A DNA stretch of 64,000 nucleotides, taken from assembly GCF_012516375.2 (NCBI RefSeq), contig NZ_CP051204.2:6200001-6264000 (forward strand), in the 5' to 3' direction. The stretch is from Chitinophaga oryzae (GTDB taxonomy: Bacteria > Bacteroidota > Bacteroidia > Chitinophagales > Chitinophagaceae). The translations under genes and the position numbers were made by a program. A model generated the notes under the pieces. It did no database searches. It was not told the DNA's origin and saw only the letters and a list, made by a program, of their open reading frames with translations. The stretch's first letter is position 1; the number at the start of each line of letters is the position of its first letter. Shown here one piece after another: positions 1 through 64,000 of this stretch.

Positions 1-765
1 CAGGTAATCTTTGAAAATGGCGGAGTTGGGCTGGTGGCCGATGGCCACGAAGAAAGCGCTAACCGGAACGTCTTTTGTTTCGCCGGTTTGGTTATTGCGT
101 ACTCTTACAGCTTCTACTTTTTTGTCGCCCAGTACTTCTTCTGTTTCGGTGTTCCAGTATACGATGATATTGGAGGTTTTCAGTACGCGGTCCTGCATTA
201 CTTTAGAGGCGCGCATTTCGTGTTTACGCACGAGCATGTGTACGGTGGTGCACATTTTAGAGAGGTAAAGCGCCTCTTCGGCGGCGGTGTCACCGGCGCC
301 AACGATGGCCACTTCTTTACCGCGGAAGAAGAAACCGTCGCATACTGCGCAGGCAGAAACGCCGCTGCCGTTGAGCCGTTGTTCGGACGGGAGTCCCAGC
401 CATTTGGCGGAGGCTCCGGTAGCGATGATAATGGCGTCGGCGGTGATTTCTTTTTCTTCGTCGATGGTCACTTTATAGGGTTGTTTGCTGAAGTCCACGG
501 CTGTAGCCATGCCATAGCGGATATCAGCGCCCATACGGGTAGCCTGTTTTTCAAAGTCCACCATCATTTCCGGGCCCTGGATACCTTCCGGGTAGCCGGG
601 ATAGTTTTCCACTTCCGTGGTGATGGTGAGCTGGCCACCGGGTTGAATACCCTGGTACAATACTGGTTTAAGGTTGGCTCTTGAGGCATATATTGCAGCG
701 GTGTAGCCGGCGGGGCCGGATCCGATGATCAACAGATGCACATGTTCTTGTTGTTTGTTTTCCAT
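1..765 (-). CDS. trxB: Thioredoxin-disulfide reductase, C-terminus cut by window edge
   Basis: This is a flavoprotein that moves electrons from NADPH to thioredoxin in the cytoplasm. Translation from the ATG at 763-765 begins MENKQQEHVHLLIIGSGPAG, which holds the FAD-binding GxGxxG. The redox motif CAVC lies near residue 140, followed by FFFRGKEVAIVGAGDTA, the NADPH-binding Rossmann motif. About 255 of the usual 310-320 residues are present and the rest lies beyond base 1. The DUF4249 lipoprotein gene lies upstream on the same strand with a 21-base gap, so read-through is possible, but the two functions do not suggest a shared role. Confidence 0.95.
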   Translation of the reverse strand, partial: MENKQQEHVHLLIIGSGPAGYTAAIYASRANLKPVLYQGIQPGGQLTITTEVENYPGYPEGIQGPEMMVDFEKQATRMGADIRYGMATAVDFSKQPYKVTIDEEKEITADAIIIATGASAKWLGLPSEQRLNGSGVSACAVCDGFFFRGKEVAIVGAGDTAAEEALYLSKMCTTVHMLVRKHEMRASKVMQDRVLKTSNIIVYWNTETEEVLGDKKVEAVRVRNNQTGETKDVPVSAFFVAIGHQPNSAIFKDYL

Positions 766-786
766 ACTTTGATTGCTCTATATAAA

Positions 787-1671
787 TTATTTCCTGATAA
801 TAACTGTTTTATAGGTGACGGCGTAACCGCCCCAGTAACCGACTGCGCCGGGCACATTTCCCAGTATTTTGGTGGGAGATGCAAACGGATTGCCGGTGCT
901 GTTATAGGCGAAGTCAAGTGCGCGCCAGAAGCTGAAGGTGGCTTTATCGATGTTACAGAATTTCACCGTTACCGTATCGCCTCTTTTGAAAAAGCCGTAT
1001 GTCTCCGGATTTTCGCGTTTGCTTTTGTCGACGCCGGCGTCGAGAGGAATTTCAAATGTTGTGCCGTTCACCACCTGATCATCCATGGTAGAGTTCATGC
1101 CGGGCAGGAAGGCGCCGCTGTTGGTGCGGGTGAAGTACCGGGCATAATTGCCGGAGGCCGCAGCATCGGTGATCCTGGCCCATAAGCGGGCGTTGGAGGT
1201 ATCGTTTTCCTGCCTTACCCGTTGCCACCAGATGGTATCCAGGTGGAAACCCTGCAGGGGTATTGTTGTCACTGCCTCATATGACTTATTGTCAGCAGTG
1301 ATTTTCAGGGTATACCGTCCGCCGTTTTTCCCTCTGAAAGCGGCGGAAGGCCTGGAAGTATCGGGGACGTAGGCGAAAACGGGGCCCAGTCCGGGTATTT
1401 CCACGATCCTTTCTTTGAGTGTCATGGTACGGACGCTGTCCGAGACGGTCACCACGGCGTTATGCACAAAAGAAGCCAGTAAGGTGGCGGGATCTATCCG
1501 GGAAAAGTAGCCGAGGCTGCGGGTGAGCACTACCTGCGGGTACCGGTTGGTTTCAAATTTACCTTCCACTACGAGCGACGGTTCCTGTTGTTGCAGGTTG
1601 ACGCTGATATCTTTCTCGCAGGCGGAGAGGAATGCAACGGCAGCCGCTATGATCATCAGGAAGTTGCGCAT
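787..1671 (-). CDS. DUF4249 family lipoprotein
   Basis: Predicted outer-envelope lipoprotein of the DUF4249 family, which in Bacteroidota often accompanies TonB-dependent receptors; its function is unknown. The start MRNFLMIIAAAVAFLSACEK gives a clean signal peptide with lipobox LSAC. An in-frame ATG further upstream (1714-1716) lies inside a perfect terminator hairpin (1701-1740) and is rejected. After the lipid cysteine comes the family-typical ...SLVVEGKFETN, then Ig-like beta-rich sequence. There is no SusC/D gene next to it, which is unusual for the family. The family call rests on overall pattern and not on a catalytic motif. Confidence 0.75.
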   Translation of the reverse strand: MRNFLMIIAAAVAFLSACEKDISVNLQQQEPSLVVEGKFETNRYPQVVLTRSLGYFSRIDPATLLASFVHNAVVTVSDSVRTMTLKERIVEIPGLGPVFAYVPDTSRPSAAFRGKNGGRYTLKITADNKSYEAVTTIPLQGFHLDTIWWQRVRQENDTSNARLWARITDAAASGNYARYFTRTNSGAFLPGMNSTMDDQVVNGTTFEIPLDAGVDKSKRENPETYGFFKRGDTVTVKFCNIDKATFSFWRALDFAYNSTGNPFASPTKILGNVPGAVGYWGGYAVTYKTVIIRK

Positions 1672-1700
1672 GTTTGCAAAAATAAGGGGTGTTATCAATA

Positions 1701-1740
1701 TAAAAACACCGGCCATGTATTTACAAGGCCGGTGTTTTTA
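1701..1740 (-). terminator. Intrinsic terminator downstream of rpoD
   Basis: Perfect 14-bp inverted repeat (TAAAAACACCGGCC and its complement) around a 12-base loop, with a T-run on each strand. It lies between the end of rpoD and the start of the DUF4249 gene. It also rules out the upstream ATG of that gene as the start. Confidence 0.85.
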
Positions 1741-1742
1741 TA

Positions 1743-1836
1743 GATTAAGAGGATTTATATAATGATTTCTTGATTTAGTGATTTTTTGATTTACGCATTT
1801 AAAACCGAAAATCTGAAAATCCGAAAATCGAAAATA
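1743..1836. repeat. Degenerate family-A (GATTT octamer) repeat
   Basis: A run of loosely 8-bp-spaced GATTT units (TTGATTTAGTGATTTTTTGATTTACG) is followed by the opposite-sense ATCTGAAAATCCGAAAATCG. It resembles the arms of the long family-A palindromes at 7526-7698 and 61315-61448 but lacks the GACCGAAGC core hairpin. It abuts the rpoD stop codon. It is probably a decayed or half copy. Confidence 0.5.
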
Positions 1837-2694
1837 TTATCCCAGGTAGGATTTCAGGGCGCCGCTATAGCGTGCTTTCTGGAGCCTTTTGATAGCGCGT
1901 TCCTTGATTTGCCTGATTCTTTCTTTGGTCAGATCATACTTCTGTCCGATTTGTTCGATTGTTGCGCCGTTTTCACCATCCAGACCGAAATAGGCATTCA
2001 CAATTTCCGCTTCGCGGGGGCTCAGGGATTTTAACACCCGGCGTATTTCCTCGCGGAGGGAATCTCTCATCACGTCGTCGTCGGTAATGTCTCCACCTTC
2101 CAGCAGGTCTCCCATGGCTACGTCTTCAGCTTCATGTACTGGTGCGTCCAGTGACATATGGCGGGTGTTGCTCTGGAAAATGTTATTGATTTCCGATTCA
2201 GACATTTCCAGGATTTCTGCGAGTTCCTCGGTAGAAGGCTCACGCTCGTTTTCCTGTTCAAATGCCATGTAAGCTTTGTTTGCTTTATTATAGGTGCCAA
2301 TTTTGTTCTGCGGCAGACGAACAAGACGACCCTGTTCGGCCAACGCCTGCAGGATGGACTGGCGGATCCACCATACTGCATAAGAGATGAATTTGAAACC
2401 TTTCGTTTCATCGAAACGCTGCGCAGCTTTGATCAGGCCTAAATTACCTTCATTGATAAGGTCGCTGAGGCTGAGCCCCTGGTGCTGATACTGCTTGGCA
2501 ACGGAAACCACGAAACGTAAGTTTCCTGTAGTCAATCTTTCAAGAGCCTTCTGATCGCCCATTTTTATGCGCTGCGCCAAAACGGTCTCCTCCTCAGGTG
2601 TTAACAAAGGGATCTTCGAGATTTCCTGCAGGTACTTTTCTACCGCCTGCGAATCACGATTGGTGATCTGGGTGGCAATTTTAAGTTGCCTCAT
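1837..2694 (-). CDS. rpoD: Primary RNA polymerase sigma factor (RpoD/SigA), short Bacteroidota form
   Basis: Housekeeping sigma factor, 285 residues. Region 1.2 covers about residues 14-45. Region 2 (about 55-120) contains NLRFVVSVAKQYQ, the -10 recognition helix DETKGFKFISYAVWWIRQSI, and GRLVRLP. Region 3 covers about 130-205. Region 4 (about 220-280) contains LSPREAEIVNAYFGL and the helix-turn-helix LTKERIRQIKERAIKRLQ. It lacks the long N-terminal region 1.1 and the non-conserved insert of proteobacterial RpoD, as is normal in this phylum. It is transcribed alone from a promoter at 2816-2846 and ends at a strong hairpin. This factor would recognise the TAnnTTTG boxes seen elsewhere in the window. 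Confidence 0.97.
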   Translation of the reverse strand: MRQLKIATQITNRDSQAVEKYLQEISKIPLLTPEEETVLAQRIKMGDQKALERLTTGNLRFVVSVAKQYQHQGLSLSDLINEGNLGLIKAAQRFDETKGFKFISYAVWWIRQSILQALAEQGRLVRLPQNKIGTYNKANKAYMAFEQENEREPSTEELAEILEMSESEINNIFQSNTRHMSLDAPVHEAEDVAMGDLLEGGDITDDDVMRDSLREEIRRVLKSLSPREAEIVNAYFGLDGENGATIEQIGQKYDLTKERIRQIKERAIKRLQKARYSGALKSYLG

Positions 2695-3022
2695 ATGAAA
2701 AATTGTATTGGTTTATAAATAAGAATAACAGCGAAAGAAATATTTTGTTTGAATTTTGAATTTAATTAACTTACAAAATTTCCCGCACCTTATTCGTTTG
2801 TTTTTATTTAGCCTGCAAAGATCGTGCTAACCCACCACTCTACCAAATCCTTCTTTTTTTCGTCTTCGCTATAACAAAGTACAGTTTTATAACGATATTT
2901 TATAGTGCTTTAGTCCTTGTTGCCACACGCTTTATGCAAATTTTAACAATTGATAAATAATCATTATTAAATTAGCATCTTAACTAATTTATTGTCAAAG
3001 TCCTTGCAAATTATTCAATCAT
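2695..3022. other. AT-rich divergent intergenic region rpoD / threonine aldolase
   Basis: This 328-base gap contains the long rpoD leader (about 110 bases) and the rpoD promoter at 2816-2846. The half facing the aldolase is very AT-rich (for example TTAACAATTGATAAATAATC) and has no exact TAnnTTTG box. No open frame with coding character and no RNA gene was recognised. Confidence 0.6.
2816..2846 (-). promoter_or_regulatory. Predicted rpoD promoter (TTG-N20-GATCTTTG)
   Basis: On the minus strand a TTG (complement of 2844-2846) is followed by 20 bases and then GATCTTTG (complement of 2816-2823). That is one mismatch from the Bacteroidota -7 box TAnnTTTG with correct spacing. It lies about 120 bases upstream of the rpoD ATG, implying a long AT-rich leader. 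Confidence 0.55.
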
Positions 3023-4042
3023 ATGATAGACTTTCGCAGCGATACTTTTACACGCCCCGGCCCCGGCATGTTACAGGCCATGTTGCAGGCTGAAACCGGA
3101 GACGACGTTTTTGGCGAAGACCCCAGTGTCAACAAACTGGAAGCCATGATGGCAGACTATTTTGGCAAAGAGGCAGCCCTTTACTGCCCTTCCGGCACAA
3201 TGAGCAACCAGATTGCCATCAAAGTACATACGTTGCCGGGGGATGAAGTGGTTTGCAGCAACCTCGCCCATGTTTATATTTATGAAGGAGGCGGCATCGC
3301 CTTCAACGCCGGCGCCCAGGTACATGCCATCACCGGCGACCGCGGCATGATCACCGCAGCCCAGGTGGAAGCGGCCATCAATCCCGACGATGTGCACAAA
3401 GCCCGCACCAGCCTGGTATGCCTCGAAAACACCTCCAACCGCGGCGGCGGATGCTGCTACGACTGGGATGAAGTGCTCCGTATCCGCCAGGTCTGCGACC
3501 ACCATAAACTCGCCCTCCACCTGGACGGCGCCCGCCTTTTCAATGCCATCGTGGCCACCGGACAGGACCCCCGCAACTACGGACGCACCTTTGACAGCAT
3601 CTCCGTATGCCTCAACAAAGGCATGGGCTGCCCCATGGGCTCGGTACTCCTCGGAAATACCGCCTTCATCCGCGAAGCCCGCCGCGTACGCAAGAAACTG
3701 GGCGGCGGCCTCCGGCAGGCCGGCTATATGGCCGCCACCGGCATCTATGCCATGGAAAACAATATCCAGCGCCTCGAAGAAGACCACCAGCACGCCAAAC
3801 AAATAGCGGCGGCCCTGCTGGAAAAAAGCTTCACCGGCCATATGCTGCCCGTGGAAACCAATATCCTCATCTTCGAAGTCACCGGCGGCGAATGGACACC
3901 CCGGAAGCTGACAGACCACTTCCGCAATGAAGGCATCCTTACCATGGCCATCTCCCCTACACAGGTCAGAATGGTCGTCCACCTGGACATCACTCCCGAG
4001 ATGGTGGCGAAAACCTGCCAGGTGATCGCTGAAACCATGTAA
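3023..4042 (+). CDS. ltaE: Low-specificity L-threonine aldolase
   Basis: PLP enzyme of fold type I that cleaves L-threonine or allo-threonine to glycine and acetaldehyde. It has 339 residues, normal for the family. Visible features are the N-terminus MIDFRSDTFTRP, GDDVFGEDPSVNKLE (residues 27-40), PSGTMSNQ in the cofactor pocket (57-63), LHLDGARLFNA (Asp168 to the pyridine nitrogen, Arg171), and the PLP-binding lysine Lys199 in SVCLNKGMGCPMGS. It is monocistronic and followed by a terminator at 4111-4140. A role in glycine supply or threonine breakdown is inferred from the family. Confidence 0.93.
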   Translation: MIDFRSDTFTRPGPGMLQAMLQAETGDDVFGEDPSVNKLEAMMADYFGKEAALYCPSGTMSNQIAIKVHTLPGDEVVCSNLAHVYIYEGGGIAFNAGAQVHAITGDRGMITAAQVEAAINPDDVHKARTSLVCLENTSNRGGGCCYDWDEVLRIRQVCDHHKLALHLDGARLFNAIVATGQDPRNYGRTFDSISVCLNKGMGCPMGSVLLGNTAFIREARRVRKKLGGGLRQAGYMAATGIYAMENNIQRLEEDHQHAKQIAAALLEKSFTGHMLPVETNILIFEVTGGEWTPRKLTDHFRNEGILTMAISPTQVRMVVHLDITPEMVAKTCQVIAETM

Positions 4043-4110
4043 CCCGGAGGCAACCAGCTGTCCCGGGACCAAAGTCCGGGGCTACCTATATAAAGACGCT
4101 TATCTCCGGC

Positions 4111-4140
4111 AAAAGGTGCATCTGCGGATGCACTTTTTTT
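4111..4140 (+). terminator. Intrinsic terminator after threonine aldolase
   Basis: The hairpin GTGCATC-TGCG-GATGCAC is followed by seven T and preceded by four A. It lies 70 bases beyond the aldolase stop codon. Confidence 0.85.
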
Positions 4141-4282
4141 ATGCACCAAAGCCGCCGCTGCAGCTGCATGGCAGTCAATTGACGGAAGACCGGCGCTCAA
4201 CGGGCCTTCTGTCTTCTTTCCCGGCACTGCGGTCCCGCACTAATATTCTGTCCCATAATTTCCTTCTCTGGTCAATCTCCGT

Positions 4283-4290
4283 TATTTTTG
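4283..4290 (+). promoter_or_regulatory. valS promoter -7 box TATTTTTG
   Basis: Exact match to the Bacteroidota TAnnTTTG element, 12 bases before the ATG at 4303. No clear TTG upstream element was found at the usual distance. Its position excludes a TTG start at 4288, because that codon overlaps the box. Confidence 0.6.
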
Positions 4291-4302
4291 CAGACTTATA
4301 TT

Positions 4303-6957
4303 ATGAATAGCATGGAACTCTCGAAAAATTACCTGCCTGCAACGGTTGAAGAAAAATGGTACCAACACTGGATGGACAAAGGTTATTTCCGCTCTACGCC
4401 GGATAGCCGCCAGCCCTTTACTGTAGTGATCCCCCCGCCTAACGTCACCGGGGTCTTGCATCTTGGCCATACCCTCAATGAAACAGTCCAGGACATACTG
4501 GTGCGCCGCGCCCGTATGAGCGGTTTCAACGCCTGCTGGGTACCCGGTTCCGACCACGCCTCCATCGCAACGGAAGCGAAAGTGGTAGACATGCTGAAAA
4601 GAGAAAAAGGGATCGAAAAATCCCAGCTCTCCCGCGAAGACTTCCTCAAACACGCTTTTGAGTGGAAAGAAAAATATGGTGGCATCATCTACCAGCAGAT
4701 CAAAAAGCTCGGCTGCTCCTGCGACTGGGACAGGGTGACCTTTACCATGGACGACCACTATTATAAAGCGGTGATCAAAGTGTTCGTGGAACTGTACAAC
4801 AAAGGCCTTATCTATCGCGGCGCCCGCATGATCAACTGGGACCCCAAAGCCAAAACAGCTTTGAGCGACGAGGAAGTGGAATATAAAGACATCCAGGGTT
4901 TCCTGTATCATGTGAAATATGCCATCACCGACGCGGAAGGCAAACCTACCGGCGAATTTATCACGATCGCCACCCAACGCCCTGAAACGATCATGGGCGA
5001 TACCGCCATCTGCGTCAACCCTGAAGATGAAAGATATGCACACCTGAAAGGGCATTTTGCCATCGTTCCGCTGGTAAACCGCCCCGTGCCCATCATCTTC
5101 GATACCTACGTGGACAAAGCCTTCGGTACCGGCGCCCTGAAAGTGACGCCTGCACACGATATCAATGACTATAACCTCGGTCTGAAACACAACCTCGAAA
5201 TCATCGACACCCTCAACGATGACGGCACCCTGAGCGCCGCCGCCGTTGTATTTGTAGGGGAAGACCGCTTCGTGGCCCGCAAGAAAACCGTGGCCGCCCT
5301 CGCAGAAGCCGGCCAGCTGGTGAAAGAGGAAGCTTATACCACCCGCCTCGGCTACAGTCAGCGTAACCCGACGACCGTAGTAGAGCCCCGCATCTCCACC
5401 CAGTGGTTCGTGAAAATGGCCGATATCGCCAAACCGGCGCTGGACGCCGTGGTAAACGGCGATGTTAAAATACATCCCGGCGACCGCTTCCTCGCTACCT
5501 ACAAATACTGGATGGAAAATGTAAAGGACTGGTGTATCTCCCGCCAACTGTGGTGGGGACAGCAGATCCCTGCCTGGTATGCTACCGATGGCACTTTTGA
5601 AGTAGCCGCCACCGCGGAGGAAGCCCTAGCCCTGTTTGCAAAGAAAGGCATCACGCTCACCGCGGCCGACCTGAAACAGGATGAAGACTGCCTCGATACC
5701 TGGTTCTCCTCCTGGCTCTGGCCCATGGAAGTGTTCAACGGCATCTCCAGCCCGGACAACGCAGACTATAAATACTACTACCCCGGCTCCGTACTGGTAA
5801 CCGGTCAGGATATCATTTTCTTCTGGGTGGCCCGTATGATCATGGCCGGCCTGGAATTCAACGGACAAAAGCCTTTCAACGACGTGTACTTCACCGGCAT
5901 GGTGAGAGACAAAGAAGGCCGCAAGATGAGTAAGTCCCTCGGCAACTCACCCGACCTGCTGGAACTCATTCACAGCTACGGTGCCGACGCCGTACGTTTC
6001 GGCGTAATGATCAGCTCTCCGGCAGGTAACGACCTGCTGTTCGATACCTCCAGCTGCGATCAGGGCCGTAACTTCAACAATAAAATCTGGAACGCCCTGA
6101 AACTGGTGAAAATGTGGGAACCCCGCCAGGCAGTTGACAATGTGGACGCCTCCGGCCTCTTCCCCATCAGATGGTTCCAGAGCCGCCTGAACGAAGTACA
6201 GGCCCAGGTAGCCGCGCTGCACGCCGATTTCCGCCTGAGCGAAGGTCTGAAAGCTATCTACAGCCTTATCTGGGACGACTTCTGCAGCTGGTACCTGGAA
6301 TGGGTGAAACCAGGTTTTGAACAGCCCATCTCCGCCGCAGTATATACACAAACGGTGTCTTTCTTCGAACAACTGATGCAACTGCTGCACCCCTACCTGC
6401 CGTTCATCACCGAAGAGATCTACCAACAGCTGAAAGTACGCGATGAAACAGATGTGCTGATGATGAAACAATTCACCACTCCTGCCGCACCGGTACACGC
6501 CACCCTCGTTGAAGGCACACTGGCACAGGAAGTCATCACCGGCATCCGCGACGCCCGTACCAAAAACCAGATCAAACCCAAAGACCCGATCGTACTGCAT
6601 ATCGAAACCAAACACGAGAACGCCTTCAAACAAATTGAAGACACCATCGCCAAACAGGTAAACGCCAAAGCGGTACACTACGTACAGGAAGCGGTTCCCG
6701 GCTGTATCACCCTCGTGGTGCAGAAAGATAAATTCTACCTCGGCACCGAAACCGTACTGGACACCACGGCACAGAAAGAATCCCTGCTGAAAGACCTCGA
6801 ATATCAACAGGGCTTCCTGAAGTCCGTGGAAAACAAACTGGCCAACGAACGTTTCGTACAGAACGCCAAACCGGAAATTGTAGAAGCGGAAAGACGCAAA
6901 AAAGCCGACGCCGAAGCAAAAATCCAGGTGATAACGGAAAGTTTGAAATCTTTATAA
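4303..6957 (+). CDS. valS: Valine--tRNA ligase
   Basis: Class I aminoacyl-tRNA synthetase charging tRNA-Val in the cytoplasm; 884 residues from this start. The HIGH signature is PPNVTGVLHLGHTLN (His53-x-x-His56). The editing (CP1) domain follows with TQRPETIMGDTAI and VTPAHDIND. The catalytic KMSKS loop is near residue 541 in GRKMSKSLGNSPDLL. The anticodon-binding helical domain and a C-terminal coiled coil (about 805-884) complete it. The start could also be the ATG at 4312 (MELSKNYL...), nearer the usual family start; both are compatible with the -7 box at 4283-4290. It is monocistronic with its own terminator. Confidence 0.97.
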   Translation: MNSMELSKNYLPATVEEKWYQHWMDKGYFRSTPDSRQPFTVVIPPPNVTGVLHLGHTLNETVQDILVRRARMSGFNACWVPGSDHASIATEAKVVDMLKREKGIEKSQLSREDFLKHAFEWKEKYGGIIYQQIKKLGCSCDWDRVTFTMDDHYYKAVIKVFVELYNKGLIYRGARMINWDPKAKTALSDEEVEYKDIQGFLYHVKYAITDAEGKPTGEFITIATQRPETIMGDTAICVNPEDERYAHLKGHFAIVPLVNRPVPIIFDTYVDKAFGTGALKVTPAHDINDYNLGLKHNLEIIDTLNDDGTLSAAAVVFVGEDRFVARKKTVAALAEAGQLVKEEAYTTRLGYSQRNPTTVVEPRISTQWFVKMADIAKPALDAVVNGDVKIHPGDRFLATYKYWMENVKDWCISRQLWWGQQIPAWYATDGTFEVAATAEEALALFAKKGITLTAADLKQDEDCLDTWFSSWLWPMEVFNGISSPDNADYKYYYPGSVLVTGQDIIFFWVARMIMAGLEFNGQKPFNDVYFTGMVRDKEGRKMSKSLGNSPDLLELIHSYGADAVRFGVMISSPAGNDLLFDTSSCDQGRNFNNKIWNALKLVKMWEPRQAVDNVDASGLFPIRWFQSRLNEVQAQVAALHADFRLSEGLKAIYSLIWDDFCSWYLEWVKPGFEQPISAAVYTQTVSFFEQLMQLLHPYLPFITEEIYQQLKVRDETDVLMMKQFTTPAAPVHATLVEGTLAQEVITGIRDARTKNQIKPKDPIVLHIETKHENAFKQIEDTIAKQVNAKAVHYVQEAVPGCITLVVQKDKFYLGTETVLDTTAQKESLLKDLEYQQGFLKSVENKLANERFVQNAKPEIVEAERRKKADAEAKIQVITESLKSL

Positions 6958-6965
6958 TTTTAGTC

Positions 6966-6998
6966 ATCGCCCGGTCGTTAGTATACCGGGCGATTTTT
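6966..6998 (+). terminator. Intrinsic terminator after valS
   Basis: Stem ATCGCCCGGT pairs with ACCGGGCGAT and is followed by seven T. It begins 9 bases after the valS stop codon. Confidence 0.9.
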
Positions 6999-7015
6999 TT
7001 ATATCCGTCACTATC

Positions 7016-7519
7016 ATGCTGAAACACCTGTCCGCATTCACTTTTCTGCTGTTGATGATCAACACGGCCACTTTTGCCCAATCCGGCAGAAAGCCCGTTC
7101 CTGCCACCAAAGCTTCATCTGCGAACAAAACCGCGCCGGCAAACAACAAACGGCCCGCGAAGCTCCGCAGCAGCTGGGGGCTTTTTCTCAGCGACACCCT
7201 GCCTAAAAGCCAGGTGGTGAAACTGCTGGACTCCGCACTGGTGGTACGCGATGAAAAAAATCACCTCTACCCGGTGCTCTCTTTCGCTTTTACGTACGAA
7301 CAACATCAGCCTTACCTCAACGATACTACCGGTCAACCCGGCATCTATAAAGACTATACGGGAGACAACTTTAAAACGTCCCGCCTCCCGGCCCTCTGGA
7401 GCACACGCCTCAAAGAGAGCCTGCAACAGGGAGATGTATTGTACTTTGACGATATCCTGATTGAATATGTGCCGGACAAACTTTACCGCGCACCCTCGCT
7501 GCGGATCACGGTGAAATGA
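7016..7519 (+). CDS. Secreted protein of unknown function
   Basis: 167 residues starting MLKHLSAFTFLLLMINTATFAQ, a clear Sec signal peptide ending FAQ. A basic Ala/Pro/Lys-rich linker follows (about residues 23-50), then a compact domain (about 55-167) with DTLPKSQVVKLLDSALVVRD and a C-terminal strand-rich GDVLYFDDILIEYVPDK. The last segment vaguely recalls the C-terminal domain of the gliding/T9SS protein GldM, but this is too weak to name it. It has no lipobox. It converges on the envelope protein at 7697-10498 through a long palindrome. No function can be assigned. Confidence 0.75.
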   Translation: MLKHLSAFTFLLLMINTATFAQSGRKPVPATKASSANKTAPANNKRPAKLRSSWGLFLSDTLPKSQVVKLLDSALVVRDEKNHLYPVLSFAFTYEQHQPYLNDTTGQPGIYKDYTGDNFKTSRLPALWSTRLKESLQQGDVLYFDDILIEYVPDKLYRAPSLRITVK

Positions 7520-7525
7520 TTTTGG

Positions 7526-7698
7526 GATTTATGGATTTTGGGATTTACGGATTTTTTGATTTCGGGGACTTTAAGAGCGAATAAATACAGAATAAATAAA
7601 AAGATCGAAGCAATGTTAATCGCTTCGATCTTTTTATTTATCCGCTCTGTGGAAGTCCCCGAAATCAAAAAATCCGTAAATCCCAAAATCCGTAAATC
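7526..7698. repeat. Family-A long palindrome (GATTTNNG octamers), copy A1
   Basis: The outer arms 7526-7569 and 7655-7698 are inverted copies matching at 43 of 44 positions. Each arm is five 8-bp units beginning GATTT, with the variable bases in the same mirror order. Inside are a second inverted repeat (AGAGCG/CGCTCT) and a core stem ATAAAAAGATCGAAGC / GCTTCGATCTTTTTAT. It fills the gap between two convergent genes, the right arm reaching the stop codon of the 7697 gene. It probably acts as a bidirectional terminator, but the structure is far larger than a terminator needs. Confidence 0.9.
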
Positions 7699-10498
7699 AA
7701 TAACTGAACAGCTGTTGTAACGGCACAATAAAGTCCACCCTGTTCTGCGCATTGTCTACCGGATCTTTGTCAAACAGATGGCTGAACCGTACCCCACAGG
7801 TAAACGGCAGCGCATTGCCGATGCGCGTATCGAGGAAAAGTTCTGCTCCCGCGGAAGTGTAGCGGTTGTTCTTATTGTTCACAAAATCTCTTGCTACACT
7901 GTAATCATAGAACAGGTTGCCCCGGACACGGCTGAAATAGAGAATCTGCGCAAAGCCCCAGTCCGGGTAAGCCAGCGGCAGATGGTAGTTGGCCCCCAGC
8001 TTGTACACCCGGTCATAGAAAGGCGTATTGTAGCCCCTCGCATATACGAAGTTATCGGTGAAAGTATAGTTGAAATCCTGGTCGCGTTGCTGGAAAGCCG
8101 CCTGCAATACGATGTTGTGGTTACGGGAGAAGCCGGGAAGATATTGGTCTATGCGGCCATAGAACTGCGTAGCAAACGGGTTGCCCAGCGAGTGGTTGTA
8201 ATACAACGCCACATACTGCCCGAAATGGCTGTAGATGTTCTGTTTGGCTTTGATCCGCATATTATTGAAGAGCAACCGGCTGCTCAGGTATTGCAGGTTG
8301 TCGTTTTTGAATTTGAAGTTCCCCTGCGGATAACGGTGCAGGATATTATAATCGCTGCCGATCAACAGGCTGCGGCTGAACAATCCGGATGACAGGTTCA
8401 GCGGAACAGACAGTCCTGCATGCCAGGTCAGTTCATTCCAGTAAATACGGCCTAGGTTAGGTACTACTGTGTTGCGGTTGAAAATATAGTCCACGCCGGT
8501 GTTCAGGTAGGGAAGCCATCCTCCGAAGGTAAAGCTGGCGCTCACATCGGAGTAGCCTTCATTCCGGTTGTAGTTGTACCCGATGGTAGTATTGGTGGTA
8601 TTGAGGATATTCTCTCCCAGCAGCGAGATGCTGTAGTTGGGCTCATTAAAGGACGGTACCCAGCTGTGGAAATTGAACGGCCGGGTAAAAAGCCCGTATT
8701 TTCTTACCGGCAGGGAGTCGTTCGGTACGATGTCCAGTATGTTGCCGCTTTCTGCAGCTGCCGGCTGCAGCCATTTACTGTGCTGCGACTGTGCCACAGG
8801 CATTTCCTTCCAGGCTGTTTTCAGCGGTGTGCGGTACAGGCGGTAGCCGGCCGTGGTAAACTCGCTGAACACGAGGCTGTCCTGTTGCGGCGATGCGGCC
8901 ATATGCAGCGCGCTGTTGCCCCTGTCTGTGATGGCATATGTTTTCCGGTCAGACAACGTCATCGCGTATACGTTGTTTACGTCGCGGGTGGAGGCGGTGA
9001 AATACACGGTATCCCCCTGCACTGCCGGTATTCCCAGCACCGTATAACTGAAGGGCGTGAGCGGTGTGGCTTCGCCGGTCAGCAGTGATTGCTGTACGAG
9101 CGCCATTTCGCCGCGTTCATTGCGGACAGCGCTGATTACTGCCTTGTCATCTGCTGTGAAGCGGGGGAAGGTATAGTACCAGTTGTCGGGGTTGGGCAGC
9201 ACCTTCTCTATGTGGCCGGTGGCGGTGCTGATCACCTGCAGGCTGTAGTGCATGTCCGGGGTGATGGACGCCGCTACTATCTGTTGCCCGTCAGCGCTGA
9301 TATCCGGGGAGAAGAACTTACCGCGGGGAGATACTGTTTTCGTACTGCCGTTGGTGTTATCATGCACCCTGATGACGGAGAAATTTTTCCAGCCCCAGCG
9401 TGCGTCGAAGCGGGCTGCGGCCCATACAATGCGCTGGTTGCGGTAGCTGAAGAAATCATTGTAAACAATGCCCGGCCTTACCAGCAGCTCCTCGTCGCCA
9501 TTGCTGCGCAGGCGGTAAATGCCCGGTACTTTGTTATAAGCGTCTTTCAGCACGATCCATTCTCCGGGGCCTGCCGCATATACATATTTATAATTGGTAA
9601 CGGTGCGGCCGGAAGCGGTGACCGGTATTGCCGGCGTGGTGTCCGGACGGGCTGCGTATTGGTTCCACTGTGGCTGGTATTCCGCCAGCATAGCATTGTA
9701 GAAGGCCGTGATATTTTTACCGGTACGTCTTTTCAGGCTTTGGGAGAACGGATAAAAAACGCCGCGGTAGCGGACTGCGTCGCTGGTAACGCCCTTCCAG
9801 AAATCGTTGCCATAGTGGTTGCGGCCGTAAGTCGCCAGCAGGTAACCCAGGGGATAATGGTCCGGGACGAAATCGCGGTAGGAGCCATTACGGATTTTCA
9901 TGTAGGCATAGCGCTTATTTTCCAGTGACAGGGCGCGGAAGCCGTCGAAGAAAGCCGGCAGCCGGCCTCTCCCCTGCGGACTGAATACAGTTTCGTTGAT
10001 CACCGCGTCGCCTTCCCAGAACCAGTTGGGGACAGCGATATTGGTAGCCGCCGCCTGTCCCAGTTGGCCACCCAGCCAGGAAAACACTTTAGACACTCCC
10101 TGCCGGAAGTTCATGTTTTGCAATACGTGGCGGTATTCGTGGAGCGCCAGCTGCTCTGTCCAGTTGAGCGAGCCGAGGTCCTGCGATGTGGGAGACGGGG
10201 CGAGATAGAATTCGGAGCGGAAAGGTCCGAGCTGTACGTATCCGTTGGACTGCATCGTCTGGTTCTGTAATACGATGTCCACTTTCTTTTCCAGCGGACC
10301 GATGGAGGAGCGGGTATTTTTATTCAGCCAGGTAACGATGTTGGCTACACGTTCCCCTTGCCGGCCCATGCCTTTCGGGAAGATAACGCGGACGGTATCG
10401 GTATTGATCTGTTGCCATTTCAGGGAAGGAGGGTTTCCTCCGAACTGTTGGGCGGCGGCGGAAGTTGACAATAACAGGAGCCAGAAGTAGTGACGCAT
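7697..10498 (-). CDS. Envelope protein: gluzincin-like metallopeptidase + beta-propeller + barrel-like C-terminus
   Basis: 933 residues with a signal peptide (MRHYFWLLLLSTSAAAQ). The N-terminal domain has a zincin motif His120-Glu121-x-x-His124 (ALHEYRHVLQ) and a possible third ligand Glu162 in NWFWEGDAV, the spacing seen in gluzincins of the peptidase-MA type. From about 300 to 560 are TolB-like propeller repeats (for example FFSPDISADGQQIVAAS). From about 600 on there are alternating amphipathic strands ending in an aromatic residue (QQLFSY), as in outer-membrane barrels. I infer a surface or periplasm-facing protease anchored by a barrel; substrate unknown. It appears to be transcribed alone. 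Confidence 0.75.
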   Translation of the reverse strand: MRHYFWLLLLSTSAAAQQFGGNPPSLKWQQINTDTVRVIFPKGMGRQGERVANIVTWLNKNTRSSIGPLEKKVDIVLQNQTMQSNGYVQLGPFRSEFYLAPSPTSQDLGSLNWTEQLALHEYRHVLQNMNFRQGVSKVFSWLGGQLGQAAATNIAVPNWFWEGDAVINETVFSPQGRGRLPAFFDGFRALSLENKRYAYMKIRNGSYRDFVPDHYPLGYLLATYGRNHYGNDFWKGVTSDAVRYRGVFYPFSQSLKRRTGKNITAFYNAMLAEYQPQWNQYAARPDTTPAIPVTASGRTVTNYKYVYAAGPGEWIVLKDAYNKVPGIYRLRSNGDEELLVRPGIVYNDFFSYRNQRIVWAAARFDARWGWKNFSVIRVHDNTNGSTKTVSPRGKFFSPDISADGQQIVAASITPDMHYSLQVISTATGHIEKVLPNPDNWYYTFPRFTADDKAVISAVRNERGEMALVQQSLLTGEATPLTPFSYTVLGIPAVQGDTVYFTASTRDVNNVYAMTLSDRKTYAITDRGNSALHMAASPQQDSLVFSEFTTAGYRLYRTPLKTAWKEMPVAQSQHSKWLQPAAAESGNILDIVPNDSLPVRKYGLFTRPFNFHSWVPSFNEPNYSISLLGENILNTTNTTIGYNYNRNEGYSDVSASFTFGGWLPYLNTGVDYIFNRNTVVPNLGRIYWNELTWHAGLSVPLNLSSGLFSRSLLIGSDYNILHRYPQGNFKFKNDNLQYLSSRLLFNNMRIKAKQNIYSHFGQYVALYYNHSLGNPFATQFYGRIDQYLPGFSRNHNIVLQAAFQQRDQDFNYTFTDNFVYARGYNTPFYDRVYKLGANYHLPLAYPDWGFAQILYFSRVRGNLFYDYSVARDFVNNKNNRYTSAGAELFLDTRIGNALPFTCGVRFSHLFDKDPVDNAQNRVDFIVPLQQLFSY

Positions 10499-10611
10499 AA
10501 AAAAATACGGATTACGAATTGCGGTACTGAGCGCAAAACGAAAATATGTTTCTTTCTTAATATAAACATATTTAAATCCTGCGCGCTGTACCGCTGCTTC
10601 CGTATTTTATG

Positions 10612-12039
10612 CTAACATTCGCTGAGACTGATCGGGATGTTGACAGCGAGGCCGCCGTCTGATGTTTCCTTGTATTTGGAGTTCATGTCCAGGGCGGTGT
10701 CCCACATGGTTTTCACCACGGCGTCGAGGGAAACCTTGGCCAGTTCCGGGTTGCTTTGCAGCGCCAGCTGGGAAGCTGTGATGGCTTTGATGGCGCCCAT
10801 GGTGTTTCTTTCGATACAGGGGATCTGTACCAGTCCGCCGATGGGATCGCAGGTGAGGCCGAGGTGGTGTTCCATGGCTATTTCAGCGGCCATCAGCACT
10901 TGCCGTTGGGAGCCGCCGAGGCATTCTGTCAGCGCTGCTGCCGCCATGGCGGAGGAAACACCTATTTCCGCCTGGCATCCGCCCATAGCGGCGGAGATGG
11001 TAGAGCGTTTTTTGAAGATGCTGCCGATTTCGGAGGCGGTGAGCAGGAACTGCATGATCCTGTCGTCGTGCAGGCCGTCGCAGAAGGCGATGTAATACTG
11101 CAGTACGGCGGGTATCACGCCGGCGGCGCCGTTGGTGGGCGCTGTGACTACGCGGCCGAAAGAGGCATTTTCTTCATTGACGGCCAGGGCGAAGCAGCTC
11201 ACCCAGTCGAGCGTATAGGTGAAGTGTGCGCCTCCGGCGCGGATAGCTTCTATCCAGGAGTGATAGTCGGTGTAGGTGCGGCCTTTCAGCAATTTTTTAT
11301 TGAGTGCTGCGGCGCGGCGGGCTACTTTGAGGCCGCCCGGCAGTTCACCGGTAGTATGGCAGCCACGGTAGGTACATTCCTGCATCACGCGCCAGATATT
11401 GAGCACGCCGGCGCGGGTTTCCGCTTCCGGCCGCCAGGCCAGTTCATTTTCCATGACCAGTTCGGAGATGCTGAAGCCGGTCTTGATGCAGAACTGCAGC
11501 AGTTGCCGGGCCGTATCGATGGGGAAAGGCAGGTCTACCGAGGTGGTGCCGCCGCCTATTTCGCCTTCCTGTACCACGAAGCCGCCACCGATAGAGTAAT
11601 AGGTAGCTGCCTGTTTATCGCCATCGGCGAAGGTCACGAGGAATACGAGGGCATTGGGATGGAATGGCAGGGATTCTTCGAAGAGGAATTCGATGTCTTC
11701 CACCGGGTCAAAATCTATTTCATATTTACCTGCCAGCATCATTTTACGGGTGCGGCGCAGGTCATCTATTTTATCATTGATTTTATTAACGTCAAAGGTA
11801 ACGGGGTCATCGCCGCAGAGGCCCAGCAGCACGGCGATATCGGTGCCATGGCCGTGGCCGGTTTTGGCGAGGGAGCCGTAAAGCAGTACCTGTAAGCCGG
11901 TGACGGAAGAGAGTTTACCGGCGGCTTCCAATTCGTGGAGAAAGCGTTGGGCGGCCCTCCAGGGGCCTAAAGTATGGGAGCTGGACGGACCAATGCCAAT
12001 CTTAAAGATGTCGAAAACGGAGATACATTCGTGTGCCAC
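10612..12039 (-). CDS. sdaA: L-serine ammonia-lyase (iron-sulfur, single chain)
   Basis: Converts L-serine to pyruvate and ammonia using an oxygen-sensitive [4Fe-4S] cluster. At 475 residues it is the fused single-chain form, with the beta domain first ([20 protein letters not shown]) and the alpha domain second. Cluster cysteines appear in [29 protein letters not shown] and the nearby segment. The substrate loops APTNGAAG and [12 protein letters not shown] are intact. A terminator-like hairpin (12163-12186) separates it from the FKBP gene upstream, so it is probably transcribed alone. The name sdaA is used for the family and does not imply orthology to one of the E. coli paralogues. Confidence 0.95.
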
Positions 12040-12120
12040 TAATTATTGATTTACCTGTAAAAATAGAGCATTTTTATTTTCGGATTTTGGTATTTAACTA
12101 TTTCTTGATTTTGCTGATCC
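12040..12120. repeat. Fragment resembling family-A repeat arm
   Basis: Upstream of serine dehydratase the sequence TTTTCGGATTTTGGTATTTAACTATTTCTTGATTTTG keeps the 8-bp spacing of ATTT units seen in family A but has no opposite arm. It is probably a decayed fragment. Confidence 0.35.
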
Positions 12121-12162
12121 GGGGGAGGGAGGGAACGTTATCCGGCAGGGGTGATAACAATA

Positions 12163-12186
12163 AGGGCTGACCTTTCCGGCCAGCCC
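12163..12186 (-). terminator. Terminator-like hairpin after FKBP lipoprotein
   Basis: GGGCTG and CAGCCC flank a 12-base segment just downstream of the FKBP gene. On the minus strand the stem is followed by TTATTGTTAT, a weak U-tract. Confidence 0.55.
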
Positions 12187-12193
12187 CTGGGAA

Positions 12194-12670
12194 TTATTTT
12201 TTAACGAGATCTTTCAGTGTGACGTCGAAAAGCAGTACCGAGTTGGCCGGGATGCCGTTATTGGCGTAAGGGCCGTAGGCGTAGATGGAGGGCAGGAACA
12301 GCTTGATGCGTCCGCCTTTGCCGATCTTTGGGATGCCGATCGTCCAGCCGTCGATCACGCGGTTCAGGTCGAAGCTGGCGTTATCGTTGCTGTCGAAAGT
12401 TTTTCCGTCGAGGAAGGTACCGGCATATTTCACGGTCACGTTGCTGGTCGGAGTGGGTTTGTTGCCCAGGTCGCCGCTGTCTATGATTTGCCAGAAGATA
12501 CCGCGCGGATCGTGGGAGGCGGTGATATTATTGGTTTTCAGGTAATTGACAATAGTTACGCTGTCAGCATCAAATTGTTTAATGGCATCGTACTGCGGTG
12601 TATTGTCTTTTTTAGAGCAGGCTGCCAGTAGTGCGAGGCCTAACCCTCCCAGTAAAAAAACTTTCTTCAT
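12194..12670 (-). CDS. FKBP-type peptidyl-prolyl isomerase lipoprotein (first of pair)
   Basis: 158 residues. The signal peptide MKKVFLLGGLGLALLAAC has lipobox LAAC, so it is envelope-anchored. The FKBP domain (about 65-158) shows VTVKYAGTFLDGKTFDSN, VIDGWTIGIPKIGKGGRIKLFLPS and the closing AYG...IPANSVLLFDVTLKDL. It should catalyse proline isomerisation during folding of exported proteins. The next gene upstream (12709-13191) is a paralogue with the same layout and a 38-base gap, so the two form a tandem pair and probably one transcript. The N-terminal spacer (25-60) is longer than in minimal FKBPs. Confidence 0.9.
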   Translation of the reverse strand: MKKVFLLGGLGLALLAACSKKDNTPQYDAIKQFDADSVTIVNYLKTNNITASHDPRGIFWQIIDSGDLGNKPTPTSNVTVKYAGTFLDGKTFDSNDNASFDLNRVIDGWTIGIPKIGKGGRIKLFLPSIYAYGPYANNGIPANSVLLFDVTLKDLVKK

Positions 12671-12708
12671 TCCGTTGATATTTGGATTTTATAGTTACAC
12701 AAAAAAGT

Positions 12709-13191
12709 CTATTTGATGTCCACCAGTTCCACCTCGGAGATGAGGATGGCGTTGGGTGGTATGATGTCGGGGACGCCCATGCTGCCGAAAGCGAGGTATG
12801 GCGGGATATACATCCGTATTTTGCCTCCTTTGGAGATTTTGGCCAGTCCTATCTGCCAGGCTGGGATATGATTTTTCAGTTCCCGGTTGTTGAAGTTGGT
12901 GACATCGAAAGAGGCGTCTACGATGGTACCGTCAATCAGTTGATTGGAATAGTTGACATACACAACGGATGCAGGTTTCACGAAATGGACGCTGTCTCCG
13001 GGCTTATAAATGCGATAGTACAGTCCGGAGGGGTCGCGTACGGCGATTTCGTTATGGGCAAAGAGATATTGTTGGATGCGTGTATCTGTTTCGGCGGCGT
13101 CCATCGTGATCATGTCGTCTGCTTTTTTGGAGCAGGAGAGCAGGGTGAACACCGGCAGGCAGGCCAGGGCTATTTTCAGCAATAACTTCAT
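12709..13191 (-). CDS. FKBP-type peptidyl-prolyl isomerase lipoprotein (second of pair)
   Basis: 160 residues with a lipoprotein signal (MKLLLKIALACLPVFTLLSC, Cys20). The FKBP fold is recognisable in VYVNYSNQLIDGTIVDASFD, IPAWQIGLAKISKGGKIRMYIPPYLAFGS and IPPNAILISEVELVDI. Compared with its neighbour the flap carries HIPAWQIGL in place of DGWTIGI, so the active-site floor may differ and activity could be weaker. It lies directly downstream of groL but is separated by a strong terminator (13262-13299), so it probably starts its own transcript with the second FKBP gene. Confidence 0.88.
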   Translation of the reverse strand: MKLLLKIALACLPVFTLLSCSKKADDMITMDAAETDTRIQQYLFAHNEIAVRDPSGLYYRIYKPGDSVHFVKPASVVYVNYSNQLIDGTIVDASFDVTNFNNRELKNHIPAWQIGLAKISKGGKIRMYIPPYLAFGSMGVPDIIPPNAILISEVELVDIK

Positions 13192-13261
13192 TCAGTTGTG
13201 AGTTGATTTAATTACCAGAGTTATCAGTGTAACGCAATACCGGCGGTAAAGTTACAAGATA

Positions 13262-13299
13262 AAAAAACTCCCGCAGAAAGGCCTGCGGGAGTTTCCTTT
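13262..13299 (-). terminator. Intrinsic terminator of groS-groL
   Basis: Stem AAACTCCCGCAG pairs with CTGCGGGAGTTT around AAAGGC, with a run of seven T on the minus strand after the stem. It lies about 20 bases after the groL stop codon. Confidence 0.92.
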
Positions 13300-13316
13300 T
13301 ATGGTAATAAGACTGA

Positions 13317-14960
<1,644 letters not shown>

Positions 14961-15010
14961 CTAAGGATATTTAAAAGATTAGTTTTTACAATAACACAAA
15001 CCGGCTGTCA

Positions 15011-15292
15011 TTAAACGATGGCCAGGATATCGGATTCTCTCATGATCAGGTAGTCTTCACCGTCGATCGGCAGTTCCTGACCGGAGTATTTACCATACAG
15101 TACGGTGTCACCTACTTTTACAGTCACCGGCTCGTCTTTTTTACCAGGACCGGCGGCTACCACGGTTCCTTTAACGGGTTTTTCCTTTGCGGTATCCGGG
15201 ATGATGATACCACCAGCGGTTTTCTCTTCAGCGGCTGCAGGTTTTACGATGATCCTGTCAGCTAATGGTTTAATACTTAATTTCTTAGCCAT
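15011..15292 (-). CDS. groS: Co-chaperonin GroES (10 kDa)
   Basis: 93 residues and full length. The start [18 protein letters not shown] is followed by the mobile loop [18 protein letters not shown] that binds GroEL, then [10 protein letters not shown] and the closing [10 protein letters not shown]...[16 protein letters not shown]. It is first in the groS-groL operon. The promoter region just upstream (15335-15374) has an imperfect inverted repeat across the predicted -10 box, a candidate for heat-shock control. There is no CIRCE element. Confidence 0.98.
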
Positions 15293-15334
15293 AGTAGTTT
15301 TTATTTAAAGAAAGTAGTTTGAATTGTGAATGCA

Positions 15335-15374
15335 CCTTGCCACGAGAATTATGCCAAGGCACTTTTATAGTCAA
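15335..15374 (-). promoter_or_regulatory. Candidate groSL promoter with inverted-repeat operator
   Basis: On the minus strand TTGACT (complement of 15369-15374), 17 bases and then TAATTC (complement of 15346-15351) resemble a classic -35/-10 pair and not the Bacteroidota TTG/TAnnTTTG type. The imperfect inverted repeat CCTTGGCA-N9-TGGCAAGG (15335-15359) is centred on the -10 box. Its half-site spacing is like CIRCE but the sequence is not (TTAGCACTC). Regulation by a repressor bound here is inference. Confidence 0.45.
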
Positions 15375-15455
15375 AATTGCAGATTGTAGATGCAATACAG
15401 GCTTTAATCACTGACAAATCATGACAAGCAACAGGAAAAAATGACAGGAAAACAT

Positions 15456-15590
15456 TTAGGAATTTAGATATTTACGGATTCTGTGATTTAATTCCGGCTT
15501 TGTTTTTCCGGTCTTTTGTAGCTCTGCAGCCGTACATTCGCAAAATTCCCAAATCCCAAAATCCCAAAATATCTAAATTTCGGGATTTTT
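15456..15590. repeat. Family-A palindrome, degenerate copy A2
   Basis: The left arm has 8-bp spaced ATTT units (ATTTAGGA, ATTTAGAT, ATTTACGG, ATTCTGTG). The right arm has the opposite-sense CCCAAAATATCTAAATTT. A 13-14 bp segment (AATTTAGATATTT) is still exactly inverted between the arms. The centre has TTCCGG and CTCTGCAG but no clean core hairpin. Unusually, it lies between divergent genes (groS and nusB), where a terminator role makes no sense. Confidence 0.6.
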
Positions 15591-15593
15591 GTC

Positions 15594-15601
15594 TAGTTTT
15601 G
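15594..15601 (+). promoter_or_regulatory. nusB promoter -7 box TAGTTTTG
   Basis: Exact TAnnTTTG element, 28 bases before the nusB ATG. No good TTG was found at the usual upstream distance. Confidence 0.5.
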
Positions 15602-15629
15602 CGCCCTTATACCAGTTCTTTTTTATACG

Positions 15630-16559
15630 ATGATCAGTAGAAGAAATATCCGGGTGAAGGTAATGCAAACACTTTATGCCCTGGAAACGATGGAGCAAAG
15701 CAATATTAAGCCGGGCACGGCTACCAGGCTTCTGAACGAGAAGCTGGACCAGACCTGCCAGATCTTTACCTACTTACTTTACTCGGTGGTACAGGTGGCG
15801 CAATATGCGGAAACTGATGCCCAGACACGTGCTTCCAAACACTTACCCTCTGCCGAGGACCTGCAGGTGAATACAAAAATCGCAGGAAATGAATTCATTT
15901 ATCAGATAACAAACGACAAAGGCTTTCAGGTAAATCTGGAACAATGGAAAATGCGCCAGCTGACAGATACCGACCTGATCAGAAAGCTTTATAATATACT
16001 GGCCGCTTCTGACGCCTACAAAGCTTACATTGCGGACGAAAGCCGCACCAAAGCCGGCGAGAAAGAGATCCTGGAATATATCTATAAAGAGGTGCTGGCC
16101 AAAAACGAATTGTTTCTCCAGCATATGGAAGATAATTTCCTGCACTGGAGCGATGACGAAGAAATGATGGCTATCCTGCTGGGCAACTATTTCAACAAGC
16201 CGCATCTGTTCAACTTCCTGCAACTGATCAGCAAAGAGAAACTGGACTATGCACGGGAGCTGTTGCTGACGGTCAACGACAAAAAGGAATACTGCCTGGA
16301 GCTGATCAAACCCAAGTTACAGAACTGGGACCCGGAGCGTATTGCGGCGGTGGACATGCTGCTGATGGAAATGGGCGTATGTGAATTCCTGTATTTCCCG
16401 ACCATTCCGACCAAAGTGACCATCAACGAATACATTGACCTGGCCAAAGCGTACAGCACGCCGCAAAGCGGTCAGTTCATCAACGGTATCCTGGACAACA
16501 TCCTGAAAGACCTTGAAAAAGAGTCGCTGGTGCAAAAACAGGACCGTCCGAAAAAGTAA
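15630..16559 (+). CDS. nusB: Transcription antitermination factor NusB, extended form
   Basis: 309 residues, about twice the length of E. coli NusB. The N-terminus MISRRNIRVKVMQTLYALE is the family start. The conserved NusB core resumes near residue 215, with NWDPERIAAVDMLLMEMGVCEFLYFPTIPTK and INEYIDLAKAYSTPQSGQFINGILDNI. A long helical insertion of about 150 residues lies between, as is usual in Bacteroidota. NusB with NusE binds boxA RNA during rRNA transcription. It heads a probable operon with the DUF1573 lipoprotein (37-base gap) and yajC (36-base gap), ending at a terminator at 17451. Confidence 0.93.
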   Translation: MISRRNIRVKVMQTLYALETMEQSNIKPGTATRLLNEKLDQTCQIFTYLLYSVVQVAQYAETDAQTRASKHLPSAEDLQVNTKIAGNEFIYQITNDKGFQVNLEQWKMRQLTDTDLIRKLYNILAASDAYKAYIADESRTKAGEKEILEYIYKEVLAKNELFLQHMEDNFLHWSDDEEMMAILLGNYFNKPHLFNFLQLISKEKLDYARELLLTVNDKKEYCLELIKPKLQNWDPERIAAVDMLLMEMGVCEFLYFPTIPTKVTINEYIDLAKAYSTPQSGQFINGILDNILKDLEKESLVQKQDRPKK

Positions 16560-16596
16560 GTGGAAAGCAGTATTTTTAGGCCAAAACAACACCATT

Positions 16597-17049
16597 ATGA
16601 GAACACTGCTCTTTTTCCTTACCTGCGGCACCCTTTTAGTGGCTGCCTGTAACAATAACCAGCCGGCGAACGATCAAACCGCTGCTGCCGGTCAGCCCGC
16701 TGCCTCCGGCAATACTGCCGAAGCCGGTAAAGCATCTGATCTTACTTTTGAAGAAAAGGTGCATAACTTTGGGGACATCACCCAGGGTGAAAAGGTGGAA
16801 TATTCCTTTAAATTTACCAACACCGGTAAAAATCCCCTGGTGATCGAGGATGCAATCTCCAGCTGTGGCTGCACGGTGCCTGAATGGCCCAAACAGCCGA
16901 TCAAACCGGGAGAATCCGGCTATATGAAGGTGATATTCGACAGTCATGGGAAATCCGGCTATACCGAGAAAGAAATATCCATCAGGACCAACAATGGCGG
17001 TGGTTATCAGGTAGGCCCCAAGATCCAGTGTAATATTGTCGCAAAATAA
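16597..17049 (+). CDS. DUF1573 lipoprotein
   Basis: 150 residues from MRTLLFFLTCGTLLVAAC, a lipoprotein signal with lipobox VAAC. An Ala/Gly/Gln-rich linker follows (about 22-48), then one DUF1573 domain (about 50-150): FEEKVHNFGDITQGEKVEYSF, FTNTGKNPLVIEDAISSCGCT and KPGESGYMKVIFDSHGKSG. DUF1573 is an ASPM/SPD-2/Hydin-like beta-sandwich of unknown role, very common in this phylum. The ISSCGCT cysteine pair is a conserved family feature. A longer in-frame start at 16513 would overlap nusB and bury the signal peptide, so it is rejected. A -7-like TATTTTTA lies at 16571. Confidence 0.88.
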   Translation: MRTLLFFLTCGTLLVAACNNNQPANDQTAAAGQPAASGNTAEAGKASDLTFEEKVHNFGDITQGEKVEYSFKFTNTGKNPLVIEDAISSCGCTVPEWPKQPIKPGESGYMKVIFDSHGKSGYTEKEISIRTNNGGGYQVGPKIQCNIVAK

Positions 17050-17085
17050 GCGCTGTATAGGCAAACTATTTAAATCAATTTATCG

Positions 17086-17433
17086 ATGAACATCATGAAC
17101 ATTTTACTGATGGGGCCGTCACAAGGCGGTGCGCAAGGCGGTAGCCCAATGGTTTCTATCCTGTTTTTTGGCGGTATGATCCTGATCATGTGGCTTTTTA
17201 TGATCCGTCCGCAGACCAAGAAAGCCAAACAACAGAAACAATTCATTGACAACCTGAGAGAAGGCGATAAAATCGTGACTATTGCCGGCATCCACGGTAA
17301 AGTGAAAAAAATGAACGACGACAACACCCTGGTAGTGGAAGTAAGCCCCGGTACCAGCTTTACGATCGAACGTTCTGCCATCAGCATGGAATACACCTCC
17401 GCCCAACAGCAGAAAACGGCCGCAACCAAGTAA
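17086..17433 (+). CDS. yajC: Sec translocon accessory subunit YajC
   Basis: 115 residues, single-spanning inner-membrane protein that associates with SecDF. The membrane segment is MVSILFFGGMILIMWLFMIR (about 22-41), followed directly by the family signature RPQTKKAKQQKQF and then a small cytoplasmic domain with GDKIVTIAGIHGKVKKMNDDNTLVVEV. A second ATG four codons in (17095) is an alternative start. It is the last gene before the terminator at 17451. The partner secDF is encoded about 1.2 kb further on, on the other strand. Confidence 0.95.
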   Translation: MNIMNILLMGPSQGGAQGGSPMVSILFFGGMILIMWLFMIRPQTKKAKQQKQFIDNLREGDKIVTIAGIHGKVKKMNDDNTLVVEVSPGTSFTIERSAISMEYTSAQQQKTAATK

Positions 17434-17450
17434 TGCACATACAATACTGT

Positions 17451-17488
17451 AAAAAAATCCCGGCCGTCATGTCCGGGATTTTTTTTAT
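17451..17488 (+). terminator. Intrinsic terminator after yajC
   Basis: Stem AAAAAATCCCGG pairs with CCGGGATTTTTT around CCGTCATGT, followed by more T. It ends the nusB-DUF1573-yajC unit. Confidence 0.92.
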
Positions 17489-17524
17489 CCTTAGCTTCGA
17501 TACAGACCCAATTATCCGGATTTT

Positions 17525-18121
17525 ATGTTAAAGGTAGGCATCACCGGCGGTATCGGTTCCGGTAAAAGCACCGTCAGCAAGATATTTGAACTCCTGGGCG
17601 TTCCTGTGTACTACGCAGACGAACGCGCCAAAGACATCCTCGTCAGGGACCCCGAACTGGCAGCAGCCGTAAGGCAGCATTTCGGTCCGGAAACCTACGA
17701 CGCCCACGGCGCCCTGAACCGCAAATACCTCGGGAATATCGTTTTCAACGACAAGGAAAAGCTGGCGCTGCTCAATTCGCTGGTACATCCCGCCACTATC
17801 CGCGACTCCAACCTCTGGGCCAGCCAGCAGAACACCCCCTATGTGCTCAAAGAAGCAGCCCTGCTGTTTGAATCGGAGTCATTCCATTATCTCGATAAAA
17901 TCATTGGCGTGTATGCGCCGCAACCACTGCGCATACTGCGTGTCATGAAACGGGACAACGTTACGCGGGAAGAGGTGCTGGCACGGATGCACAAACAAAT
18001 TGACGAAAGCATCAAAATGCGCTTGTGCGATTATGTTATCCGGAACGACGAGCAGCAACTGGTAATACCACAGGTGCTTGCCCTGCATCAGCAACTGCTG
18101 CAGCTGGCCGCCGCCACCTGA
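17525..18121 (+). CDS. coaE: Dephospho-CoA kinase
   Basis: Catalyses the last step of coenzyme A synthesis, ATP-dependent phosphorylation of the 3'-hydroxyl of dephospho-CoA. 198 residues, normal length. The P-loop is at residues 5-16 (GITGGIGSGKST). YYADERAKDI and LVHPATIRD belong to the substrate-binding part, and YAPQPLRILRVMKRDN is the lid and adenine region. It starts 36 bases after the yajC terminator. A -7-like TAGCTTCG (17492-17499) could drive it. Confidence 0.96.
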   Translation: MLKVGITGGIGSGKSTVSKIFELLGVPVYYADERAKDILVRDPELAAAVRQHFGPETYDAHGALNRKYLGNIVFNDKEKLALLNSLVHPATIRDSNLWASQQNTPYVLKEAALLFESESFHYLDKIIGVYAPQPLRILRVMKRDNVTREEVLARMHKQIDESIKMRLCDYVIRNDEQQLVIPQVLALHQQLLQLAAAT

Positions 18122-18166
18122 GGTTACCTTCCGTATACCACCTCCCCTACTACTGTGGCTTTTCCC

Positions 18167-18174
18167 TACCTTTG
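18167..18174 (+). promoter_or_regulatory. Promoter -7 box TACCTTTG upstream of IscA-like gene
   Basis: Exact TAnnTTTG element 16 bases before the ATG at 18191. No TTG was seen at the expected upstream distance. It suggests the gene is expressed despite its odd C-terminus. Confidence 0.5.
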
Positions 18175-18190
18175 AAAAAAATAAGAGCCC

Positions 18191-18496
18191 ATGGCTACCA
18201 CATTTACCGCCCCCCTGCAACTCACTGACAACGCCGCCGCTATAGTAAAACAACTGCTGCAGGGCGACGTGGAAGCCCCCTACCTGCGCATCGGCGTAAA
18301 AGGCGGAGGATGTTCCGGCATGGGTTACATGCTCGGATTCGACGCCCTCCGGGAAGATGATGACCTGTTTGAGATTGCCGGTATCCCGGTGATCATAAAA
18401 AAAGCGCATGGCATGTACCTGGTGGGGCTGGAAGTTGATTACCAGGACCAGGACGATGTCCGCGGGTTTGTATTTCGCCAACGGCCCCAGAGCTGA
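18191..18496 (+). CDS. IscA/ErpA-family iron-sulfur protein lacking the Cys-Gly-Cys tail
   Basis: 101 residues of the HesB/IscA/ErpA (A-type carrier) family. IGVKGGGCSGMGYMLGFD contains the first conserved cysteine (Cys41), and AGIPVIIKKAHGMYLVGLEVDYQD is the family middle part. The C-terminus stops at RGFVFRQRPQS, just where homologues continue with F-x-N-P...C-G-C, so both other cluster ligands are missing. In the +1 frame the DNA reads YFANGPRADTPGDD, which resembles the usual tail with both cysteines replaced. This points to an old frameshift or a divergent protein that no longer carries a cluster in the normal way. It sits under its own promoter and upstream of a terminator shared with secDF. 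Confidence 0.8.
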   Translation: MATTFTAPLQLTDNAAAIVKQLLQGDVEAPYLRIGVKGGGCSGMGYMLGFDALREDDDLFEIAGIPVIIKKAHGMYLVGLEVDYQDQDDVRGFVFRQRPQS

Positions 18497-18564
18497 CACC
18501 CCGGGCGATGATGTTGTTCCAACATTTATCTGTTTAAGTGCCGGTTCAATAAAAACATCCTCAA

Positions 18565-18602
18565 TAAAAAAAGCCTGCTATGTAACATAGCAGGCTTTTT
18601 TG
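18565..18602. terminator. Bidirectional terminator between IscA-like gene and secDF
   Basis: Perfect stem AAAAAAGCCTGCTATGT / ACATAGCAGGCTTTTTT with a very short loop, with T-runs on both strands, lies between convergent genes. Confidence 0.93.
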
Positions 18603-18629
18603 TCAAACATATTTTCAGCTCTCACTTAC

Positions 18630-21600
18630 TTATTTAGCAGCGGGAGTAGCTTTCTTTTCAGCAACAGCTACCGCGTCGCTTTCGTTGGACAGCTGGTTTT
18701 TCTTGTCAAAGTCAACCAGTACCGGCGCGGCCACGAAGATGGAGGAGTAGGTACCGGTGATAACGCCGATCAGCATAGCGAAGGCGAAACCGCGGGTTAC
18801 TTCACCACCGAAGATGAACAGTACCAGGATGGTCAGGAATACAGTGAGGGACGTCATAATGGTACGGCTCAGGGTATCGTTGATCGCTTTGTTGATCACG
18901 GTGTCCCTGTCTCTGCCATGTGCGCCTGTTTTAAAGTATTCACGGATACGGTCGAACACGATCACGGTATCGTTCATGGAGAAACCGATCACGGTGAGGA
19001 TCGCAGCGATGAAGTGCTGGTCAATTTCCAGGGTGAAAGGAACGATGTCCTTAAACCAGGAGAATACCGCCAGAGTGAGCAATACGTCGTGCAGCAGGGA
19101 GAAGATAGTACCGATAGAGTACTGCCATTTGCTGAAACGGATCAGGATATACACGAAGATCACGAGGATAGACAGTACGGTTGCTTTTACCGCGCCGGCG
19201 CGAAGGTCGTCGGAGATGGTAGGCGATACTGTCTGGGAACCGATCACATAACGGGTGTTGAACACTTCCGGTGTAACGCTGGCTTCGTAGTAAGGTTTGA
19301 GGCCATTGTACAGTTTGGTGATCACTTCCTGGTCAACCGCGAGGCTCTGCTGCTCAATTTTATAGGCAGTAGTGATGCTCAGCTGGTTGGTGTTGCCGAT
19401 GGTTTTTACGAATACTTCGCTATCGAATTCTTTCTTCAGCTTGTCAGCCACTTCCTGTCTGTTCATGGTTTTCTCGAAGCGGACAGTGAAGTTACGGCCA
19501 CCGGAGAAGTCGATACCGTGGTCGAAGCCATGGAAGAAGGAGGTGATACCACCTATTGCCACGATGGCAGAGATGATGTAAGCATATTTACGTTTGCCTA
19601 CGAAGTCGAAGGCAGCGTGTTTGAAGACTTTCCGGGAAATCGGCGTAAAGTACTCGAAGTGTCTTTTCTTGTTGGTCCACCAGTCGGTGATCATGCGGGA
19701 TACGAGGATACCGCAGAACAGGGACAGGAGCAGACCGATGATTTGGGTGGTAGCGAAACCGAGTACCGGGCCCAGACCAAAGTAAAACAGGATGAACGCT
19801 GTGAGCAGGGAGGTAACGTGACCGTCGAGTACAGGCGCGTAAGAGCGTTTGTAACCGAGGGAGATCGCGTCGGGGTAGGATTTGCCGTGTGTCAGCTCAT
19901 CCTTGATCCTCTCGAAGATGATCACGTTGGTGTCTACCGCCATACCGATGGTCAGTACCAGGCCGGCGATACCAGCCATGGTGAGTGTGGCACCGAGGGA
20001 GGCGAGGATACCGAAGGTAAACAGCAGGTTGAGCACCAGAGCGATGTTGGCTACCCAGCCGGCGCTGTTATAGTATACCAGCATCAGTACGAAGATGATC
20101 ACGAAGGAGATCATGAAGGATTTTGCACCGGCAGCGATAGATTCGGCGCCGAGGGTGGGTCCTACGATCTGTTCCTGTACGATGCGTGCAGGAGCAGGCA
20201 TTTTACCGGACTTCAGGATATTGGCGAGGTCATTGGCTTCTTCCATGGTAAAGCTACCGCTGATAGAAGAGCGGCCGCCGGCGATTTCGCCCTGGATGGA
20301 AGGAGCAGAGTAAACGATATTATCGAGTACGATAGCCACGAAGTTGAGGGTGGAAGGATCTTTCGGGTTGGCAGGCGCCAGTTCACCGGTCAGTTTTTTC
20401 CACTCGTGCGCACCTACGTTGTCCATCGCCATGCTGATTTCCGGCTGGTTATCGGGACCAACGTCCTGGCGGGCGTCGACGATCCTTTCGCCACCTACAC
20501 GGGGTGCAGGGTTAGCAGGATTTACTTTCAGCACGTAGAGGGGCAGCGGGCCGTGTTTGTCTTCTTTATTTTCAGGACCGAATGCGAATACCGCGTCTTT
20601 AGGCAGGATGGCCTGTACAGCCGGCATGCGCAGGAACTGGCGGAAAGTGGCAGTGTCTTTAGGCAGGATACGGCCGACGGACGGGCTGGGGATCAGGGTA
20701 CCGGACTGCTGGTCGAACATCGGGATCATGATCGCGAACAGCGGGTTTTGTTTGCGTTGTTCGGCGAAAAGTTGTTCCTGAGTGGCTTTAGCGCTGTCTT
20801 TCACGCTTTTTCCGGTATCCTTTTTAGCCAGGTAGTCGCTCAGTTTACCTTCCTTGCTGGTGTCAGCAGGGTTTGTTTTGGTATCAGCAGCGGCAGCAGC
20901 GGCCTGTGTGCTGTCAGTGGCAGCAGCGGGTTTGGCAGTGTTGCCGCCCTGTGCGTTCCTGATAGCTTCGTTCATTGGGTTCAGCACATTCTGGAAGAAC
21001 TCGGGGCTGTTTTTGTACACTTCCCGGAATTCCAGGTTGGCGGTAGCCTGCAGGTATTTGCGTACGCGCTCGGCGTTGTCCACACCGGCCAGTTCCACGG
21101 AGATCAGGCCTTTATTTTCATCGAGGCTGATGTTAGGCTGGGCCACACCGAATTTATCGATACGTTTCTGCAGTACGATATAGGTGTTTTTGATGGCAGC
21201 GTGCGACTCCTTGCGGATCATGTCCAGCACCTGCTGGTTGGAGGAGTTGAAGTTGATGTCTTTCTGGTACGCGTTGGCGAAGATAGTTGCCAGACGGCCC
21301 TGGGGAGCCACTTCAGCGTACGTTTGCCCGAACAAAGTAACGAAATCAGTCTGATTGGCATTTTTGCGTTGTTCAGCCAGTTCCAGCGCTTTGTTGAAAG
21401 CGGGGTCCTTGGATTGACCGGCGAGGGCGCGGATAACGTCTTCCACGCTTACCTCCAGTACTACGTTCATACCACCTACCAGGTCAAGGCCGAGGTTCAG
21501 TTCTTTTTCTTTGGCCTTGGTGTAGGTAACGTACCATGGAAACCCTGCAATCTGTTTATTGCTGGTGCTGTCCACGATCTCTTGTCTTCTTTGTTTGGTG

Positions 21601-21812
21601 AATCCTTTCAGCGTGTCAGAATAGAAAGCCTGCAGTTCTTTGCTGCCAGGGTATTTCTGCTCAGGTGTAGGGAATTGTTTGGCTACATCGGTCTCAGCCT
21701 GCCGCTCTATCTTCTTCTCATAGTTCCGCACCAAAAACGTGAAGGACAGTTGATACAAAGAGATAAGGATCAGTGCGATGGCAAAAAATCTTACCAGTCC
21801 TTTTAGTTGCAT
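18630..21812 (-). CDS. secDF: Protein translocase subunit SecDF (fused)
   Basis: Inner-membrane proton-driven motor that pulls secreted proteins through SecYEG, with SecD and SecF in one chain (about 1060 residues). The start MQLKGLVRFFAIALILISLY is chosen because it begins directly at the first membrane segment; an ATG 45 bases upstream adds 15 non-family residues. The SecD half shows NLGLDLVGGMNVVLEVS, the periplasmic P1 domain with an Ala/Thr-rich insertion (about 300-350), and GLVLTIGMAVDTNVIIFERI. The SecF half shows DFSGGRNFTVRF and TVIGFSMNDTVIVFDRIRE. Twelve membrane spans are expected. It ends at a shared terminator. Confidence 0.96.
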   Translation of the reverse strand: MQLKGLVRFFAIALILISLYQLSFTFLVRNYEKKIERQAETDVAKQFPTPEQKYPGSKELQAFYSDTLKGFTKQRRQEIVDSTSNKQIAGFPWYVTYTKAKEKELNLGLDLVGGMNVVLEVSVEDVIRALAGQSKDPAFNKALELAEQRKNANQTDFVTLFGQTYAEVAPQGRLATIFANAYQKDINFNSSNQQVLDMIRKESHAAIKNTYIVLQKRIDKFGVAQPNISLDENKGLISVELAGVDNAERVRKYLQATANLEFREVYKNSPEFFQNVLNPMNEAIRNAQGGNTAKPAAATDSTQAAAAAADTKTNPADTSKEGKLSDYLAKKDTGKSVKDSAKATQEQLFAEQRKQNPLFAIMIPMFDQQSGTLIPSPSVGRILPKDTATFRQFLRMPAVQAILPKDAVFAFGPENKEDKHGPLPLYVLKVNPANPAPRVGGERIVDARQDVGPDNQPEISMAMDNVGAHEWKKLTGELAPANPKDPSTLNFVAIVLDNIVYSAPSIQGEIAGGRSSISGSFTMEEANDLANILKSGKMPAPARIVQEQIVGPTLGAESIAAGAKSFMISFVIIFVLMLVYYNSAGWVANIALVLNLLFTFGILASLGATLTMAGIAGLVLTIGMAVDTNVIIFERIKDELTHGKSYPDAISLGYKRSYAPVLDGHVTSLLTAFILFYFGLGPVLGFATTQIIGLLLSLFCGILVSRMITDWWTNKKRHFEYFTPISRKVFKHAAFDFVGKRKYAYIISAIVAIGGITSFFHGFDHGIDFSGGRNFTVRFEKTMNRQEVADKLKKEFDSEVFVKTIGNTNQLSITTAYKIEQQSLAVDQEVITKLYNGLKPYYEASVTPEVFNTRYVIGSQTVSPTISDDLRAGAVKATVLSILVIFVYILIRFSKWQYSIGTIFSLLHDVLLTLAVFSWFKDIVPFTLEIDQHFIAAILTVIGFSMNDTVIVFDRIREYFKTGAHGRDRDTVINKAINDTLSRTIMTSLTVFLTILVLFIFGGEVTRGFAFAMLIGVITGTYSSIFVAAPVLVDFDKKNQLSNESDAVAVAEKKATPAAK

Positions 21813-21966
21813 GTTGTTTGTTTCGGGTTTATAATAAAAAAATTTTAAGAGTTGCAAAGATAGAATTTAAATTGATATATTAAAGCCCTTGTTAAAAGAG
21901 GCGCAAAATCAATATGTGATTGACTTTACGGGCTTGGTGACACCCATTTTTTCTAAATCCGCGATC

Positions 21967-21999
21967 TTGGTTTTTTCCTGTTTTAAGAATATTTCTTTG
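21967..21999 (+). promoter_or_regulatory. Predicted promoter for serine hydrolase (TTG-N22-TTTCTTTG)
   Basis: TTG at 21967-21969, 22 bases, then TTTCTTTG, one mismatch from TAnnTTTG. The ATG at 22029 lies 29 bases downstream, supporting the start chosen for the hydrolase. Confidence 0.4.
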
Positions 22000-22028
22000 C
22001 TTTACACTCATGTAATACCGACAAATAT

Positions 22029-23240
22029 ATGCAAACCCACCATTATCCGGTAACAGATAATTTCCCTGAGGCGTTGCTGAAAAGTCGAAAAGCCGCTGTG
22101 GCCAAGGTATTCAGGGATGCTTCTGCTCACCGGCTGCAGCTCATTTACACCCGGATAGACCGGGATGCGCAGCAAAGGCCGCAATTTACCGATTTTCACT
22201 TTGGCATAGGGCGGGGCTGGTACTGTTATCCGGCGTCCACCGTTAAGCTCCCCACCGCCCTACTGGCGCTGGAGAAGCTGAACGACCTGCAGATTCCGGG
22301 GCTGGACCGGCACGCGGCCATGTTTACCCGGCCGTTGCCGGGCATTAACCCGGGCGTCCTGCATGATTATTCAGCAGCCGGCAAGCTACCATCCATCTCG
22401 CATTATATCAAAAAAATTTTCCTGGTCAGCGATAACGACGCCTATAACCGGCTGTACGAGTTCCTGGGCCAGGAGCCACTCAACCGGCGCCTGTGGGAGC
22501 TGGGGTATGCCGGCACCGAAATCCGGCACCGGGTAGGGCTGCCCCTGCATATGGCAGCCAACATGCACACCAACAGCGTCTATTTCCGGGCCGGCCGGCA
22601 GCTGCTGTACGATCAGCCCGAGCAGCGGAGCAACCTCGTGTTCGCCCCCCGGCAGGACCTGGCCGGCAAACAGCATATCGATCACCGCGGCCGGCTTGAA
22701 AACAGGCCCATGGACTTCTCCTACCGGAACAGGCTACCCCTCAACGAGCTCCACCAGATGATGCGGCAGCTATTTTTTCCGGAGACTGTAACAAATCCAT
22801 TCCGGCTCCGTTTAACGGAAGATGATTACAATTTTTTGTATCGTTGTATGTCCCAATACCCGGGAGAATCGACAGATCCGGTGTATAATACGGGGCAATA
22901 CCATCCGGCGTATGTGAAATTTCTGCTTTTCGGCGGCCGGCAAGCGGCCCGCATACCAGACCATATCAGGATTTTCAACAAGCCGGGATGGGCTTATGGC
23001 TTTTTAACGGATACGGCTTATATCGCGGACTATGCCCATCACGTAGAGTTTCTGCTCTCTGCCAGCCTGCTGGTAAACAAGGACGGTCCGCTCGGAGAAG
23101 ACCAGGAAGCTTTTGAAACAACAGGCAAACCATTTTTGAAAGCGCTGGGGGAACTGATATACGAAGAGGAGTTGCAACGAAAAAAAATGTATCAACCAAA
23201 CCTGGACCGGTTCAGGGTACATCAAACGCAAATTTTATAA
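22029..23240 (+). CDS. Class A beta-lactamase-fold serine hydrolase
   Basis: 403 residues with the three penicillin-recognising-enzyme motifs in order: Ser70-x-x-Lys73 in YPASTVKLP, Ser134-Asp-Asn136 in VSDNDAYN, and Lys318-Pro-Gly320 in NKPGWAYGF (the KTG position). The order and spacing fit the beta-lactamase class A family (Beta-lactamase2), but the usual length is about 290, so the C-terminal half is expanded. No signal peptide is visible. The ATG follows a promoter-like element and there is no better upstream start, so a cytoplasmic location must be considered. It is followed 26 bases later by a DUF4397 lipoprotein, probably on the same transcript. The substrate is unknown, and lactamase activity should not be assumed. 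Confidence 0.8.
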   Translation: MQTHHYPVTDNFPEALLKSRKAAVAKVFRDASAHRLQLIYTRIDRDAQQRPQFTDFHFGIGRGWYCYPASTVKLPTALLALEKLNDLQIPGLDRHAAMFTRPLPGINPGVLHDYSAAGKLPSISHYIKKIFLVSDNDAYNRLYEFLGQEPLNRRLWELGYAGTEIRHRVGLPLHMAANMHTNSVYFRAGRQLLYDQPEQRSNLVFAPRQDLAGKQHIDHRGRLENRPMDFSYRNRLPLNELHQMMRQLFFPETVTNPFRLRLTEDDYNFLYRCMSQYPGESTDPVYNTGQYHPAYVKFLLFGGRQAARIPDHIRIFNKPGWAYGFLTDTAYIADYAHHVEFLLSASLLVNKDGPLGEDQEAFETTGKPFLKALGELIYEEELQRKKMYQPNLDRFRVHQTQIL

Positions 23241-23266
23241 ACACCATACTAAAAAACTGTGAGCTA

Positions 23267-23992
23267 ATGCTGATCAAAAAAAATCGTGTTTGGGCGATAG
23301 CCGCCCTGTTGGGAGGAGTAATCGGATTTTCATCCTGTCTGAAACAGAGCGACCCGACCCCGCAAAGGATGAACTATACCGGTGCTATTATCAATGGCGC
23401 GTACCTGCCTTCCAGCCTGGACATCTTTAACAATGGCACCAAAATGAACACCAGCGCCTATAAGACCAGCGCCTCCGCCCCTTTCCTGGACCTGCCGGGA
23501 ATACACACCTTCTCCTTCCGGAACCTGAATGGCACCGGCCTGGACTCTGTTACCCAACAGTTTGACTCTCTCCGGTACTACACCATCATTACCTATAACG
23601 ACGCCAGCAAAAAATTTGTGTCCCAGCTGATCAGGGAAGATTTTACCTCACTGTCTACCAGCAAGGTGAACTTCCGTTTCCTGAACCTGAGCCCCAATGC
23701 CGGCCCGGTGGACCTGTACATTAACGGTAAAAAGGTAGCGGAGAACCAGCCATTCCAAATCAACGCAGCCTGGAGATCCGATGATCCGTATAACAGCACT
23801 GTAGAATACTACGTAACTCCTGCCGGCTCCACCACCCAGCTGGTAAAAGGTACTTCCCGTCAGTCTGCCGGTTCCACCCAGGTACCGTTCCAACCGGGAT
23901 ATGCCTACACCATTTACCTGGCTGGCGCCAAAGACAGCACCGGTGACAACAAACTGCAGTTGTACTACCTGTCTCATACTTCCAGCTACTAG
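23267..23992 (+). CDS. DUF4397 lipoprotein
   Basis: 241 residues. The N-terminus MLIKKNRVWAIAALLGGVIG ends in the lipobox SSC, giving an anchored envelope protein. DUF4397 (about 130-230) is recognisable by VNFRFLNLSPNAGPVDLYINGKKV and VPFQPGYAYTIYLAGAKDS; it is a beta-sandwich resembling adhesin-like domains. A second, weaker similar repeat may occupy residues 35-125. The function is unknown. It shares a likely transcript with the serine hydrolase upstream and ends at a palindromic repeat that includes a strong terminator. Confidence 0.82.
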   Translation: MLIKKNRVWAIAALLGGVIGFSSCLKQSDPTPQRMNYTGAIINGAYLPSSLDIFNNGTKMNTSAYKTSASAPFLDLPGIHTFSFRNLNGTGLDSVTQQFDSLRYYTIITYNDASKKFVSQLIREDFTSLSTSKVNFRFLNLSPNAGPVDLYINGKKVAENQPFQINAAWRSDDPYNSTVEYYVTPAGSTTQLVKGTSRQSAGSTQVPFQPGYAYTIYLAGAKDSTGDNKLQLYYLSHTSSY

Positions 23993-24129
23993 GATTTTGG
24001 GATTTACGGATTTTGAGATTTTGAGATTTCGTAAACTAATGATAGAGAAGACCGAAGCGGATGAATCATCCGCTTCGGTCTTTTTTTCGCAAACGTCAAA
24101 AAATCCTCAAATCGCAAAATCCCTGAATT
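23993..24129. repeat. Family-A palindrome, copy A3, with terminator core
   Basis: The left arm consists of 8-bp units GATTTTGG, GATTTACG, GATTTTGA, GATTTTGA, GATTTCGT. The right arm is an imperfect opposite-sense copy (TCAAAAAATCCTCAAATCGC...). The core (24044-24089) is a perfect stem AAGACCGAAGCGGATGA / TCATCCGCTTCGGTCTT followed by T7, a strong terminator. Here the flanking genes are in tandem, not convergent. Confidence 0.85.
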
Positions 24130-24135
24130 TTTATG

Positions 24136-24143
24136 TAGGTTTG
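24136..24143 (+). promoter_or_regulatory. Aminotransferase promoter -7 box TAGGTTTG
   Basis: Exact TAnnTTTG element 24 bases before the ATG at 24168, directly after the A3 palindrome. Confidence 0.55.
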
Positions 24144-24167
24144 TTCCGGTCAATCCAATGTTTAGAT

Positions 24168-25361
24168 ATGAATCAACTAGCAGAAAGGCTGTCACGGATT
24201 TCCGAGCCACAAACCATTAAAATGGCCAAACTGGGCCGCGAGCTGAAAGCACAGGGAATAGATATCGTAGACCTGAGTATTGGAGAACCGGACTTTGATA
24301 CCCCGGAACATATCCGGGAAGCCGCCAAAAAGGCGATCGACGACGGCTTTACCCACTACACACCGGTAGCCGGTTACGCTGAAGTCAGACAGGCTGTCGT
24401 GCATAAACTGAAACGCGATAACGGTCTTGACTATACGCCGGAACAGATCGTAGTGACCACCGGCGCCAAACAAAGCCTCGCCAACGTAGTGCTGAGTATC
24501 GTCAACCCCGGCGATGAAGTGATCATTCCTACGCCTTACTGGGTGACCTATTCCGAACAGGTAGCGCTGTGCCAGGGCACCGTGGTGTTTGTGCCCAGTA
24601 CCATTGAAAACAACTACAAGATAACGCCTGAACAACTGGAAGCGGCCATCACGCCGAAAACAAGGCTGTTCATGTTTTCTTCTCCCTGCAATCCCACCGG
24701 CTCCGTTTACTCAAAAGAAGAACTGGAAGGACTGGCAGCGGTATTTGCCCGGCATCCGCAGATCTTTATCATCTCCGATGAGATCTATGAATATATCAAC
24801 TATGTAGGGAAACACGAGAGCATCGCCCAGTTTCCCGGCATGAAAGAACGTACCATTGTTATCAACGGCCTCAGTAAAGGTTTTGCGATGACCGGCTGGC
24901 GGCTCGGCTACCTGGCAGCTCCCCTCGAGATTGCCAAAGCATGTGACAAGATCCAGAGCCAGTTCACCTCCGCTACCTGCTCTATTACCCAGCGGGCGGC
25001 CATCACGGCGCTGACCGGCGATCTGACCACCGCCGAAGCCATGGTGGCAGCGTTCAAAAAACGCCGCGCCTATATTCATGAAGCGCTGCAAACCATTCCC
25101 GGCCTGAAAGTAAACGATCCGGAAGGCGCCTTCTACATGTTCCCGGACATCAGTGCGTTTTTCAACAAGTCATTCGAAGACTCTCATATCAAAAATGCAG
25201 ACGACCTGTGCATGTACCTGCTGCACAAAGCACATGTGTCTGTTGTTACCGGCGTCGCCTTCCAGCAGCCTAACTGCATCCGCCTGTCCTACGCCACCAG
25301 CATGGCCAACCTGGAGAAAGGCGTGGCAAGGCTAAAAGAATGGCTGGGCAAACTCAAATAA
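24168..25361 (+). CDS. Pyridoxal-phosphate aminotransferase, class I (aspartate aminotransferase-like)
   Basis: 397 residues from MNQLAERLSRISEPQTIKMA, the usual start of the Ib subgroup. Visible motifs are DLSIGEPDFDTPEHI, TGAKQSLANV (cofactor pocket), the substrate loop PTPYWVTY, SPCNPTGSVYS (Asn to the cofactor), SDEIYEYINY (Asp and Tyr), the PLP lysine in NGLSKGFAMTGWRLGY, and the C-terminal substrate arginine in NCIRLSYATS. It transfers amino groups between aspartate and 2-oxoglutarate or similar acids. A longer in-frame start would run through the A3 palindrome and the promoter and is rejected. Close relatives also act on prephenate, so specificity is not certain. Confidence 0.93.
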   Translation: MNQLAERLSRISEPQTIKMAKLGRELKAQGIDIVDLSIGEPDFDTPEHIREAAKKAIDDGFTHYTPVAGYAEVRQAVVHKLKRDNGLDYTPEQIVVTTGAKQSLANVVLSIVNPGDEVIIPTPYWVTYSEQVALCQGTVVFVPSTIENNYKITPEQLEAAITPKTRLFMFSSPCNPTGSVYSKEELEGLAAVFARHPQIFIISDEIYEYINYVGKHESIAQFPGMKERTIVINGLSKGFAMTGWRLGYLAAPLEIAKACDKIQSQFTSATCSITQRAAITALTGDLTTAEAMVAAFKKRRAYIHEALQTIPGLKVNDPEGAFYMFPDISAFFNKSFEDSHIKNADDLCMYLLHKAHVSVVTGVAFQQPNCIRLSYATSMANLEKGVARLKEWLGKLK

Positions 25362-25362
25362 C

Positions 25363-25471
25363 AATTACGAATTACGAATTACGAATGAGAAGACGCTCTA
25401 TGGAAAGGTTAGTAAGTAACCGTGCTGTAAAACAATTCCCATTCGTAATTCGTAATTCGTAATTCGTAATT
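25363..25471. repeat. Family-B palindrome (ATTACGA heptamers), copy B1
   Basis: The left arm is three ATTACGA units (25363-25386). The right arm is four opposite-sense TAATTCG units (25441-25471). The core of about 54 bases contains GGTTAGTAAGTAAC, shared in variant form with the other B copies. It lies between two genes in tandem and begins two bases after the aminotransferase stop codon. Confidence 0.88.
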
Positions 25472-25488
25472 TTCTATGACGAGGGTCA

Positions 25489-25520
25489 TTGTCAATTTGC
25501 AATTATTTTATATATATTTG
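25489..25520 (+). promoter_or_regulatory. Promoter TTG-N21-TATATTTG
   Basis: TTG at 25489-25491, 21 bases, then TATATTTG, an exact TAnnTTTG. The ATG at 25543 is 22 bases downstream. This is the best-formed Bacteroidota promoter in the window. Confidence 0.7.
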
Positions 25521-25542
25521 CGATTCAAAACGTTCCGATAAG

Positions 25543-26064
25543 ATGAATTCCCAACAGTTGTTGTATGTGGCACTGGCAATTGGCGTTATCGCCATTCTGT
25601 ATATGACTGTCCGTGATATGTTTATGAAGAAGAAACCTGCGGCGCCTGCGCCGGAAGCGCCACATGCGGCCAACCCGGCTGTGCTGCCCCTGCAGTTGCA
25701 GGCCTATGAAAGGCTGGCGCTGTATGTGGACCGTATCACGCCGCAGAGCCTTATCGGCCGCATATATCAAACGGGGATGAGCGCCGTGGACATGCAGATT
25801 TCCATGGTACAGAGCATCAAAGCGGAGTACGAGCACAATATCACCCAGCAGATTTATGTATCCGCCACCACCTGGGAGGCAGTGAAAACGCTGAAAGAGC
25901 AAACGATCTCCGTCATCAACCAGATAGCAGTGCAGCTGCCGCCGGATGCGCCGGCGCTGGAGCTCAACCGTCAGCTGCTGGAAGTATTCCTGCAGGCGGG
26001 CGAGTCTCCTGCTGAGCTGACCGCGCAAATCATCAATGCAGAAGCCAAAAGGCTGATGCGATAG
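25543..26064 (+). CDS. Membrane-anchored protein of unknown function
   Basis: 173 residues. The N-terminal membrane helix LLYVALAIGVIAILYMTVRDMF (about 5-26) is followed by a basic KKK stop-transfer, an Ala/Pro-rich linker (30-50) and a helical domain (about 52-173) containing QAYERLALYVDRITPQSLIGR and TWEAVKTLKEQTISVINQIA. The anchor topology predicts a cytoplasmic helical domain. I recognise this as a conserved Bacteroidota type but cannot give a function. Its stop codon directly abuts the stop codon of the convergent M23 gene with no base between and no visible terminator. Confidence 0.8.
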   Translation: MNSQQLLYVALAIGVIAILYMTVRDMFMKKKPAAPAPEAPHAANPAVLPLQLQAYERLALYVDRITPQSLIGRIYQTGMSAVDMQISMVQSIKAEYEHNITQQIYVSATTWEAVKTLKEQTISVINQIAVQLPPDAPALELNRQLLEVFLQAGESPAELTAQIINAEAKRLMR

Positions 26065-26973
26065 TTATTTTGAGCTGATCACTTCATTCAGCAGATACCC
26101 TTTTCCATCAAACAACATGTAGAGTGGCGGCGCCTTATACCAGGGTACGCCGGCTTTGCGGGCATGCGCCTGTATGTGCAGGTGCGGTTCTGTGCTGAAG
26201 CCGGAATTGCCTACGCATCCCAGCGCCTGTCCCTCTCTTACGAACTGCCCTTCGCGCACCACCACGCTGTTCATTTTCAGGTGGCCTGCGAAGAAGTAGC
26301 AGTCGGCCCCTTCCAGTAATACCTGGTTGGTATTTTTCGGGCCTCTGTCCATATTCGGCGGGATATTATCGGGGTTATCGCCATAAGCCCTGCGTACAGT
26401 GCCGTCGCAGGGAGCATATATTGTATCGTTGAAAATCCAGTAGTCGTCCAGCTTACGGGAGAAAACACCTGCAGCGCGGCAGCCGCGGCTGTCCAGTTTC
26501 ACGATGTCCATCGCATAGATGGCGCCGCGCAGGCTGAAGTGGAACACGTTTGTAGGCAGACCTTTACCGCCCTGTAACACGAAGTAGCGGCCCGATTTCA
26601 GCGGGAAAGCCAGCCTGACCGTCTGCGGCGATCCTGTGGTGCCGGTAAAGTACAGCAGGGTGCCCAGCAGGAACACTCCTGTCAGCGCGAGGTTGGCGTG
26701 CCGTTTCCAGGCAGGCAGCGCAGCGCTGACGTGTTTACGTCCAAAAGGCAGCCACATCACACATAATATCATCAGCACGCCAAAAACATATTTGGCGTAA
26801 ACAGAGAGGTACACCCAGGTACCGTACAGGTAGAGGAAAGCGCCCAGCGACAGTCCCAGCAGCAGTGTCGTATATGCGCCGCCGGCCAGCGGGCGCAGAC
26901 CGGCGCGGAATATGAGATAGAGGCTATAGAGCGCCAATGCGAGGGTAATACATAATAACGACCAGATGATCAT
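26065..26973 (-). CDS. Membrane-anchored M23 (LytM-type) peptidase
   Basis: About 302 residues from the ATG at 26973 (MIIWSLLCITLALALYSLYL), which begins at the first of four membrane segments spanning roughly residues 1-135. A periplasmic M23 metallopeptidase domain follows, with the zinc ligands His...Asp in FHFSLRGAIYAMDI and His-x-His in EPHLHIQAHA. IYAPCDGTVRRAYGDN and GQALGCVGNSG are typical of the fold. It may trim peptidoglycan, or may be a degenerate scaffold. A longer start reaching 27081 would overlap the divergent mutase gene; a -7-like GATATTTG lies just upstream of the chosen start. Four spans before an M23 domain is an unusual arrangement. Confidence 0.82.
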   Translation of the reverse strand: MIIWSLLCITLALALYSLYLIFRAGLRPLAGGAYTTLLLGLSLGAFLYLYGTWVYLSVYAKYVFGVLMILCVMWLPFGRKHVSAALPAWKRHANLALTGVFLLGTLLYFTGTTGSPQTVRLAFPLKSGRYFVLQGGKGLPTNVFHFSLRGAIYAMDIVKLDSRGCRAAGVFSRKLDDYWIFNDTIYAPCDGTVRRAYGDNPDNIPPNMDRGPKNTNQVLLEGADCYFFAGHLKMNSVVVREGQFVREGQALGCVGNSGFSTEPHLHIQAHARKAGVPWYKAPPLYMLFDGKGYLLNEVISSK

Positions 26974-27067
26974 AACAAAGCCAGACTTTCCTGCAAATAT
27001 CAATATTTTTCCCGGCGGCGAAGTACCATAATAATTATGTAACATTGCAACGCTAGTTACAACTACC

Positions 27068-28618
27068 ATGGAAAAGATCATTCAAACCGACTCCGGTATT
27101 ACCATCGATCCGCTGTACACCCAGCCGATACCGATGAACGAACAGCCAGGCGTTTACCCGTTCACGCGCGGCATCCATGCCTCCATGTACCGCGACAAAC
27201 TGTGGACCATGCGACAATATGCCGGTTTCAGCACAGCGGAAGAATCCAACAAAAGATACCACTACCTGCTGAGCCAGGGTGTGATGGGCCTCAGCGTGGC
27301 ATTTGACCTGCCCACCCAGATAGGATACGATTCTGATCACGCCATGTCTGAAGGAGAAGTCGGTAAAGTGGGCGTAGCCATCGACTCGCTCGATGACATG
27401 GAGATCCTTTTCAAAGGCATATCGCTGGAACAGATCTCCACTTCCATGACCATCAATGCCACAGGGTTTATCCTGCTGGCGCTTTACATCGCCCTTGCCA
27501 AAAAGCAGGGCGCCGACCTGAAAAAGATTTCCGGTACCATCCAGAACGATATCCTGAAAGAATATGCCGCGCGCGGTACTTTCATCTATCCGCCCAAACC
27601 GTCCATGCGCCTGATCACCGATATATTCGACTACTGCAGCCGGGAAGTGCCCAAGTGGAACACTATCTCCATTTCCGGTTACCATATCCGGGAAGCAGGC
27701 GCCAACGCGGTACAGGAACTCGCTTTTACCCTCTCTAACGGCAAAGCCTATCTGAAGGCGGCACTGGAAAAAGGACTCGATATCAACGTATTTGCCAAAA
27801 GGCTTTCTTTCTTTTTTAACGCACACAACCATCTCTTCGAAGAAGTGGCCAAGTTCCGCGCTGCACGCCGGATGTGGGCCCACATCACCAAAGAGCTGGG
27901 CGCTACAGACCCCAAAGCGCAGATGCTGCGTTTCCATACACAGACCGGCGGCAGCACGCTTACAGCGCAGCAGCCGCATAACAACATCGTACGGGTAGCC
28001 GTGCAAACACTGGCCGCCACCATGGGCGGCACCCAATCACTTCACACCAACGGCTACGATGAAGCCCTCTCCCTCCCTACCGAAGAAGCCGCACGCATCG
28101 CCCTGCGTACGCAACAGATCATCGGTTATGAAAGCGGCGTGGCTGACACGGTAGACCCGCTGGCAGGCTCCTACTATGTGGAAGCGCTGACCAACGAAGT
28201 GGAAAACAAAGCCTGGGACCTCATCCATAAAATAGATGCGATGGGCGGCGCTGTCAGCGCTATCGAACAGGGTTTCGTACAGGATGAAATCGCGCGAAGC
28301 GCTTATCAGTATCAACAACAGGTGGAAAACAACGAGAAAATCATTGTGGGTGTCAACAAATTCGTGGCAACCGACAACCAGCCGCCCGAAGTCTTCCGTA
28401 TCGACGACAGTATCCGCCAGATGCAGTCCGACCGCCTGCAGGCCCTGCGCGCACGCCGCGACAATGAAGCGGCCGCCCAATGCCTGCAGCGTATCAGGGA
28501 AGCGGCGCAAACGACGGAAAACCTGATGCCACTGGTAGTGAATGCTGTAGAAAACTACTGTACTTTAGGGGAGATCGCAGATGCACTCCGCCAGGTATGG
28601 GGAGAATATAAAGCATAA
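27068..28618 (+). CDS. Coenzyme B12-dependent acyl-CoA mutase, large subunit (methylmalonyl-CoA mutase family)
   Basis: 516 residues containing only the substrate-binding TIM-barrel half; the cobalamin-binding half must be encoded elsewhere. Family motifs are [62 protein letters not shown] and [12 protein letters not shown] (the conserved active-site His). By comparison with methylmalonyl-CoA mutase the carboxylate-binding Arg (PSMR) is kept, but the radical-shielding Tyr of RGPYATMY is His here (RGIHASMY). This suggests a dicarboxylic acyl-CoA substrate but perhaps not methylmalonyl-CoA itself. It is transcribed alone, divergent from the M23 gene. Confidence 0.9.
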
Positions 28619-28619
28619 T

Positions 28620-28746
28620 CAATTACGAATTACAAATTACGAATTACGAATTAGAGAATCTGCTGATGAAAAGGTTATTAAGTAATGGCCCCATAAGGGA
28701 ACCTTTAATTCGTAATTCGTAATTCGTAATTCGTAATTTGTAATTC
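28620..28746. repeat. Family-B palindrome, copy B2
   Basis: The left arm (28620-28653) and right arm (28707-28746) are ATTACGA heptamers in opposite sense. Both arms contain one variant unit, ATTACAA, offset by one repeat. The core contains AAAGGTTATTAAGTAATGG and a closing AACCTTT. It begins directly after the mutase stop codon and precedes the methyltransferase promoter. Confidence 0.9.
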
Positions 28747-28758
28747 ATATTAGATATT

Positions 28759-28766
28759 TATTTTTG
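28759..28766 (+). promoter_or_regulatory. Methyltransferase promoter -7 box TATTTTTG
   Basis: Exact TAnnTTTG element 13 bases before the TTG start codon at 28780. It implies a very short leader. Confidence 0.55.
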
Positions 28767-28779
28767 GGGTCTAAAAAAC

Positions 28780-29673
28780 TTGAACTTGATTTATTACAAT
28801 GGCTGTCCGCTTTGTGGCTCCTCACAAACCCATGAAGCTCTTACCGCTAAAGATTATACTGTATCCAAAGAAACATTTTCTATTTTCCATTGCGGAGGTT
28901 GTGGCGGCCGTTTTACCCAAAACGTGCCCGACAGCCAGCACATAGGCCGGTATTATCAGTCACAGGAATATATTTCCCACTCCGAAACCAAACAGGGGCT
29001 GATCAACCGTTTGTATCACAGCGTCCGTAAGATCACGCTCCGGTCCAAACAGAACTGGGTACGCTCCGCCGCCGGCATGAAGCAGGGCAACCTGCTGGAC
29101 ATCGGCTGCGGCACCGGCGCCTTCCTGCACTACATGCAAACAGGCGGATGGACCGTTACCGGCCTCGAGCCCGATGAAAACGCCCGCCACAATGCTAAAA
29201 CGCTCTATAACATAGACCCGCTTCCCATAGACCGGCTCTTTCAGTTGCCTGCCGGTCAGTATGATGCCATCACCATGTGGCATGTGCTGGAACACGTACA
29301 TGAGCTGCACGCCTACCTGGACCGCATCCGCGAGCTGCTGAAGCCCGGCGGCACCCTGCTGATAGCCGTGCCCAACTACACCTCTTCCGATGCAGACCAC
29401 TACGGAGCGTATTGGGCCGCCTATGACGTGCCCCGTCACCTTTACCACTTCTCTCCTGCTTCTATGGAGCGGCTGCTGCGTCAGCACAACATCAGGCTGA
29501 TCAAAAAACATCCGATGGTGTTCGACGGCTTCTATGTAAGCCTGCTGAGCGAGAAATACAAAACCGGCAAAAGCCGGCTGTTTGCGGGATTCTTCCATGG
29601 TTTCCGGTCTTACCGGAAAGGGCTGAAAAACGTGGACCAGTGCAGTTCTATTGTGTATGAATGTAAATTATAA
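28780..29673 (+). CDS. SAM-dependent methyltransferase with N-terminal zinc ribbon
   Basis: 297 residues. The N-terminus has four cysteines in two knuckles (Cys9, Cys12, Cys38, Cys41), a likely zinc ribbon. The class I methyltransferase fold follows, with motif I LLDIGCGTGAFL (Asp107-Gly113), the acidic loop GLEPDENAR, and post-motif HVLEHVHELHAYLDRI and LKPGGTLLIAVPNY. The start is TTG: no in-frame ATG precedes the zinc ribbon, and a -7 box sits 13 bases upstream. This layout is common for enzymes modifying sugars or lipids of the envelope, but the substrate cannot be read from the sequence. It stands alone, ending exactly at the C1 palindrome. Confidence 0.87.
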   Translation: MNLIYYNGCPLCGSSQTHEALTAKDYTVSKETFSIFHCGGCGGRFTQNVPDSQHIGRYYQSQEYISHSETKQGLINRLYHSVRKITLRSKQNWVRSAAGMKQGNLLDIGCGTGAFLHYMQTGGWTVTGLEPDENARHNAKTLYNIDPLPIDRLFQLPAGQYDAITMWHVLEHVHELHAYLDRIRELLKPGGTLLIAVPNYTSSDADHYGAYWAAYDVPRHLYHFSPASMERLLRQHNIRLIKKHPMVFDGFYVSLLSEKYKTGKSRLFAGFFHGFRSYRKGLKNVDQCSSIVYECKL

Positions 29674-29863
29674 TCACGCGCAAAGGCGTCACGCAAAGGC
29701 GCTAAGCAGCAAAGAGCGCAAAGAGAATAAATAAGAAACAAAGAAAGCAAAGGAGCGAAGACCAATTCGATTTGATCTTCGCTCCTTTGCTTTCTTACTA
29801 ATCTTATTAAAACTTTGCGCTCTTTGCTGCTTAGCGCCTTTGCGTGACGCCTTTGCGTGATTA
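29671..29863. repeat. Family-C palindrome (GCAAAGNC octamers), copy C1
   Basis: The arms of about 50 bp (GCAAAGGC, GCTAAGCA, GCAAAGAGC...) are inverted copies differing by a 2-base insertion. The core is a 19-bp stem GAAAGCAAAGGAGCGAAGA and its complement around 14 bases. The palindrome runs stop codon to stop codon: the TAA of the methyltransferase and the TAA of the convergent S46 peptidase are themselves part of the arms. Confidence 0.9.
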
Positions 29864-32026
29864 CTTCACCAGTTTCATTTCATCCACCAGGCGTGTGCAG
29901 CCGGCGTATTTGTCTACAATAAACAGTACGTACCGGATATCCACCATGATGTTACGGCAGATGGACGGGTCGTAGTTGATGTCGCTCATGGTACCTTCCC
30001 AGGTACGGTCGAAGTTAAGGCCGATCAGGTGACCATTGGCGTCCAGCGCGGGGCTGCCGGAGTTGCCGCCGGTCGTATGGTTGCTGGCGATAAAACACAC
30101 CGGCATTTTTCCGTTGACACCATAGCGGCCATAGTCTTTGTTTTTATACAGTTCAATCAGTTTGGCAGGCACATCGAATTCATAATCGCCGGGCACGTAT
30201 TTTTCCATGACGCCGTCGAGGTAAGTGTAGAAATCATAATGAATGGCGTCGCGGGGGTTGTAACCGTCTACTTTACCGTAGGTGACGCGCAGCGTGCTGT
30301 TGGCATCCGGGTAGAAACGTTTTTTTCCTGCCATCACGTCCATCTGTGCCTGCATATAGGTGCGCTGCAGGTTGTTGATGCTGCTTTGCAGATCGTTCAC
30401 CGGTTTGCTGACATTGTCCACAAAGCCTTTGCGCATCGCCATGATAAGGCGGGTGCCCGGGTCTTTCCACATCTGGGCCACTACAGCGTTGTACGGCTGC
30501 TGTACAAATGCTTTGAGTTTTTCCAGGGAAGTGAGGGCAGACACGCCATAGATTTTATCGGCCAGCGCGCGGCTGTCGTTGTTGTTTTCCGCGCAGATCT
30601 GAGCGTATTCCGCACCTGCATACTGCTTCGGTACGCCTTTAGCGTATATCTCCAGCAGCCTTACGCTCACGTCGTGATCTACCTGTGCGTTGTAGTTTTT
30701 ATAAAACGGCTGCATAGATTCCAGGAACTGCTGGCGCAGCGTTTCGTATTGTCCTTCTCCTTTATCGCGCACATCTCCGAGGAAACTGATCAGGCGGTCG
30801 CCGGCGGTGAAGAGCTCCACGTTTCTCACCAGTTCGCTGTAGTAGTCGCGGGTCTGGGCGTAAGGGCGGATACGGCGGTACATTTCATTCAGGGAATCCA
30901 GTACGCCGCTGTACTTCACTTTCAGTTCAGGGTCGGCGTTCAGCAGTTCGCGGTAGCTGGCTTCATACTGTTCTTTTTTATCGATACCGCGCGTTTGTTT
31001 AACGCCCAGCATTTCGCCTTTCCATTTCTTCCAGGCGTTGGCCGTATTGGCGTATTTAGCGGCATACTGTATTTTGATCTGCTCGTCTTTACGCATATAG
31101 CCGTCGATCACTTCGAGGGCCGCGTCGCGCATGCCTACCTTAGCGGGGTCCAGCGCGTCTACCGTCAGTTTTACGGCTTCAGAGGGCAGGTATTCGGTGG
31201 TACGGCCGGGGAAACCGAGCACCATGGTAAAATCGTTTTGTTTTACGCCTTTCAGGGAAACAGGCAGGAAATATTTAGGGGAGAGCGGCACGTTATCCTG
31301 CGAATATGGCGCAGGGCGACCGTCTTTGCCCGCGTAGATGCGGAACATGGAGAAGTCGCCGGTATGGCGGGGCCATACCCAGTTGTCCGTATCGGAGCCG
31401 AATTTACCGATGGAAGAAGGCGGTGCGCCTACGAGGCGAACGTCGTTGAAGGTTTCCGTAACAAACAGGAAGTATTGGTTGCCTTCATAAAAAGGTTTGA
31501 TCATGGTTTCCTGCCAGGATTCCTTACGGGCGTTCTGGCGGATTTCGTGCAGGCGTTTGTCGATGGCCGACTGGCGCTCGCGTTCGTTCATACCGGGTTT
31601 TACGTCCTGTAAAGCGGCTTTGGTCACGTCGTCGATCCGAACGATGAAGGTGACAAACAGGCCGGGGTTGCGCAGTTCTTCTGCAGCTGTTTTGGCCCAG
31701 AAACCGTTTTGCAGGAAGTTGTTCTGCAGGGAAGAATGTTTCTGGATAGACTCATAACCGCAGTGGTGGTTGGTCAGGATGAGGCCCTGTGAAGAGATCA
31801 CCTCTGCCGTACAAAAGCCCCCGAAGCTGACGATGGCGTCTTTCAGGCTGCCTTTGTTGATATTGTAGATATCCGACGCACTGATTTTCATCCCCATTCC
31901 TTTCATCTCTTTCTCATTGAGGCCGGACAGCAGTTGAGGTAACCACATCCCTTCCGTGGCATAAGTCAGCTGAGAAAGCAGCAGGAGTGCTGCCAGCATC
32001 AGCGGCTTCACGATTCGTTGCAACAT
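29861..32026 (-). CDS. S46 family dipeptidyl-peptidase (DPP11-like)
   Basis: 721 residues with signal peptide MLQRIVKPLMLAALLLLSQLTYA. S46 enzymes remove dipeptides from oligopeptides in the periplasm. The catalytic serine is Ser656 in HTTGGNSGSPALD, the histidine is in LTNHHCGYESI (His87 or His88), and the aspartate is in DTDNWVWPRHTGDFSMF. Arg674 in GLNFDRTWEG sits where DPP11 has the arginine that selects Asp/Glu at P1, while DPP7 has Gly there. I therefore favour acidic-residue specificity. Such enzymes feed peptides to asaccharolytic growth. It is transcribed alone, divergent from the kinase gene. Confidence 0.93.
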   Translation of the reverse strand: MLQRIVKPLMLAALLLLSQLTYATEGMWLPQLLSGLNEKEMKGMGMKISASDIYNINKGSLKDAIVSFGGFCTAEVISSQGLILTNHHCGYESIQKHSSLQNNFLQNGFWAKTAAEELRNPGLFVTFIVRIDDVTKAALQDVKPGMNERERQSAIDKRLHEIRQNARKESWQETMIKPFYEGNQYFLFVTETFNDVRLVGAPPSSIGKFGSDTDNWVWPRHTGDFSMFRIYAGKDGRPAPYSQDNVPLSPKYFLPVSLKGVKQNDFTMVLGFPGRTTEYLPSEAVKLTVDALDPAKVGMRDAALEVIDGYMRKDEQIKIQYAAKYANTANAWKKWKGEMLGVKQTRGIDKKEQYEASYRELLNADPELKVKYSGVLDSLNEMYRRIRPYAQTRDYYSELVRNVELFTAGDRLISFLGDVRDKGEGQYETLRQQFLESMQPFYKNYNAQVDHDVSVRLLEIYAKGVPKQYAGAEYAQICAENNNDSRALADKIYGVSALTSLEKLKAFVQQPYNAVVAQMWKDPGTRLIMAMRKGFVDNVSKPVNDLQSSINNLQRTYMQAQMDVMAGKKRFYPDANSTLRVTYGKVDGYNPRDAIHYDFYTYLDGVMEKYVPGDYEFDVPAKLIELYKNKDYGRYGVNGKMPVCFIASNHTTGGNSGSPALDANGHLIGLNFDRTWEGTMSDINYDPSICRNIMVDIRYVLFIVDKYAGCTRLVDEMKLVK

Positions 32027-32197
32027 ATCTGATATTCTTTTTATAGAACCGGCAATTTACTACAATTCGGGCAGGCATGGAAGGATAAACCTGTGTTTCT
32101 GCGGATTCATCGACATAAAGGCCGTATTGACAGAGAAGTGTTGCGATAAACAGTGGAATTGGCGCATATTGGAGGCAATTCCGAATATCTGTTGAGC

Positions 32198-32974
32198 ATG
32201 TTCCGGTCAAAGTTAATGGTCTTAATGCTGCATATCACCGGTTGGGCGATATGTATGAGCCTTCCGTTGCTTTTCATTCGGGGGCAGTACTGGTACAATC
32301 ATGTGCTGGCGGTGGTTTTGTCGGTAGTCCTAAGCGTGGCTATTGAGGTCACCAGCCACCGGTGGCGCTTATCGGAGCAGGCCCTGTACAGTAAGGCACT
32401 CAAAGCTGCGGCGGAGTTGTCTTTTTTAAAGGCGCAGCTGCAGCCGCATTTCCTTTTTAATACGCTGAACAACATCTATTCGCTGGCGATGTCGCAGCAT
32501 GAACATACGGCCGCCAGCATCCTGAAATTATCCAACATGATGCGGTATGCCACGACGGATACCAGGCATGATTTTGTGTTGCTGCAACGGGAAATAGAGT
32601 GCATACACGACTATATCGACCTGCAGCGGTTGCGGCTGACTTCCCGCACCATGGTGAGATTTTCCGTTTCCGGCAGTCCGGGCATCAAGTGTATTGCGCC
32701 CATGCTGTTATTGCCTTTCCTTGAAAACGCTTTCCAGCATGGTGTCAGCACGCAGGAGCCTTCCGAAATAGTGGTGCATTTACAGGCTACCGACAGTTGT
32801 ATCCGCTTTTATTGCAGCAACCGGCAATTTCCGGCAACAATGGATGAAAGTGCGGCCGCGGCGGATATCCTTCACGCGCGCGAGCGGCTGCAGCAGTTGT
32901 ATCCCCACCGGCACCGGCTGCAGATACGGGAAGACAACGGCATGCATGTGGTGAAGCTCTCGCTGGACATCTAA
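32198..32974 (+). CDS. LytS-type sensor histidine kinase, short and partly degenerate
   Basis: About 258 residues from ATG 32198 (a GTG at 32153 would add 15). There are two membrane segments (MVLMLHITGWAICMSLPLLF and about 25 residues later VLAVVLSVVLSVAI) where relatives usually have four or more. The His_kinase domain has the phospho-acceptor in LKAQLQPHFLFNTLNNIYSLA and an intact N-box in LLPFLENAFQHG. The ATP-lid region reads SAAAADILHARERLQQLY, so the usual G-x-G-I-G-L is lost. No LytTR response regulator gene is adjacent; the next gene converges on it and overlaps its stop codon. It may act as a reduced kinase or a binding partner only. Confidence 0.85.
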   Translation: MFRSKLMVLMLHITGWAICMSLPLLFIRGQYWYNHVLAVVLSVVLSVAIEVTSHRWRLSEQALYSKALKAAAELSFLKAQLQPHFLFNTLNNIYSLAMSQHEHTAASILKLSNMMRYATTDTRHDFVLLQREIECIHDYIDLQRLRLTSRTMVRFSVSGSPGIKCIAPMLLLPFLENAFQHGVSTQEPSEIVVHLQATDSCIRFYCSNRQFPATMDESAAAADILHARERLQQLYPHRHRLQIREDNGMHVVKLSLDI

Positions 32975-33786
32975 CGGGCGTAGAGATTTCTTAATGCGAT
33001 GATATCATTGGAGTTAAACGGACGGTTACCACCATTGGAGCAGGCCAGCATCCAGGAATTGGGGTCGGGGCCTGTAGGCGTGCCGGGGATCCATATGGGA
33101 GTAATATCTTCACGGACCGGGGAACCGCCACAGCTAAAAGAGCGGTCCATATAGTCTGTGTGATGCATCCCGAGGCAGTGCCCCATTTCATGCTGAATGA
33201 TGGATCCTGCGTACAATACATTAGGATTGTATCCGAAAGCCGCAGTATTGGTGTTTAGCTTAATGGACGAATACGGGTTGCCGGCGGTGGGGAAACCGGA
33301 ATAAGCGTAAGACACCTGGCCATTGACCGGAGCCTGATTATAGCCTTCAACGGTGATGCCGGCCGTTCCGCTGGCAATACGTGAAAAACGGATACGCAGG
33401 CCCAGGCTGTTATAACGCCTGATGGCTGTATCTACTCCGGCTACGAAAGCAGGGCCAAGTCCTACTATCTTTACAGTAATAGTGCGGGGCAATCCTGTCA
33501 CCAGGTTACCGGACCGGTATTGCTCTACCTGCCCTACCCGTAAAGCGGTAATACTCATCTTTTCTTTCAGTTGAGCTGCGGTCAGCAGGATATCCCCTTC
33601 CACGATATAACCTTCTGTTGTTTTCAGCACATTGTCAGTGCTGAAGCCAAGGGCTTTTATCTGCGCCAGCACTTCATCGGTAACAGGCTGGGGAGGCGCC
33701 TCTTGTCTGTCATTTTTACTACAGGAAGACATCATGATACCTGCGGCCAGGCAGGCGATTACGGCGAGCATTTGTTTTTTCATCAT
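32971..33786 (-). CDS. HEIGH-type metalloprotease lipoprotein, paralogue 1
   Basis: 271 residues. The signal peptide MMKKQMLAVIACLAAGIMMSSC has lipid cysteine Cys22. A pro-segment (about 34-75) contains VTDEVLAQIKALGFSTDNV and VEGDILLTAAQL. The metzincin-like catalytic motif is H199-E-M-G-H203-C-L-G206-M-H-H209, followed by a Met (YMDRSF) that may be the Met-turn. This fits the dual-action HEIGH metallopeptidase (M57) family. Two close paralogues lie at 34053 and 38280. A paired direct repeat at 33885-33919 lies about 100 bp upstream in all three. It lacks the GDGGVGA insertion before IPGTPTGP that the other two have. Its stop codon overlaps that of the kinase. Confidence 0.9.
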   Translation of the reverse strand: MMKKQMLAVIACLAAGIMMSSCSKNDRQEAPPQPVTDEVLAQIKALGFSTDNVLKTTEGYIVEGDILLTAAQLKEKMSITALRVGQVEQYRSGNLVTGLPRTITVKIVGLGPAFVAGVDTAIRRYNSLGLRIRFSRIASGTAGITVEGYNQAPVNGQVSYAYSGFPTAGNPYSSIKLNTNTAAFGYNPNVLYAGSIIQHEMGHCLGMHHTDYMDRSFSCGGSPVREDITPIWIPGTPTGPDPNSWMLACSNGGNRPFNSNDIIALRNLYAR

Positions 33787-33884
33787 TGCAGATTTTGGTT
33801 AAAAAGAAAAATATTTCTTTTTCCGGCAGCAGGATGCAGCCGGTACATGAATGACAGACTATAAAAACATGATGCTTCTCTGCA

Positions 33885-33919
33885 GGGCAACGTTACGAAG
33901 GGAATGGGCAATGCTACCA
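33885..33919 (-). promoter_or_regulatory. Paired direct repeat upstream of HEIGH protease 1
   Basis: Two 14-base units, GGGCAACGTTACGA and GGGCAATGCTACCA, start 21 bp apart on the plus strand. The same arrangement at 22 bp occurs upstream of the two paralogues at nearly the same distance from the start codon. It is a candidate operator; the binding protein is unknown. Confidence 0.55.
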
Positions 33920-33988
33920 ACAAACAACAGATGGCATGATGTTACACCTGCAAAAGTAGGTGCTTTCAGTGCTCTCTCTTTGCAGACA

Positions 33989-34027
33989 CAAAACAGCGCA
34001 GATGCCATTTTCAGGCACCTGCGCTGT
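33989..34027 (-). terminator. Terminator of HEIGH protease 2
   Basis: Stem ACAGCGCAG-TGCC paired with GGCA-CTGCGCTGT around ATTTTCA, with TTTT on the minus strand after the stem. It lies 26 bases past the stop codon of the gene at 34053-34877. Confidence 0.85.
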
Positions 34028-34052
34028 AAGTTAAATGATTTCGTATTCCTGA

Positions 34053-34877
34053 TTAGTGGTACAGATAATTTAAAGCAATGATGTCATTGGCGTTAAATGT
34101 ACGGTTACCACCATTGGAGCAGGCCAGCATCCAGGAGTTGGCATCCGGTCCGGTAGGAGTGCCGGGGATATTGATGGCGCCTACGCCGCCGTCGCCTTCA
34201 TTCACAGCAGAACCGCCGCAGCTGTAGGAACGGTCCATATAGTCTGTGTGGCGCATCCCGATACAATGGCCCAGCTCATGCTGGATAACAGATCCTACGT
34301 AAAGAACGTTGGGGTTGGAACCATACGCGTACTGATTGGTGTTCATCTTGATAGTGCTGTAGGGATTACCGTTGCTGGTAGGGAAACCGGCAGAACCCAA
34401 TGTAATATAACCACCGCTGGGGCCCTGGTTAAAGCCTCTGATAGTGATATTGGCAGAGCCGCTGGTAATACGCTGGAAGGTAATACGCAGGCCCAGTCTG
34501 TTGTAACGGGCGATAGCCGTATCTGCGCCAGCGATAAAAGCAGGGCCCAGATTGGTTACCTTAATGGTGACAACGCGGGGCAGTGCTGTTACCAGGTTAT
34601 TGGTGCGATACTGTTCACTTTCGGCAACACGTAAGGTAGGAGTACTAACTTTTTCTTTCAGTTGTTCTGCGGTCAACAGGATATCGCCTTCCACGAGGTA
34701 TCCGTCTTCTGTTTTTCTTACATTGTCGGTGCTGAAGCCATTGGCTTTTATCTGTGCCAGTACTTCATCGGAAACAGGATTGGGTTGTGCTTCCTGTTGT
34801 TGTTTGTCATTTTTGTTACAGGATGAAATCAGGAAACCTGCTGCCAGACAGGCAATTACGGCGATTTGTTTTTTCAT
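34053..34877 (-). CDS. HEIGH-type metalloprotease lipoprotein, paralogue 2
   Basis: 274 residues from MKKQIAVIACLAAGFLISSC (lipid cysteine near residue 20). An upstream in-frame ATG at 34973 would place 32 unrelated residues before the signal peptide and is rejected. It has the same layout as paralogue 1: pro-segment with VSDEVLAQIKANGFSTDNV, catalytic HELGHCIGMRHTDYMDRSYSCGG, and C-terminal PTGPDANSWMLACSNGGNRTFNANDIIAL. It carries an extra EGDGGVGAINIPG loop. It is closer to paralogue 3 than to paralogue 1. The upstream region to 35312 is duplicated in paralogue 3. The subtilase gene diverges from it across 522 bp. Confidence 0.9.
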   Translation of the reverse strand: MKKQIAVIACLAAGFLISSCNKNDKQQQEAQPNPVSDEVLAQIKANGFSTDNVRKTEDGYLVEGDILLTAEQLKEKVSTPTLRVAESEQYRTNNLVTALPRVVTIKVTNLGPAFIAGADTAIARYNRLGLRITFQRITSGSANITIRGFNQGPSGGYITLGSAGFPTSNGNPYSTIKMNTNQYAYGSNPNVLYVGSVIQHELGHCIGMRHTDYMDRSYSCGGSAVNEGDGGVGAINIPGTPTGPDANSWMLACSNGGNRTFNANDIIALNYLYH

Positions 34878-35312
34878 CAGTTCGGATTTTGGTTTTAAAA
34901 ATGAAAAAATATGTCCTTTGCGGCTGATGTGATTCAGTCGGTGTATCATTGATTTCACTACAAAAAATAACAATGCTTATCTGCAGGGGCAATGCTACCG
35001 GCGGAGGTGGGCAGTGCTACCGACAAACATTAATTGCATGGTGTTACACATCCGAAAAAAGCGGGCTTTTAGTGCTCTTCTTTAGCAGACATATTACAGC
35101 GTTGATGTCTGTTTTTTGACATCGGCATGCATTTTCAATGATTGGCTATGATTTTGTAATACCGGTGTTTCCGGCGACTCAGACTTGCTCTTCGTTAACC
35201 TTTGGTTATCGGTTATCTCGTACGGTTTATTAGATTTCGTTGCTCGTTCTCAATAAAAATTATCGTGTTCTCAATATTACAACTTTCGTTTAACTTAAAA
35301 AAAATATTTTAC
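34878..35312. repeat. Duplicated upstream region, copy 1 (also at 39108-39532)
   Basis: About 430 bp upstream of HEIGH paralogue 2 match the region upstream of paralogue 3 in colinear blocks, for example GGCTTTTAGTGCTCTTCTTT, CGGCATGCATTTTCA and CTTTCGTTTAA...AAAAAAAATATTTTA. This copy is also the upstream region of the divergent subtilase. Besides the paired direct repeat (34987-35022) I see no gene here. Confidence 0.8.
34987..35022 (-). promoter_or_regulatory. Paired direct repeat upstream of HEIGH protease 2
   Basis: GGGCAATGCTACCG (34987-35000) and GGGCAGTGCTACCG (35009-35022) match at 13 of 14 bases and start exactly 22 bp apart, two helical turns. They lie 110-145 bp before the ATG of the protease and are the best-preserved of the three pairs. 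Confidence 0.65.
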
Positions 35313-35399
35313 GGTGTCTTCATAAAAAATTGTGTTGAACGATTTATTGCAGTAGTTTTAAGTAACATCGTCCAACACCAGGATCTATCGCCCGTTAGC

Positions 35400-38210
35400 A
35401 TGAAAAATAAAACCGTCAAAGCACTACCAGCACTCCTATTGCTGTTATCCCTCTCCCCTTCCGCCATGGCGCAGCAGCGCATGCGGGAGGCGGTGATGAT
35501 CAAAAGATATGCTGCAGATACTTTGACAGCATTCCCAACCAAGGCGCCCTTATTTGTTAAATTTTTTTCCCCTCCGGAGGAAAGCCTGCTGTCCCGTTGC
35601 GGTGTCATCAAAGCCTTGACCGGCCGCCATTACATCCTGCGGCAGTTACCCGCCGACAGCACCGGGCGCAAAAAAATACAGTACAGTTATACCGCCAATG
35701 CGAACTACAAAGCGACCGATAATTTACTGAAACAGTTGGAATTCCTGCAGCCGGGCGATAGTGCAGAAGTACAGCTGTCCTACAGCGGCGAACATTTTAC
35801 AGCACCCCATGTACGGACGCTGTATACGATTGACCGTTATCATGCCGCAGTGGTAAAGCTGCAACAGCGGGACTGGCCGGCACTGATTGCCATGGGTAAT
35901 GTGACAGGCGCCAACCTCGTAAGGCATGCATCACCGGAAGTGATCATCAACACCATCAATCCGTACGTGAACCGTATCAACGTGGCGCAGCAACAGTTTC
36001 CGGCCATCCGTGGAAAAAGTGTAACCGTTTCCGTTAAGGAGGAATTATTTGACACCACCGACATAGATCTTGCAGGAAGGTTCCTGCCGTCTGCCCTTCA
36101 GGCAAAGACCAACAACGCCCATGCCACCATCATGGCCACGTTGCTGGCCGGCGCCGGCAACAGCGGCGCGAACGGCCTGGGCGTGGCGCCCGGCGCCAGA
36201 CTCACGTCCAGCAGCTACGCCGTGCTTTTCCCCGACCCGGACACCTACTACCGGAGTTTTGGTATTGCCCTGCAAAACCATTCCTACGGTATCGGTATTG
36301 AATACAACTATGACGCCGAAGCCGTCGCCTACGACCAGCAGGTGCAGAAAGCCGACACGCTGACGCATGTGTTTTCTGCTGGCAACAGCGGCGCCGCCAT
36401 CCCTACCGCCGGCCGGTACCAGGGGGTTGGCACTTACGCCAACCTGACCGGCAATTTCAAACAGGCTAAAAATGTGCTGGTGATAGGCGGCACCGAAGCC
36501 AATTTCCAGGTGGCCACGCTGGCATCGAGAGGACCGGCCTATGATGGCCGTATCAAGCCCGAAATCGTCGCTTACGGGCAGGATGGCACCTCCGGCGCGG
36601 CAGCCCTCACCAGCGGCGTGGTAGCCCTCCTGCAGGACGCCCATCGACAGCTGCGCGGCGTAGCGCCGTCTTCCGCCCTGGTGCGTGCACTGCTCATCAA
36701 CAGCGCCGTATTACCACCCGGAAAAGGACCGGCCTATACCTACGGCTTCGGCAGCCTGCACGCCGCAGCTGCACTGACAGCCCTCAGCGCCGGCCGTTAC
36801 CGCCAGGGGACTGTGCTCCCCGGCAACACCACCGCTTTCGATATACCCGTACCGGCAGGCCTCCGCCAGGTGAAAGTGACACTCTGCTGGAACGACCCCG
36901 CCGCCGTCCTCAATGCACCCAAAGCGCTGGTCAACGACCTGGACATGCAGGCCGTCACCCCCGATGGCAATACCTGGCAACCCTGGGTACTTAATCCCTT
37001 TCCCGCGGTGGATTCACTGCTACAACCCGCCCATCGCGGTATCGACAGCCTGAATAACACGGAACAGATCAGCATAGACCGGCCCGCCGCCGGTAACCTG
37101 CACATCACGGTAAAAGGTAAAAAAGTAACCACGACCAACCAGCCCTTTTATATTGTATATGACTTTATCAGGGAACCTTCCTTCGCCTGGCAAAACCCGG
37201 TGAATGGCAGCATGCTGGCCGCCTCCCAGCCCACTCCCCTGCAATGGGAAACAACATACAGCGGTGCCGGCGACCTGGCCTACAGCGTAGACAGCGGCGC
37301 TACCTGGACCAACATCGCGCAACAGGTACCGCTGCAATCACCCTATAACTGGAATGTGCCGGCCCTCTTCAGCAAAGTATGGCTCAAACTAACATTAACA
37401 GATACAGCTTTTATTAGTCCACCCTGTTATATCGCACCACAGCTGACTTTATCCACAGGCTTTAACTGCTCAGATTCCGCCATGGTCTTCTGGCAACAGC
37501 TGCCCGGTGTAAAAGGCTACCAGGCCTATGTCCTGTCCCAGGGGGTGATGACGCCCTACAAACAGTTGACTGATACTTTCCTGTTTATTCCCAAGCAAAG
37601 CACGGCCTCGATGTATTATGCCATCAGCCCAATAGCGCCCGCCGGCTGGGAAGGCCCCCGGAGTTATGCCAGCAACTACGCCCTGCAGGGCGTAGGGTGT
37701 TATATAAAAGCGCTGCTGGCCGACCCCACAACGGACAACCAGGTGGTGCTGACGCTGTCACTGGGGTCCACCTATATGCTCAAAAGCATTAACTGGGAGC
37801 GGCGTTCAGCGAACGGCTGGACGCAACTGGGTACACAGCCGGCCGGCACTTCGACCAACTATAACTTTATGGACCAGAACCCGTATGAAGGAGTTGTGCA
37901 ATATCGCGTAAGGCTCGAGCGGCAGGATGGGAAGGTGATCTATTCCGATGTGTCTTCTGCCAACATCCTGTTACAGCATGATATCCTGGTGTTCCCCAAC
38001 CCGGTGATCAGCCAGCTGATCATACTGGATAAAAACTACCGGGCCAGACAGCTGGTACTGACCGACATGAGCGGCAGGATTGTGATGCAGCGTACCATCA
38101 ATGACATACAGGAATATATCGGGGTAGACCGGCTGGCGCCGGGTGTGTATAACTGCAGTGTTTTCCTTGGCAACCAGCGTATATATTCCAGGCAGATAGT
38201 GAAACAATAA
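35400..38210 (+). CDS. Subtilisin-like (S8) serine peptidase with T9SS sorting domain
   Basis: 936 residues from the ATG at 35400 (MKNKTVKALPALLLLLSLSP...AMAQ), a standard signal peptide. The S8 domain (about 195-465) has the catalytic serine in GQDGTSGAAALTSGV, the oxyanion Asn in HVFSAGNSGA, and a histidine in NAHATIMATLLAG in place of the usual HGTHVAG. At the catalytic Asp position the sequence reads VTVSVKEELFDTTDIDL, so Glu replaces the Asp of the canonical D-T/S-G. Domains resembling fibronectin-type modules follow. The C-terminus (about 860-936: VFPNPVISQLIIL...LAPGVYNCSVFL) is a type A T9SS sorting domain, so the protein should be secreted or surface-attached. Confidence 0.9.
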   Translation: MKNKTVKALPALLLLLSLSPSAMAQQRMREAVMIKRYAADTLTAFPTKAPLFVKFFSPPEESLLSRCGVIKALTGRHYILRQLPADSTGRKKIQYSYTANANYKATDNLLKQLEFLQPGDSAEVQLSYSGEHFTAPHVRTLYTIDRYHAAVVKLQQRDWPALIAMGNVTGANLVRHASPEVIINTINPYVNRINVAQQQFPAIRGKSVTVSVKEELFDTTDIDLAGRFLPSALQAKTNNAHATIMATLLAGAGNSGANGLGVAPGARLTSSSYAVLFPDPDTYYRSFGIALQNHSYGIGIEYNYDAEAVAYDQQVQKADTLTHVFSAGNSGAAIPTAGRYQGVGTYANLTGNFKQAKNVLVIGGTEANFQVATLASRGPAYDGRIKPEIVAYGQDGTSGAAALTSGVVALLQDAHRQLRGVAPSSALVRALLINSAVLPPGKGPAYTYGFGSLHAAAALTALSAGRYRQGTVLPGNTTAFDIPVPAGLRQVKVTLCWNDPAAVLNAPKALVNDLDMQAVTPDGNTWQPWVLNPFPAVDSLLQPAHRGIDSLNNTEQISIDRPAAGNLHITVKGKKVTTTNQPFYIVYDFIREPSFAWQNPVNGSMLAASQPTPLQWETTYSGAGDLAYSVDSGATWTNIAQQVPLQSPYNWNVPALFSKVWLKLTLTDTAFISPPCYIAPQLTLSTGFNCSDSAMVFWQQLPGVKGYQAYVLSQGVMTPYKQLTDTFLFIPKQSTASMYYAISPIAPAGWEGPRSYASNYALQGVGCYIKALLADPTTDNQVVLTLSLGSTYMLKSINWERRSANGWTQLGTQPAGTSTNYNFMDQNPYEGVVQYRVRLERQDGKVIYSDVSSANILLQHDILVFPNPVISQLIILDKNYRARQLVLTDMSGRIVMQRTINDIQEYIGVDRLAPGVYNCSVFLGNQRIYSRQIVKQ

Positions 38211-38225
38211 TTCCGGTAAAGGAAA

Positions 38226-38265
38226 TAAAAAAGGGACTGATCTTAAAAGATCAGTCCCTTTTTTA
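38226..38265. terminator. Bidirectional terminator, subtilase / HEIGH protease 3
   Basis: AAAAAAGGGACTGATCTT pairs with AAGATCAGTCCCTTTTTT around a short AA-rich loop, between convergent genes. A related hairpin follows lpdA at 39535-39571. Confidence 0.92.
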
Positions 38266-38279
38266 TTGCTACCATACAG

Positions 38280-39107
38280 TTATTGGTAAAGAAAATTCAA
38301 TGCAATGATATCATTGGCGTTAAAGGTACGGTTGCCACCGTTGGAGCAGGCCAGCATCCAGGATTCTGCGTCCGGACGGGTAGGCGTGCCGTCGATGTGA
38401 ACCGCCCCTACACCACCATCACCTTCGTTTCTAACGGGATCTCCCTTACAGCTGTAAGTACGCCTCATGTAGTCTGTATGGCGCATGCCGATACAGTGAC
38501 CTAATTCGTGCTGGATCACAGAGCCTACATACAGGATATCGGGGTTGGCCCCATAAGCGCGGGAATGAGTATTCATCGTAATGGTATCATAAGGGTTGCC
38601 ATCATCGGTGGGGAAACCGGCATAACCCAAAGTAATAAACCCATCACTGCGGACACCTTCACTGAATCCCTTAATAGTAATAGTGGCGTCACCGGAGGTG
38701 ATACGCTGAAAGGTAAGACGCAGCCCCAGCCTGTTATAACGGGCAATCGCCGTATCAGTGCCTGCAATATAGGCTGCGCCCAGATCGGTCACCTTGATGG
38801 TTACCACGCGGGGCAATGCCGTTACCAGGTTGTTGGTACGGTATTGCTCGTCTTTGGCAATGCGCAGGGTGGGTGTTCCAACCTTTTGATTCAGCTGGTC
38901 GGCAGTCAGCAGGATATCCCCTTCCACAAGGTATCCGCCGTTTCTTTTTTGTACGTCGCTGGTGCCGAAGCCAAGGGCTTTTATCTGCGCCAGCACTTCA
39001 TCGGAAACAGGGTTGGGTTGTGCTTCCTTTTGTTGGTCATTCCTGTTACAGGCCCCCATCATAAGACCTGCTGCCAGACAGGCAATTACGGCAATTTGTC
39101 TTTTCAT
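38280..39107 (-). CDS. HEIGH-type metalloprotease lipoprotein, paralogue 3
   Basis: 275 residues from MKRQIAVIACLAAGLMMGAC; the ATG at 39173 is rejected because it precedes the signal peptide by 22 residues. The pro-segment VSDEVLAQIKALGFGTSDV is present, and the catalytic site is HELGHCIGMRHTDYMRRTYS. It shares the EGDGGVGA loop with paralogue 2 but reads VHIDGTPTRPDAESWMLACS, so the surface near the active site has diverged. Both the gene and about 430 bp upstream appear to be duplicated from the paralogue 2 locus, with the subtilase gene between them. Confidence 0.9.
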   Translation of the reverse strand: MKRQIAVIACLAAGLMMGACNRNDQQKEAQPNPVSDEVLAQIKALGFGTSDVQKRNGGYLVEGDILLTADQLNQKVGTPTLRIAKDEQYRTNNLVTALPRVVTIKVTDLGAAYIAGTDTAIARYNRLGLRLTFQRITSGDATITIKGFSEGVRSDGFITLGYAGFPTDDGNPYDTITMNTHSRAYGANPDILYVGSVIQHELGHCIGMRHTDYMRRTYSCKGDPVRNEGDGGVGAVHIDGTPTRPDAESWMLACSNGGNRTFNANDIIALNFLYQ

Positions 39108-39532
39108 CAGTTTGGATTTTGGTTTTAAAAAGAAAATATTTCTCTTCCGGCCGCTGCTATACTGCCGGTACAAATGATCCTATGATAAAAAACGACGCTT
39201 ATCTGCGGGGGCTATACTGCCGTTGGAAGGGAGCAATGCCACCACAAACAATAAACTGCATGGTGCTATACATCTGAAGAAGCAGGCTTTTAGTGCTCTT
39301 CTTTAGCAGACGTATGACAGTCCGGATCTCTGTTGAGATATCGGCATGCATTTTCAGGATTGGCTATTGCTAAATATTACCGGTTATTTCCCGGAGGCTC
39401 AGACTTGCTTTTGGCTGACTTTAGATTGATCAGCGCATTTGATGGTTTAACTAGACGATGTTGCTCGTTTTCAATACAGATTATCGTGCGTTCAATATTA
39501 CGACTTTCGTTTAAACTAAAAAAAATATTTTA
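39108..39532. repeat. Duplicated upstream region, copy 2 (also at 34878-35312)
   Basis: This is the colinear counterpart of 34878-35312. It ends at the A-rich CTAAAAAAAATATTTTAT just before the lpdA terminator. In the first copy the same sequence leads into the subtilase gene, so this copy may carry a redundant subtilase promoter pointing at nothing. No gene was recognised in it. Confidence 0.8.
39209..39244 (-). promoter_or_regulatory. Paired direct repeat upstream of HEIGH protease 3
   Basis: GGGCTATACTGCCG (39209-39222) and GAGCAATGCCACCA (39231-39244) start 22 bp apart, 102-137 bp before the ATG. They are less alike than in paralogue 2 but keep spacing and distance. Confidence 0.5.
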
Positions 39533-39534
39533 TC

Positions 39535-39571
39535 AAAAAAAAGGACTGATCATTTCGACCAGTCCTTTTTT
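39535..39571 (-). terminator. Intrinsic terminator of lpdA
   Basis: AAAAAAAAGGACTGATC pairs with the opposite-sense GACCAGTCCTTTTTT around ATTTC. It lies 22 bases beyond the lpdA stop codon. The stem sequence resembles the subtilase terminator at 38226. Confidence 0.88.
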
Positions 39572-39592
39572 CAATAGTATAAAGTAAGTTGA

Positions 39593-40999
39593 TTACAGGT
39601 GAATCGCTTCGCCGTAAGCCACTTCGATTGCGTCTTTTACAGACTCGCTCATGGTTGGGTGCGGGTGGATGGAATCCAGCACTTCCTGGTAAGTAGTTTC
39701 CAGTTTGCGGGCAACTACTGTTTCAGCGATGATTTCGGTCACGTTAGCGCCGATCATGTGCGTACCCAGCCATTCGCCGTATTTGGCGTCGAAGATCACT
39801 TTTACAAAACCTTCGGTAGCGCCGGCCGCAGAAGCTTTACCGGAAGCGGAGAATGGGAATTTGCCCACTTTCACTTCGTAGCCTGCTTCTTTGGCAGCTT
39901 TTTCAGTGTAGCCTACAGAAGCAATTTCCGGCGCGCAGTAAGTACAGCCGGGGATGTTCATGTAGTCGATGGTTTCAGGTTTGTGTGCGTATTTTTTCTC
40001 GTTGTAGGCGATAGCTTCCACGCAAACGATACCTTCTTTGGAGGCAACGTGCGCCAGTGCCTGGCCGGGAACCATGTCACCGATAGCGTACACGCCCGGA
40101 ACGTTGGTCTGGTAGTATTTATCAACTGTTACGCGGCCTTTATCGGTTTTGATGCCCAGTGCTTCGAGGCCCAGGTTTTCGATATTGGCAGCGATACCTA
40201 CAGCGCTCAGTACCACGTCTGCTTCGAGGGTGATTTCGCCGGTCTGTGTTTTCACTTTCGCTTTCACACCGTTACCAGCTCCTTCTACCGCCTCTACAGA
40301 AGCGTTGGTCATGATTTCGATACCTTTCTTTTTGTATATTTTTTCCAGTTCTTTGGAGATGTCTTCATCTTCCACCGGCACGATGCGCGGCATGAACTCA
40401 ACGATGGTCACTTTAGTGCCCAGGGTAGCATAGAAGTAAGCGAACTCCACGCCGATAGCGCCGGAACCTACCACGATCATGGATTTAGGCTGTTGCGGCA
40501 GTACCATGGCCTGGCGGTAACCGATCACGTTTTTACCGTCGATCTTCAGGTTGGGCAGCTCGCGGGCGCGGGCGCCGGTAGCCAGGATGATGTGTTTGGC
40601 ATCATGTACAGTGGCTTTACCGTCTTTATCGGTCACTTCTACCTGGCCTTTGCCTTTCAGCTTGCCGGTACCCATGATCACGTCGATCTTATTTTTCTTC
40701 ATCAGGAACTGTACGCCCCTGCTCATTTTATCAGCAACGCCACGACTGCGCTTGATAACAGCATCAAAATCAACCTTCGCATCTCCGATAGTGATACCGT
40801 AGTCTTTGGAATGCTGCGTATATTCAAATACCTGTGCCGTTTTTAATAACGCTTTGGTAGGAATACAGCCCCAGTTTAAACAGATACCACCCAGGCTTTC
40901 TCTTTCCACTACTGCGGTTTTAAATCCCAGCTGCGAAGCACGGATAGCAGCCACATATCCACCAGGGCCACTACCAATTACGATTACGTCGTATGCCAT
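39593..40999 (-). CDS. lpdA: Dihydrolipoyl dehydrogenase (E3)
   Basis: 468 residues, full length. This flavoprotein reoxidises dihydrolipoamide in 2-oxoacid dehydrogenase complexes. FAD site IGSGPGGYVAAIRA (about 8-21); redox pair Cys40 and Cys45 in GGICLNWGCIPTKALL; NAD-binding VVGSGAIGVEFAYFY; FAD/interface AIGDMVPGQALAHVASKEG; catalytic His-Glu of the partner subunit in HPHPTMSE near the C-terminus. No E1 or E2 gene lies in the window, so it probably serves several complexes. It is monocistronic, with its own terminator. Confidence 0.98.
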   Translation of the reverse strand: MAYDVIVIGSGPGGYVAAIRASQLGFKTAVVERESLGGICLNWGCIPTKALLKTAQVFEYTQHSKDYGITIGDAKVDFDAVIKRSRGVADKMSRGVQFLMKKNKIDVIMGTGKLKGKGQVEVTDKDGKATVHDAKHIILATGARARELPNLKIDGKNVIGYRQAMVLPQQPKSMIVVGSGAIGVEFAYFYATLGTKVTIVEFMPRIVPVEDEDISKELEKIYKKKGIEIMTNASVEAVEGAGNGVKAKVKTQTGEITLEADVVLSAVGIAANIENLGLEALGIKTDKGRVTVDKYYQTNVPGVYAIGDMVPGQALAHVASKEGIVCVEAIAYNEKKYAHKPETIDYMNIPGCTYCAPEIASVGYTEKAAKEAGYEVKVGKFPFSASGKASAAGATEGFVKVIFDAKYGEWLGTHMIGANVTEIIAETVVARKLETTYQEVLDSIHPHPTMSESVKDAIEVAYGEAIHL

Positions 41000-41037
41000 A
41001 TTGTTTAATTTTAATTGAAACTTGCCAAAGGTAAAAC

Positions 41038-41152
41038 AATAATTACGAATTACGAATTACGAATTACGAATGGAGGGCCCACTTCCGGGGAGGTTACTTA
41101 GTAACTTTCCCCAAAAAAGAGCCCTCCATTCGTAATTCGTAATTCGTAATTG
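41038..41152. repeat. Family-B palindrome, copy B3
   Basis: The left arm is four ATTACGA units (41041-41071). The right arm is three opposite-sense units (41127-41152). The core is strongly palindromic: GGAGGGC/GCCCTCC outside and GGGGAGGTTACTTAGTAACTTTCCCC nested inside. It lies upstream of lpdA and directly after the lolA stop codon, between tandem genes. Confidence 0.9.
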
Positions 41153-41153
41153 T

Positions 41154-41816
41154 CTATCGAAGGTCTACTACTTCTACGCCCGGGTACTTTTTCGCATCAA
41201 ATGTAAAGATCGCGTCTGTTACAGCAGCGGCGTTGGGCGTAAAGCTGGTGATCTCGTACGTATAGTGGTTGCCGTTTTTCTCGAACACCTTCATTCTCGC
41301 AATGTTCTGGTTCTTTTTATCTACGGAAACGATCACTTTAAAGATATTCTTGGATTTGTCGGTCGGCGTCATCTCGATGTTCTGCAGCACTTTGCCCTTT
41401 TCGTTGCTTTCGCCGTCCAAACGGTACAGGTAGTCTTTATCGTAGAAGTTGGTGAAGAGTTTGGCCGGTGTCATGGCGCCGCTGCTCTGGTCCACGTTGT
41501 TGATGGTCACCTCGTTCACATCTTTCGCATATGTCCAGGAGGTTTTGTTATCGCTGATGATTTCCTGGCCGGGCAGGGTGACTTTATATTTGGCTCCTTT
41601 CAGGTACACCGTCCCTTTTTTGGAGTCGTTGACACTGTTGTTGGCACCTTCCACTTTCAGTACGAAGTTGGCCACCACTGTTTTGAGGGATTTAAATTTG
41701 CTGCTGACACCGTCCAGAATCGTTTTTGCCTTGGGATCGTTGGCACCCCTGGACTGGGCCATACCACTGAAAACGATACCGCTTAACAACAATCCTGTCA
41801 ATACAAATTTCTTCAT
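41154..41816 (-). CDS. lolA: Outer-membrane lipoprotein carrier protein LolA
   Basis: 220 residues with signal peptide MKKFVLTGLLLSGIVFSGMAQ. Periplasmic carrier that ferries lipoproteins to the outer membrane. The LolA fold is visible in KSLKTVVANFVLKVEGANN, GTVYLKGAKYKVTLPGQEIISDNKTSWTY and DGESNEKG...PTDKSKNIFKVIVSVDKK. The window encodes many lipoproteins, its likely clients. It follows ftsK by 134 bases on the same strand, a neighbourhood common in Bacteroidota. Confidence 0.93.
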   Translation of the reverse strand: MKKFVLTGLLLSGIVFSGMAQSRGANDPKAKTILDGVSSKFKSLKTVVANFVLKVEGANNSVNDSKKGTVYLKGAKYKVTLPGQEIISDNKTSWTYAKDVNEVTINNVDQSSGAMTPAKLFTNFYDKDYLYRLDGESNEKGKVLQNIEMTPTDKSKNIFKVIVSVDKKNQNIARMKVFEKNGNHYTYEITSFTPNAAAVTDAIFTFDAKKYPGVEVVDLR

Positions 41817-41950
41817 TGTAGTTTTTTTTGATTTTCTAACCCAGCCATGTCAAATGCCATGCCGGTATGAAAGTTTGGTCTTTTATCAGGAGGGCAAAAT
41901 TCGGTTTATTTTGTTAAAATGTGTAACATATGCCCCCTTATCTTAATATA

Positions 41951-44611
41951 TTATAACAAATCGTTAAGAATTTCCTGCAGTTCCGATTCTGTCTTCACCA
42001 GCACGTCGCGGGCTTTGGACCCCATATTGGGACCTACAATGCCGGCGGACTCCAGCTGGTCCATAAGGCGGCCTGCACGGTTATAGCCCAGCTTCATACG
42101 CCGTTGCAGCAATGAAGTGGAGCCTTGCTGGGTCTGTACGATTACCTGGGCGGCCTCTTCAAACAACGGGTCCCTGTCGGCCAGGCTCAGTTCCTTGCCG
42201 TCACTGTCCTTGTCATCCACATATTCCGGCAGCAGGAAGGCATCAGGATAACCTTTCTGGTTACCAATGAATTCCGCCACGCTTTCCACTTCCGGCGTGT
42301 CTACAAAGGCACACTGGAGACGTACCAGCTCCCCGTTGAACGACACCAGCATGTCTCCCTGCCCGATCAGCTGTTCGGCACCGCCGATATCCAGGATGGT
42401 ACGGGAGTCTATCTTGGAAGACACCTTAAAAGCTACACGGGCCGGGAAGTTGGCCTTGATAGTACCTGTGATAATGTTTACTGACGGGCGTTGTGTAGCG
42501 ATGATCAGGTGAATACCCACCGCACGGGCCAGCTGTGCCAGACGGGCGATCGGCATTTCCACTTCTTTGCCGGCAGTCATGATCAGATCAGCGAACTCAT
42601 CCACCACCAGTACGATGAACGGCAGGAAACGGTGTCCTTTCTGCGGATTGAGGCGGCGCTGGGTAAATTTGGCGTTGTATTCCCGGATATTACGGGTACC
42701 TGCTTCCTTGAGCAGGTCGTACCGCAGGTCCATTTCTATACAGAGCGCGTTGAGCGTGTGGATTACCTTTTTCGTGTCGGTGATGATCGCATCCTCTTCT
42801 CCCGGCAGTTTGGCCAGGAAGTGTTTTTCAATCAGCTTGTACAGCGACAGCTCCACTTTCTTCGGGTCTACCAGTACAAACTTCAGCTGGGAAGGATGTT
42901 TTTTATAGAGCAGCGATACCAGCAGGGTATTGATGCCGACGGATTTACCCTGACCGGTAGCACCCGCCATCAGCAGGTGGGGCATTTTGGCCAGGTCGGC
43001 GATAAAGTTTTCGTTGTCGATCTTTTTACCGATAGCGATAGGCAGGTCCATGGTGCTGTTCTGGAATTTCTCCGATGCCAGCAGCGCTTTGAGCGATACG
43101 ATACTTTTCTTGACGTTGGGCACTTCAATACCGATGGTGCCTTTGCCCGGAATGGGCGCGATGATACGGATACCCAGGGCCGACAGGCTCAGGGCGATAT
43201 CATCTTCCAGGTTTTTAATACGGGAAATGCGGACGCCGGCGGCGGGCACGATCTCGTAGAGCGTTACCGTAGGCCCTACGGTAGCGCTGATTTTCTGGAT
43301 CGATATATCATAGTTTTTGAGGGTATCGATGATCTGGTTTTTGTTTTTCTCCAGTTCACCGGTATCCTGTACCACTACTTTATCTGCGTTGTGATTTTCC
43401 AGCAGGTCGAGGCCCGGATAGCGGTAGTCGCGCAGGTCCAGCGAAGGATCGTACGGATCTACAGGCACTGCCGGACGCACGGTAGCCAGTTCTTCCACCT
43501 CTTCGTCTTCGTCTTTGAATGTTTGTTTGATTTCGAAGGCTACTTCTTCCGGCTGGTTCCTCTTTTTAGGCGGCGGCGGGGGCAGTTCTTCCTCTACGTC
43601 TTCCACATACAGCAGCGGACCGGGATCTTCCTCCTCTTCCTCCGCCTCTTCAGGCTCCGGTTCCGGCTCCGGTGAAGTTACCGGAGGGGGCACGGGTGAG
43701 GTCACCGGTGGCGTGTAAGCTGCGTGGGCGGCCGGTATCACGGTCACATCCTCTTCTTTTTCGATGAGGGTCATGGGAATTTCTTCTTCCGGCTCGTCGG
43801 CGTGCGGCGGGATCACCACTACGCCGCTGTCGCCTTTGAGGGCGTTGCCCTTAGCGGTTTCCGGTGCAGCAGCAGTAGCTGCGGGCGTTGGAACGGCCGT
43901 GGAAGCCACGGCGGGAGTAGCCGGTACTGCCGGCGCCACCGGCGCCGGTTTGGGCGCTTTTACCTTTTTCTCCGGCCATTTGAAGTCGAAGTTAAACTTC
44001 CATATCAGCCAGGAGAAGCCAGCCACGAGGAGCAGCAGGGCGGTGCCTGTTTTACCGATGAACCCGGAGGTCCATTTATCGAGGGCGTTGCCCAGGGCGC
44101 CGCCCCACGGGAAATCGGCTCCGTTGGTAATAAAGGCCATGGCCATACTGATGAACAGCAGGCCGAAGATCATATACTTGATATTGCGCCACACGCGGAA
44201 TACGCGCCGGCCCACAATGAAATTGACGCCAATGATAAAAAAGAAGTAACAGAACAGGTAAGCGGCGATACCTACTCCGTTGTAGAAGAAGTTATGTGAC
44301 ACATAGGCTCCCAGGCGGCCGAGGAGGTTATCCACTTTCACGTCGCCGATGAGCAGTTCACGGGTGGTGTAGCGGAAAACTTTGTCCTGGTCGTCTTCCC
44401 AGGTAAACAGGTAGGAGGTGAAAGCAATAAAGCAGTAAACAGACAGGAGCAGGAAGAACACGCCCATTACTTTGTGGGTGCGTTCATCCTTGACGAGTTC
44501 TTTTACTTTTACCTCAGCCTCCTTGTCTTTCTTCAGCACGTCTGGGTTGGGCGTGGGGGCTTTTGGTTTTTTGCTCTCCGGTTTTTCGTTTTTCAGTTTA
44601 TTCTTGGACAT
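41951..44611 (-). CDS. ftsK: DNA translocase FtsK
   Basis: 886 residues. Septum-located dsDNA pump that clears chromosome termini and activates XerCD. An N-terminal charged segment is followed by four to five membrane spans (about 50-205), an Ala/Pro- and acidic-rich linker (about 215-390) and the RecA-like motor. Walker A GATGQGKSVG lies near residue 549 and Walker B VLVVDEFADLI near 667. RLAQLARAVGIHLIIATQRP follows. The gamma winged-helix domain ends the protein (LFEEAAQVIVQTQQGSTSLLQRRMKLGYNRAGRLMDQLE, about 815-886). It is probably cotranscribed with the hydrolase gene 20 bases upstream and with lolA downstream. Confidence 0.98.
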   Translation of the reverse strand: MSKNKLKNEKPESKKPKAPTPNPDVLKKDKEAEVKVKELVKDERTHKVMGVFFLLLSVYCFIAFTSYLFTWEDDQDKVFRYTTRELLIGDVKVDNLLGRLGAYVSHNFFYNGVGIAAYLFCYFFFIIGVNFIVGRRVFRVWRNIKYMIFGLLFISMAMAFITNGADFPWGGALGNALDKWTSGFIGKTGTALLLLVAGFSWLIWKFNFDFKWPEKKVKAPKPAPVAPAVPATPAVASTAVPTPAATAAAPETAKGNALKGDSGVVVIPPHADEPEEEIPMTLIEKEEDVTVIPAAHAAYTPPVTSPVPPPVTSPEPEPEPEEAEEEEEDPGPLLYVEDVEEELPPPPPKKRNQPEEVAFEIKQTFKDEDEEVEELATVRPAVPVDPYDPSLDLRDYRYPGLDLLENHNADKVVVQDTGELEKNKNQIIDTLKNYDISIQKISATVGPTVTLYEIVPAAGVRISRIKNLEDDIALSLSALGIRIIAPIPGKGTIGIEVPNVKKSIVSLKALLASEKFQNSTMDLPIAIGKKIDNENFIADLAKMPHLLMAGATGQGKSVGINTLLVSLLYKKHPSQLKFVLVDPKKVELSLYKLIEKHFLAKLPGEEDAIITDTKKVIHTLNALCIEMDLRYDLLKEAGTRNIREYNAKFTQRRLNPQKGHRFLPFIVLVVDEFADLIMTAGKEVEMPIARLAQLARAVGIHLIIATQRPSVNIITGTIKANFPARVAFKVSSKIDSRTILDIGGAEQLIGQGDMLVSFNGELVRLQCAFVDTPEVESVAEFIGNQKGYPDAFLLPEYVDDKDSDGKELSLADRDPLFEEAAQVIVQTQQGSTSLLQRRMKLGYNRAGRLMDQLESAGIVGPNMGSKARDVLVKTESELQEILNDLL

Positions 44612-44631
44612 AATTTAACTTCAAGTTGGGA

Positions 44632-46050
44632 TTACCTGGGCCTTGGCGGCAACTGGAGTATCCAGTGTGCGATGAATTCCGGCACCAGCGGATCAATGGT
44701 CTGCTCCAGGTCGCCGTATTCTGCTACAGTGCAGGTTTTACAGCGTTGAAACAGGTGGTTCAACCCGTCGAACTTTCGTATGGTGACAAGCATATTCCCA
44801 TTTTCGCGCAGTGCGCGTTCGATGGCGTTCAGGTTGGTGGTGGCGTCTACCTGCAGGTCGCGGGTGCCGTTAACAGCCATGAATGGGCACTTGATCTGTT
44901 TCAGATAGTCCAGCGGTTTGTATAACAGGATCGATGACAGTTCACGGTCGAATTGTATATCGCTGGTAAATTCTTCTTCGGACACCTGTTTTCTGATGTC
45001 TTCCGGTGAATTGCGGTAGATATCGTGCAGGGCGGCTTTGGCCCTGGCGGCGGCCACCGTATAGTTGGTATCGCTGGCCAGCGCGTCCCAGTAAGGCTTC
45101 AGCCGTTGCAGGCGTTCTTTTATTTCCGTATCGGAAGCGCCGGACATCCGTCCGTCGAGGACCACTTTCTGGTCCACCATTTCGCGGCCGGTGACGCCCA
45201 GTCCTGCCAAAGAAACTACAAAAGCTACCGACTTATTGTTTGCCGCTGCAATTTGCGCTACTGCGGCCCCTTCACTGTGGCCGAGCAGACCTATCGCGTA
45301 CGGATCTACGTCTTTTCGTGTTTTCAGGTATGCGAGGGCCGCTTTGGCGTCGTTGGCGAAGTCGTAAATATCGGACTGGCTGTATACGCCGCCGGAGCCG
45401 CCTGTGCCGCGGTCATCGAAGCGGAGGCTGGCGATGCCGTTGCGGGCCAGGAAATCGGCCAGTACCAGGAACGTCTTATGGCCGGCCATTTCATCGTCGC
45501 GGTCCTGTGGGCCGGAGCCGCTGAGCATGATCACCACGGGGTAGCGTCCCCAGTCAAACGGGCGGGTGAAAGTTCCGGCCAGCGACACATGATCGTGCTC
45601 ATTGCTGAACTGCACGTTTTCCGTATGATAGGGGAACTTTGGCTTCGGTTCCTGCGGGCGGTTGTAAACATCGCTTTGCCGGATCTCTTTCCGGGAGATG
45701 TTAAACGTGCCTTTGAGGCCGCCCCAGGTGAAAACGCCTTCGAACTGTTTTTCCGCCGCGTTCCATACGCCGGTATAGGCGAACCGGATGGTATCAATCC
45801 GGAGCAGCAGGGTGTCTCCGCGATAGATAATATGATCGAGGTCGATGGCTTCATTATCATGATCAGGGTTTTGCAGTTCCCCTTTGTAGCCCTCTCCTTC
45901 TTTTTCCAGCACCACCGTGAGGCGTTGTTTATCGCCATAGTAGGACCTGGTTATACCGTACCATTTACCACTGATATCTTTTGTTTGCTGAGCCATGGCG
46001 ACAGTGCACCAGGTCATACACATCCACAGCAACCAGTATCCTTTACGCAT
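44632..46050 (-). CDS. Secreted alpha/beta-hydrolase
   Basis: 472 residues with a signal peptide (MRKGYWLLWMCMTWCTVAMAQ). The N-terminal domain (about 25-120) is beta-rich and starts DISGKWYGITRSYYGDK, a lipocalin-like module found in related Bacteroidota hydrolases. The alpha/beta-hydrolase domain (about 140-465) has the oxyanion loop MLSGSGPQDRD, the nucleophile in GLLGHSEGAAVAQ (near residue 255), the acid in AVNGTRDLQVD and His in FDGLNHLFQRC. It resembles the S9/acetyl-xylan esterase-like hydrolases, but the substrate is unknown. It lies 15 bases after the DUF423 gene and 20 bases before ftsK, so probably in one operon. Confidence 0.9.
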   Translation of the reverse strand: MRKGYWLLWMCMTWCTVAMAQQTKDISGKWYGITRSYYGDKQRLTVVLEKEGEGYKGELQNPDHDNEAIDLDHIIYRGDTLLLRIDTIRFAYTGVWNAAEKQFEGVFTWGGLKGTFNISRKEIRQSDVYNRPQEPKPKFPYHTENVQFSNEHDHVSLAGTFTRPFDWGRYPVVIMLSGSGPQDRDDEMAGHKTFLVLADFLARNGIASLRFDDRGTGGSGGVYSQSDIYDFANDAKAALAYLKTRKDVDPYAIGLLGHSEGAAVAQIAAANNKSVAFVVSLAGLGVTGREMVDQKVVLDGRMSGASDTEIKERLQRLKPYWDALASDTNYTVAAARAKAALHDIYRNSPEDIRKQVSEEEFTSDIQFDRELSSILLYKPLDYLKQIKCPFMAVNGTRDLQVDATTNLNAIERALRENGNMLVTIRKFDGLNHLFQRCKTCTVAEYGDLEQTIDPLVPEFIAHWILQLPPRPR

Positions 46051-46065
46051 ATACGTTCTGCTTTT

Positions 46066-46458
46066 TTAAGCTTTAATTTTCAGAAGTCCCAGCAGCAGCG
46101 AGATCCATCCGGCGATGAACACCAGGCCTCCGATGGGGGTGATGATACCGATCCCTCTCAGCCCTACGTTGCCCGTAGCTTTCAGCATGGTGAGCACGTA
46201 GAGGGAACCGGAGAACAGGAAGATGCCGATGATAAAACATCTGCCGGCCCATTCCAGGTGACTGCCGGGAGCATTAGCAAAGAGGATGCCGGTTGCCAGC
46301 AGCGCAAACACATGATAGAACTGGTAAGTAACGCCTGTCTGAAAAGTAGATACCGTCTCGGGGGGCACCAGTTCTTTCAGTTTATGTGCGCCGAAAGCGC
46401 CTAAAATCACTGCGAGCGCGCCCAGAGCAGCTGCCCAAACTAAAAAGCCTTTATGCAT
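46066..46458 (-). CDS. DUF423 membrane protein
   Basis: 130 residues from MHKGFLVWAAALGALAVILG. The earlier in-frame ATG would lie deep in aroK. Four membrane helices: residues about 5-23, 45-62, 70-90 and 100-125. The family signature GAFGAHKLKELVPPETVSTFQTGVTYQFYHVFAL follows the first helix. It is an inner-membrane protein of unknown role (YgdD family of E. coli). The start lies inside the last codons of aroK (8-base overlap), suggesting translational coupling. Confidence 0.88.
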   Translation of the reverse strand: MHKGFLVWAAALGALAVILGAFGAHKLKELVPPETVSTFQTGVTYQFYHVFALLATGILFANAPGSHLEWAGRCFIIGIFLFSGSLYVLTMLKATGNVGLRGIGIITPIGGLVFIAGWISLLLGLLKIKA

Positions 46459-46954
46459 GTTCGATATTTTTCGTAAAGGTATCCAATGTAATGTTATCGG
46501 ATGAAATGATATGCCTCGATTGTTCATAGAAAGGTCTGCGTTCCGCCAGTTTTTTCTCTACGAAGTCGGCCAGGTCCTGATCGTCGAGGTCCTGGATCAG
46601 GGGGCGTTTATGTTTTTTACGGGTCAGCCTTTCCACCATGGTCTCCAACGGAGGGTTGATCCAGACGGTAGTGCCTTTATCGTTCATGAAGTCCATGTTG
46701 TCCTGGAAGCAGGGCGTACCGCCGCCGCAGGAGATCAGGAAATTTTCCTGGCGGGACAGTTCACGGAGCAGCATACTTTCCTTTTCCCGGAAATAGTCTT
46801 CCCCTTTGGTCGCGAAGATGTCGCTGATGGCCATCTCTTCTGTTTCCACAATCACTTCGTCCAGATCGTAGTACGGTACGTTCCAGTGGTCTGCCAGCTG
46901 CTTTCCCCAATAGGATTTTCCGGCTCCCATGAAGCCGAGCAAGAATATTTTCAT
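46451..46954 (-). CDS. aroK: Shikimate kinase
   Basis: 167 residues, full length. Phosphorylates shikimate at the 3-hydroxyl in aromatic amino-acid synthesis. P-loop GFMGAGKSYW (7-16), shikimate-binding DLDEVIVETEEM (Asp32) and CGGGTPCF (about 76-83), lid with RKKHKRPLIQD. It overlaps the DUF423 start by 8 bases and lies 36 bases after the phosphopantetheinyl transferase gene. Confidence 0.95.
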   Translation of the reverse strand: MKIFLLGFMGAGKSYWGKQLADHWNVPYYDLDEVIVETEEMAISDIFATKGEDYFREKESMLLRELSRQENFLISCGGGTPCFQDNMDFMNDKGTTVWINPPLETMVERLTRKKHKRPLIQDLDDQDLADFVEKKLAERRPFYEQSRHIISSDNITLDTFTKNIEHA

Positions 46955-46990
46955 AAGTCAAATAACGCAACAGTTAGTAAATGCCGTTCC

Positions 46991-47611
46991 TCACACCGGA
47001 TGGGTCCATGCCAGGCACAGACCATTTTCCATTATATATTGCAAATATAACCGGGTATTTGAATCCGGCTTCACAAAATTAGCGGTAATAAAACCCGTTG
47101 ACTGATATACAAAGGGTTGTAATATGAGATTTTCCTTAAAATCAACGCTGCCCAGGCCATACCATTTGAACATCGCTTCTTTGGCGCTCCAGCAGATGGT
47201 TTTATGGGCCAGGGAATGCCGGGGATCGATAAAATCCCGCTCTGACGGCGACAGGAACTTATGGGACACCCGCTCTATCTTGTCTTTTACCTCTTCAATA
47301 TCTATCCCTACGGCGGCTTTGGAACTGACGATGGCTGCTACATGATCGCCGCAGTGGGAAATGGAAAAATGAAAGCTGTCGCACACCAGCAAGGGTTTAC
47401 GGGATTCGCTGACTTTTATCTTCTCCAGCGGAAATTCCGGGAAAAGGGTCACCAGCAGGTACCTGCCGGCCAAATGCTGTAACCGCTTGTGTGGATGATG
47501 GATGCCGGGGCTGATATTTACCCGCTCCCGGAAAAAACTTTCCGGCTCTTCTATGCTCCACACGCCCAACCTGGTTTCCGGATCAATTTGTATGGTACGT
47601 ATTAATGGCAT
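46991..47611 (-). CDS. 4'-phosphopantetheinyl transferase superfamily protein (Sfp-like)
   Basis: 206 residues, shorter than Sfp (about 225) but with the core motifs. SHCGD (Ser85-His86) binds CoA. VGIDIEEV (Asp104, Glu106) binds magnesium, and CWSAKEAMFKWYG (Trp141, Lys144, Glu145) is the catalytic signature. It would load carrier proteins with phosphopantetheine; whether fatty-acid ACP or a secondary-metabolite carrier is the target cannot be told, and no synthase is nearby. It is first in the probable operon reading into aroK. The -7-like TTAATTTG upstream has one mismatch from consensus. Confidence 0.9.
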   Translation of the reverse strand: MPLIRTIQIDPETRLGVWSIEEPESFFRERVNISPGIHHPHKRLQHLAGRYLLVTLFPEFPLEKIKVSESRKPLLVCDSFHFSISHCGDHVAAIVSSKAAVGIDIEEVKDKIERVSHKFLSPSERDFIDPRHSLAHKTICWSAKEAMFKWYGLGSVDFKENLILQPFVYQSTGFITANFVKPDSNTRLYLQYIMENGLCLAWTHPV

Positions 47612-47718
47612 ATCTTGCCAAATTAAAGCAAAAAAGCAGAAATAACAGCAAAGGTTAAAGCTTTTTAACGCTTCCCTTAAAATGCTGAAACCTTCCTGCT
47701 ACTACTAAAACACCTAAC

Positions 47719-48255
47719 ATGATCCTGTCAGACAAACGGATATTGGAAGAAATTGAAAAAGGCACCATCGTTATTTCGCCTTATGACCGGAAGTACCTGG
47801 GTACCAATTCCTATGATGTACATTTGGGCAAACACCTGGCTACGTACAAAGACCGTATCCTCGATGCCCGCAAACACAATGAAATAGAGCATTTCGAGAT
47901 CCCTGAAGAAGGCTACGTACTGCAACCAGGCACCCTCTACCTGGGCGTAACGCTCGAATACACCGAAACGCATGCCCATGTACCGTTCCTGGAAGGCAAA
48001 TCCAGCACAGGCCGCCTGGGTATCGACATTCACGCTACCGCCGGTAAAGGCGACGTTGGCTTCTGCAACACCTGGACACTGGAGATCTCCTGTGCGCAGC
48101 CGGTAAGAGTATATGCCGGTATGCCCATCGGACAGCTGATCTACTTCGTGGTGGAAGGCGAAGTGGAAACCATGTACAACAAAAAAGGCAATGCCAAATA
48201 TAACGGCCGCACGGTAAGGCCCGTGGAGAGCATGATGTGGCGGAATGAATTTTAG
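47719..48255 (+). CDS. dcd: dCTP deaminase
   Basis: 178 residues. Converts dCTP to dUTP, feeding thymidylate synthesis. Begins MILSDKRILEEIEKGTIVIS. The conserved substrate loop is LEGKSSTGRLGIDIHATAGKGDVGFCNTWTLEI. AGMPIGQLIYF and the C-terminal nucleotide-capping segment with YNGR follow. The length is slightly below the proteobacterial enzyme (about 193). It is divergent from the phosphopantetheinyl transferase and transcribed alone, with the C2 palindrome directly behind it. Confidence 0.95.
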   Translation: MILSDKRILEEIEKGTIVISPYDRKYLGTNSYDVHLGKHLATYKDRILDARKHNEIEHFEIPEEGYVLQPGTLYLGVTLEYTETHAHVPFLEGKSSTGRLGIDIHATAGKGDVGFCNTWTLEISCAQPVRVYAGMPIGQLIYFVVEGEVETMYNKKGNAKYNGRTVRPVESMMWRNEF

Positions 48256-48258
48256 TCT

Positions 48259-48408
48259 CGCAAAGGCGCTAAGCAGCAAAGACGCAAAGAATAAAATAAG
48301 CGAGCAGAGAAAGCAAAGGAGCGGAGATCAAAATTTGATCTCCGCTCCTTTGCTTTCTTATTTAAACTTAAAAAAATCTTTGCGTCTTTGCTGCTTAGCG
48401 CCTTTGCG
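48259..48408. repeat. Family-C palindrome, copy C2
   Basis: The arms (48259-48290 and 48377-48408) are more than 30 bp inverted, made of 8-bp units GCAAAGGC, GCTAAGCA, GCAAAGAC, GCAAAGAA. The core (about 48307-48357) is a perfect 25-bp stem with a single central base, so almost no loop. It lies between convergent dcd and the PKD-like gene, starting 4 bases after the dcd stop. Confidence 0.9.
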
Positions 48409-48424
48409 TGATATCTCTGCGTGA

Positions 48425-49861
48425 TCAGGAACTCTTCGTGATCCAGCTGACAATTTTCCCGAAGCCCTGGTAAGACTCCTTCAGCTCCAGCGGGCCATTT
48501 ACCGGCGGCACCGTGTACTTTTCCCAGGAGCCGCCCGTCTCCGCCGGACCGGCAAGCTGGTAGAACCCTACCACCAGGCCGTCAGACGCATTGTTCAGCA
48601 GCGTGATCTCGGATCCCGGCCTGTCCAGCATCAATTTGGCGGTTTTCAGGGAAACATCGTACTCATACAACTTACCGCCCACGGCATAGAAAACATAGCC
48701 GTTGACCGGATCTACCGCAAACAGCCTGGCTTTGTCTATATCGGTGGCGGCCATCTCATCGTAACTGTTTTGCCGCAATACGTCTGCCGATGCGTTCACA
48801 CGGGCCAGCGTCACTTTATTCGTGGCCCGGTCTTTCAGCAGGGCGAACAACATCCCGTTGCTGTAGGTATTCCATGTCATATACAGCAGGTCTTTCGAAG
48901 GATCCCGGTAGTTGAACAGCGTTCCTTCCGGCATCAGCGAGCATTCTGAATTAGGCGCCGTATACCGGATGAACCGGTGATTGGTTTCATCGTACAGGAT
49001 GATCGGGATCATATACCGGTTATGAACGCCCATATGCCGGGAGATCTTAAAATATTCCTTGCTCTCCGCCAGATAATTGACCGGGAGATTATACCGCAGC
49101 TGATAAGCCTGACTATAAACGTACAGGTTACCGTCCGAGTAGCAGAGCACCCCGCCAAAGGTAGTTACCAGCCGCTGCGCGATCATATTTTCCGGCATGC
49201 GGGACTGGAATTCATAGGAGATGCTGTAAGTAGGCAGCCAGCCGAAAGTGTTGGTATTGATTTTATGCGTGCCGGCTGCCGTGGAAAGATAGTACCCGGT
49301 GGAGACTACCGCCACGTCTACCGGCGCTCCGTTGCGGGGTACCGTAGAACCCAGCATCCCCAGTACGTCGGTATAGATAGTGTATTTTTTGGGGTACTCC
49401 GATAACATGTCAAGCCTGGCCTGGCCATTCACATCACTCAGGACCAGCAGCCCTTTGGAGATAACGATGGAGACGGTCAGGTTAAATACATACTTAAACA
49501 TCACACCGGTGGCCTTGTCCGTTACCCGGTAATATACCGCATAGTCTTTGGAAGGCGGCAGCGTCACGCTGATATCCAGGTCCCGCGTAGTGGCCAGGTC
49601 ATAACGGTCGCCAAGCGGCACACCGCCCACTTTGGCAATGGCCAGCCATTCGTAGCGGTATCTGCTGGTGTCCCCGCTGGCATCTTTGGAGAAAGCCAAC
49701 ACCGGCTTGATCTGCAGGCGGGCGCCCTGCAGCAGCGAATAGCTGCTGTCGATGCCACTGATAGAGACGGCATTCAGCTCCGTGTAGGTATAGTTGCCCT
49801 TGTCTTTGTAACATCCTGCCAGTGCAATGACGGACAGGATCCCCAGGATATATTTATACAT
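48425..49861 (-). CDS. PKD-like family lipoprotein
   Basis: 478 residues with a lipoprotein signal (MYKYILGILSVIALAGC, Cys17). The first part (about 25-130) forms PKD/Ig-like sandwiches (YRYEWLAIAKVGG, YRVTDKATGVMFKYVF). The second part, from about 140, has six to seven WD-like blades starting with KGLLVLSDVNGQARLDML and suggests a propeller. It is the last gene of the SusC/D unit, 35 bases after DUF4843. It is likely a surface-exposed partner of the SusCD complex; the ligand is unknown. Confidence 0.82.
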   Translation of the reverse strand: MYKYILGILSVIALAGCYKDKGNYTYTELNAVSISGIDSSYSLLQGARLQIKPVLAFSKDASGDTSRYRYEWLAIAKVGGVPLGDRYDLATTRDLDISVTLPPSKDYAVYYRVTDKATGVMFKYVFNLTVSIVISKGLLVLSDVNGQARLDMLSEYPKKYTIYTDVLGMLGSTVPRNGAPVDVAVVSTGYYLSTAAGTHKINTNTFGWLPTYSISYEFQSRMPENMIAQRLVTTFGGVLCYSDGNLYVYSQAYQLRYNLPVNYLAESKEYFKISRHMGVHNRYMIPIILYDETNHRFIRYTAPNSECSLMPEGTLFNYRDPSKDLLYMTWNTYSNGMLFALLKDRATNKVTLARVNASADVLRQNSYDEMAATDIDKARLFAVDPVNGYVFYAVGGKLYEYDVSLKTAKLMLDRPGSEITLLNNASDGLVVGFYQLAGPAETGGSWEKYTVPPVNGPLELKESYQGFGKIVSWITKSS

Positions 49862-49896
49862 GTTGTTTATCTCAAAAGGTTAATAAAATAAATCCG

Positions 49897-50661
49897 TCAC
49901 CCTCCGGTGATGATGTCTCCCATGATCATGACACTGCCATCGTCGTCCAGGATAATGTTCCCTGCCTTAGCCTGTTCATCAAGGTAACGCTGGGTCACTT
50001 TCCCGAGATAGTAGGTATCTGCGATAGGCACTTCGTTGGCCAGTTTGTAAGGGTCATAGTCGGTCAGCTCACATATCAGCAGGAACTTCTTCCGGCTGAA
50101 ATTGCCGAACACCGCAGAGAACCAGAAAGCCGGCTTCGACAGCACGTCGGTCATATGGATACGCAGCGAGGTAGCATTGAGCCAGGTGTTACTACCGATC
50201 GCCACCCGGGCCATGTTGGTGGTGAAATAATCGTTGGCCTGCAGCTGCAGCACCAGCGATACCGTGTCCGTCATCATATCGGGGGTACGGAGCAACCGTA
50301 TCAGCACGGTATCCACTACCCTGTTGGCCCGCATCACAAATGAACCGGGCAACGCGTCGTAGTGTTTTCCCGCCACGGCGTTGGATTGCGCTGTGCTGAC
50401 GGTGAATGTCCGATCGTATCCAACAGGCGCTCCCATGGTCTTCACCGGTATTTTCAGGATGGAGTCGGTCGTTCCCTTCGGTGAGAAAATGAAGAGGATA
50501 TTCATGCTGTCGGACGTCCGTTTGGCCGCATCCTCCACCAGGCTGTTTTCGAAATAAATGTCGTTGGTGCCGGACCAGGTTTTCAGGGTCTCCTTCTGGC
50601 AGGCCGTGAGGGCATAAAGCATGACAGCCCCCATGATACAGTGAATTGCTTTCATTGACAA
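49897..50661 (-). CDS. DUF4843 lipoprotein
   Basis: 254 residues, signal peptide MSMKAIHCIMGAVMLYALTAC (lipid cysteine near residue 21). The DUF4843 domain covers most of the rest, with YFENSLVEDAAKRTSDSMNI, VGYDRTFTVSTAQSNAVAGKHYDAL and a C-terminal segment DYDPYKLANEVPIADTYYLGKVTQRYLDEQ. The family is found almost only next to SusC/SusD. It lies 7 bases after susD. Its function is unknown, perhaps capture of the same ligand. Confidence 0.85.
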   Translation of the reverse strand: MSMKAIHCIMGAVMLYALTACQKETLKTWSGTNDIYFENSLVEDAAKRTSDSMNILFIFSPKGTTDSILKIPVKTMGAPVGYDRTFTVSTAQSNAVAGKHYDALPGSFVMRANRVVDTVLIRLLRTPDMMTDTVSLVLQLQANDYFTTNMARVAIGSNTWLNATSLRIHMTDVLSKPAFWFSAVFGNFSRKKFLLICELTDYDPYKLANEVPIADTYYLGKVTQRYLDEQAKAGNIILDDDGSVMIMGDIITGG

Positions 50662-50668
50662 TATGCTT

Positions 50669-52087
50669 TTAGTTGGTACGCTGATTGGTTTCTGATAACG
50701 GTAACGGCACTACGTAGTTTGGCGTTACATTGCTGCCGGTGGCGGCGCCGTTCACCAGTTTGGCTGTCATGATCCTTTTGTGGTAGAAAAACAGTTGTCC
50801 TTCGCCGAAGAATTCTTTCTGGTATTCTTTTGTGAGCTCAGTGGTAATATTCGCAGTAGCGGCGAGGTCCACCAGGCCGCGGGCGAAACGCACGGTATTC
50901 ATGTATTGCAGGGCCTGGTCGTGGTCAGCCGTACACTCAGCGGCGATGTAGTACATCTCAGACATTCTGAGCATCGGCTGCAGGAAACGGAACGGCTTTT
51001 TGGTATCCTGCACATCTTCATATTTCACAAAGGTGCGGTAGGTTTTTCCACCCACAGAGGGCACTATCCAGGACGACTTATACCGGTAGTCACCTTCCAG
51101 TCCTTCGAATACGGCTGTCAGTTTCGACTGGGCCGGCGCCAGTATGGACTGTGGCTGCAGTGCTGCCGCGAAGTAATCACGCTGGCTGAGGTACAGCTCG
51201 GGGTTGTACAGGGCAAAAAACACCTCGCCGGAGCAGATCCTGTCGGGATTGATCAGCTCAGCGTTGATATCCGCCGGCTTTACCCAGGGAAACCATTTCG
51301 TAGCGGCGGTGATCACCTCCTGTGCGGCGGCGAGTGCGGCCGGCTTATTGCCGGCATATAACAGCACGCGTGCCTGTAGAGCTTTCGCGGCGAAGTAGTT
51401 GAACCGAATATTTCTTTTACGGAACCAGTCGCCGCCATCGCTTTTAAAATCCACCACGCCGGTGGTGATCACCGGATCGGCGGACAGGTACTGCTGCGCT
51501 GCGGCGAGATCCTGTAAAACGGCGCTGATCACGCCGGTGGCGGGCAGCAGCGGCTGCGGCGCCGAGCCGGTCGTTGTATTGTAAGGAATGGCTGTTTTGC
51601 CGCTGCCGGTGGCGTATACCGGCCCGAATAAACGCAGCAGGTCAAAGTGTACCATAGCTCTCAGCCCCATACATTCGCCCCTTATCAGGTTTTCCTTTTC
51701 TTTGGACAGGATGCCTTTATGTTTGTCCAGTGCGTCCAGCAGTTTGTTGATGTTCAGTATCTGTTTATAGGCGGATGTCCACACGCCTTCAAACCGGGAT
51801 TGCACATCGGACTGGTTGTACTGGTAGGAGGCTACGGCGCTGAAATTATGTTCCCCGCTTACGTTATAGCGCTGTGCCATCACTTCTATGGTAGACAGTG
51901 TCAGTTCTGCGCCATACAGGTTGCGGCCGGACAGGGCCAGATAAAGGCCGTTGAGCGCGTTGGTGAACCCGGCCTCTGTGGAATAGAGGTTGTCTTCCGT
52001 GAACTTGTCTTCCGGCTTAATGTCGAGGTATTTGTTGCATGACGCCAGCAGGCAGGAAGCGACTATCAGAAGGTATATCTTTCTCAT
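50669..52087 (-). CDS. SusD/RagB-family nutrient-binding lipoprotein
   Basis: 472 residues, lipoprotein signal MRKIYLLIVASCLLASC. The SusD fold is recognisable from NKYLDIKPEDKFTEDNLYSTEAGFTNALNGLYLAL, the TPR-like YKQILNINKLLDALDKHKGILSKEKENLIRGECMGLRAMVHFDLLRLFGP and the C-terminal FRFLQPMLRMSEMYYIAAECTA. It sits over the SusC barrel as a lid and captures the ligand. It lies 18 bases after susC. No glycoside hydrolase is nearby, so the ligand may be a peptide or other non-carbohydrate compound. Confidence 0.93.
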   Translation of the reverse strand: MRKIYLLIVASCLLASCNKYLDIKPEDKFTEDNLYSTEAGFTNALNGLYLALSGRNLYGAELTLSTIEVMAQRYNVSGEHNFSAVASYQYNQSDVQSRFEGVWTSAYKQILNINKLLDALDKHKGILSKEKENLIRGECMGLRAMVHFDLLRLFGPVYATGSGKTAIPYNTTTGSAPQPLLPATGVISAVLQDLAAAQQYLSADPVITTGVVDFKSDGGDWFRKRNIRFNYFAAKALQARVLLYAGNKPAALAAAQEVITAATKWFPWVKPADINAELINPDRICSGEVFFALYNPELYLSQRDYFAAALQPQSILAPAQSKLTAVFEGLEGDYRYKSSWIVPSVGGKTYRTFVKYEDVQDTKKPFRFLQPMLRMSEMYYIAAECTADHDQALQYMNTVRFARGLVDLAATANITTELTKEYQKEFFGEGQLFFYHKRIMTAKLVNGAATGSNVTPNYVVPLPLSETNQRTN

Positions 52088-52105
52088 GTGATCTTGTTTG
52101 AAGCA

Positions 52106-55100
52106 TTAAAAAGAAGCGCTGACGCTGAAGGCGATCGTATTGGTAAAGGGATATTCCGTTCCCCGTTCTGTGCGCACGGTAGACCACCGGAAGATATCGT
52201 TGAGATAGGCGTTCAGGCGCAGGCTTTGCATACCGGCTTTCTTCAGCCAGGGCTGGGTCAGCATTTCATAGCCCATATTGATGGATTCCCCCACGACCGT
52301 ATTGTCTTTTTGTATAAAGCGGGAAGACATTTCGGTCCTGTCGGTCATAGAGATGCCTTTGAACTGTGCAACGTCGCCCGGATTTTTCCAGCGGTCGTAC
52401 AACGCTCTTTTGTCCTGGTTATATGCCAGTGCCGACCGGCTGATGTTTTCCACTTTGTTGTAAAGGGCGGTGTTGAAAAGGTCTGCGCCCCAGCGGTAGC
52501 GCAGGTTGATACCCAGGCTGAACGGCCCGCAGGTAAGGTTGCTGCTGATAACGCCTTCCATGCGCGGGCGGGAATTGCCCACCACGGCGATATCGTCGGT
52601 GCTGTAGTTGAAAGTGGTTTCGCCGTTTTGTTTCACCAGCACTTCCCGGCCGGTGGCGGGGTCTATGCCCAGCGAGGGCACCGCCCAAATATCATCGGGG
52701 CTGCGGCCATCCCGGAAACGGATGAGGGATTTGGCGTCCAGCTGTTGTTTGTTGAGGCCGTCGAGTTTGTTGTCAAACCCTTCGTACCTGCTGCGTACTA
52801 TGCTGCCGGTATAGCCGACACGCCAGATGATGCGTTGTTTGGGTTTATAGATCACAGCATAGTTAGCCAGGGCTTCTACCCCTTTGGTGGACATATAACC
52901 GAGGTTGGCCGGGAATCCGCTCAAGCCGGTAGAACTGGGCAGGGTGAGGATGACGATTAACGGGTCTGTTTTTTTGTTATAGGCGTTAAAAGTCAGGTTG
53001 AAACGATTGTTGAACAGGGTAATATCTGCGCCGGCGTTGCTGTTCAGCGTATTTTGCCATTTCAGGTCCGGGTTGCCCATGGTCAGCAGGGTAGCGCCTT
53101 GTCCGAAAGGGTTGATATTCTGGTAGTACTGGTACAGATCAGCGGAAGAGAAGCTGCTGAAGTTCTGGTTACCGGTGCTGCCGATGTCTGCTCTCACTTT
53201 CAGTCGGTTAATCCATTTCAGCGACCTGAAGAAGCTTTCCTGGTGCAGATTCCATCCGATGCCGGCAGACCAGAACGGAGAGAATTTGCGGTTGCTGCCA
53301 AAAGCGGTGGAACCATCTATCCTGTAGGTGAGGTCCATCATATAACGGCTGTCGTACATATAGTTCACGCTGGCCAGTGCGTTAACTCTCCTGTATTTAT
53401 CGATAGTTACGCCCGGGCGGCTGTTGGTTTGGTACGAGAAAGCAAAAGCCGGATTGCCGTTGCTGCCTTCGGGAAAGCCCTGTGCGGCGGTGATATACCC
53501 CCTGGTAGCGGCTTCCTGGGCTTCCGTACGCAGGTTGGCGGTGACGGAATGTTGTTTCAATACCCGTGCATACGTTAGCATAATATTGGCCTGGTAGCTG
53601 AAAAGGTCTGTCCTTGTATTATTATAGGTACCTTTTTCGTAGATGCTGCTGTTATCGAAGCGGCTGTTGAGCGGTGAAAGGAAGTTTTCGCGGGTCGTAT
53701 TTTCCTTGCTCAGCTGCAGGCTGCCTTGCAGGCGGAGGTAGCTGTTGAACGACCAGATCATCTGCAGGTTGTTCTGCACGCCCATGTTCTTTGTTACATC
53801 GAAGCTATTGAGCATAGCATTGTACAGCGGGTTGACCACCATAATCGTTTTATTCAGCGTGTCGCCTTCCGGTTGATCGAGGTATTTGGCGATGGAGCCG
53901 TCTGCCTGTCTTTTCGGAAAGTAGGGGCTGGCGGAGGCGAAGTTGGAGAACGGGCCGTAGGGCGACTCATGCGCCGTATAGCCGGACACGTTGAGTTTAT
54001 TGCTGATATTAAACCGGCCTTTGCGATAGGTCAGGTCTACCGTGCCGCCCCAGGCGTCCCTGCCGGAGCCTTTCATGGCGCCGCTGATTTTTTTGTAGTT
54101 AACGCCCACGCCATAACGCAGCTGCTGGTCGCCGCCGCTGGCATATACGGAATGTCCCTGTGTGAAACCGGTTTGCACCGGTTCGTTGAGCCAGTAGGTG
54201 TTCACGCCTTGTTCCACCAGTGCGCGGTGGGCGCTGTACATACTGTCCAGCCACAGCTGTTTCTGCGGCTGTTCGCTTGACCGTTTCCTGTATCTGCCGG
54301 ACAATACTTCGAATTCCAGTTTTTCGCGGGCGTCCATCAGGTTATAGCTGCGCAGGTCCGGCACTTCCACGCGGAAGTCGCCGCTGTAGTACACCTGTAA
54401 TTCTCCCTGTTTGGGTTTGCGTGTTTCCACCACTACTACCCCGTTGGCGGCACGGGCGCCATACATAGCGGTAGACGCGGCGTCTTTCAGGATGGTGATG
54501 GACTCTACGCGGTTCATATCGAGGTCGATGATATTGCGCAGTTGTGTTTCGAAGCCGTCGAGGATAAAAAGCGGCAGGTTGGGATCCTGTCCGAACTGGT
54601 CTTTTACCTGCGAAGTAGAGAGGCTGGTTTTACCTCTTACTTCCACGTTGGGCATGGCATTGGGGTTAGCGCCGAGCGAGTTGTTTTCCACGATCACAAA
54701 AGAAGGGTCCAGTGTTTTGAGGCTCTGTACCACGTTCTGGTTGCCGATGGCTTTCAGTTCAGCACCGGTAAAAGTGGCTACGGCGCCGGTGAAGCTTTCG
54801 CGGTTACGTGTAACCATACCAGTTACCACCACTTCTTTGGTTGCGGAGTTTCTTTTCAGCGATAACTTCAGTTCTCTTCTTTTACCGACGGCTACAACGA
54901 GTGGTTCCATGCCTACATAGGAAATACGGAGGATGGAGGTATTGGTGACCGGGAAGGTGAAAAAACCTTTGTCATTGGTATAGGTGCCGCGGTTGGTGCC
55001 GGCTTCCTGGATGGTAACATGGGAGAGCGGCTGCCCGTCTTCATCGGTGATGATACCTGTCACCGGAGGTGTTTCCACAACCTGAACGGGCGTCTTTTCA

Positions 55101-55450
55101 AGGGCGGGGCGGTAGCGCAGCACCAGCGTGCCGTTGGTGATGCTGTAATACACATGTTGCCCTTTGAAGGCGGCTTCCAGCACTTTGTCCAGCGGTTCGT
55201 TACGCACTTGTAAAGTTACCGGTGGCAGCTGCATCATTTCCTCCTGGTTGTAGAGGAAACGCAGTTTGGTCTGGCGGTTCAGTTGCCTGAGGAATTCCGG
55301 CACCGCCATGTTAGAGGCTTTCAGCGTGACTTTCGGCTGTGTCTGGGCACTGACGGCAGCGGCCCACGATACACAAAAGAGAAAGAGCAGTACAGGTTGA
55401 TAAAATCTTTTCAGGAACATGGCTACGCCATGCATGTAATTTTTTTTCAT
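52106..55450 (-). CDS. SusC/RagA TonB-dependent transporter with STN signalling domain
   Basis: 1114 residues. A signal peptide near residues 10-36 is followed by an STN (secretin/TonB N-terminal) domain (about 40-120: AVPEFLRQLNRQTKLRFLYN, LDKVLEAAFKGQHVYYSI). Then come a carboxypeptidase-regulatory-like domain (about 130-205), a TonB-box-like EVVVTG, the plug (about 220-340, with RVESITILKDAASTAMYGARAANGVV) and a 22-stranded barrel ending in a phenylalanine (FSVSASF). The STN domain is the contact for FecR, so this transporter should signal its own induction through FecR and the sigma factor just upstream. Confidence 0.95.
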   Translation of the reverse strand: MKKNYMHGVAMFLKRFYQPVLLFLFCVSWAAAVSAQTQPKVTLKASNMAVPEFLRQLNRQTKLRFLYNQEEMMQLPPVTLQVRNEPLDKVLEAAFKGQHVYYSITNGTLVLRYRPALEKTPVQVVETPPVTGIITDEDGQPLSHVTIQEAGTNRGTYTNDKGFFTFPVTNTSILRISYVGMEPLVVAVGKRRELKLSLKRNSATKEVVVTGMVTRNRESFTGAVATFTGAELKAIGNQNVVQSLKTLDPSFVIVENNSLGANPNAMPNVEVRGKTSLSTSQVKDQFGQDPNLPLFILDGFETQLRNIIDLDMNRVESITILKDAASTAMYGARAANGVVVVETRKPKQGELQVYYSGDFRVEVPDLRSYNLMDAREKLEFEVLSGRYRKRSSEQPQKQLWLDSMYSAHRALVEQGVNTYWLNEPVQTGFTQGHSVYASGGDQQLRYGVGVNYKKISGAMKGSGRDAWGGTVDLTYRKGRFNISNKLNVSGYTAHESPYGPFSNFASASPYFPKRQADGSIAKYLDQPEGDTLNKTIMVVNPLYNAMLNSFDVTKNMGVQNNLQMIWSFNSYLRLQGSLQLSKENTTRENFLSPLNSRFDNSSIYEKGTYNNTRTDLFSYQANIMLTYARVLKQHSVTANLRTEAQEAATRGYITAAQGFPEGSNGNPAFAFSYQTNSRPGVTIDKYRRVNALASVNYMYDSRYMMDLTYRIDGSTAFGSNRKFSPFWSAGIGWNLHQESFFRSLKWINRLKVRADIGSTGNQNFSSFSSADLYQYYQNINPFGQGATLLTMGNPDLKWQNTLNSNAGADITLFNNRFNLTFNAYNKKTDPLIVILTLPSSTGLSGFPANLGYMSTKGVEALANYAVIYKPKQRIIWRVGYTGSIVRSRYEGFDNKLDGLNKQQLDAKSLIRFRDGRSPDDIWAVPSLGIDPATGREVLVKQNGETTFNYSTDDIAVVGNSRPRMEGVISSNLTCGPFSLGINLRYRWGADLFNTALYNKVENISRSALAYNQDKRALYDRWKNPGDVAQFKGISMTDRTEMSSRFIQKDNTVVGESINMGYEMLTQPWLKKAGMQSLRLNAYLNDIFRWSTVRTERGTEYPFTNTIAFSVSASF

Positions 55451-55490
55451 TACATTTAGGTTGATTTATATTATAGATGATGATCCAGGC

Positions 55491-55507
55491 CCTGTTTCCC
55501 ACAGGGC
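55491..55507 (-). promoter_or_regulatory. Hairpin in susC leader
   Basis: GCCCTG and CAGGGC flank TTTCCCA within the short gap between fecR and susC. It could be part of the sigma-dependent promoter region or a leader structure; the sequence alone does not decide. Confidence 0.35.
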
Positions 55508-55514
55508 TTGCTCA

Positions 55515-55547
55515 TAAAACGAACATGCTACAACATGTTCGTTTTTT
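55515..55547 (-). terminator. Terminator between fecR and susC
   Basis: AAAACGAACATG pairs with CATGTTCGTTTT around CTACAA; it overlaps the fecR stop codon. It should separate the sigma/FecR transcript from the transporter operon, so susC is probably started by its own (ECF-dependent) promoter in the 60 bases left. Confidence 0.8.
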
Positions 55548-56667
55548 ATTTGCCTTGTTTTACCATGATGGTACGTTTTGGTTGATCTATTACAAAGTGT
55601 ACATCTGTCAGTTGTTCAATTAAAGTCAGCACCTGAGCGACGGAGGGTGATTTTTCGATGTTTCCGCCGATGCGTAGTTGTTGTAATGATTTATTTTCAA
55701 AGTTGACGGTATAATCGTATTCGCGGCCCAGTCTGATCATGATATCCTCCAGGCTTTCATTGTCAAATACCAGGAGGCCTTCTTTCCAGGCGGTGAACTG
55801 TTCGGCATCAACGCTGGCCACGGTCATATTACCCTGCCGGCAAACCGCCTGCTGACCGGGAGACAGCTCTTTGACGAGCGGGCCGGCGTCTACCTTTACC
55901 TTACCGGAAACGAGGGTGGTGAGTGTGTTGTTGGTATAGGCGTTGATGTTAAACTCCGTTCCCAGAACCGTCACTTTCATGTCGCGTACCTTTACGAGGA
56001 AAGGTTTGGCAGCCATAGGCGCCGTCTCAAAGCAGGCCTCCCCTTCCAGTTCCACTTCGCGGGCATCGCCGGAAAAGGCCACCGGAAAACGCAGCCGCGA
56101 ATCAGCGTTGAGCCATACCCGTGTGCCGTCGGCGAGGGTCACTTTATAGGTTTGTCCGCGCGGTACCACGAGGGTGTTAAATACAGGAGCGCCGCCTGTC
56201 CGGGCTGCCTGGTAGGCCACACCTGCTTTACCGGCGGTAATGCGGGTGCCGTCTGCTTCTTTGAGCTGCGTGACGGAGTCCAGTACTACCGTAGCGCCGC
56301 TGCCGGTAATCAGTTGTATTTGCTGATTGTTCCCGGCAGCATGAGCCACTACGCTGGTGGTTGGTTTATGACGCGGTGGTTTCAACAGGAATACCGCTCC
56401 TCCTGCAATCAACCCGGTGACGACCGCCGCTGCGGCCACCCGGAACCAATTAATGGAATATCTTTTCCGTTGTGTATGTTCTATCCTGGCCGCCACTTCC
56501 TGCCAGGCTGCTGTGGTGTCCAGTGATGCTATTTCCTGCCAGCCTTCTGCCGCGTCCCTGATGTCGAAATACGCCTCCTCTTCCGGCGAAAGCGGTCCTT
56601 CCTGCCGGGGTTGTTCCAGTTTGGCTGCAAGCTTCTCCCACTCGGGGGATGGTTGGTTTTCTGTCAT
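55546..56667 (-). CDS. FecR-type anti-sigma factor
   Basis: 373 residues. A cytoplasmic N-terminal segment (1-74) has DUF4880-like helices. The single membrane helix is about 75-95 (FRVAAAAVVTGLIAGGAVFLL). The periplasmic FecR domain (about 160-275) reads VPRGQTYKVTLADGTRVWLNADSRLRFP and GEACFETAPMAAKPFLVKVRD. A DUF4974 C-terminal domain (about 300-372) is present. It would hold the ECF sigma factor until the STN domain of SusC signals ligand. It lies 27 bases after the sigma gene. Confidence 0.95.
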   Translation of the reverse strand: MTENQPSPEWEKLAAKLEQPRQEGPLSPEEEAYFDIRDAAEGWQEIASLDTTAAWQEVAARIEHTQRKRYSINWFRVAAAAVVTGLIAGGAVFLLKPPRHKPTTSVVAHAAGNNQQIQLITGSGATVVLDSVTQLKEADGTRITAGKAGVAYQAARTGGAPVFNTLVVPRGQTYKVTLADGTRVWLNADSRLRFPVAFSGDAREVELEGEACFETAPMAAKPFLVKVRDMKVTVLGTEFNINAYTNNTLTTLVSGKVKVDAGPLVKELSPGQQAVCRQGNMTVASVDAEQFTAWKEGLLVFDNESLEDIMIRLGREYDYTVNFENKSLQQLRIGGNIEKSPSVAQVLTLIEQLTDVHFVIDQPKRTIMVKQGK

Positions 56668-56694
56668 AGCTTCTGATGATTAGACAGTGAGGTA

Positions 56695-57273
56695 TTAAAA
56701 AAGGGTAGGTACGACGGGAAACTTTTTTTCAAAAAAATACAGCATGTTCAGTAAAATGCTGATCCACAGCGGCATAAAAGCTTCATTCCGCAGAAAAACA
56801 TAGGCCGCCTTGATATGAAATTTAACGGTGTTGATGGAGATATTAAGTTCGCGGGCTATATCCGCATACTTTTTATTATCGGCGGCGCTCATGAGGAAAA
56901 CGCGGCGGCGCTGCTCCGGCATACAGTCGATAGCATGCGATAACCGTTGATAAAACTGTTCCCTGTCCGCATGGCCGGTATCCTGGTCATCCGGCGGCAT
57001 GGCGGCAAAAAGCTGCCGGTGTTTGTCCTGTACTTCCTGCCGGGCAATGTAGTTGAGGCTTCTGTTCTTTACCGCGCGGGCAGCATAGCCTTCAAAAGGC
57101 CCCCTTAACTGCAGGGTATGCTGTGTTTCCCAGAACTTTACAAAGAATTCCTGCACAATATCCTTGGCAACATCCTTGTCTTTCACCACACTATATGCCA
57201 GCAGGGCTAATGGTTTGAAATGTTCTTTAAACAACAATTCAAATTGCTCCAACGAAAAAGGAGTCTCCTGCAT
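56695..57273 (-). CDS. ECF RNA polymerase sigma factor (FecI-like)
   Basis: 192 residues. Region 2 contains LLFKEHFKPLALLAYSVVKDKDVAKDIVQEFFVKFWE (about 13-50). Region 4 has LSHAIDCMPEQRRRVFLMSAADNKKYADIARELNISINTVKFHIKAAY (about 112-158). The C-terminal 35 residues form a hydrophobic tail (PLWISILLNMLYFFEKKFPVV) that may bring it to the membrane near FecR. It is first gene of the FecI-FecR unit. No operator is visible in the 120 bases upstream. Confidence 0.95.
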   Translation of the reverse strand: MQETPFSLEQFELLFKEHFKPLALLAYSVVKDKDVAKDIVQEFFVKFWETQHTLQLRGPFEGYAARAVKNRSLNYIARQEVQDKHRQLFAAMPPDDQDTGHADREQFYQRLSHAIDCMPEQRRRVFLMSAADNKKYADIARELNISINTVKFHIKAAYVFLRNEAFMPLWISILLNMLYFFEKKFPVVPTLF

Positions 57274-57393
57274 ACGTTGTCAAATGGTTGGCCCTTTAAA
57301 TGCTTATTAAACAATATGGGTAAAACAAAATGGATATATCTCACAAGCGCGGGCCAAGATAATCAATCCATAATTTTTTACCCATACTATTTT

Positions 57394-58500
57394 TTAGCGC
57401 ACATGATAAATCACTTCATGGGCTTCTGTCAGCGTGGGCACTTCCAGTTTGCTGATCAGCCGCTCCATGGCTGCCGCCGGCACGATGTGTTCGCGCCTGC
57501 CGTTTTGCTGCAGCAGCCGGGCCGCCGGCACTTCCACATATACGATGGTAACAGCTGCATGATATGTAAAGAACAGGCTGGTCAACTGCTCCCGCATCTG
57601 GCGGGTGATGTTGGTAGCATTCCAAACGAAGGAACGTCCTTTGCGCAGGTACTCCCTCGCCTGCTCTTTGGCGGCCTGTATTACGGTGCCGTTGCCGCTT
57701 TTGTCCGTCGGCGCTATTTTCATGGCCCTCCTGATATCATCGAGGGAGATGACCGGCCAGTCTTTATACTGCTGCTGTACGAAAGTGTCTTTACCGGCGC
57801 CGGGCAAGCCGCTCATCATGATCACCTGTGTCTGTGGCTGCTCGTACGGCACATAGTCCGGCGACACTTCCTCCTTCAGCAGGTAATTCATCCGTGCTTC
57901 CGCATTGGCGAAAGCGCGGGGCACGCCCCAGCACTGGTTATCGCGGCACAGCTCTTCGAAGCAGTCCAGCCGGTACAGCAGGTCAGCCTGGTCATCGCAG
58001 ATGCGGCCCAGCGCATCGGCGCGGGCCAGCAGTGCCAGCAGGCGGGTATCCACTTCCAGGCTGGCCGTGATCACCGCTTTCTGCGGATCTTTTTTATCGA
58101 ACACCCACAGTGGCAAGCCGTGGTAGCGCACCAGTTTAGCGATCGTTTCCCGTATAAAAAAGGGCGTGGGTATGTCGCGGTAGAGTATCTGCCGCGCACG
58201 CATCTCCCCTTTGCGGGCGTGCCCGGCGGAAGTGATCCTGCCGTCGGGCTCCACCACGGTGGTGGTATATTTTTCCACGTCATGCAGCAAGGCCGCAGCC
58301 CACATCATTTCCTGTTCCTGAGCCGGCAGCTCCTGGTAAAGCGGTTGCTGATGCAGCTGCTCCAGCACCATCTGCGTGTGTACGGCCACGTTACCTTCAG
58401 CATGATGACGGGCATCCTGCGGCACGGAAGCCATTACCCGCACCCAATCGAACTGCTGTTCGAGAGCTGCCCAGTCTTTATTATCTGTTATCTGCCACAT
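57394..58500 (-). CDS. HD-Pnk: HD-domain 2',3'-phosphoesterase + polynucleotide 5'-kinase
   Basis: 368 residues with two domains. The HD metal-dependent phosphohydrolase (about 30-190) has His41, His73-Asp74 (ALLHDVEKYTT), His94, His127 and Asp162 (RADALGR). The P-loop kinase (about 223-368) has GLPGAGKDTF (231-240), DDIRR (254-258), WNATN (293-297) and a conserved Arg-rich lid (GRREH). This matches the HD-Pnk family, whose Runella slithyformis member heals RNA or DNA ends by removing 2',3'-cyclic phosphates and phosphorylating 5'-OH ends. It overlaps the RNA ligase gene by 20 bases, so both come from one transcript. Confidence 0.9.
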   Translation of the reverse strand: MWQITDNKDWAALEQQFDWVRVMASVPQDARHHAEGNVAVHTQMVLEQLHQQPLYQELPAQEQEMMWAAALLHDVEKYTTTVVEPDGRITSAGHARKGEMRARQILYRDIPTPFFIRETIAKLVRYHGLPLWVFDKKDPQKAVITASLEVDTRLLALLARADALGRICDDQADLLYRLDCFEELCRDNQCWGVPRAFANAEARMNYLLKEEVSPDYVPYEQPQTQVIMMSGLPGAGKDTFVQQQYKDWPVISLDDIRRAMKIAPTDKSGNGTVIQAAKEQAREYLRKGRSFVWNATNITRQMREQLTSLFFTYHAAVTIVYVEVPAARLLQQNGRREHIVPAAAMERLISKLEVPTLTEAHEVIYHVR

Positions 58501-59194
58501 AATTACCTCCTTCGTAGTTAAGCCGGGCCCTGCGCCAGTGGCGGGTCCAGTGCTGATCGGTTTTCACATGCCCCTTGCGGACATATTTAAACACGTTGTG
58601 TGAAAATTCGCTGACCGGATAACCGGCAGCATTACGGGTTACGATGCCCTCCATGATGGTTGGCTCACCGCTGAAAGCGTCGTGCGGATCAAAAGCGCCA
58701 CGGCCGCCGACGAGCGACAGCGTGTCGCGCTCAAAGCCAGTCCGTACAGCCGGCGGCGTTATAGCGCTTACCACCGGCACCACCGGGAGGTCCAGCATGG
58801 CGGCGTAAAAGCAGGTCTCCTCCCAGCTCAGCCACCGGTCATGCTCCCGGACGCCAAACACATAAAAGTGATGGTCCAGGTTTTTATATTCGATAGAATG
58901 TACGGCGTACAGGTTCTCCAGGAAAATCTCCAGGTCACCGAGGTCATTTTTAATGCTTTGCCAGTACCGGCGGATACTTTCGGTCCACGGTGACGTAGTG
59001 GGCGCCACATGAGAGCGTGCAAACACGCCGTGACGGGAAAGGCAGTTATTCTCCCCGTCCAGTTTTTCCGTATGTATCAGCTGCGGTATGTTTACCAGCC
59101 AGTCCCAGTAATCATGCTGGATACGGTCATCGCTGGTAGTTCCCGGTGAGAACGGATAATGATAGGTACGGCCATATTTTTGGGAAATCGCCAT
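58481..59194 (-). CDS. RNA ligase family protein
   Basis: 237 residues with all nucleotidyltransferase motifs of ATP-dependent RNA/DNA ligases: motif I EKLDGEN (Lys44 takes the AMP, Asp46-Gly47), Ia RSHV (Arg60), III YVFGV (111-115), IV MEGIVTRN (Glu182-Gly183) and V VFKYVRKGH (Lys203, Lys207). It lacks the extra C-terminal domain of longer ligases. It should seal 5'-phosphate and 3'-OH RNA ends prepared by the adjacent HD-Pnk. Upstream is a degenerate B palindrome, and the DUF885 gene diverges. Confidence 0.9.
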   Translation of the reverse strand: MAISQKYGRTYHYPFSPGTTSDDRIQHDYWDWLVNIPQLIHTEKLDGENNCLSRHGVFARSHVAPTTSPWTESIRRYWQSIKNDLGDLEIFLENLYAVHSIEYKNLDHHFYVFGVREHDRWLSWEETCFYAAMLDLPVVPVVSAITPPAVRTGFERDTLSLVGGRGAFDPHDAFSGEPTIMEGIVTRNAAGYPVSEFSHNVFKYVRKGHVKTDQHWTRHWRRARLNYEGGNYVADNR

Positions 59195-59201
59195 AATAAT
59201 G

Positions 59202-59333
59202 AAATTACGAATTACGCATTACGAATTACGAATGAGGGCTGTTTATATGCAGGCGCGCATATGAACCTGCCTGACAGTGAACCATATGGTAATCGGGCAG
59301 TCGGCCCTCATGGTATTCCAGTAACGTAATCAG
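59202..59333. repeat. Family-B palindrome, degenerate copy B4
   Basis: The left arm has four heptamers (ATTACGA, ATTACGC, ATTACGA, ATTACGA). The right arm has decayed to TAACGTAATCAGG-like sequence. GAGGGC/GCCCTC and ACCATATGGT remain in the core. It sits between divergent genes upstream of the RNA ligase operon. Confidence 0.7.
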
Positions 59334-59556
59334 GTTAGACAAAAAAATCACAGGCCTGTTCCGGAACGGAACGGCGAAGAAAAAGAGGATTAATATGCCT
59401 GTGAAATTACATGGCGCAAGGTTTTATCTGTTTTTACAAATGAGCCGCAAAGATAGGGAACTTTTTTATTTTCTGTTTCCGCTTATCCTCTTATTCCTGT
59501 CCCGTACGCCATAATTCTTTATATTAGGTGCCGACAATCAACAAATCTCCACCATC
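59334..59556. other. Intergenic region upstream of DUF885 gene
   Basis: 223 bases with no open frame of coding character. No exact TAnnTTTG box was found. The sequence CCTGTTCCGGAACGGAACGG (near 59353) is partly self-complementary and could be a regulatory site. Confidence 0.4.
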
Positions 59557-61308
59557 ATGAGAAAGATACTTCTTTGCGCCACGGCGGCTGCGGCCATGAT
59601 TGCCTGTAACAACGGCAACAGTACCCAGGGCGGTGGTCAGGCCGACAGTGTGCTCAACAAAGCATTCCAGGCCTACCAGGAACGTTTTATCGACCAGCTT
59701 TGGAAAGAAAACCCCGATTGGGCCACCGGTGTGGGCTATCACAAGTACGACTCCGTACTGATTGTGCCCGACAGCGCCGCAGCGCAGGCCAGTCTTGCCT
59801 TTGCGCAACAGCAGCTGGACTCTCTCAGAAGTTATGAGCTGAGCAAACTGACAGATGCCAACCAAACCGATTATCAGCTGATAGAAAACTATCTGAAGTC
59901 GGTACAGTGGAGCATCAAAGAACTGAAGAGCAACGAGTGGGACCCGTCTTCCTTTAACGTGAGCAACACGTTCGCCTTTATTCTCAACGAGAACTACGCA
60001 CCGCTGGAAACAAGGCTGCGTGCTTTCTCCGCCAGGCTGGGCAATGTGCCGGCATATTACGAAGCCGCCAAAAAACAGATCAAGGACCCGGTACCGGAGC
60101 TCACCTCGCTGGCGGCCGACCAGAACACCGGCGGCTTGTCCGTGTTTGAAAAAGACTTTGCAGACTCCCTGCAAAAGACCAGCATCGGCGCAGACGAGAA
60201 GAAGGCGATGATTGCCCGTGCGCAGACAGCGGTGAAGGCCATCAAAGACTACGCCGCATGGCTGAAAGCACTGAAGCCCGCCCATCCGCGCAGCTTCCGC
60301 CTGGGCCAGCCTCTATATGACCAGAAATTCAACTACAGCATACAGTCTTCTTTCTCCGCTTCGCAGATCTACGATTCTGCAGTAGCGCGCAAAGCTTATG
60401 TGCATGGAGAAATGGCCAGGATCAGCCGGCAGCTGTGGCCCAAGTATTTCGGCAGCCAGCCTGTGCCTGCGGATTCACTGGAGCTGATCAGCCGCATGAT
60501 CGACACCTTATCGCTCAAACATGTGAAACCGGAAGAGTTCCAGACGGCCATTGAAAAACAGCTGCCGGAGCTGATTGCTTTCATCAAGGAAAAAGACCTG
60601 CTGTACATCGATCCGTCCAAACCACTGGTCGTACGCAAAGAGCCTGCGTATATGGCCGGCGTGGCCGGCGCTTCCATCAGCGCCCCCGGCCCGTATGACA
60701 AGGGCGGCAACACCTACTACAACGTAGGCAGCCTCGAAGGATGGCCGAAAGACAAAGCAGAAAGTTATCTCCGCGAATACAATCATTATATCCTGCAGAT
60801 ACTGGACATCCACGAAGCTATTCCCGGCCATTATACCCAGCTGGTATATGCCAACCAGTCTCCCAGCCTGATCAAATCCCTGATGGGCAACGGCGCTATG
60901 ATAGAAGGCTGGGCGGTGTACACTGAACAGATGATGCTGGAAAACGGCTATGGCAACAACGAGCCTGAAATGTGGCTGATGTGGTACAAATGGAACCTGC
61001 GGGCAGTATGCAATACCATCCTTGATTACAGCGTACATGTGAAAAACATGAGCCGCGAAGACGCCATTCACCTGCTCACGAAAGAAGCGTTCCAGCAGCA
61101 GGCGGAAGCAGAAGGCAAATGGAAAAGGGTAAGCGTGACCAGCGTGCAGCTCACCAGCTACTACACCGGTTACAAAGAAATCATCGACCTGCGGGAGGCC
61201 TACAAACAGAAGATGGGCAAAGAATACAACCTGAAAGCGTTCAACGAAAAGTTCCTGAGCTATGGCAGCGCCCCGGTGAAATATATCCGGCAGCTGATGC
61301 TCAAATAG
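59557..61308 (+). CDS. DUF885 family metallopeptidase lipoprotein
   Basis: 583 residues with a lipoprotein signal (MRKILLCATAAAAMIAC). DUF885 enzymes are zinc carboxypeptidase-like or M32-like proteins. The zinc motif is His419-Glu420-x-x-x-x-His425 in IHEAIPGHYTQLVYA, with the Glu in GAMIEGWAVYTEQMM. The rest is helical. The long N-terminal half (about 30-360) supports the fold. It probably processes peptides in the periplasm. It is transcribed alone and ends at palindrome A4. The substrate is not inferable. Confidence 0.9.
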   Translation: MRKILLCATAAAAMIACNNGNSTQGGGQADSVLNKAFQAYQERFIDQLWKENPDWATGVGYHKYDSVLIVPDSAAAQASLAFAQQQLDSLRSYELSKLTDANQTDYQLIENYLKSVQWSIKELKSNEWDPSSFNVSNTFAFILNENYAPLETRLRAFSARLGNVPAYYEAAKKQIKDPVPELTSLAADQNTGGLSVFEKDFADSLQKTSIGADEKKAMIARAQTAVKAIKDYAAWLKALKPAHPRSFRLGQPLYDQKFNYSIQSSFSASQIYDSAVARKAYVHGEMARISRQLWPKYFGSQPVPADSLELISRMIDTLSLKHVKPEEFQTAIEKQLPELIAFIKEKDLLYIDPSKPLVVRKEPAYMAGVAGASISAPGPYDKGGNTYYNVGSLEGWPKDKAESYLREYNHYILQILDIHEAIPGHYTQLVYANQSPSLIKSLMGNGAMIEGWAVYTEQMMLENGYGNNEPEMWLMWYKWNLRAVCNTILDYSVHVKNMSREDAIHLLTKEAFQQQAEAEGKWKRVSVTSVQLTSYYTGYKEIIDLREAYKQKMGKEYNLKAFNEKFLSYGSAPVKYIRQLMLK

Positions 61309-61314
61309 ATTTAG

Positions 61315-61448
61315 GGATTTTTTGATTTACGATTTTTTGATTTCGTTTTTTGATAAAACAAGAAGACCGAAGCTCTTTAAAGTTGCTTCGGTCTTTTCTA
61401 TTTGCAATAATCAAAAAAAAATCAAAAAATCGTAAATCAAAAAATCTC
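61315..61448. repeat. Family-A palindrome, copy A4
   Basis: The arms 61315-61354 and 61410-61448 are near-perfect inverted copies of GATTT-type octamers. The core stem is AAGACCGAAGC (61363-61373) paired with GCTTCGGTCTT (61385-61395), the same sequence as in copy A3. It lies between convergent genes, starting 6 bases after the DUF885 stop codon. Confidence 0.9.
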
Positions 61449-61456
61449 TACATCTC

Positions 61457-62677
61457 TCAGGTGTCGCACGTAACACTGTCCCATGGCTGGTTGCGGTAAT
61501 TAATCAACCAGTTGAGGGCATAATGTCTTTCATAAACCACTCCCGGATGTACCGGCGCCTCTTCGCTTTTCAGGCGGGCGTCTACGCAGGACCAGTGGGC
61601 GCGGTAGTAAAGATCGTTGGCATCGAGTATCGCTGCAGCGGGACGCAGTGTGGTGGCTTTTTCAAAGAAGGGTGTGAGATCGCCGGCCAGGCCGCGGAAA
61701 GGGAACACTTCTTCCGGCACCATGTCGAGGTTACAGAGATCGGTCATGTATCCCAGTTCAGGCAGCAGGCCCAGGGCCCAGAGCAATACCCAGATGCTTT
61801 CGCATTTCCAGGTAGCTTTTGTTTTCTCTTCTTCGGTGGGATGGTGCAGGAATTTTTTTTCGTCGGGAGTGGCGTGTTCCCACAGTTGATTTTTCTGCAG
61901 ATAGGAGATCACGTCCTGCGGTTGCAGATGTCCGAAGGCTACGCCGTTGACCACAGTGAGGATAGCTACCCTTTGGGCTACTTCCTCCGGCGTGCGGATG
62001 ACGGCCGCGGTTTCATCGACGATAGGCGGCAGCATGGCGCTGGAGCGAACACCCATGACCTGCAGCTGTTGCAGGCTGCGGGCTTTTCTTTCCAGTGCTT
62101 CCGCGGAGGGAGGCGTCTGGCTGTCGAAATATTTTGCCTCGATATTTACTGTGAGATTGGTAGCGGTAGAGTGGCCGTTCACATCCAGCAGCAGGGCGCC
62201 GGTTTTATCCCAGAATCCCTGTACGTCGGTGTTGAAGATGGAATTGCCCTCGGAGAAAAAGAAAGCATCCAGTTCGTAGGCCAGTTCCATGACGGCGGAG
62301 CGGAGATCTCCGTTGAAAGAGGGTTCGGCTTTGATAGCTATTTCCGTGTTAACGGTCGGGATTTTTCCCAGCAATAATCTTTTCAGTTCCTGGTTTTCGG
62401 CATCGATTTGTTGCACGAAGGCGTACATGCCGTGAAGATTAACGATGATGGGCTCATCACTGTGTTCCAGGGTGTAGCCCGGTACTGACCGTTGGCGGTA
62501 AGTGATTGTAATGGTATTGCCTTTTCTTAAACGTCTCTTTTTCGAAACTACGGTAATACTCTCCCAGTTGTCTTCCTGTCCGTTTACATTCAGGGCCGAT
62601 GCATCGAAATGCGCACGCATGCGCGTCAACACCTTCCCCATATCTACCTCATGCGTGTAGAGGGTACAATTTTCCAT
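61457..62677 (-). CDS. DUF4272 domain protein
   Basis: 406 residues from MENCTLYTHEVDMGKVLTRM (an upstream ATG at 62710 lies 11 codons earlier and is less likely). The C-terminal DUF4272 domain (about 195-400) begins RKARSLQQLQVMGVRSSAMLPPI, has KCESIWVLLWALGLLPELG and a final WSCVDARL...ERHYALNWLI. The N-terminal half (about 1-190) is a separate alpha/beta domain, not recognised. It has no signal peptide. The function is unknown; DUF4272 proteins sometimes occur with polymorphic toxin immunity genes, but none is seen here. Confidence 0.85.
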   Translation of the reverse strand: MENCTLYTHEVDMGKVLTRMRAHFDASALNVNGQEDNWESITVVSKKRRLRKGNTITITYRQRSVPGYTLEHSDEPIIVNLHGMYAFVQQIDAENQELKRLLLGKIPTVNTEIAIKAEPSFNGDLRSAVMELAYELDAFFFSEGNSIFNTDVQGFWDKTGALLLDVNGHSTATNLTVNIEAKYFDSQTPPSAEALERKARSLQQLQVMGVRSSAMLPPIVDETAAVIRTPEEVAQRVAILTVVNGVAFGHLQPQDVISYLQKNQLWEHATPDEKKFLHHPTEEEKTKATWKCESIWVLLWALGLLPELGYMTDLCNLDMVPEEVFPFRGLAGDLTPFFEKATTLRPAAAILDANDLYYRAHWSCVDARLKSEEAPVHPGVVYERHYALNWLINYRNQPWDSVTCDT

Positions 62678-62796
62678 GCTAATTTTTTCGAGGGGCCAAA
62701 GGTAGCCCAAACCTGTAAAAAATCAGTCTTGGAATTCTCGTTTTTTTCTATTCGGGAATAGTTATTGCCTTCGTATAACAAAAAACAAGCATAACT

Positions 62797-63003
62797 ATGA
62801 TCAGAAAACCTGCTTATTACCGGTGTGCATGGCTGTTGACAGCGGCTGCCCTGCTGGCAGCCAGCTGTGTTCCTCCAAGAAGGCCGAAGCCGCCGCATCC
62901 GCCACGGCCGCGTACGTCAACTGCCTTATTTACGGCCTTTGTTCCGTTGCTGCAGCAAATGCAATATCCTGTTGAGTTTCACCGGATCGTTGATATAAGG
63001 TGA
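62797..63003 (+). CDS. Possible small proline-rich lipoprotein
   Basis: 68 codons. The N-terminus is a convincing lipoprotein signal (WLLTAAALLAASC, Cys24) followed by a Pro/Arg/His-rich stretch (PPRRPKPPHPPRPR). The last 26 codons overlap the 3' end of the convergent DUF1080 gene, so the C-terminus is the antisense of that gene and may be a read-through beyond a lost stop codon. The signal and lipobox speak for a real gene; the overlap speaks against its full length. Confidence 0.45.
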   Translation: MIRKPAYYRCAWLLTAAALLAASCVPPRRPKPPHPPRPRTSTALFTAFVPLLQQMQYPVEFHRIVDIR

Positions 63004-63774
63004 CAGGTCGAACAGTTCCACTTTACGGAACTGGACAGGGTGGCTTTCACTTTGCAAAGAGATTGAACCTTCTGTGAGCAGTTTTCCGTCCTGTTTCACG
63101 GTGGGATCGGCATGTGATACGTTGCCGGCGCCTATCTGCGGTTTGTTGTACACGATCACGGTGTCGCCCTGAACGATGTGTTTGATGACAGAATCGCGCA
63201 GTACCAGCGCTTCCACGTGCACCCATTGGTCGCCATGATATGTTTTGGAAGTGGAGCTGATGCAGTGATCGGTGATCAGTTTGCCATTCATCACCACGTT
63301 GGTGCCGGGTGTGCAGAGGTTGGCCGTTGTCCTGGGATCTTTACCATTACCACCGAGGAGTTGTTCTTCCAGTGAAATGGGGAAGTCCTGGTCTTTGGTC
63401 ATCGTAGCTGCCGGCTGGCCGTGCAGCATGATGCCGCTATTGCGGAAAGCCCAGCCCGGACCGCCTTTCACCTGGTCGCCGGTGAACCGGTATTCTGCTA
63501 CCACGAGGTAGGCGGAGAAATTCTTTTTATAGAAGATGTGTCCGTATCTTTCTTTGAATTCATCGTATTGATCATAGGCTACGGTGAGGTAACCATCTTT
63601 CACGCGGAAAGTGTTGCCGAAGTTATCATTAAGATCGTAACCGGTTATTTTGACGTCCCAGTCATTTAAATCCTTGCCATTGAAGAGCTTCAGCCATTTG
63701 TCGGGGGCTATTTCCTTTTGTGCATAGCTTTGGAGGCCGGAGAGTAACAATAACGTGGTCAGTAATTTTTTCAT
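62926..63774 (-). CDS. Secreted DUF1080 (3-keto-disaccharide hydrolase-like) protein
   Basis: 282 residues, signal peptide MKKLLTTLLLLSGLQSYAQ. The domain is a concanavalin-like beta-jellyroll: WLKLFNGKDLNDWDVKI, FRVKDGYLTVAYDQYDEF, WAFRNSGIMLHGQPAATM, and C-terminal ISLQSESHPVQFRKVELFDL. Characterised members hydrolyse 3-keto-glycosides in the periplasm; the substrate here is unknown. It is transcribed alone as far as can be seen. Confidence 0.9.
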   Translation of the reverse strand: MKKLLTTLLLLSGLQSYAQKEIAPDKWLKLFNGKDLNDWDVKITGYDLNDNFGNTFRVKDGYLTVAYDQYDEFKERYGHIFYKKNFSAYLVVAEYRFTGDQVKGGPGWAFRNSGIMLHGQPAATMTKDQDFPISLEEQLLGGNGKDPRTTANLCTPGTNVVMNGKLITDHCISSTSKTYHGDQWVHVEALVLRDSVIKHIVQGDTVIVYNKPQIGAGNVSHADPTVKQDGKLLTEGSISLQSESHPVQFRKVELFDLSPYINDPVKLNRILHLLQQRNKGRK

Positions 63775-63872
63775 ATGTTCAGTGGTTTGGCCGGTTAAGA
63801 TAGGCTATCGGACACAGAAATACAAACGTGGCATGTAATTGGCGCCGGGGGGCTTATCAGAAATATTTTTAT

Positions 63873-64000
63873 ATGAAGCGGGTACTTTTACTTTTTTTGA
63901 TGATCACCGGTGGTATGACGACCCTTTCTGCGCAGGACAGCTCCTGGCAGGCCACATTGCAGGGACAATTGCAGGTACTGGAGAAGAGCGCACCTCCTCA
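63873..64000 (+). CDS. Start of a secreted protein, cut by window end
   Basis: Only 42 codons are present. The translation begins MKRVLLLFLMITGGMTTLSAQ, a standard signal peptide ending SAQ, and then DSSWQATLQGQLQVLEKSAPP. TATTTTTA lies just before the ATG. Nothing can be said about function. Confidence 0.6.
   Translation, partial: MKRVLLLFLMITGGMTTLSAQDSSWQATLQGQLQVLEKSAPP

What the first reader, a model, noticed from the sequence alone, without database searches (positions are those of the whole stretch)
7526..61448. Three unrelated sequence families share one architecture
Families A, B and C have no sequence in common, yet each consists of a short-period tandem arm (8, 7 and 8 bp), an independent core hairpin and the mirrored arm. 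About ten such elements occur in 64 kb, only between genes. Convergence of structure without sequence suggests a general process or function, such as DNA packaging, supercoil relief, a replication or recombination barrier, or spread by a fold-back single-strand intermediate.
Basis: partly seen in the sequence, partly recalled or inferred. Interest (0 to 1): 0.78.

Follow-up and report, generated by a model that had tools for sequence, protein, structure and literature searches.

The report
Palindromes sharing arms with small genes
Many palindromes at gene ends in this bacterium look like gene-less copies of a kind of hairpin element that, in its full form, carries one of two small conserved genes with no known transposase, which suggests an overlooked way for hairpin DNA to spread.

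Summary
The window holds 11 tandem-armed palindromes (5 A, 4 B, 2 C; 8 strong, 3 decayed). In 848 kb of the genome, 46 of 56 long palindromes are A, B or C; shuffles of a 464-kb part gave none. Periodicity is clear for A and B, loose for C.

What they are: the genome's two four-helix-bundle genes (PF05635, the 23S rRNA intervening-sequence protein family) lie inside B and A arms. Its one GxxExxY gene (PF13366, predicted nuclease) lies inside C arms. The window elements look like gene-less satellites of these. This generalises: 57 of 75 tested four-helix-bundle loci in named genomes have such arms against 0 of 284 shifted controls, 49 of 57 with period 7. Unit sequence changes between species; period follows the protein lineage. 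B-rich genomes usually have the gene (16 of 18, against 6 of 42), but phylogenetic contrasts give only 9:2, p=0.065, and most of those genes carry other arms.

Best reading: an IVS-like, REPIN-like mobile family whose partner proteins are not known transposases. Movement is inferred, not shown.

The parts
1763..1835 (.). Family A element, short and decayed; next to the stop codon (1837) of the minus-strand ORF 1837-2694
   Evidence: weak fold z -1.7
7518..7698 (.). Family A element: 8-bp GATTTnnn arms round a core hairpin; fills the gap between the stop codons of convergent ORFs ending at 7519 (+) and 7697 (-)
   Evidence: z -11.8
15450..15590 (.). Family A element, decayed (arms 78% complementary)
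   Evidence: z -2.1
23992..24121 (.). Family A element with core hairpin GACCGAAGCGG...CCGCTTCGGTC followed by a T run; the same site holds A, B, C or a bare hairpin in the 9 of 20 congeners that could be aligned there
   Evidence: z -6.4
25363..25471 (.). Family B element (AATTACG arms), 1 bp after a stop codon
   Evidence: z -6.3
28621..28755 (.). Family B element, 2 bp after the stop of a methylmalonyl-CoA mutase gene; site empty or nearly so in several congeners
   Evidence: z -7.7
29676..29862 (.). Family C element filling the gap between two convergent stop codons; other families or a plain hairpin at this site in congeners
   Evidence: z -11.8
41041..41151 (.). Family B element, 2 bp from the stop of a minus-strand LolA-like gene
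   Evidence: z -8.6
48256..48411 (.). Family C element directly after the stop (48255) of a dCTP deaminase-like gene
   Evidence: z -9.7
59203..59330 (.). Family B element with one decayed arm
   Evidence: z -2.4
61307..61455 (.). Family A element filling the gap between convergent stop codons (61308 and 61457)
   Evidence: z -10.4

Best explanation
The window elements are gene-less satellites of a family of fold-back mobile elements. The full-length element is a hairpin whose arms are short-period repeats and whose loop carries one small gene: a four-helix-bundle protein (families A and B) or a GxxExxY protein (family C). In the satellites a short core, usually a hairpin, takes the gene's place. 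Shown: shared arms, and by eye a shared inner stem in two genomes; gene-bearing and gene-less copies in one genome; turnover at orthologous sites; placement next to stop codons; purifying selection on the genes. Inferred: the protein recognises the repeat period and acts in trans on single-stranded hairpins, and copies are placed at hairpin or terminator sites at gene ends during replication or repair. Related four-helix-bundle crystal entries have five chains, so the protein may be a five-fold ring that reads about 7 nt per subunit; that is speculation. Single-stranded DNA is preferred to an RNA route because no RVT_1 reverse transcriptase was found in two element-rich genomes.
For: Own genome: 2 of 2 PF05635 genes and 1 of 1 PF13366 gene lie in B, A and C arms. 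Same phylum, best-scoring 30 loci each plus the own ones: flanking inverted repeats at 23 of 32 four-helix-bundle loci against 0 of 128 offset controls, GxxExxY 22 of 31 against 3 of 124. Named genomes: 57 of 75 tested against 0 of 284, best period 7 in 49 of 57. Satellites share a 10-mer with gene arms of their own genome in 88 of 140, against 340 of 2539 comparisons with other genomes; over 19 genomes Wilcoxon p=0.005 (63 of 102 against 233 of 2040 with stricter settings). B hits >=10 in 18 genomes, 16 with PF05635; <10 in 42, 6 with it. C hits >=5 in 10 genomes, 9 with PF13366; <5 in 50, 10 with it, 11 counting a weak match. Orthologous sites in congeners are empty or hold other families or a plain hairpin. 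47 of 70 gene-3'-end sides lie within 10 bp of the stop codon. dN below dS in all 10 ortholog pairs with finite dS, of 12 computed. Period labels on the protein tree need 5 changes; 2000 shuffles never fewer than 11.
Against: No movement was observed and no target duplication or excision product was found. Independent contrasts are weak: 9 up, 2 down for B (p=0.065); 4 up, 3 down for C. Of the 16 B-rich genomes with PF05635, only G000, G191, G200 and, by hit position, G176 show a gene with true B arms; G204 and G194 have AATTAAG-like arms; the other fetched genes carry other arms or, in G187, none that I could define. G191 and G187 are listed with a stop inside the gene. G190 and G206 have B copies but no PF05635 match. 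The per-genome sign test on arm matching is not significant (12 up, 6 down, p=0.24) and G000, G200 and G184 supply 70 of the 88 matches. The gene-bearing form sits at conserved loci, so it hardly moves. Neither protein is a known transposase. C arms are only loosely periodic. Because of the weak arm specificity found on rechecking I lowered confidence from 0.70 to 0.65.
Confidence: 0.65

Rival explanations
1. Host-serving 3'-end signals: the palindromes are bidirectional transcription terminators or mRNA 3'-end stabilisers, and the two small proteins are RNA-binding regulators of that set. Selection, not movement, keeps them at gene ends.
For: Median distance to stop codons 3 bp; 22 of 54 placed elements between convergent genes, against 71 of 362 intergenic gaps of at least 60 bp; several family A cores end in T runs; plain terminator-like hairpins occupy the same site in some congeners; genes under purifying selection and at conserved loci.
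Against: Sites are empty or hold unrelated families in congeners. Of the five elements in the scanned 20 kb only the C core at 29745-29792 scored as terminator-like, and the scan as a whole (24 sites) did not exceed shuffles (20.7, sd 5.5). The GxxExxY copy lies inside the nuoF-nuoG gene pair.
Confidence: 0.18
2. Classical REPIN/RAYT elements moved by the genome's Y1 (HUH) transposase.
For: Extragenic hairpin satellites in many copies with a low-copy partner gene, as described for REPINs (PMC3116915); one PF01797 gene in this genome.
Against: G200, with 842 B hits, has no PF01797 match; 8 of 18 B-rich genomes have one. The Y1 gene here is followed by a palindrome outside families A, B and C.
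Confidence: 0.05
3. Local growth: the arms arise in place by slippage and palindrome extension at terminator hairpins and are homogenised by gene conversion, without transposition.
For: Own arms resemble each other more than those of other copies (biased because palindromes were found by arm matching); a long B array in G190.
Against: It does not predict the flanking arms at 57 of 75 four-helix-bundle loci or the link between family copy number and gene presence.
Confidence: 0.1

Closest known systems
23S rRNA intervening sequences (IVS) encoding S23p, e.g. that of Coxiella burnetii (PMC4990558: passages and the Discussion section seen)
   Same: Same protein family (PF05635); an ORF in the loop of a stem formed by terminal inverted repeats; Coxiella's has tandem heptamers upstream of the ORF; called selfish; function and origin described as unclear
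   Different: Here the examined copies lie between protein genes, not in rRNA; many gene-less satellites; genes under purifying selection, whereas the Coxiella ORF is reported to be decaying
REPIN/RAYT (PMC3116915: abstract, outline and passages seen)
   Same: Many short extragenic hairpins plus a low-copy gene bordered by the same repeats; several families per genome
   Different: Partner is a four-helix-bundle or GxxExxY protein, not a Y1 transposase; arms are tandem repeats of 7-9 bp with changing unit sequence
MITEs (recalled; titles and abstract beginnings in the listing only)
   Same: Short non-coding inverted-repeat elements related to a gene-bearing form
   Different: The gene-bearing forms found carry no known transposase; no target duplication seen at the one site with clean empty alleles
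Avd of diversity-generating retroelements (PMC10053308: passages seen)
   Same: PF05635 is reported there to resemble Avd
   Different: No reverse transcriptase among the flanking genes identified at L001 and L002; no RVT_1 match in B-rich G171 and G186

Membership tests
23S rRNA intervening sequence (IVS) | ORF of the PF05635 family in the loop of an inverted-repeat stem | tested here: met
   L001 and L002; 57 of 75 loci elsewhere. Not met by family C, whose gene is PF13366
23S rRNA intervening sequence (IVS) | Located inside a 23S rRNA gene | tested here: not met
   Own copies only: L001 between secA and deoC, L002 between hemF and hemB, L033 between nuoF and nuoG. No Rfam family at gathering score in the window. 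The loci from other genomes were not searched for rRNA
23S rRNA intervening sequence (IVS) | RNase III excision of the stem | not testable with these tools
   needs RNA
REPIN/RAYT | Extragenic hairpin repeats in many copies | tested here: met
REPIN/RAYT | Partner is a Y1 (RAYT) transposase bordered by the same repeats | tested here: not met
   Bordered genes found are PF05635 and PF13366; no PF01797 match in G200 with 842 B hits
MITE | Terminal inverted repeats shared with a transposase-bearing element | tested here: inconclusive
   The gene-bearing forms found encode PF05635 or PF13366 proteins; no exhaustive search for a transposase gene with these arms was made
MITE | Target-site duplication on insertion | tested here: inconclusive
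   One site with clean empty alleles (28621) shows no evident duplication
Diversity-generating retroelement (Avd) | Linked reverse transcriptase, template and variable repeats | tested here: not met
   L001 and L002 are flanked by secA, deoC, hemF and hemB; no RVT_1 match in B-rich G171 and G186. Template and variable repeats were not searched for

The most novel reading that the evidence does not exclude
A distinct class of hairpin mobile element without a transposase. A ring-forming four-helix-bundle protein (or, in a parallel branch, a GxxExxY nuclease-like protein) recognises a repeat period rather than a sequence, so the unit sequence drifts freely while the architecture is held. Gene-less satellites, hundreds in some genomes, are maintained in trans by a vertically inherited gene, and rRNA intervening sequences are one specialised outpost of this class.
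Probability: 0.3. Interest if true: 0.9.

Novelty: new variant of a known kind. Interest (0 to 1): 0.77.

Why it matters
[quoted passage not shown] Linking them, and GxxExxY proteins, to tandem-armed palindromes and to satellite populations gives a testable function (maintenance or movement of hairpin elements), a common frame for rRNA intervening sequences and dispersed palindromes, and an explanation of how unrelated repeat families in one genome can share one architecture.

Tried and rejected
Superseded work: searches (wrong reading frame chosen; minus-strand loci not turned) were replaced; their numbers are not used. One search was repeated with more sample and looser settings (arm score 14 instead of 16, arms extended 10 bp outward, loops under 300 bp); both results are given. 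The own-against-foreign arm comparison is biased because the palindromes were found by arm matching, and is not relied on.

Rejected ideas: Y1/RAYT-driven REPINs; dependence on an RVT_1 reverse transcriptase (47 of 60 genomes match, B-rich G171 and G186 do not); a known Rfam RNA (0 hits at gathering score in the window). Gene-less satellites are not abundant everywhere: samples of 140, 140 and 120 kb from G033, G124 and G065 gave 4 (one with the gene), 0 and 1 palindromes. Several of those stretches were chosen to hold PF05635 genes and only one such gene was found within a palindrome, so the scan misses weaker arms. C copy number against GxxExxY does not survive phylogenetic contrasts (4:3). 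The GxxExxY profile found only a chance-level match to a Cas4-family nuclease in the PDB (E 0.47).

Literature: searches (open-licence PMC only; lists capped; judged from titles, abstract beginnings and counts) showed no paper linking four-helix-bundle or GxxExxY genes to such palindromes. Subscription journals and preprints were not searched.
Full report
THE OBSERVATION. Searches confirm three families of tandem-armed palindromes in the window: five A (8-bp GATTTnnn), four B (7-bp AATTACG) and two C (about 8-bp CGCAAAGn). Eight fold with z of -6.3 to -11.8; three (1763, 15450, 59203) are short or decayed. A de novo scan (arms of at least 24 bp, at least 80% complementary, span under 900 bp) of the window plus 20 stretches of 20 kb found 28 palindromes against 0 in Markov shuffles. 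In 848 kb, about a tenth of the 8.36-Mb genome and including two 12-kb stretches chosen for a Y1 and an RVT_1 gene, there are 56, of which 46 are A, B or C; by extrapolation roughly 450 genome-wide. C arms are only loosely periodic (median self-match 0.495, shuffled arms 0.43 at the median and 0.59 at the 95th percentile). The window is about twice as dense as the rest (8 in 64 kb against 48 in 784 kb).

WHERE THEY SIT. With simple longest-ORF gene calls, which misplace some genes (for example beside 48256), 47 of 70 gene-3'-end sides are within 10 bp of the stop codon (median 3 bp); the 38 sides facing a start codon have a median of 33 bp. Of 54 placed elements, 22 are between convergent genes, 26 tandem and 6 divergent; all intergenic gaps of at least 60 bp divide 71, 200 and 91.

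GENE-BEARING COPIES. The genome has two PF05635 matches. One lies between secA and deoC inside B arms, the other between hemF and hemB inside A arms. It has one PF13366 match (GxxExxY, TIGR04256), between nuoF and nuoG inside C arms. So each family in the window has a gene-bearing relative elsewhere in the genome.

GENERALITY. In the same phylum PF05635 occurs in 116 of 148 sampled genomes and PF13366 in 75 of 148. For the 30 best-scoring loci of each family plus the own loci, I aligned 200 bp upstream with the reverse complement of 200 bp downstream. Scores of 16 or more: 23 of 32 four-helix-bundle loci against 0 of 128 offset controls, best period 7 (17) or 8 (6); GxxExxY 22 of 31 against 3 of 124, best period 8-10 in 16 of 22, with units that by eye have the form CRCRRAG. 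A second set, the best 80 of 579 relatives found in genome contigs, gave 57 of 75 tested (5 dropped for short flanks) against 0 of 284 controls, with period 7 in 49 of 57. Three of the positives carry titles outside Bacteroidota (Opitutae L337, Clostridia L345, Syntrophobacterales L368; all metagenome-assembled). The threshold of 16 was set.

PERIOD FOLLOWS THE PROTEIN, SEQUENCE DOES NOT. Of 130 four-helix-bundle loci examined, 98 passed the arm and ORF filters and 92 had a period of 7, 8 or 9. On the protein tree the two labels (7, or 8-9) need 5 changes; 2000 shuffles never needed fewer than 11. At the hemF locus the unit is GATTT-like in G000, G158 and G176 and TTATTT-like in G200 and G201, yet all five have period 8; three further orthologs did not pass. 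At the secA locus the four that passed have period 7 with AATTACG, AATTGCG or AATTAAG units; two did not pass. Arms and gene are physically linked, so common descent contributes to this clustering.

SATELLITES AND THEIR OWN GENOME'S GENE. In 19 genomes of the genus with both data, 88 of 140 gene-less palindromes share a 10-mer with arms of gene-bearing elements of the same genome, against 340 of 2539 comparisons with other genomes (Fisher 1e-38; Wilcoxon over genomes p=0.005; sign test 12 up, 6 down, p=0.24). With stricter settings and less sample it was 63 of 102 against 233 of 2040. The pooled figure is carried by G000 (41 of 53), G200 (20 of 20) and G184 (9 of 10); of the 8 genomes with at least 5 palindromes, own exceeds others in 7 (not in G186, 0 of 5). 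By eye, G200 and G184 share the inner stem as well.

COPY NUMBER. B 17-mer hits of at least 10: 18 of 60 genomes, 16 with a PF05635 match; fewer than 10: 42, 6 with one, two of these being fragments (Fisher 5.8e-8). C pattern hits of at least 5: 10 genomes, 9 with PF13366; fewer: 50, 10 with it, not counting a weak 24-bit match in G202 (Fisher 5e-5). Crossed comparisons are weaker: B with GxxExxY p=0.07, C with PF05635 p=0.03. Independent contrasts on a one-marker tree give 9 up and 2 down for B (p=0.065) and 4 up and 3 down for C. This is suggestive, not proof. Among the 16, only G000, G191, G200 and, by hit position, G176 show a gene with true B arms; G204 and G194 have AATTAAG-like arms; the other fetched genes carry other arms or, in G187, none that I could define. 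In G191 and G187 the gene is listed with an internal stop. Not every PF05635 locus was fetched. So gene presence, not arm identity, is what tracks B number in most of these genomes.

TURNOVER. At four window sites compared with 20 congeners (9 alignable at 23992; all 20 at the others, a few only as overlapping flanks), the same gap may hold A, B, C, a TTAGC 7-mer family, TTATTT 8-mers, GATT 9-mers, a bare terminator-like hairpin or nothing. At 28621 the gap is 15 bp in close relative G176 and 1-3 bp in seven more distant species. By eye, B arms enclose an A-like core in G200 (L121). A scan of the 20 congener stretches (400 kb) found 42 palindromes with arms of at least 22 bp against 0 in shuffles.

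THE GENES ARE KEPT. The gene-bearing loci have orthologous surroundings in 5 (secA), 7 (hemF) and 10 (nuoF) further genomes. dN is below dS in all 10 pairs with finite dS of 12 computed, for example 0.036 against 0.27 and 0.020 against 0.54; two pairs were saturated. Four-helix-bundle profiles match PDB entries 2RLD and 2GSC, each with five chains. GxxExxY proteins keep invariant D67, E77 and K79 in 23 aligned sequences, consistent with a PD-(D/E)XK nuclease.

MECHANISM. Shown: anatomy, gene-bearing and gene-less forms, turnover, placement, selection. Inferred: action in trans on hairpins and placement at gene ends. No PF01797 match exists in the richest genome (G200, 842 B hits), no RVT_1 match in B-rich G171 and G186, and no PF13366 match in G200, so none of these seems required for B, as far as the models detect. 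The five-fold ring reading 7-nt units is speculation.

COMPARISON. It works most like REPIN/RAYT (PMC3116915) and looks most like rRNA intervening sequences (PMC4990558), but fails a defining feature of each: no Y1 partner, and own copies not inside 23S rRNA. I therefore file it as a new variant of a known kind rather than as a member of either.

Noticed in passing
L283:5449-6127 (own genome C1:5971449-5972127): The single PF01797 (Y1) gene is followed by a 48-bp perfect palindrome (CCCAGGGCTCACGCCCTGGG...) unrelated to A, B and C; it may be a separate REP/RAYT system with few copies.
   Followed up: partly
G190:C3:541429-541543: A continuous array of the B heptamer (15 hits at every 7 bp), over half of the 28 B hits of a genome without a PF05635 match.
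   Followed up: no
G163:C12:26750-27553: Five C-pattern hits repeat at 191-199-bp spacing, as if whole elements were tandemly duplicated.
   Followed up: no
L162 (G156): A four-helix-bundle gene flanked on each side by about ten or more copies of AATTATG, far longer arms than usual.
   Followed up: no
L121:11165-11307 and 16874-16981 (G200): B arms enclosing an A-like core hairpin, suggesting exchange of arms and cores.
   Followed up: partly
L192 (G196): At the nuoF-nuoG locus the C-like arms run in the opposite orientation to the gene compared with G000.
   Followed up: no
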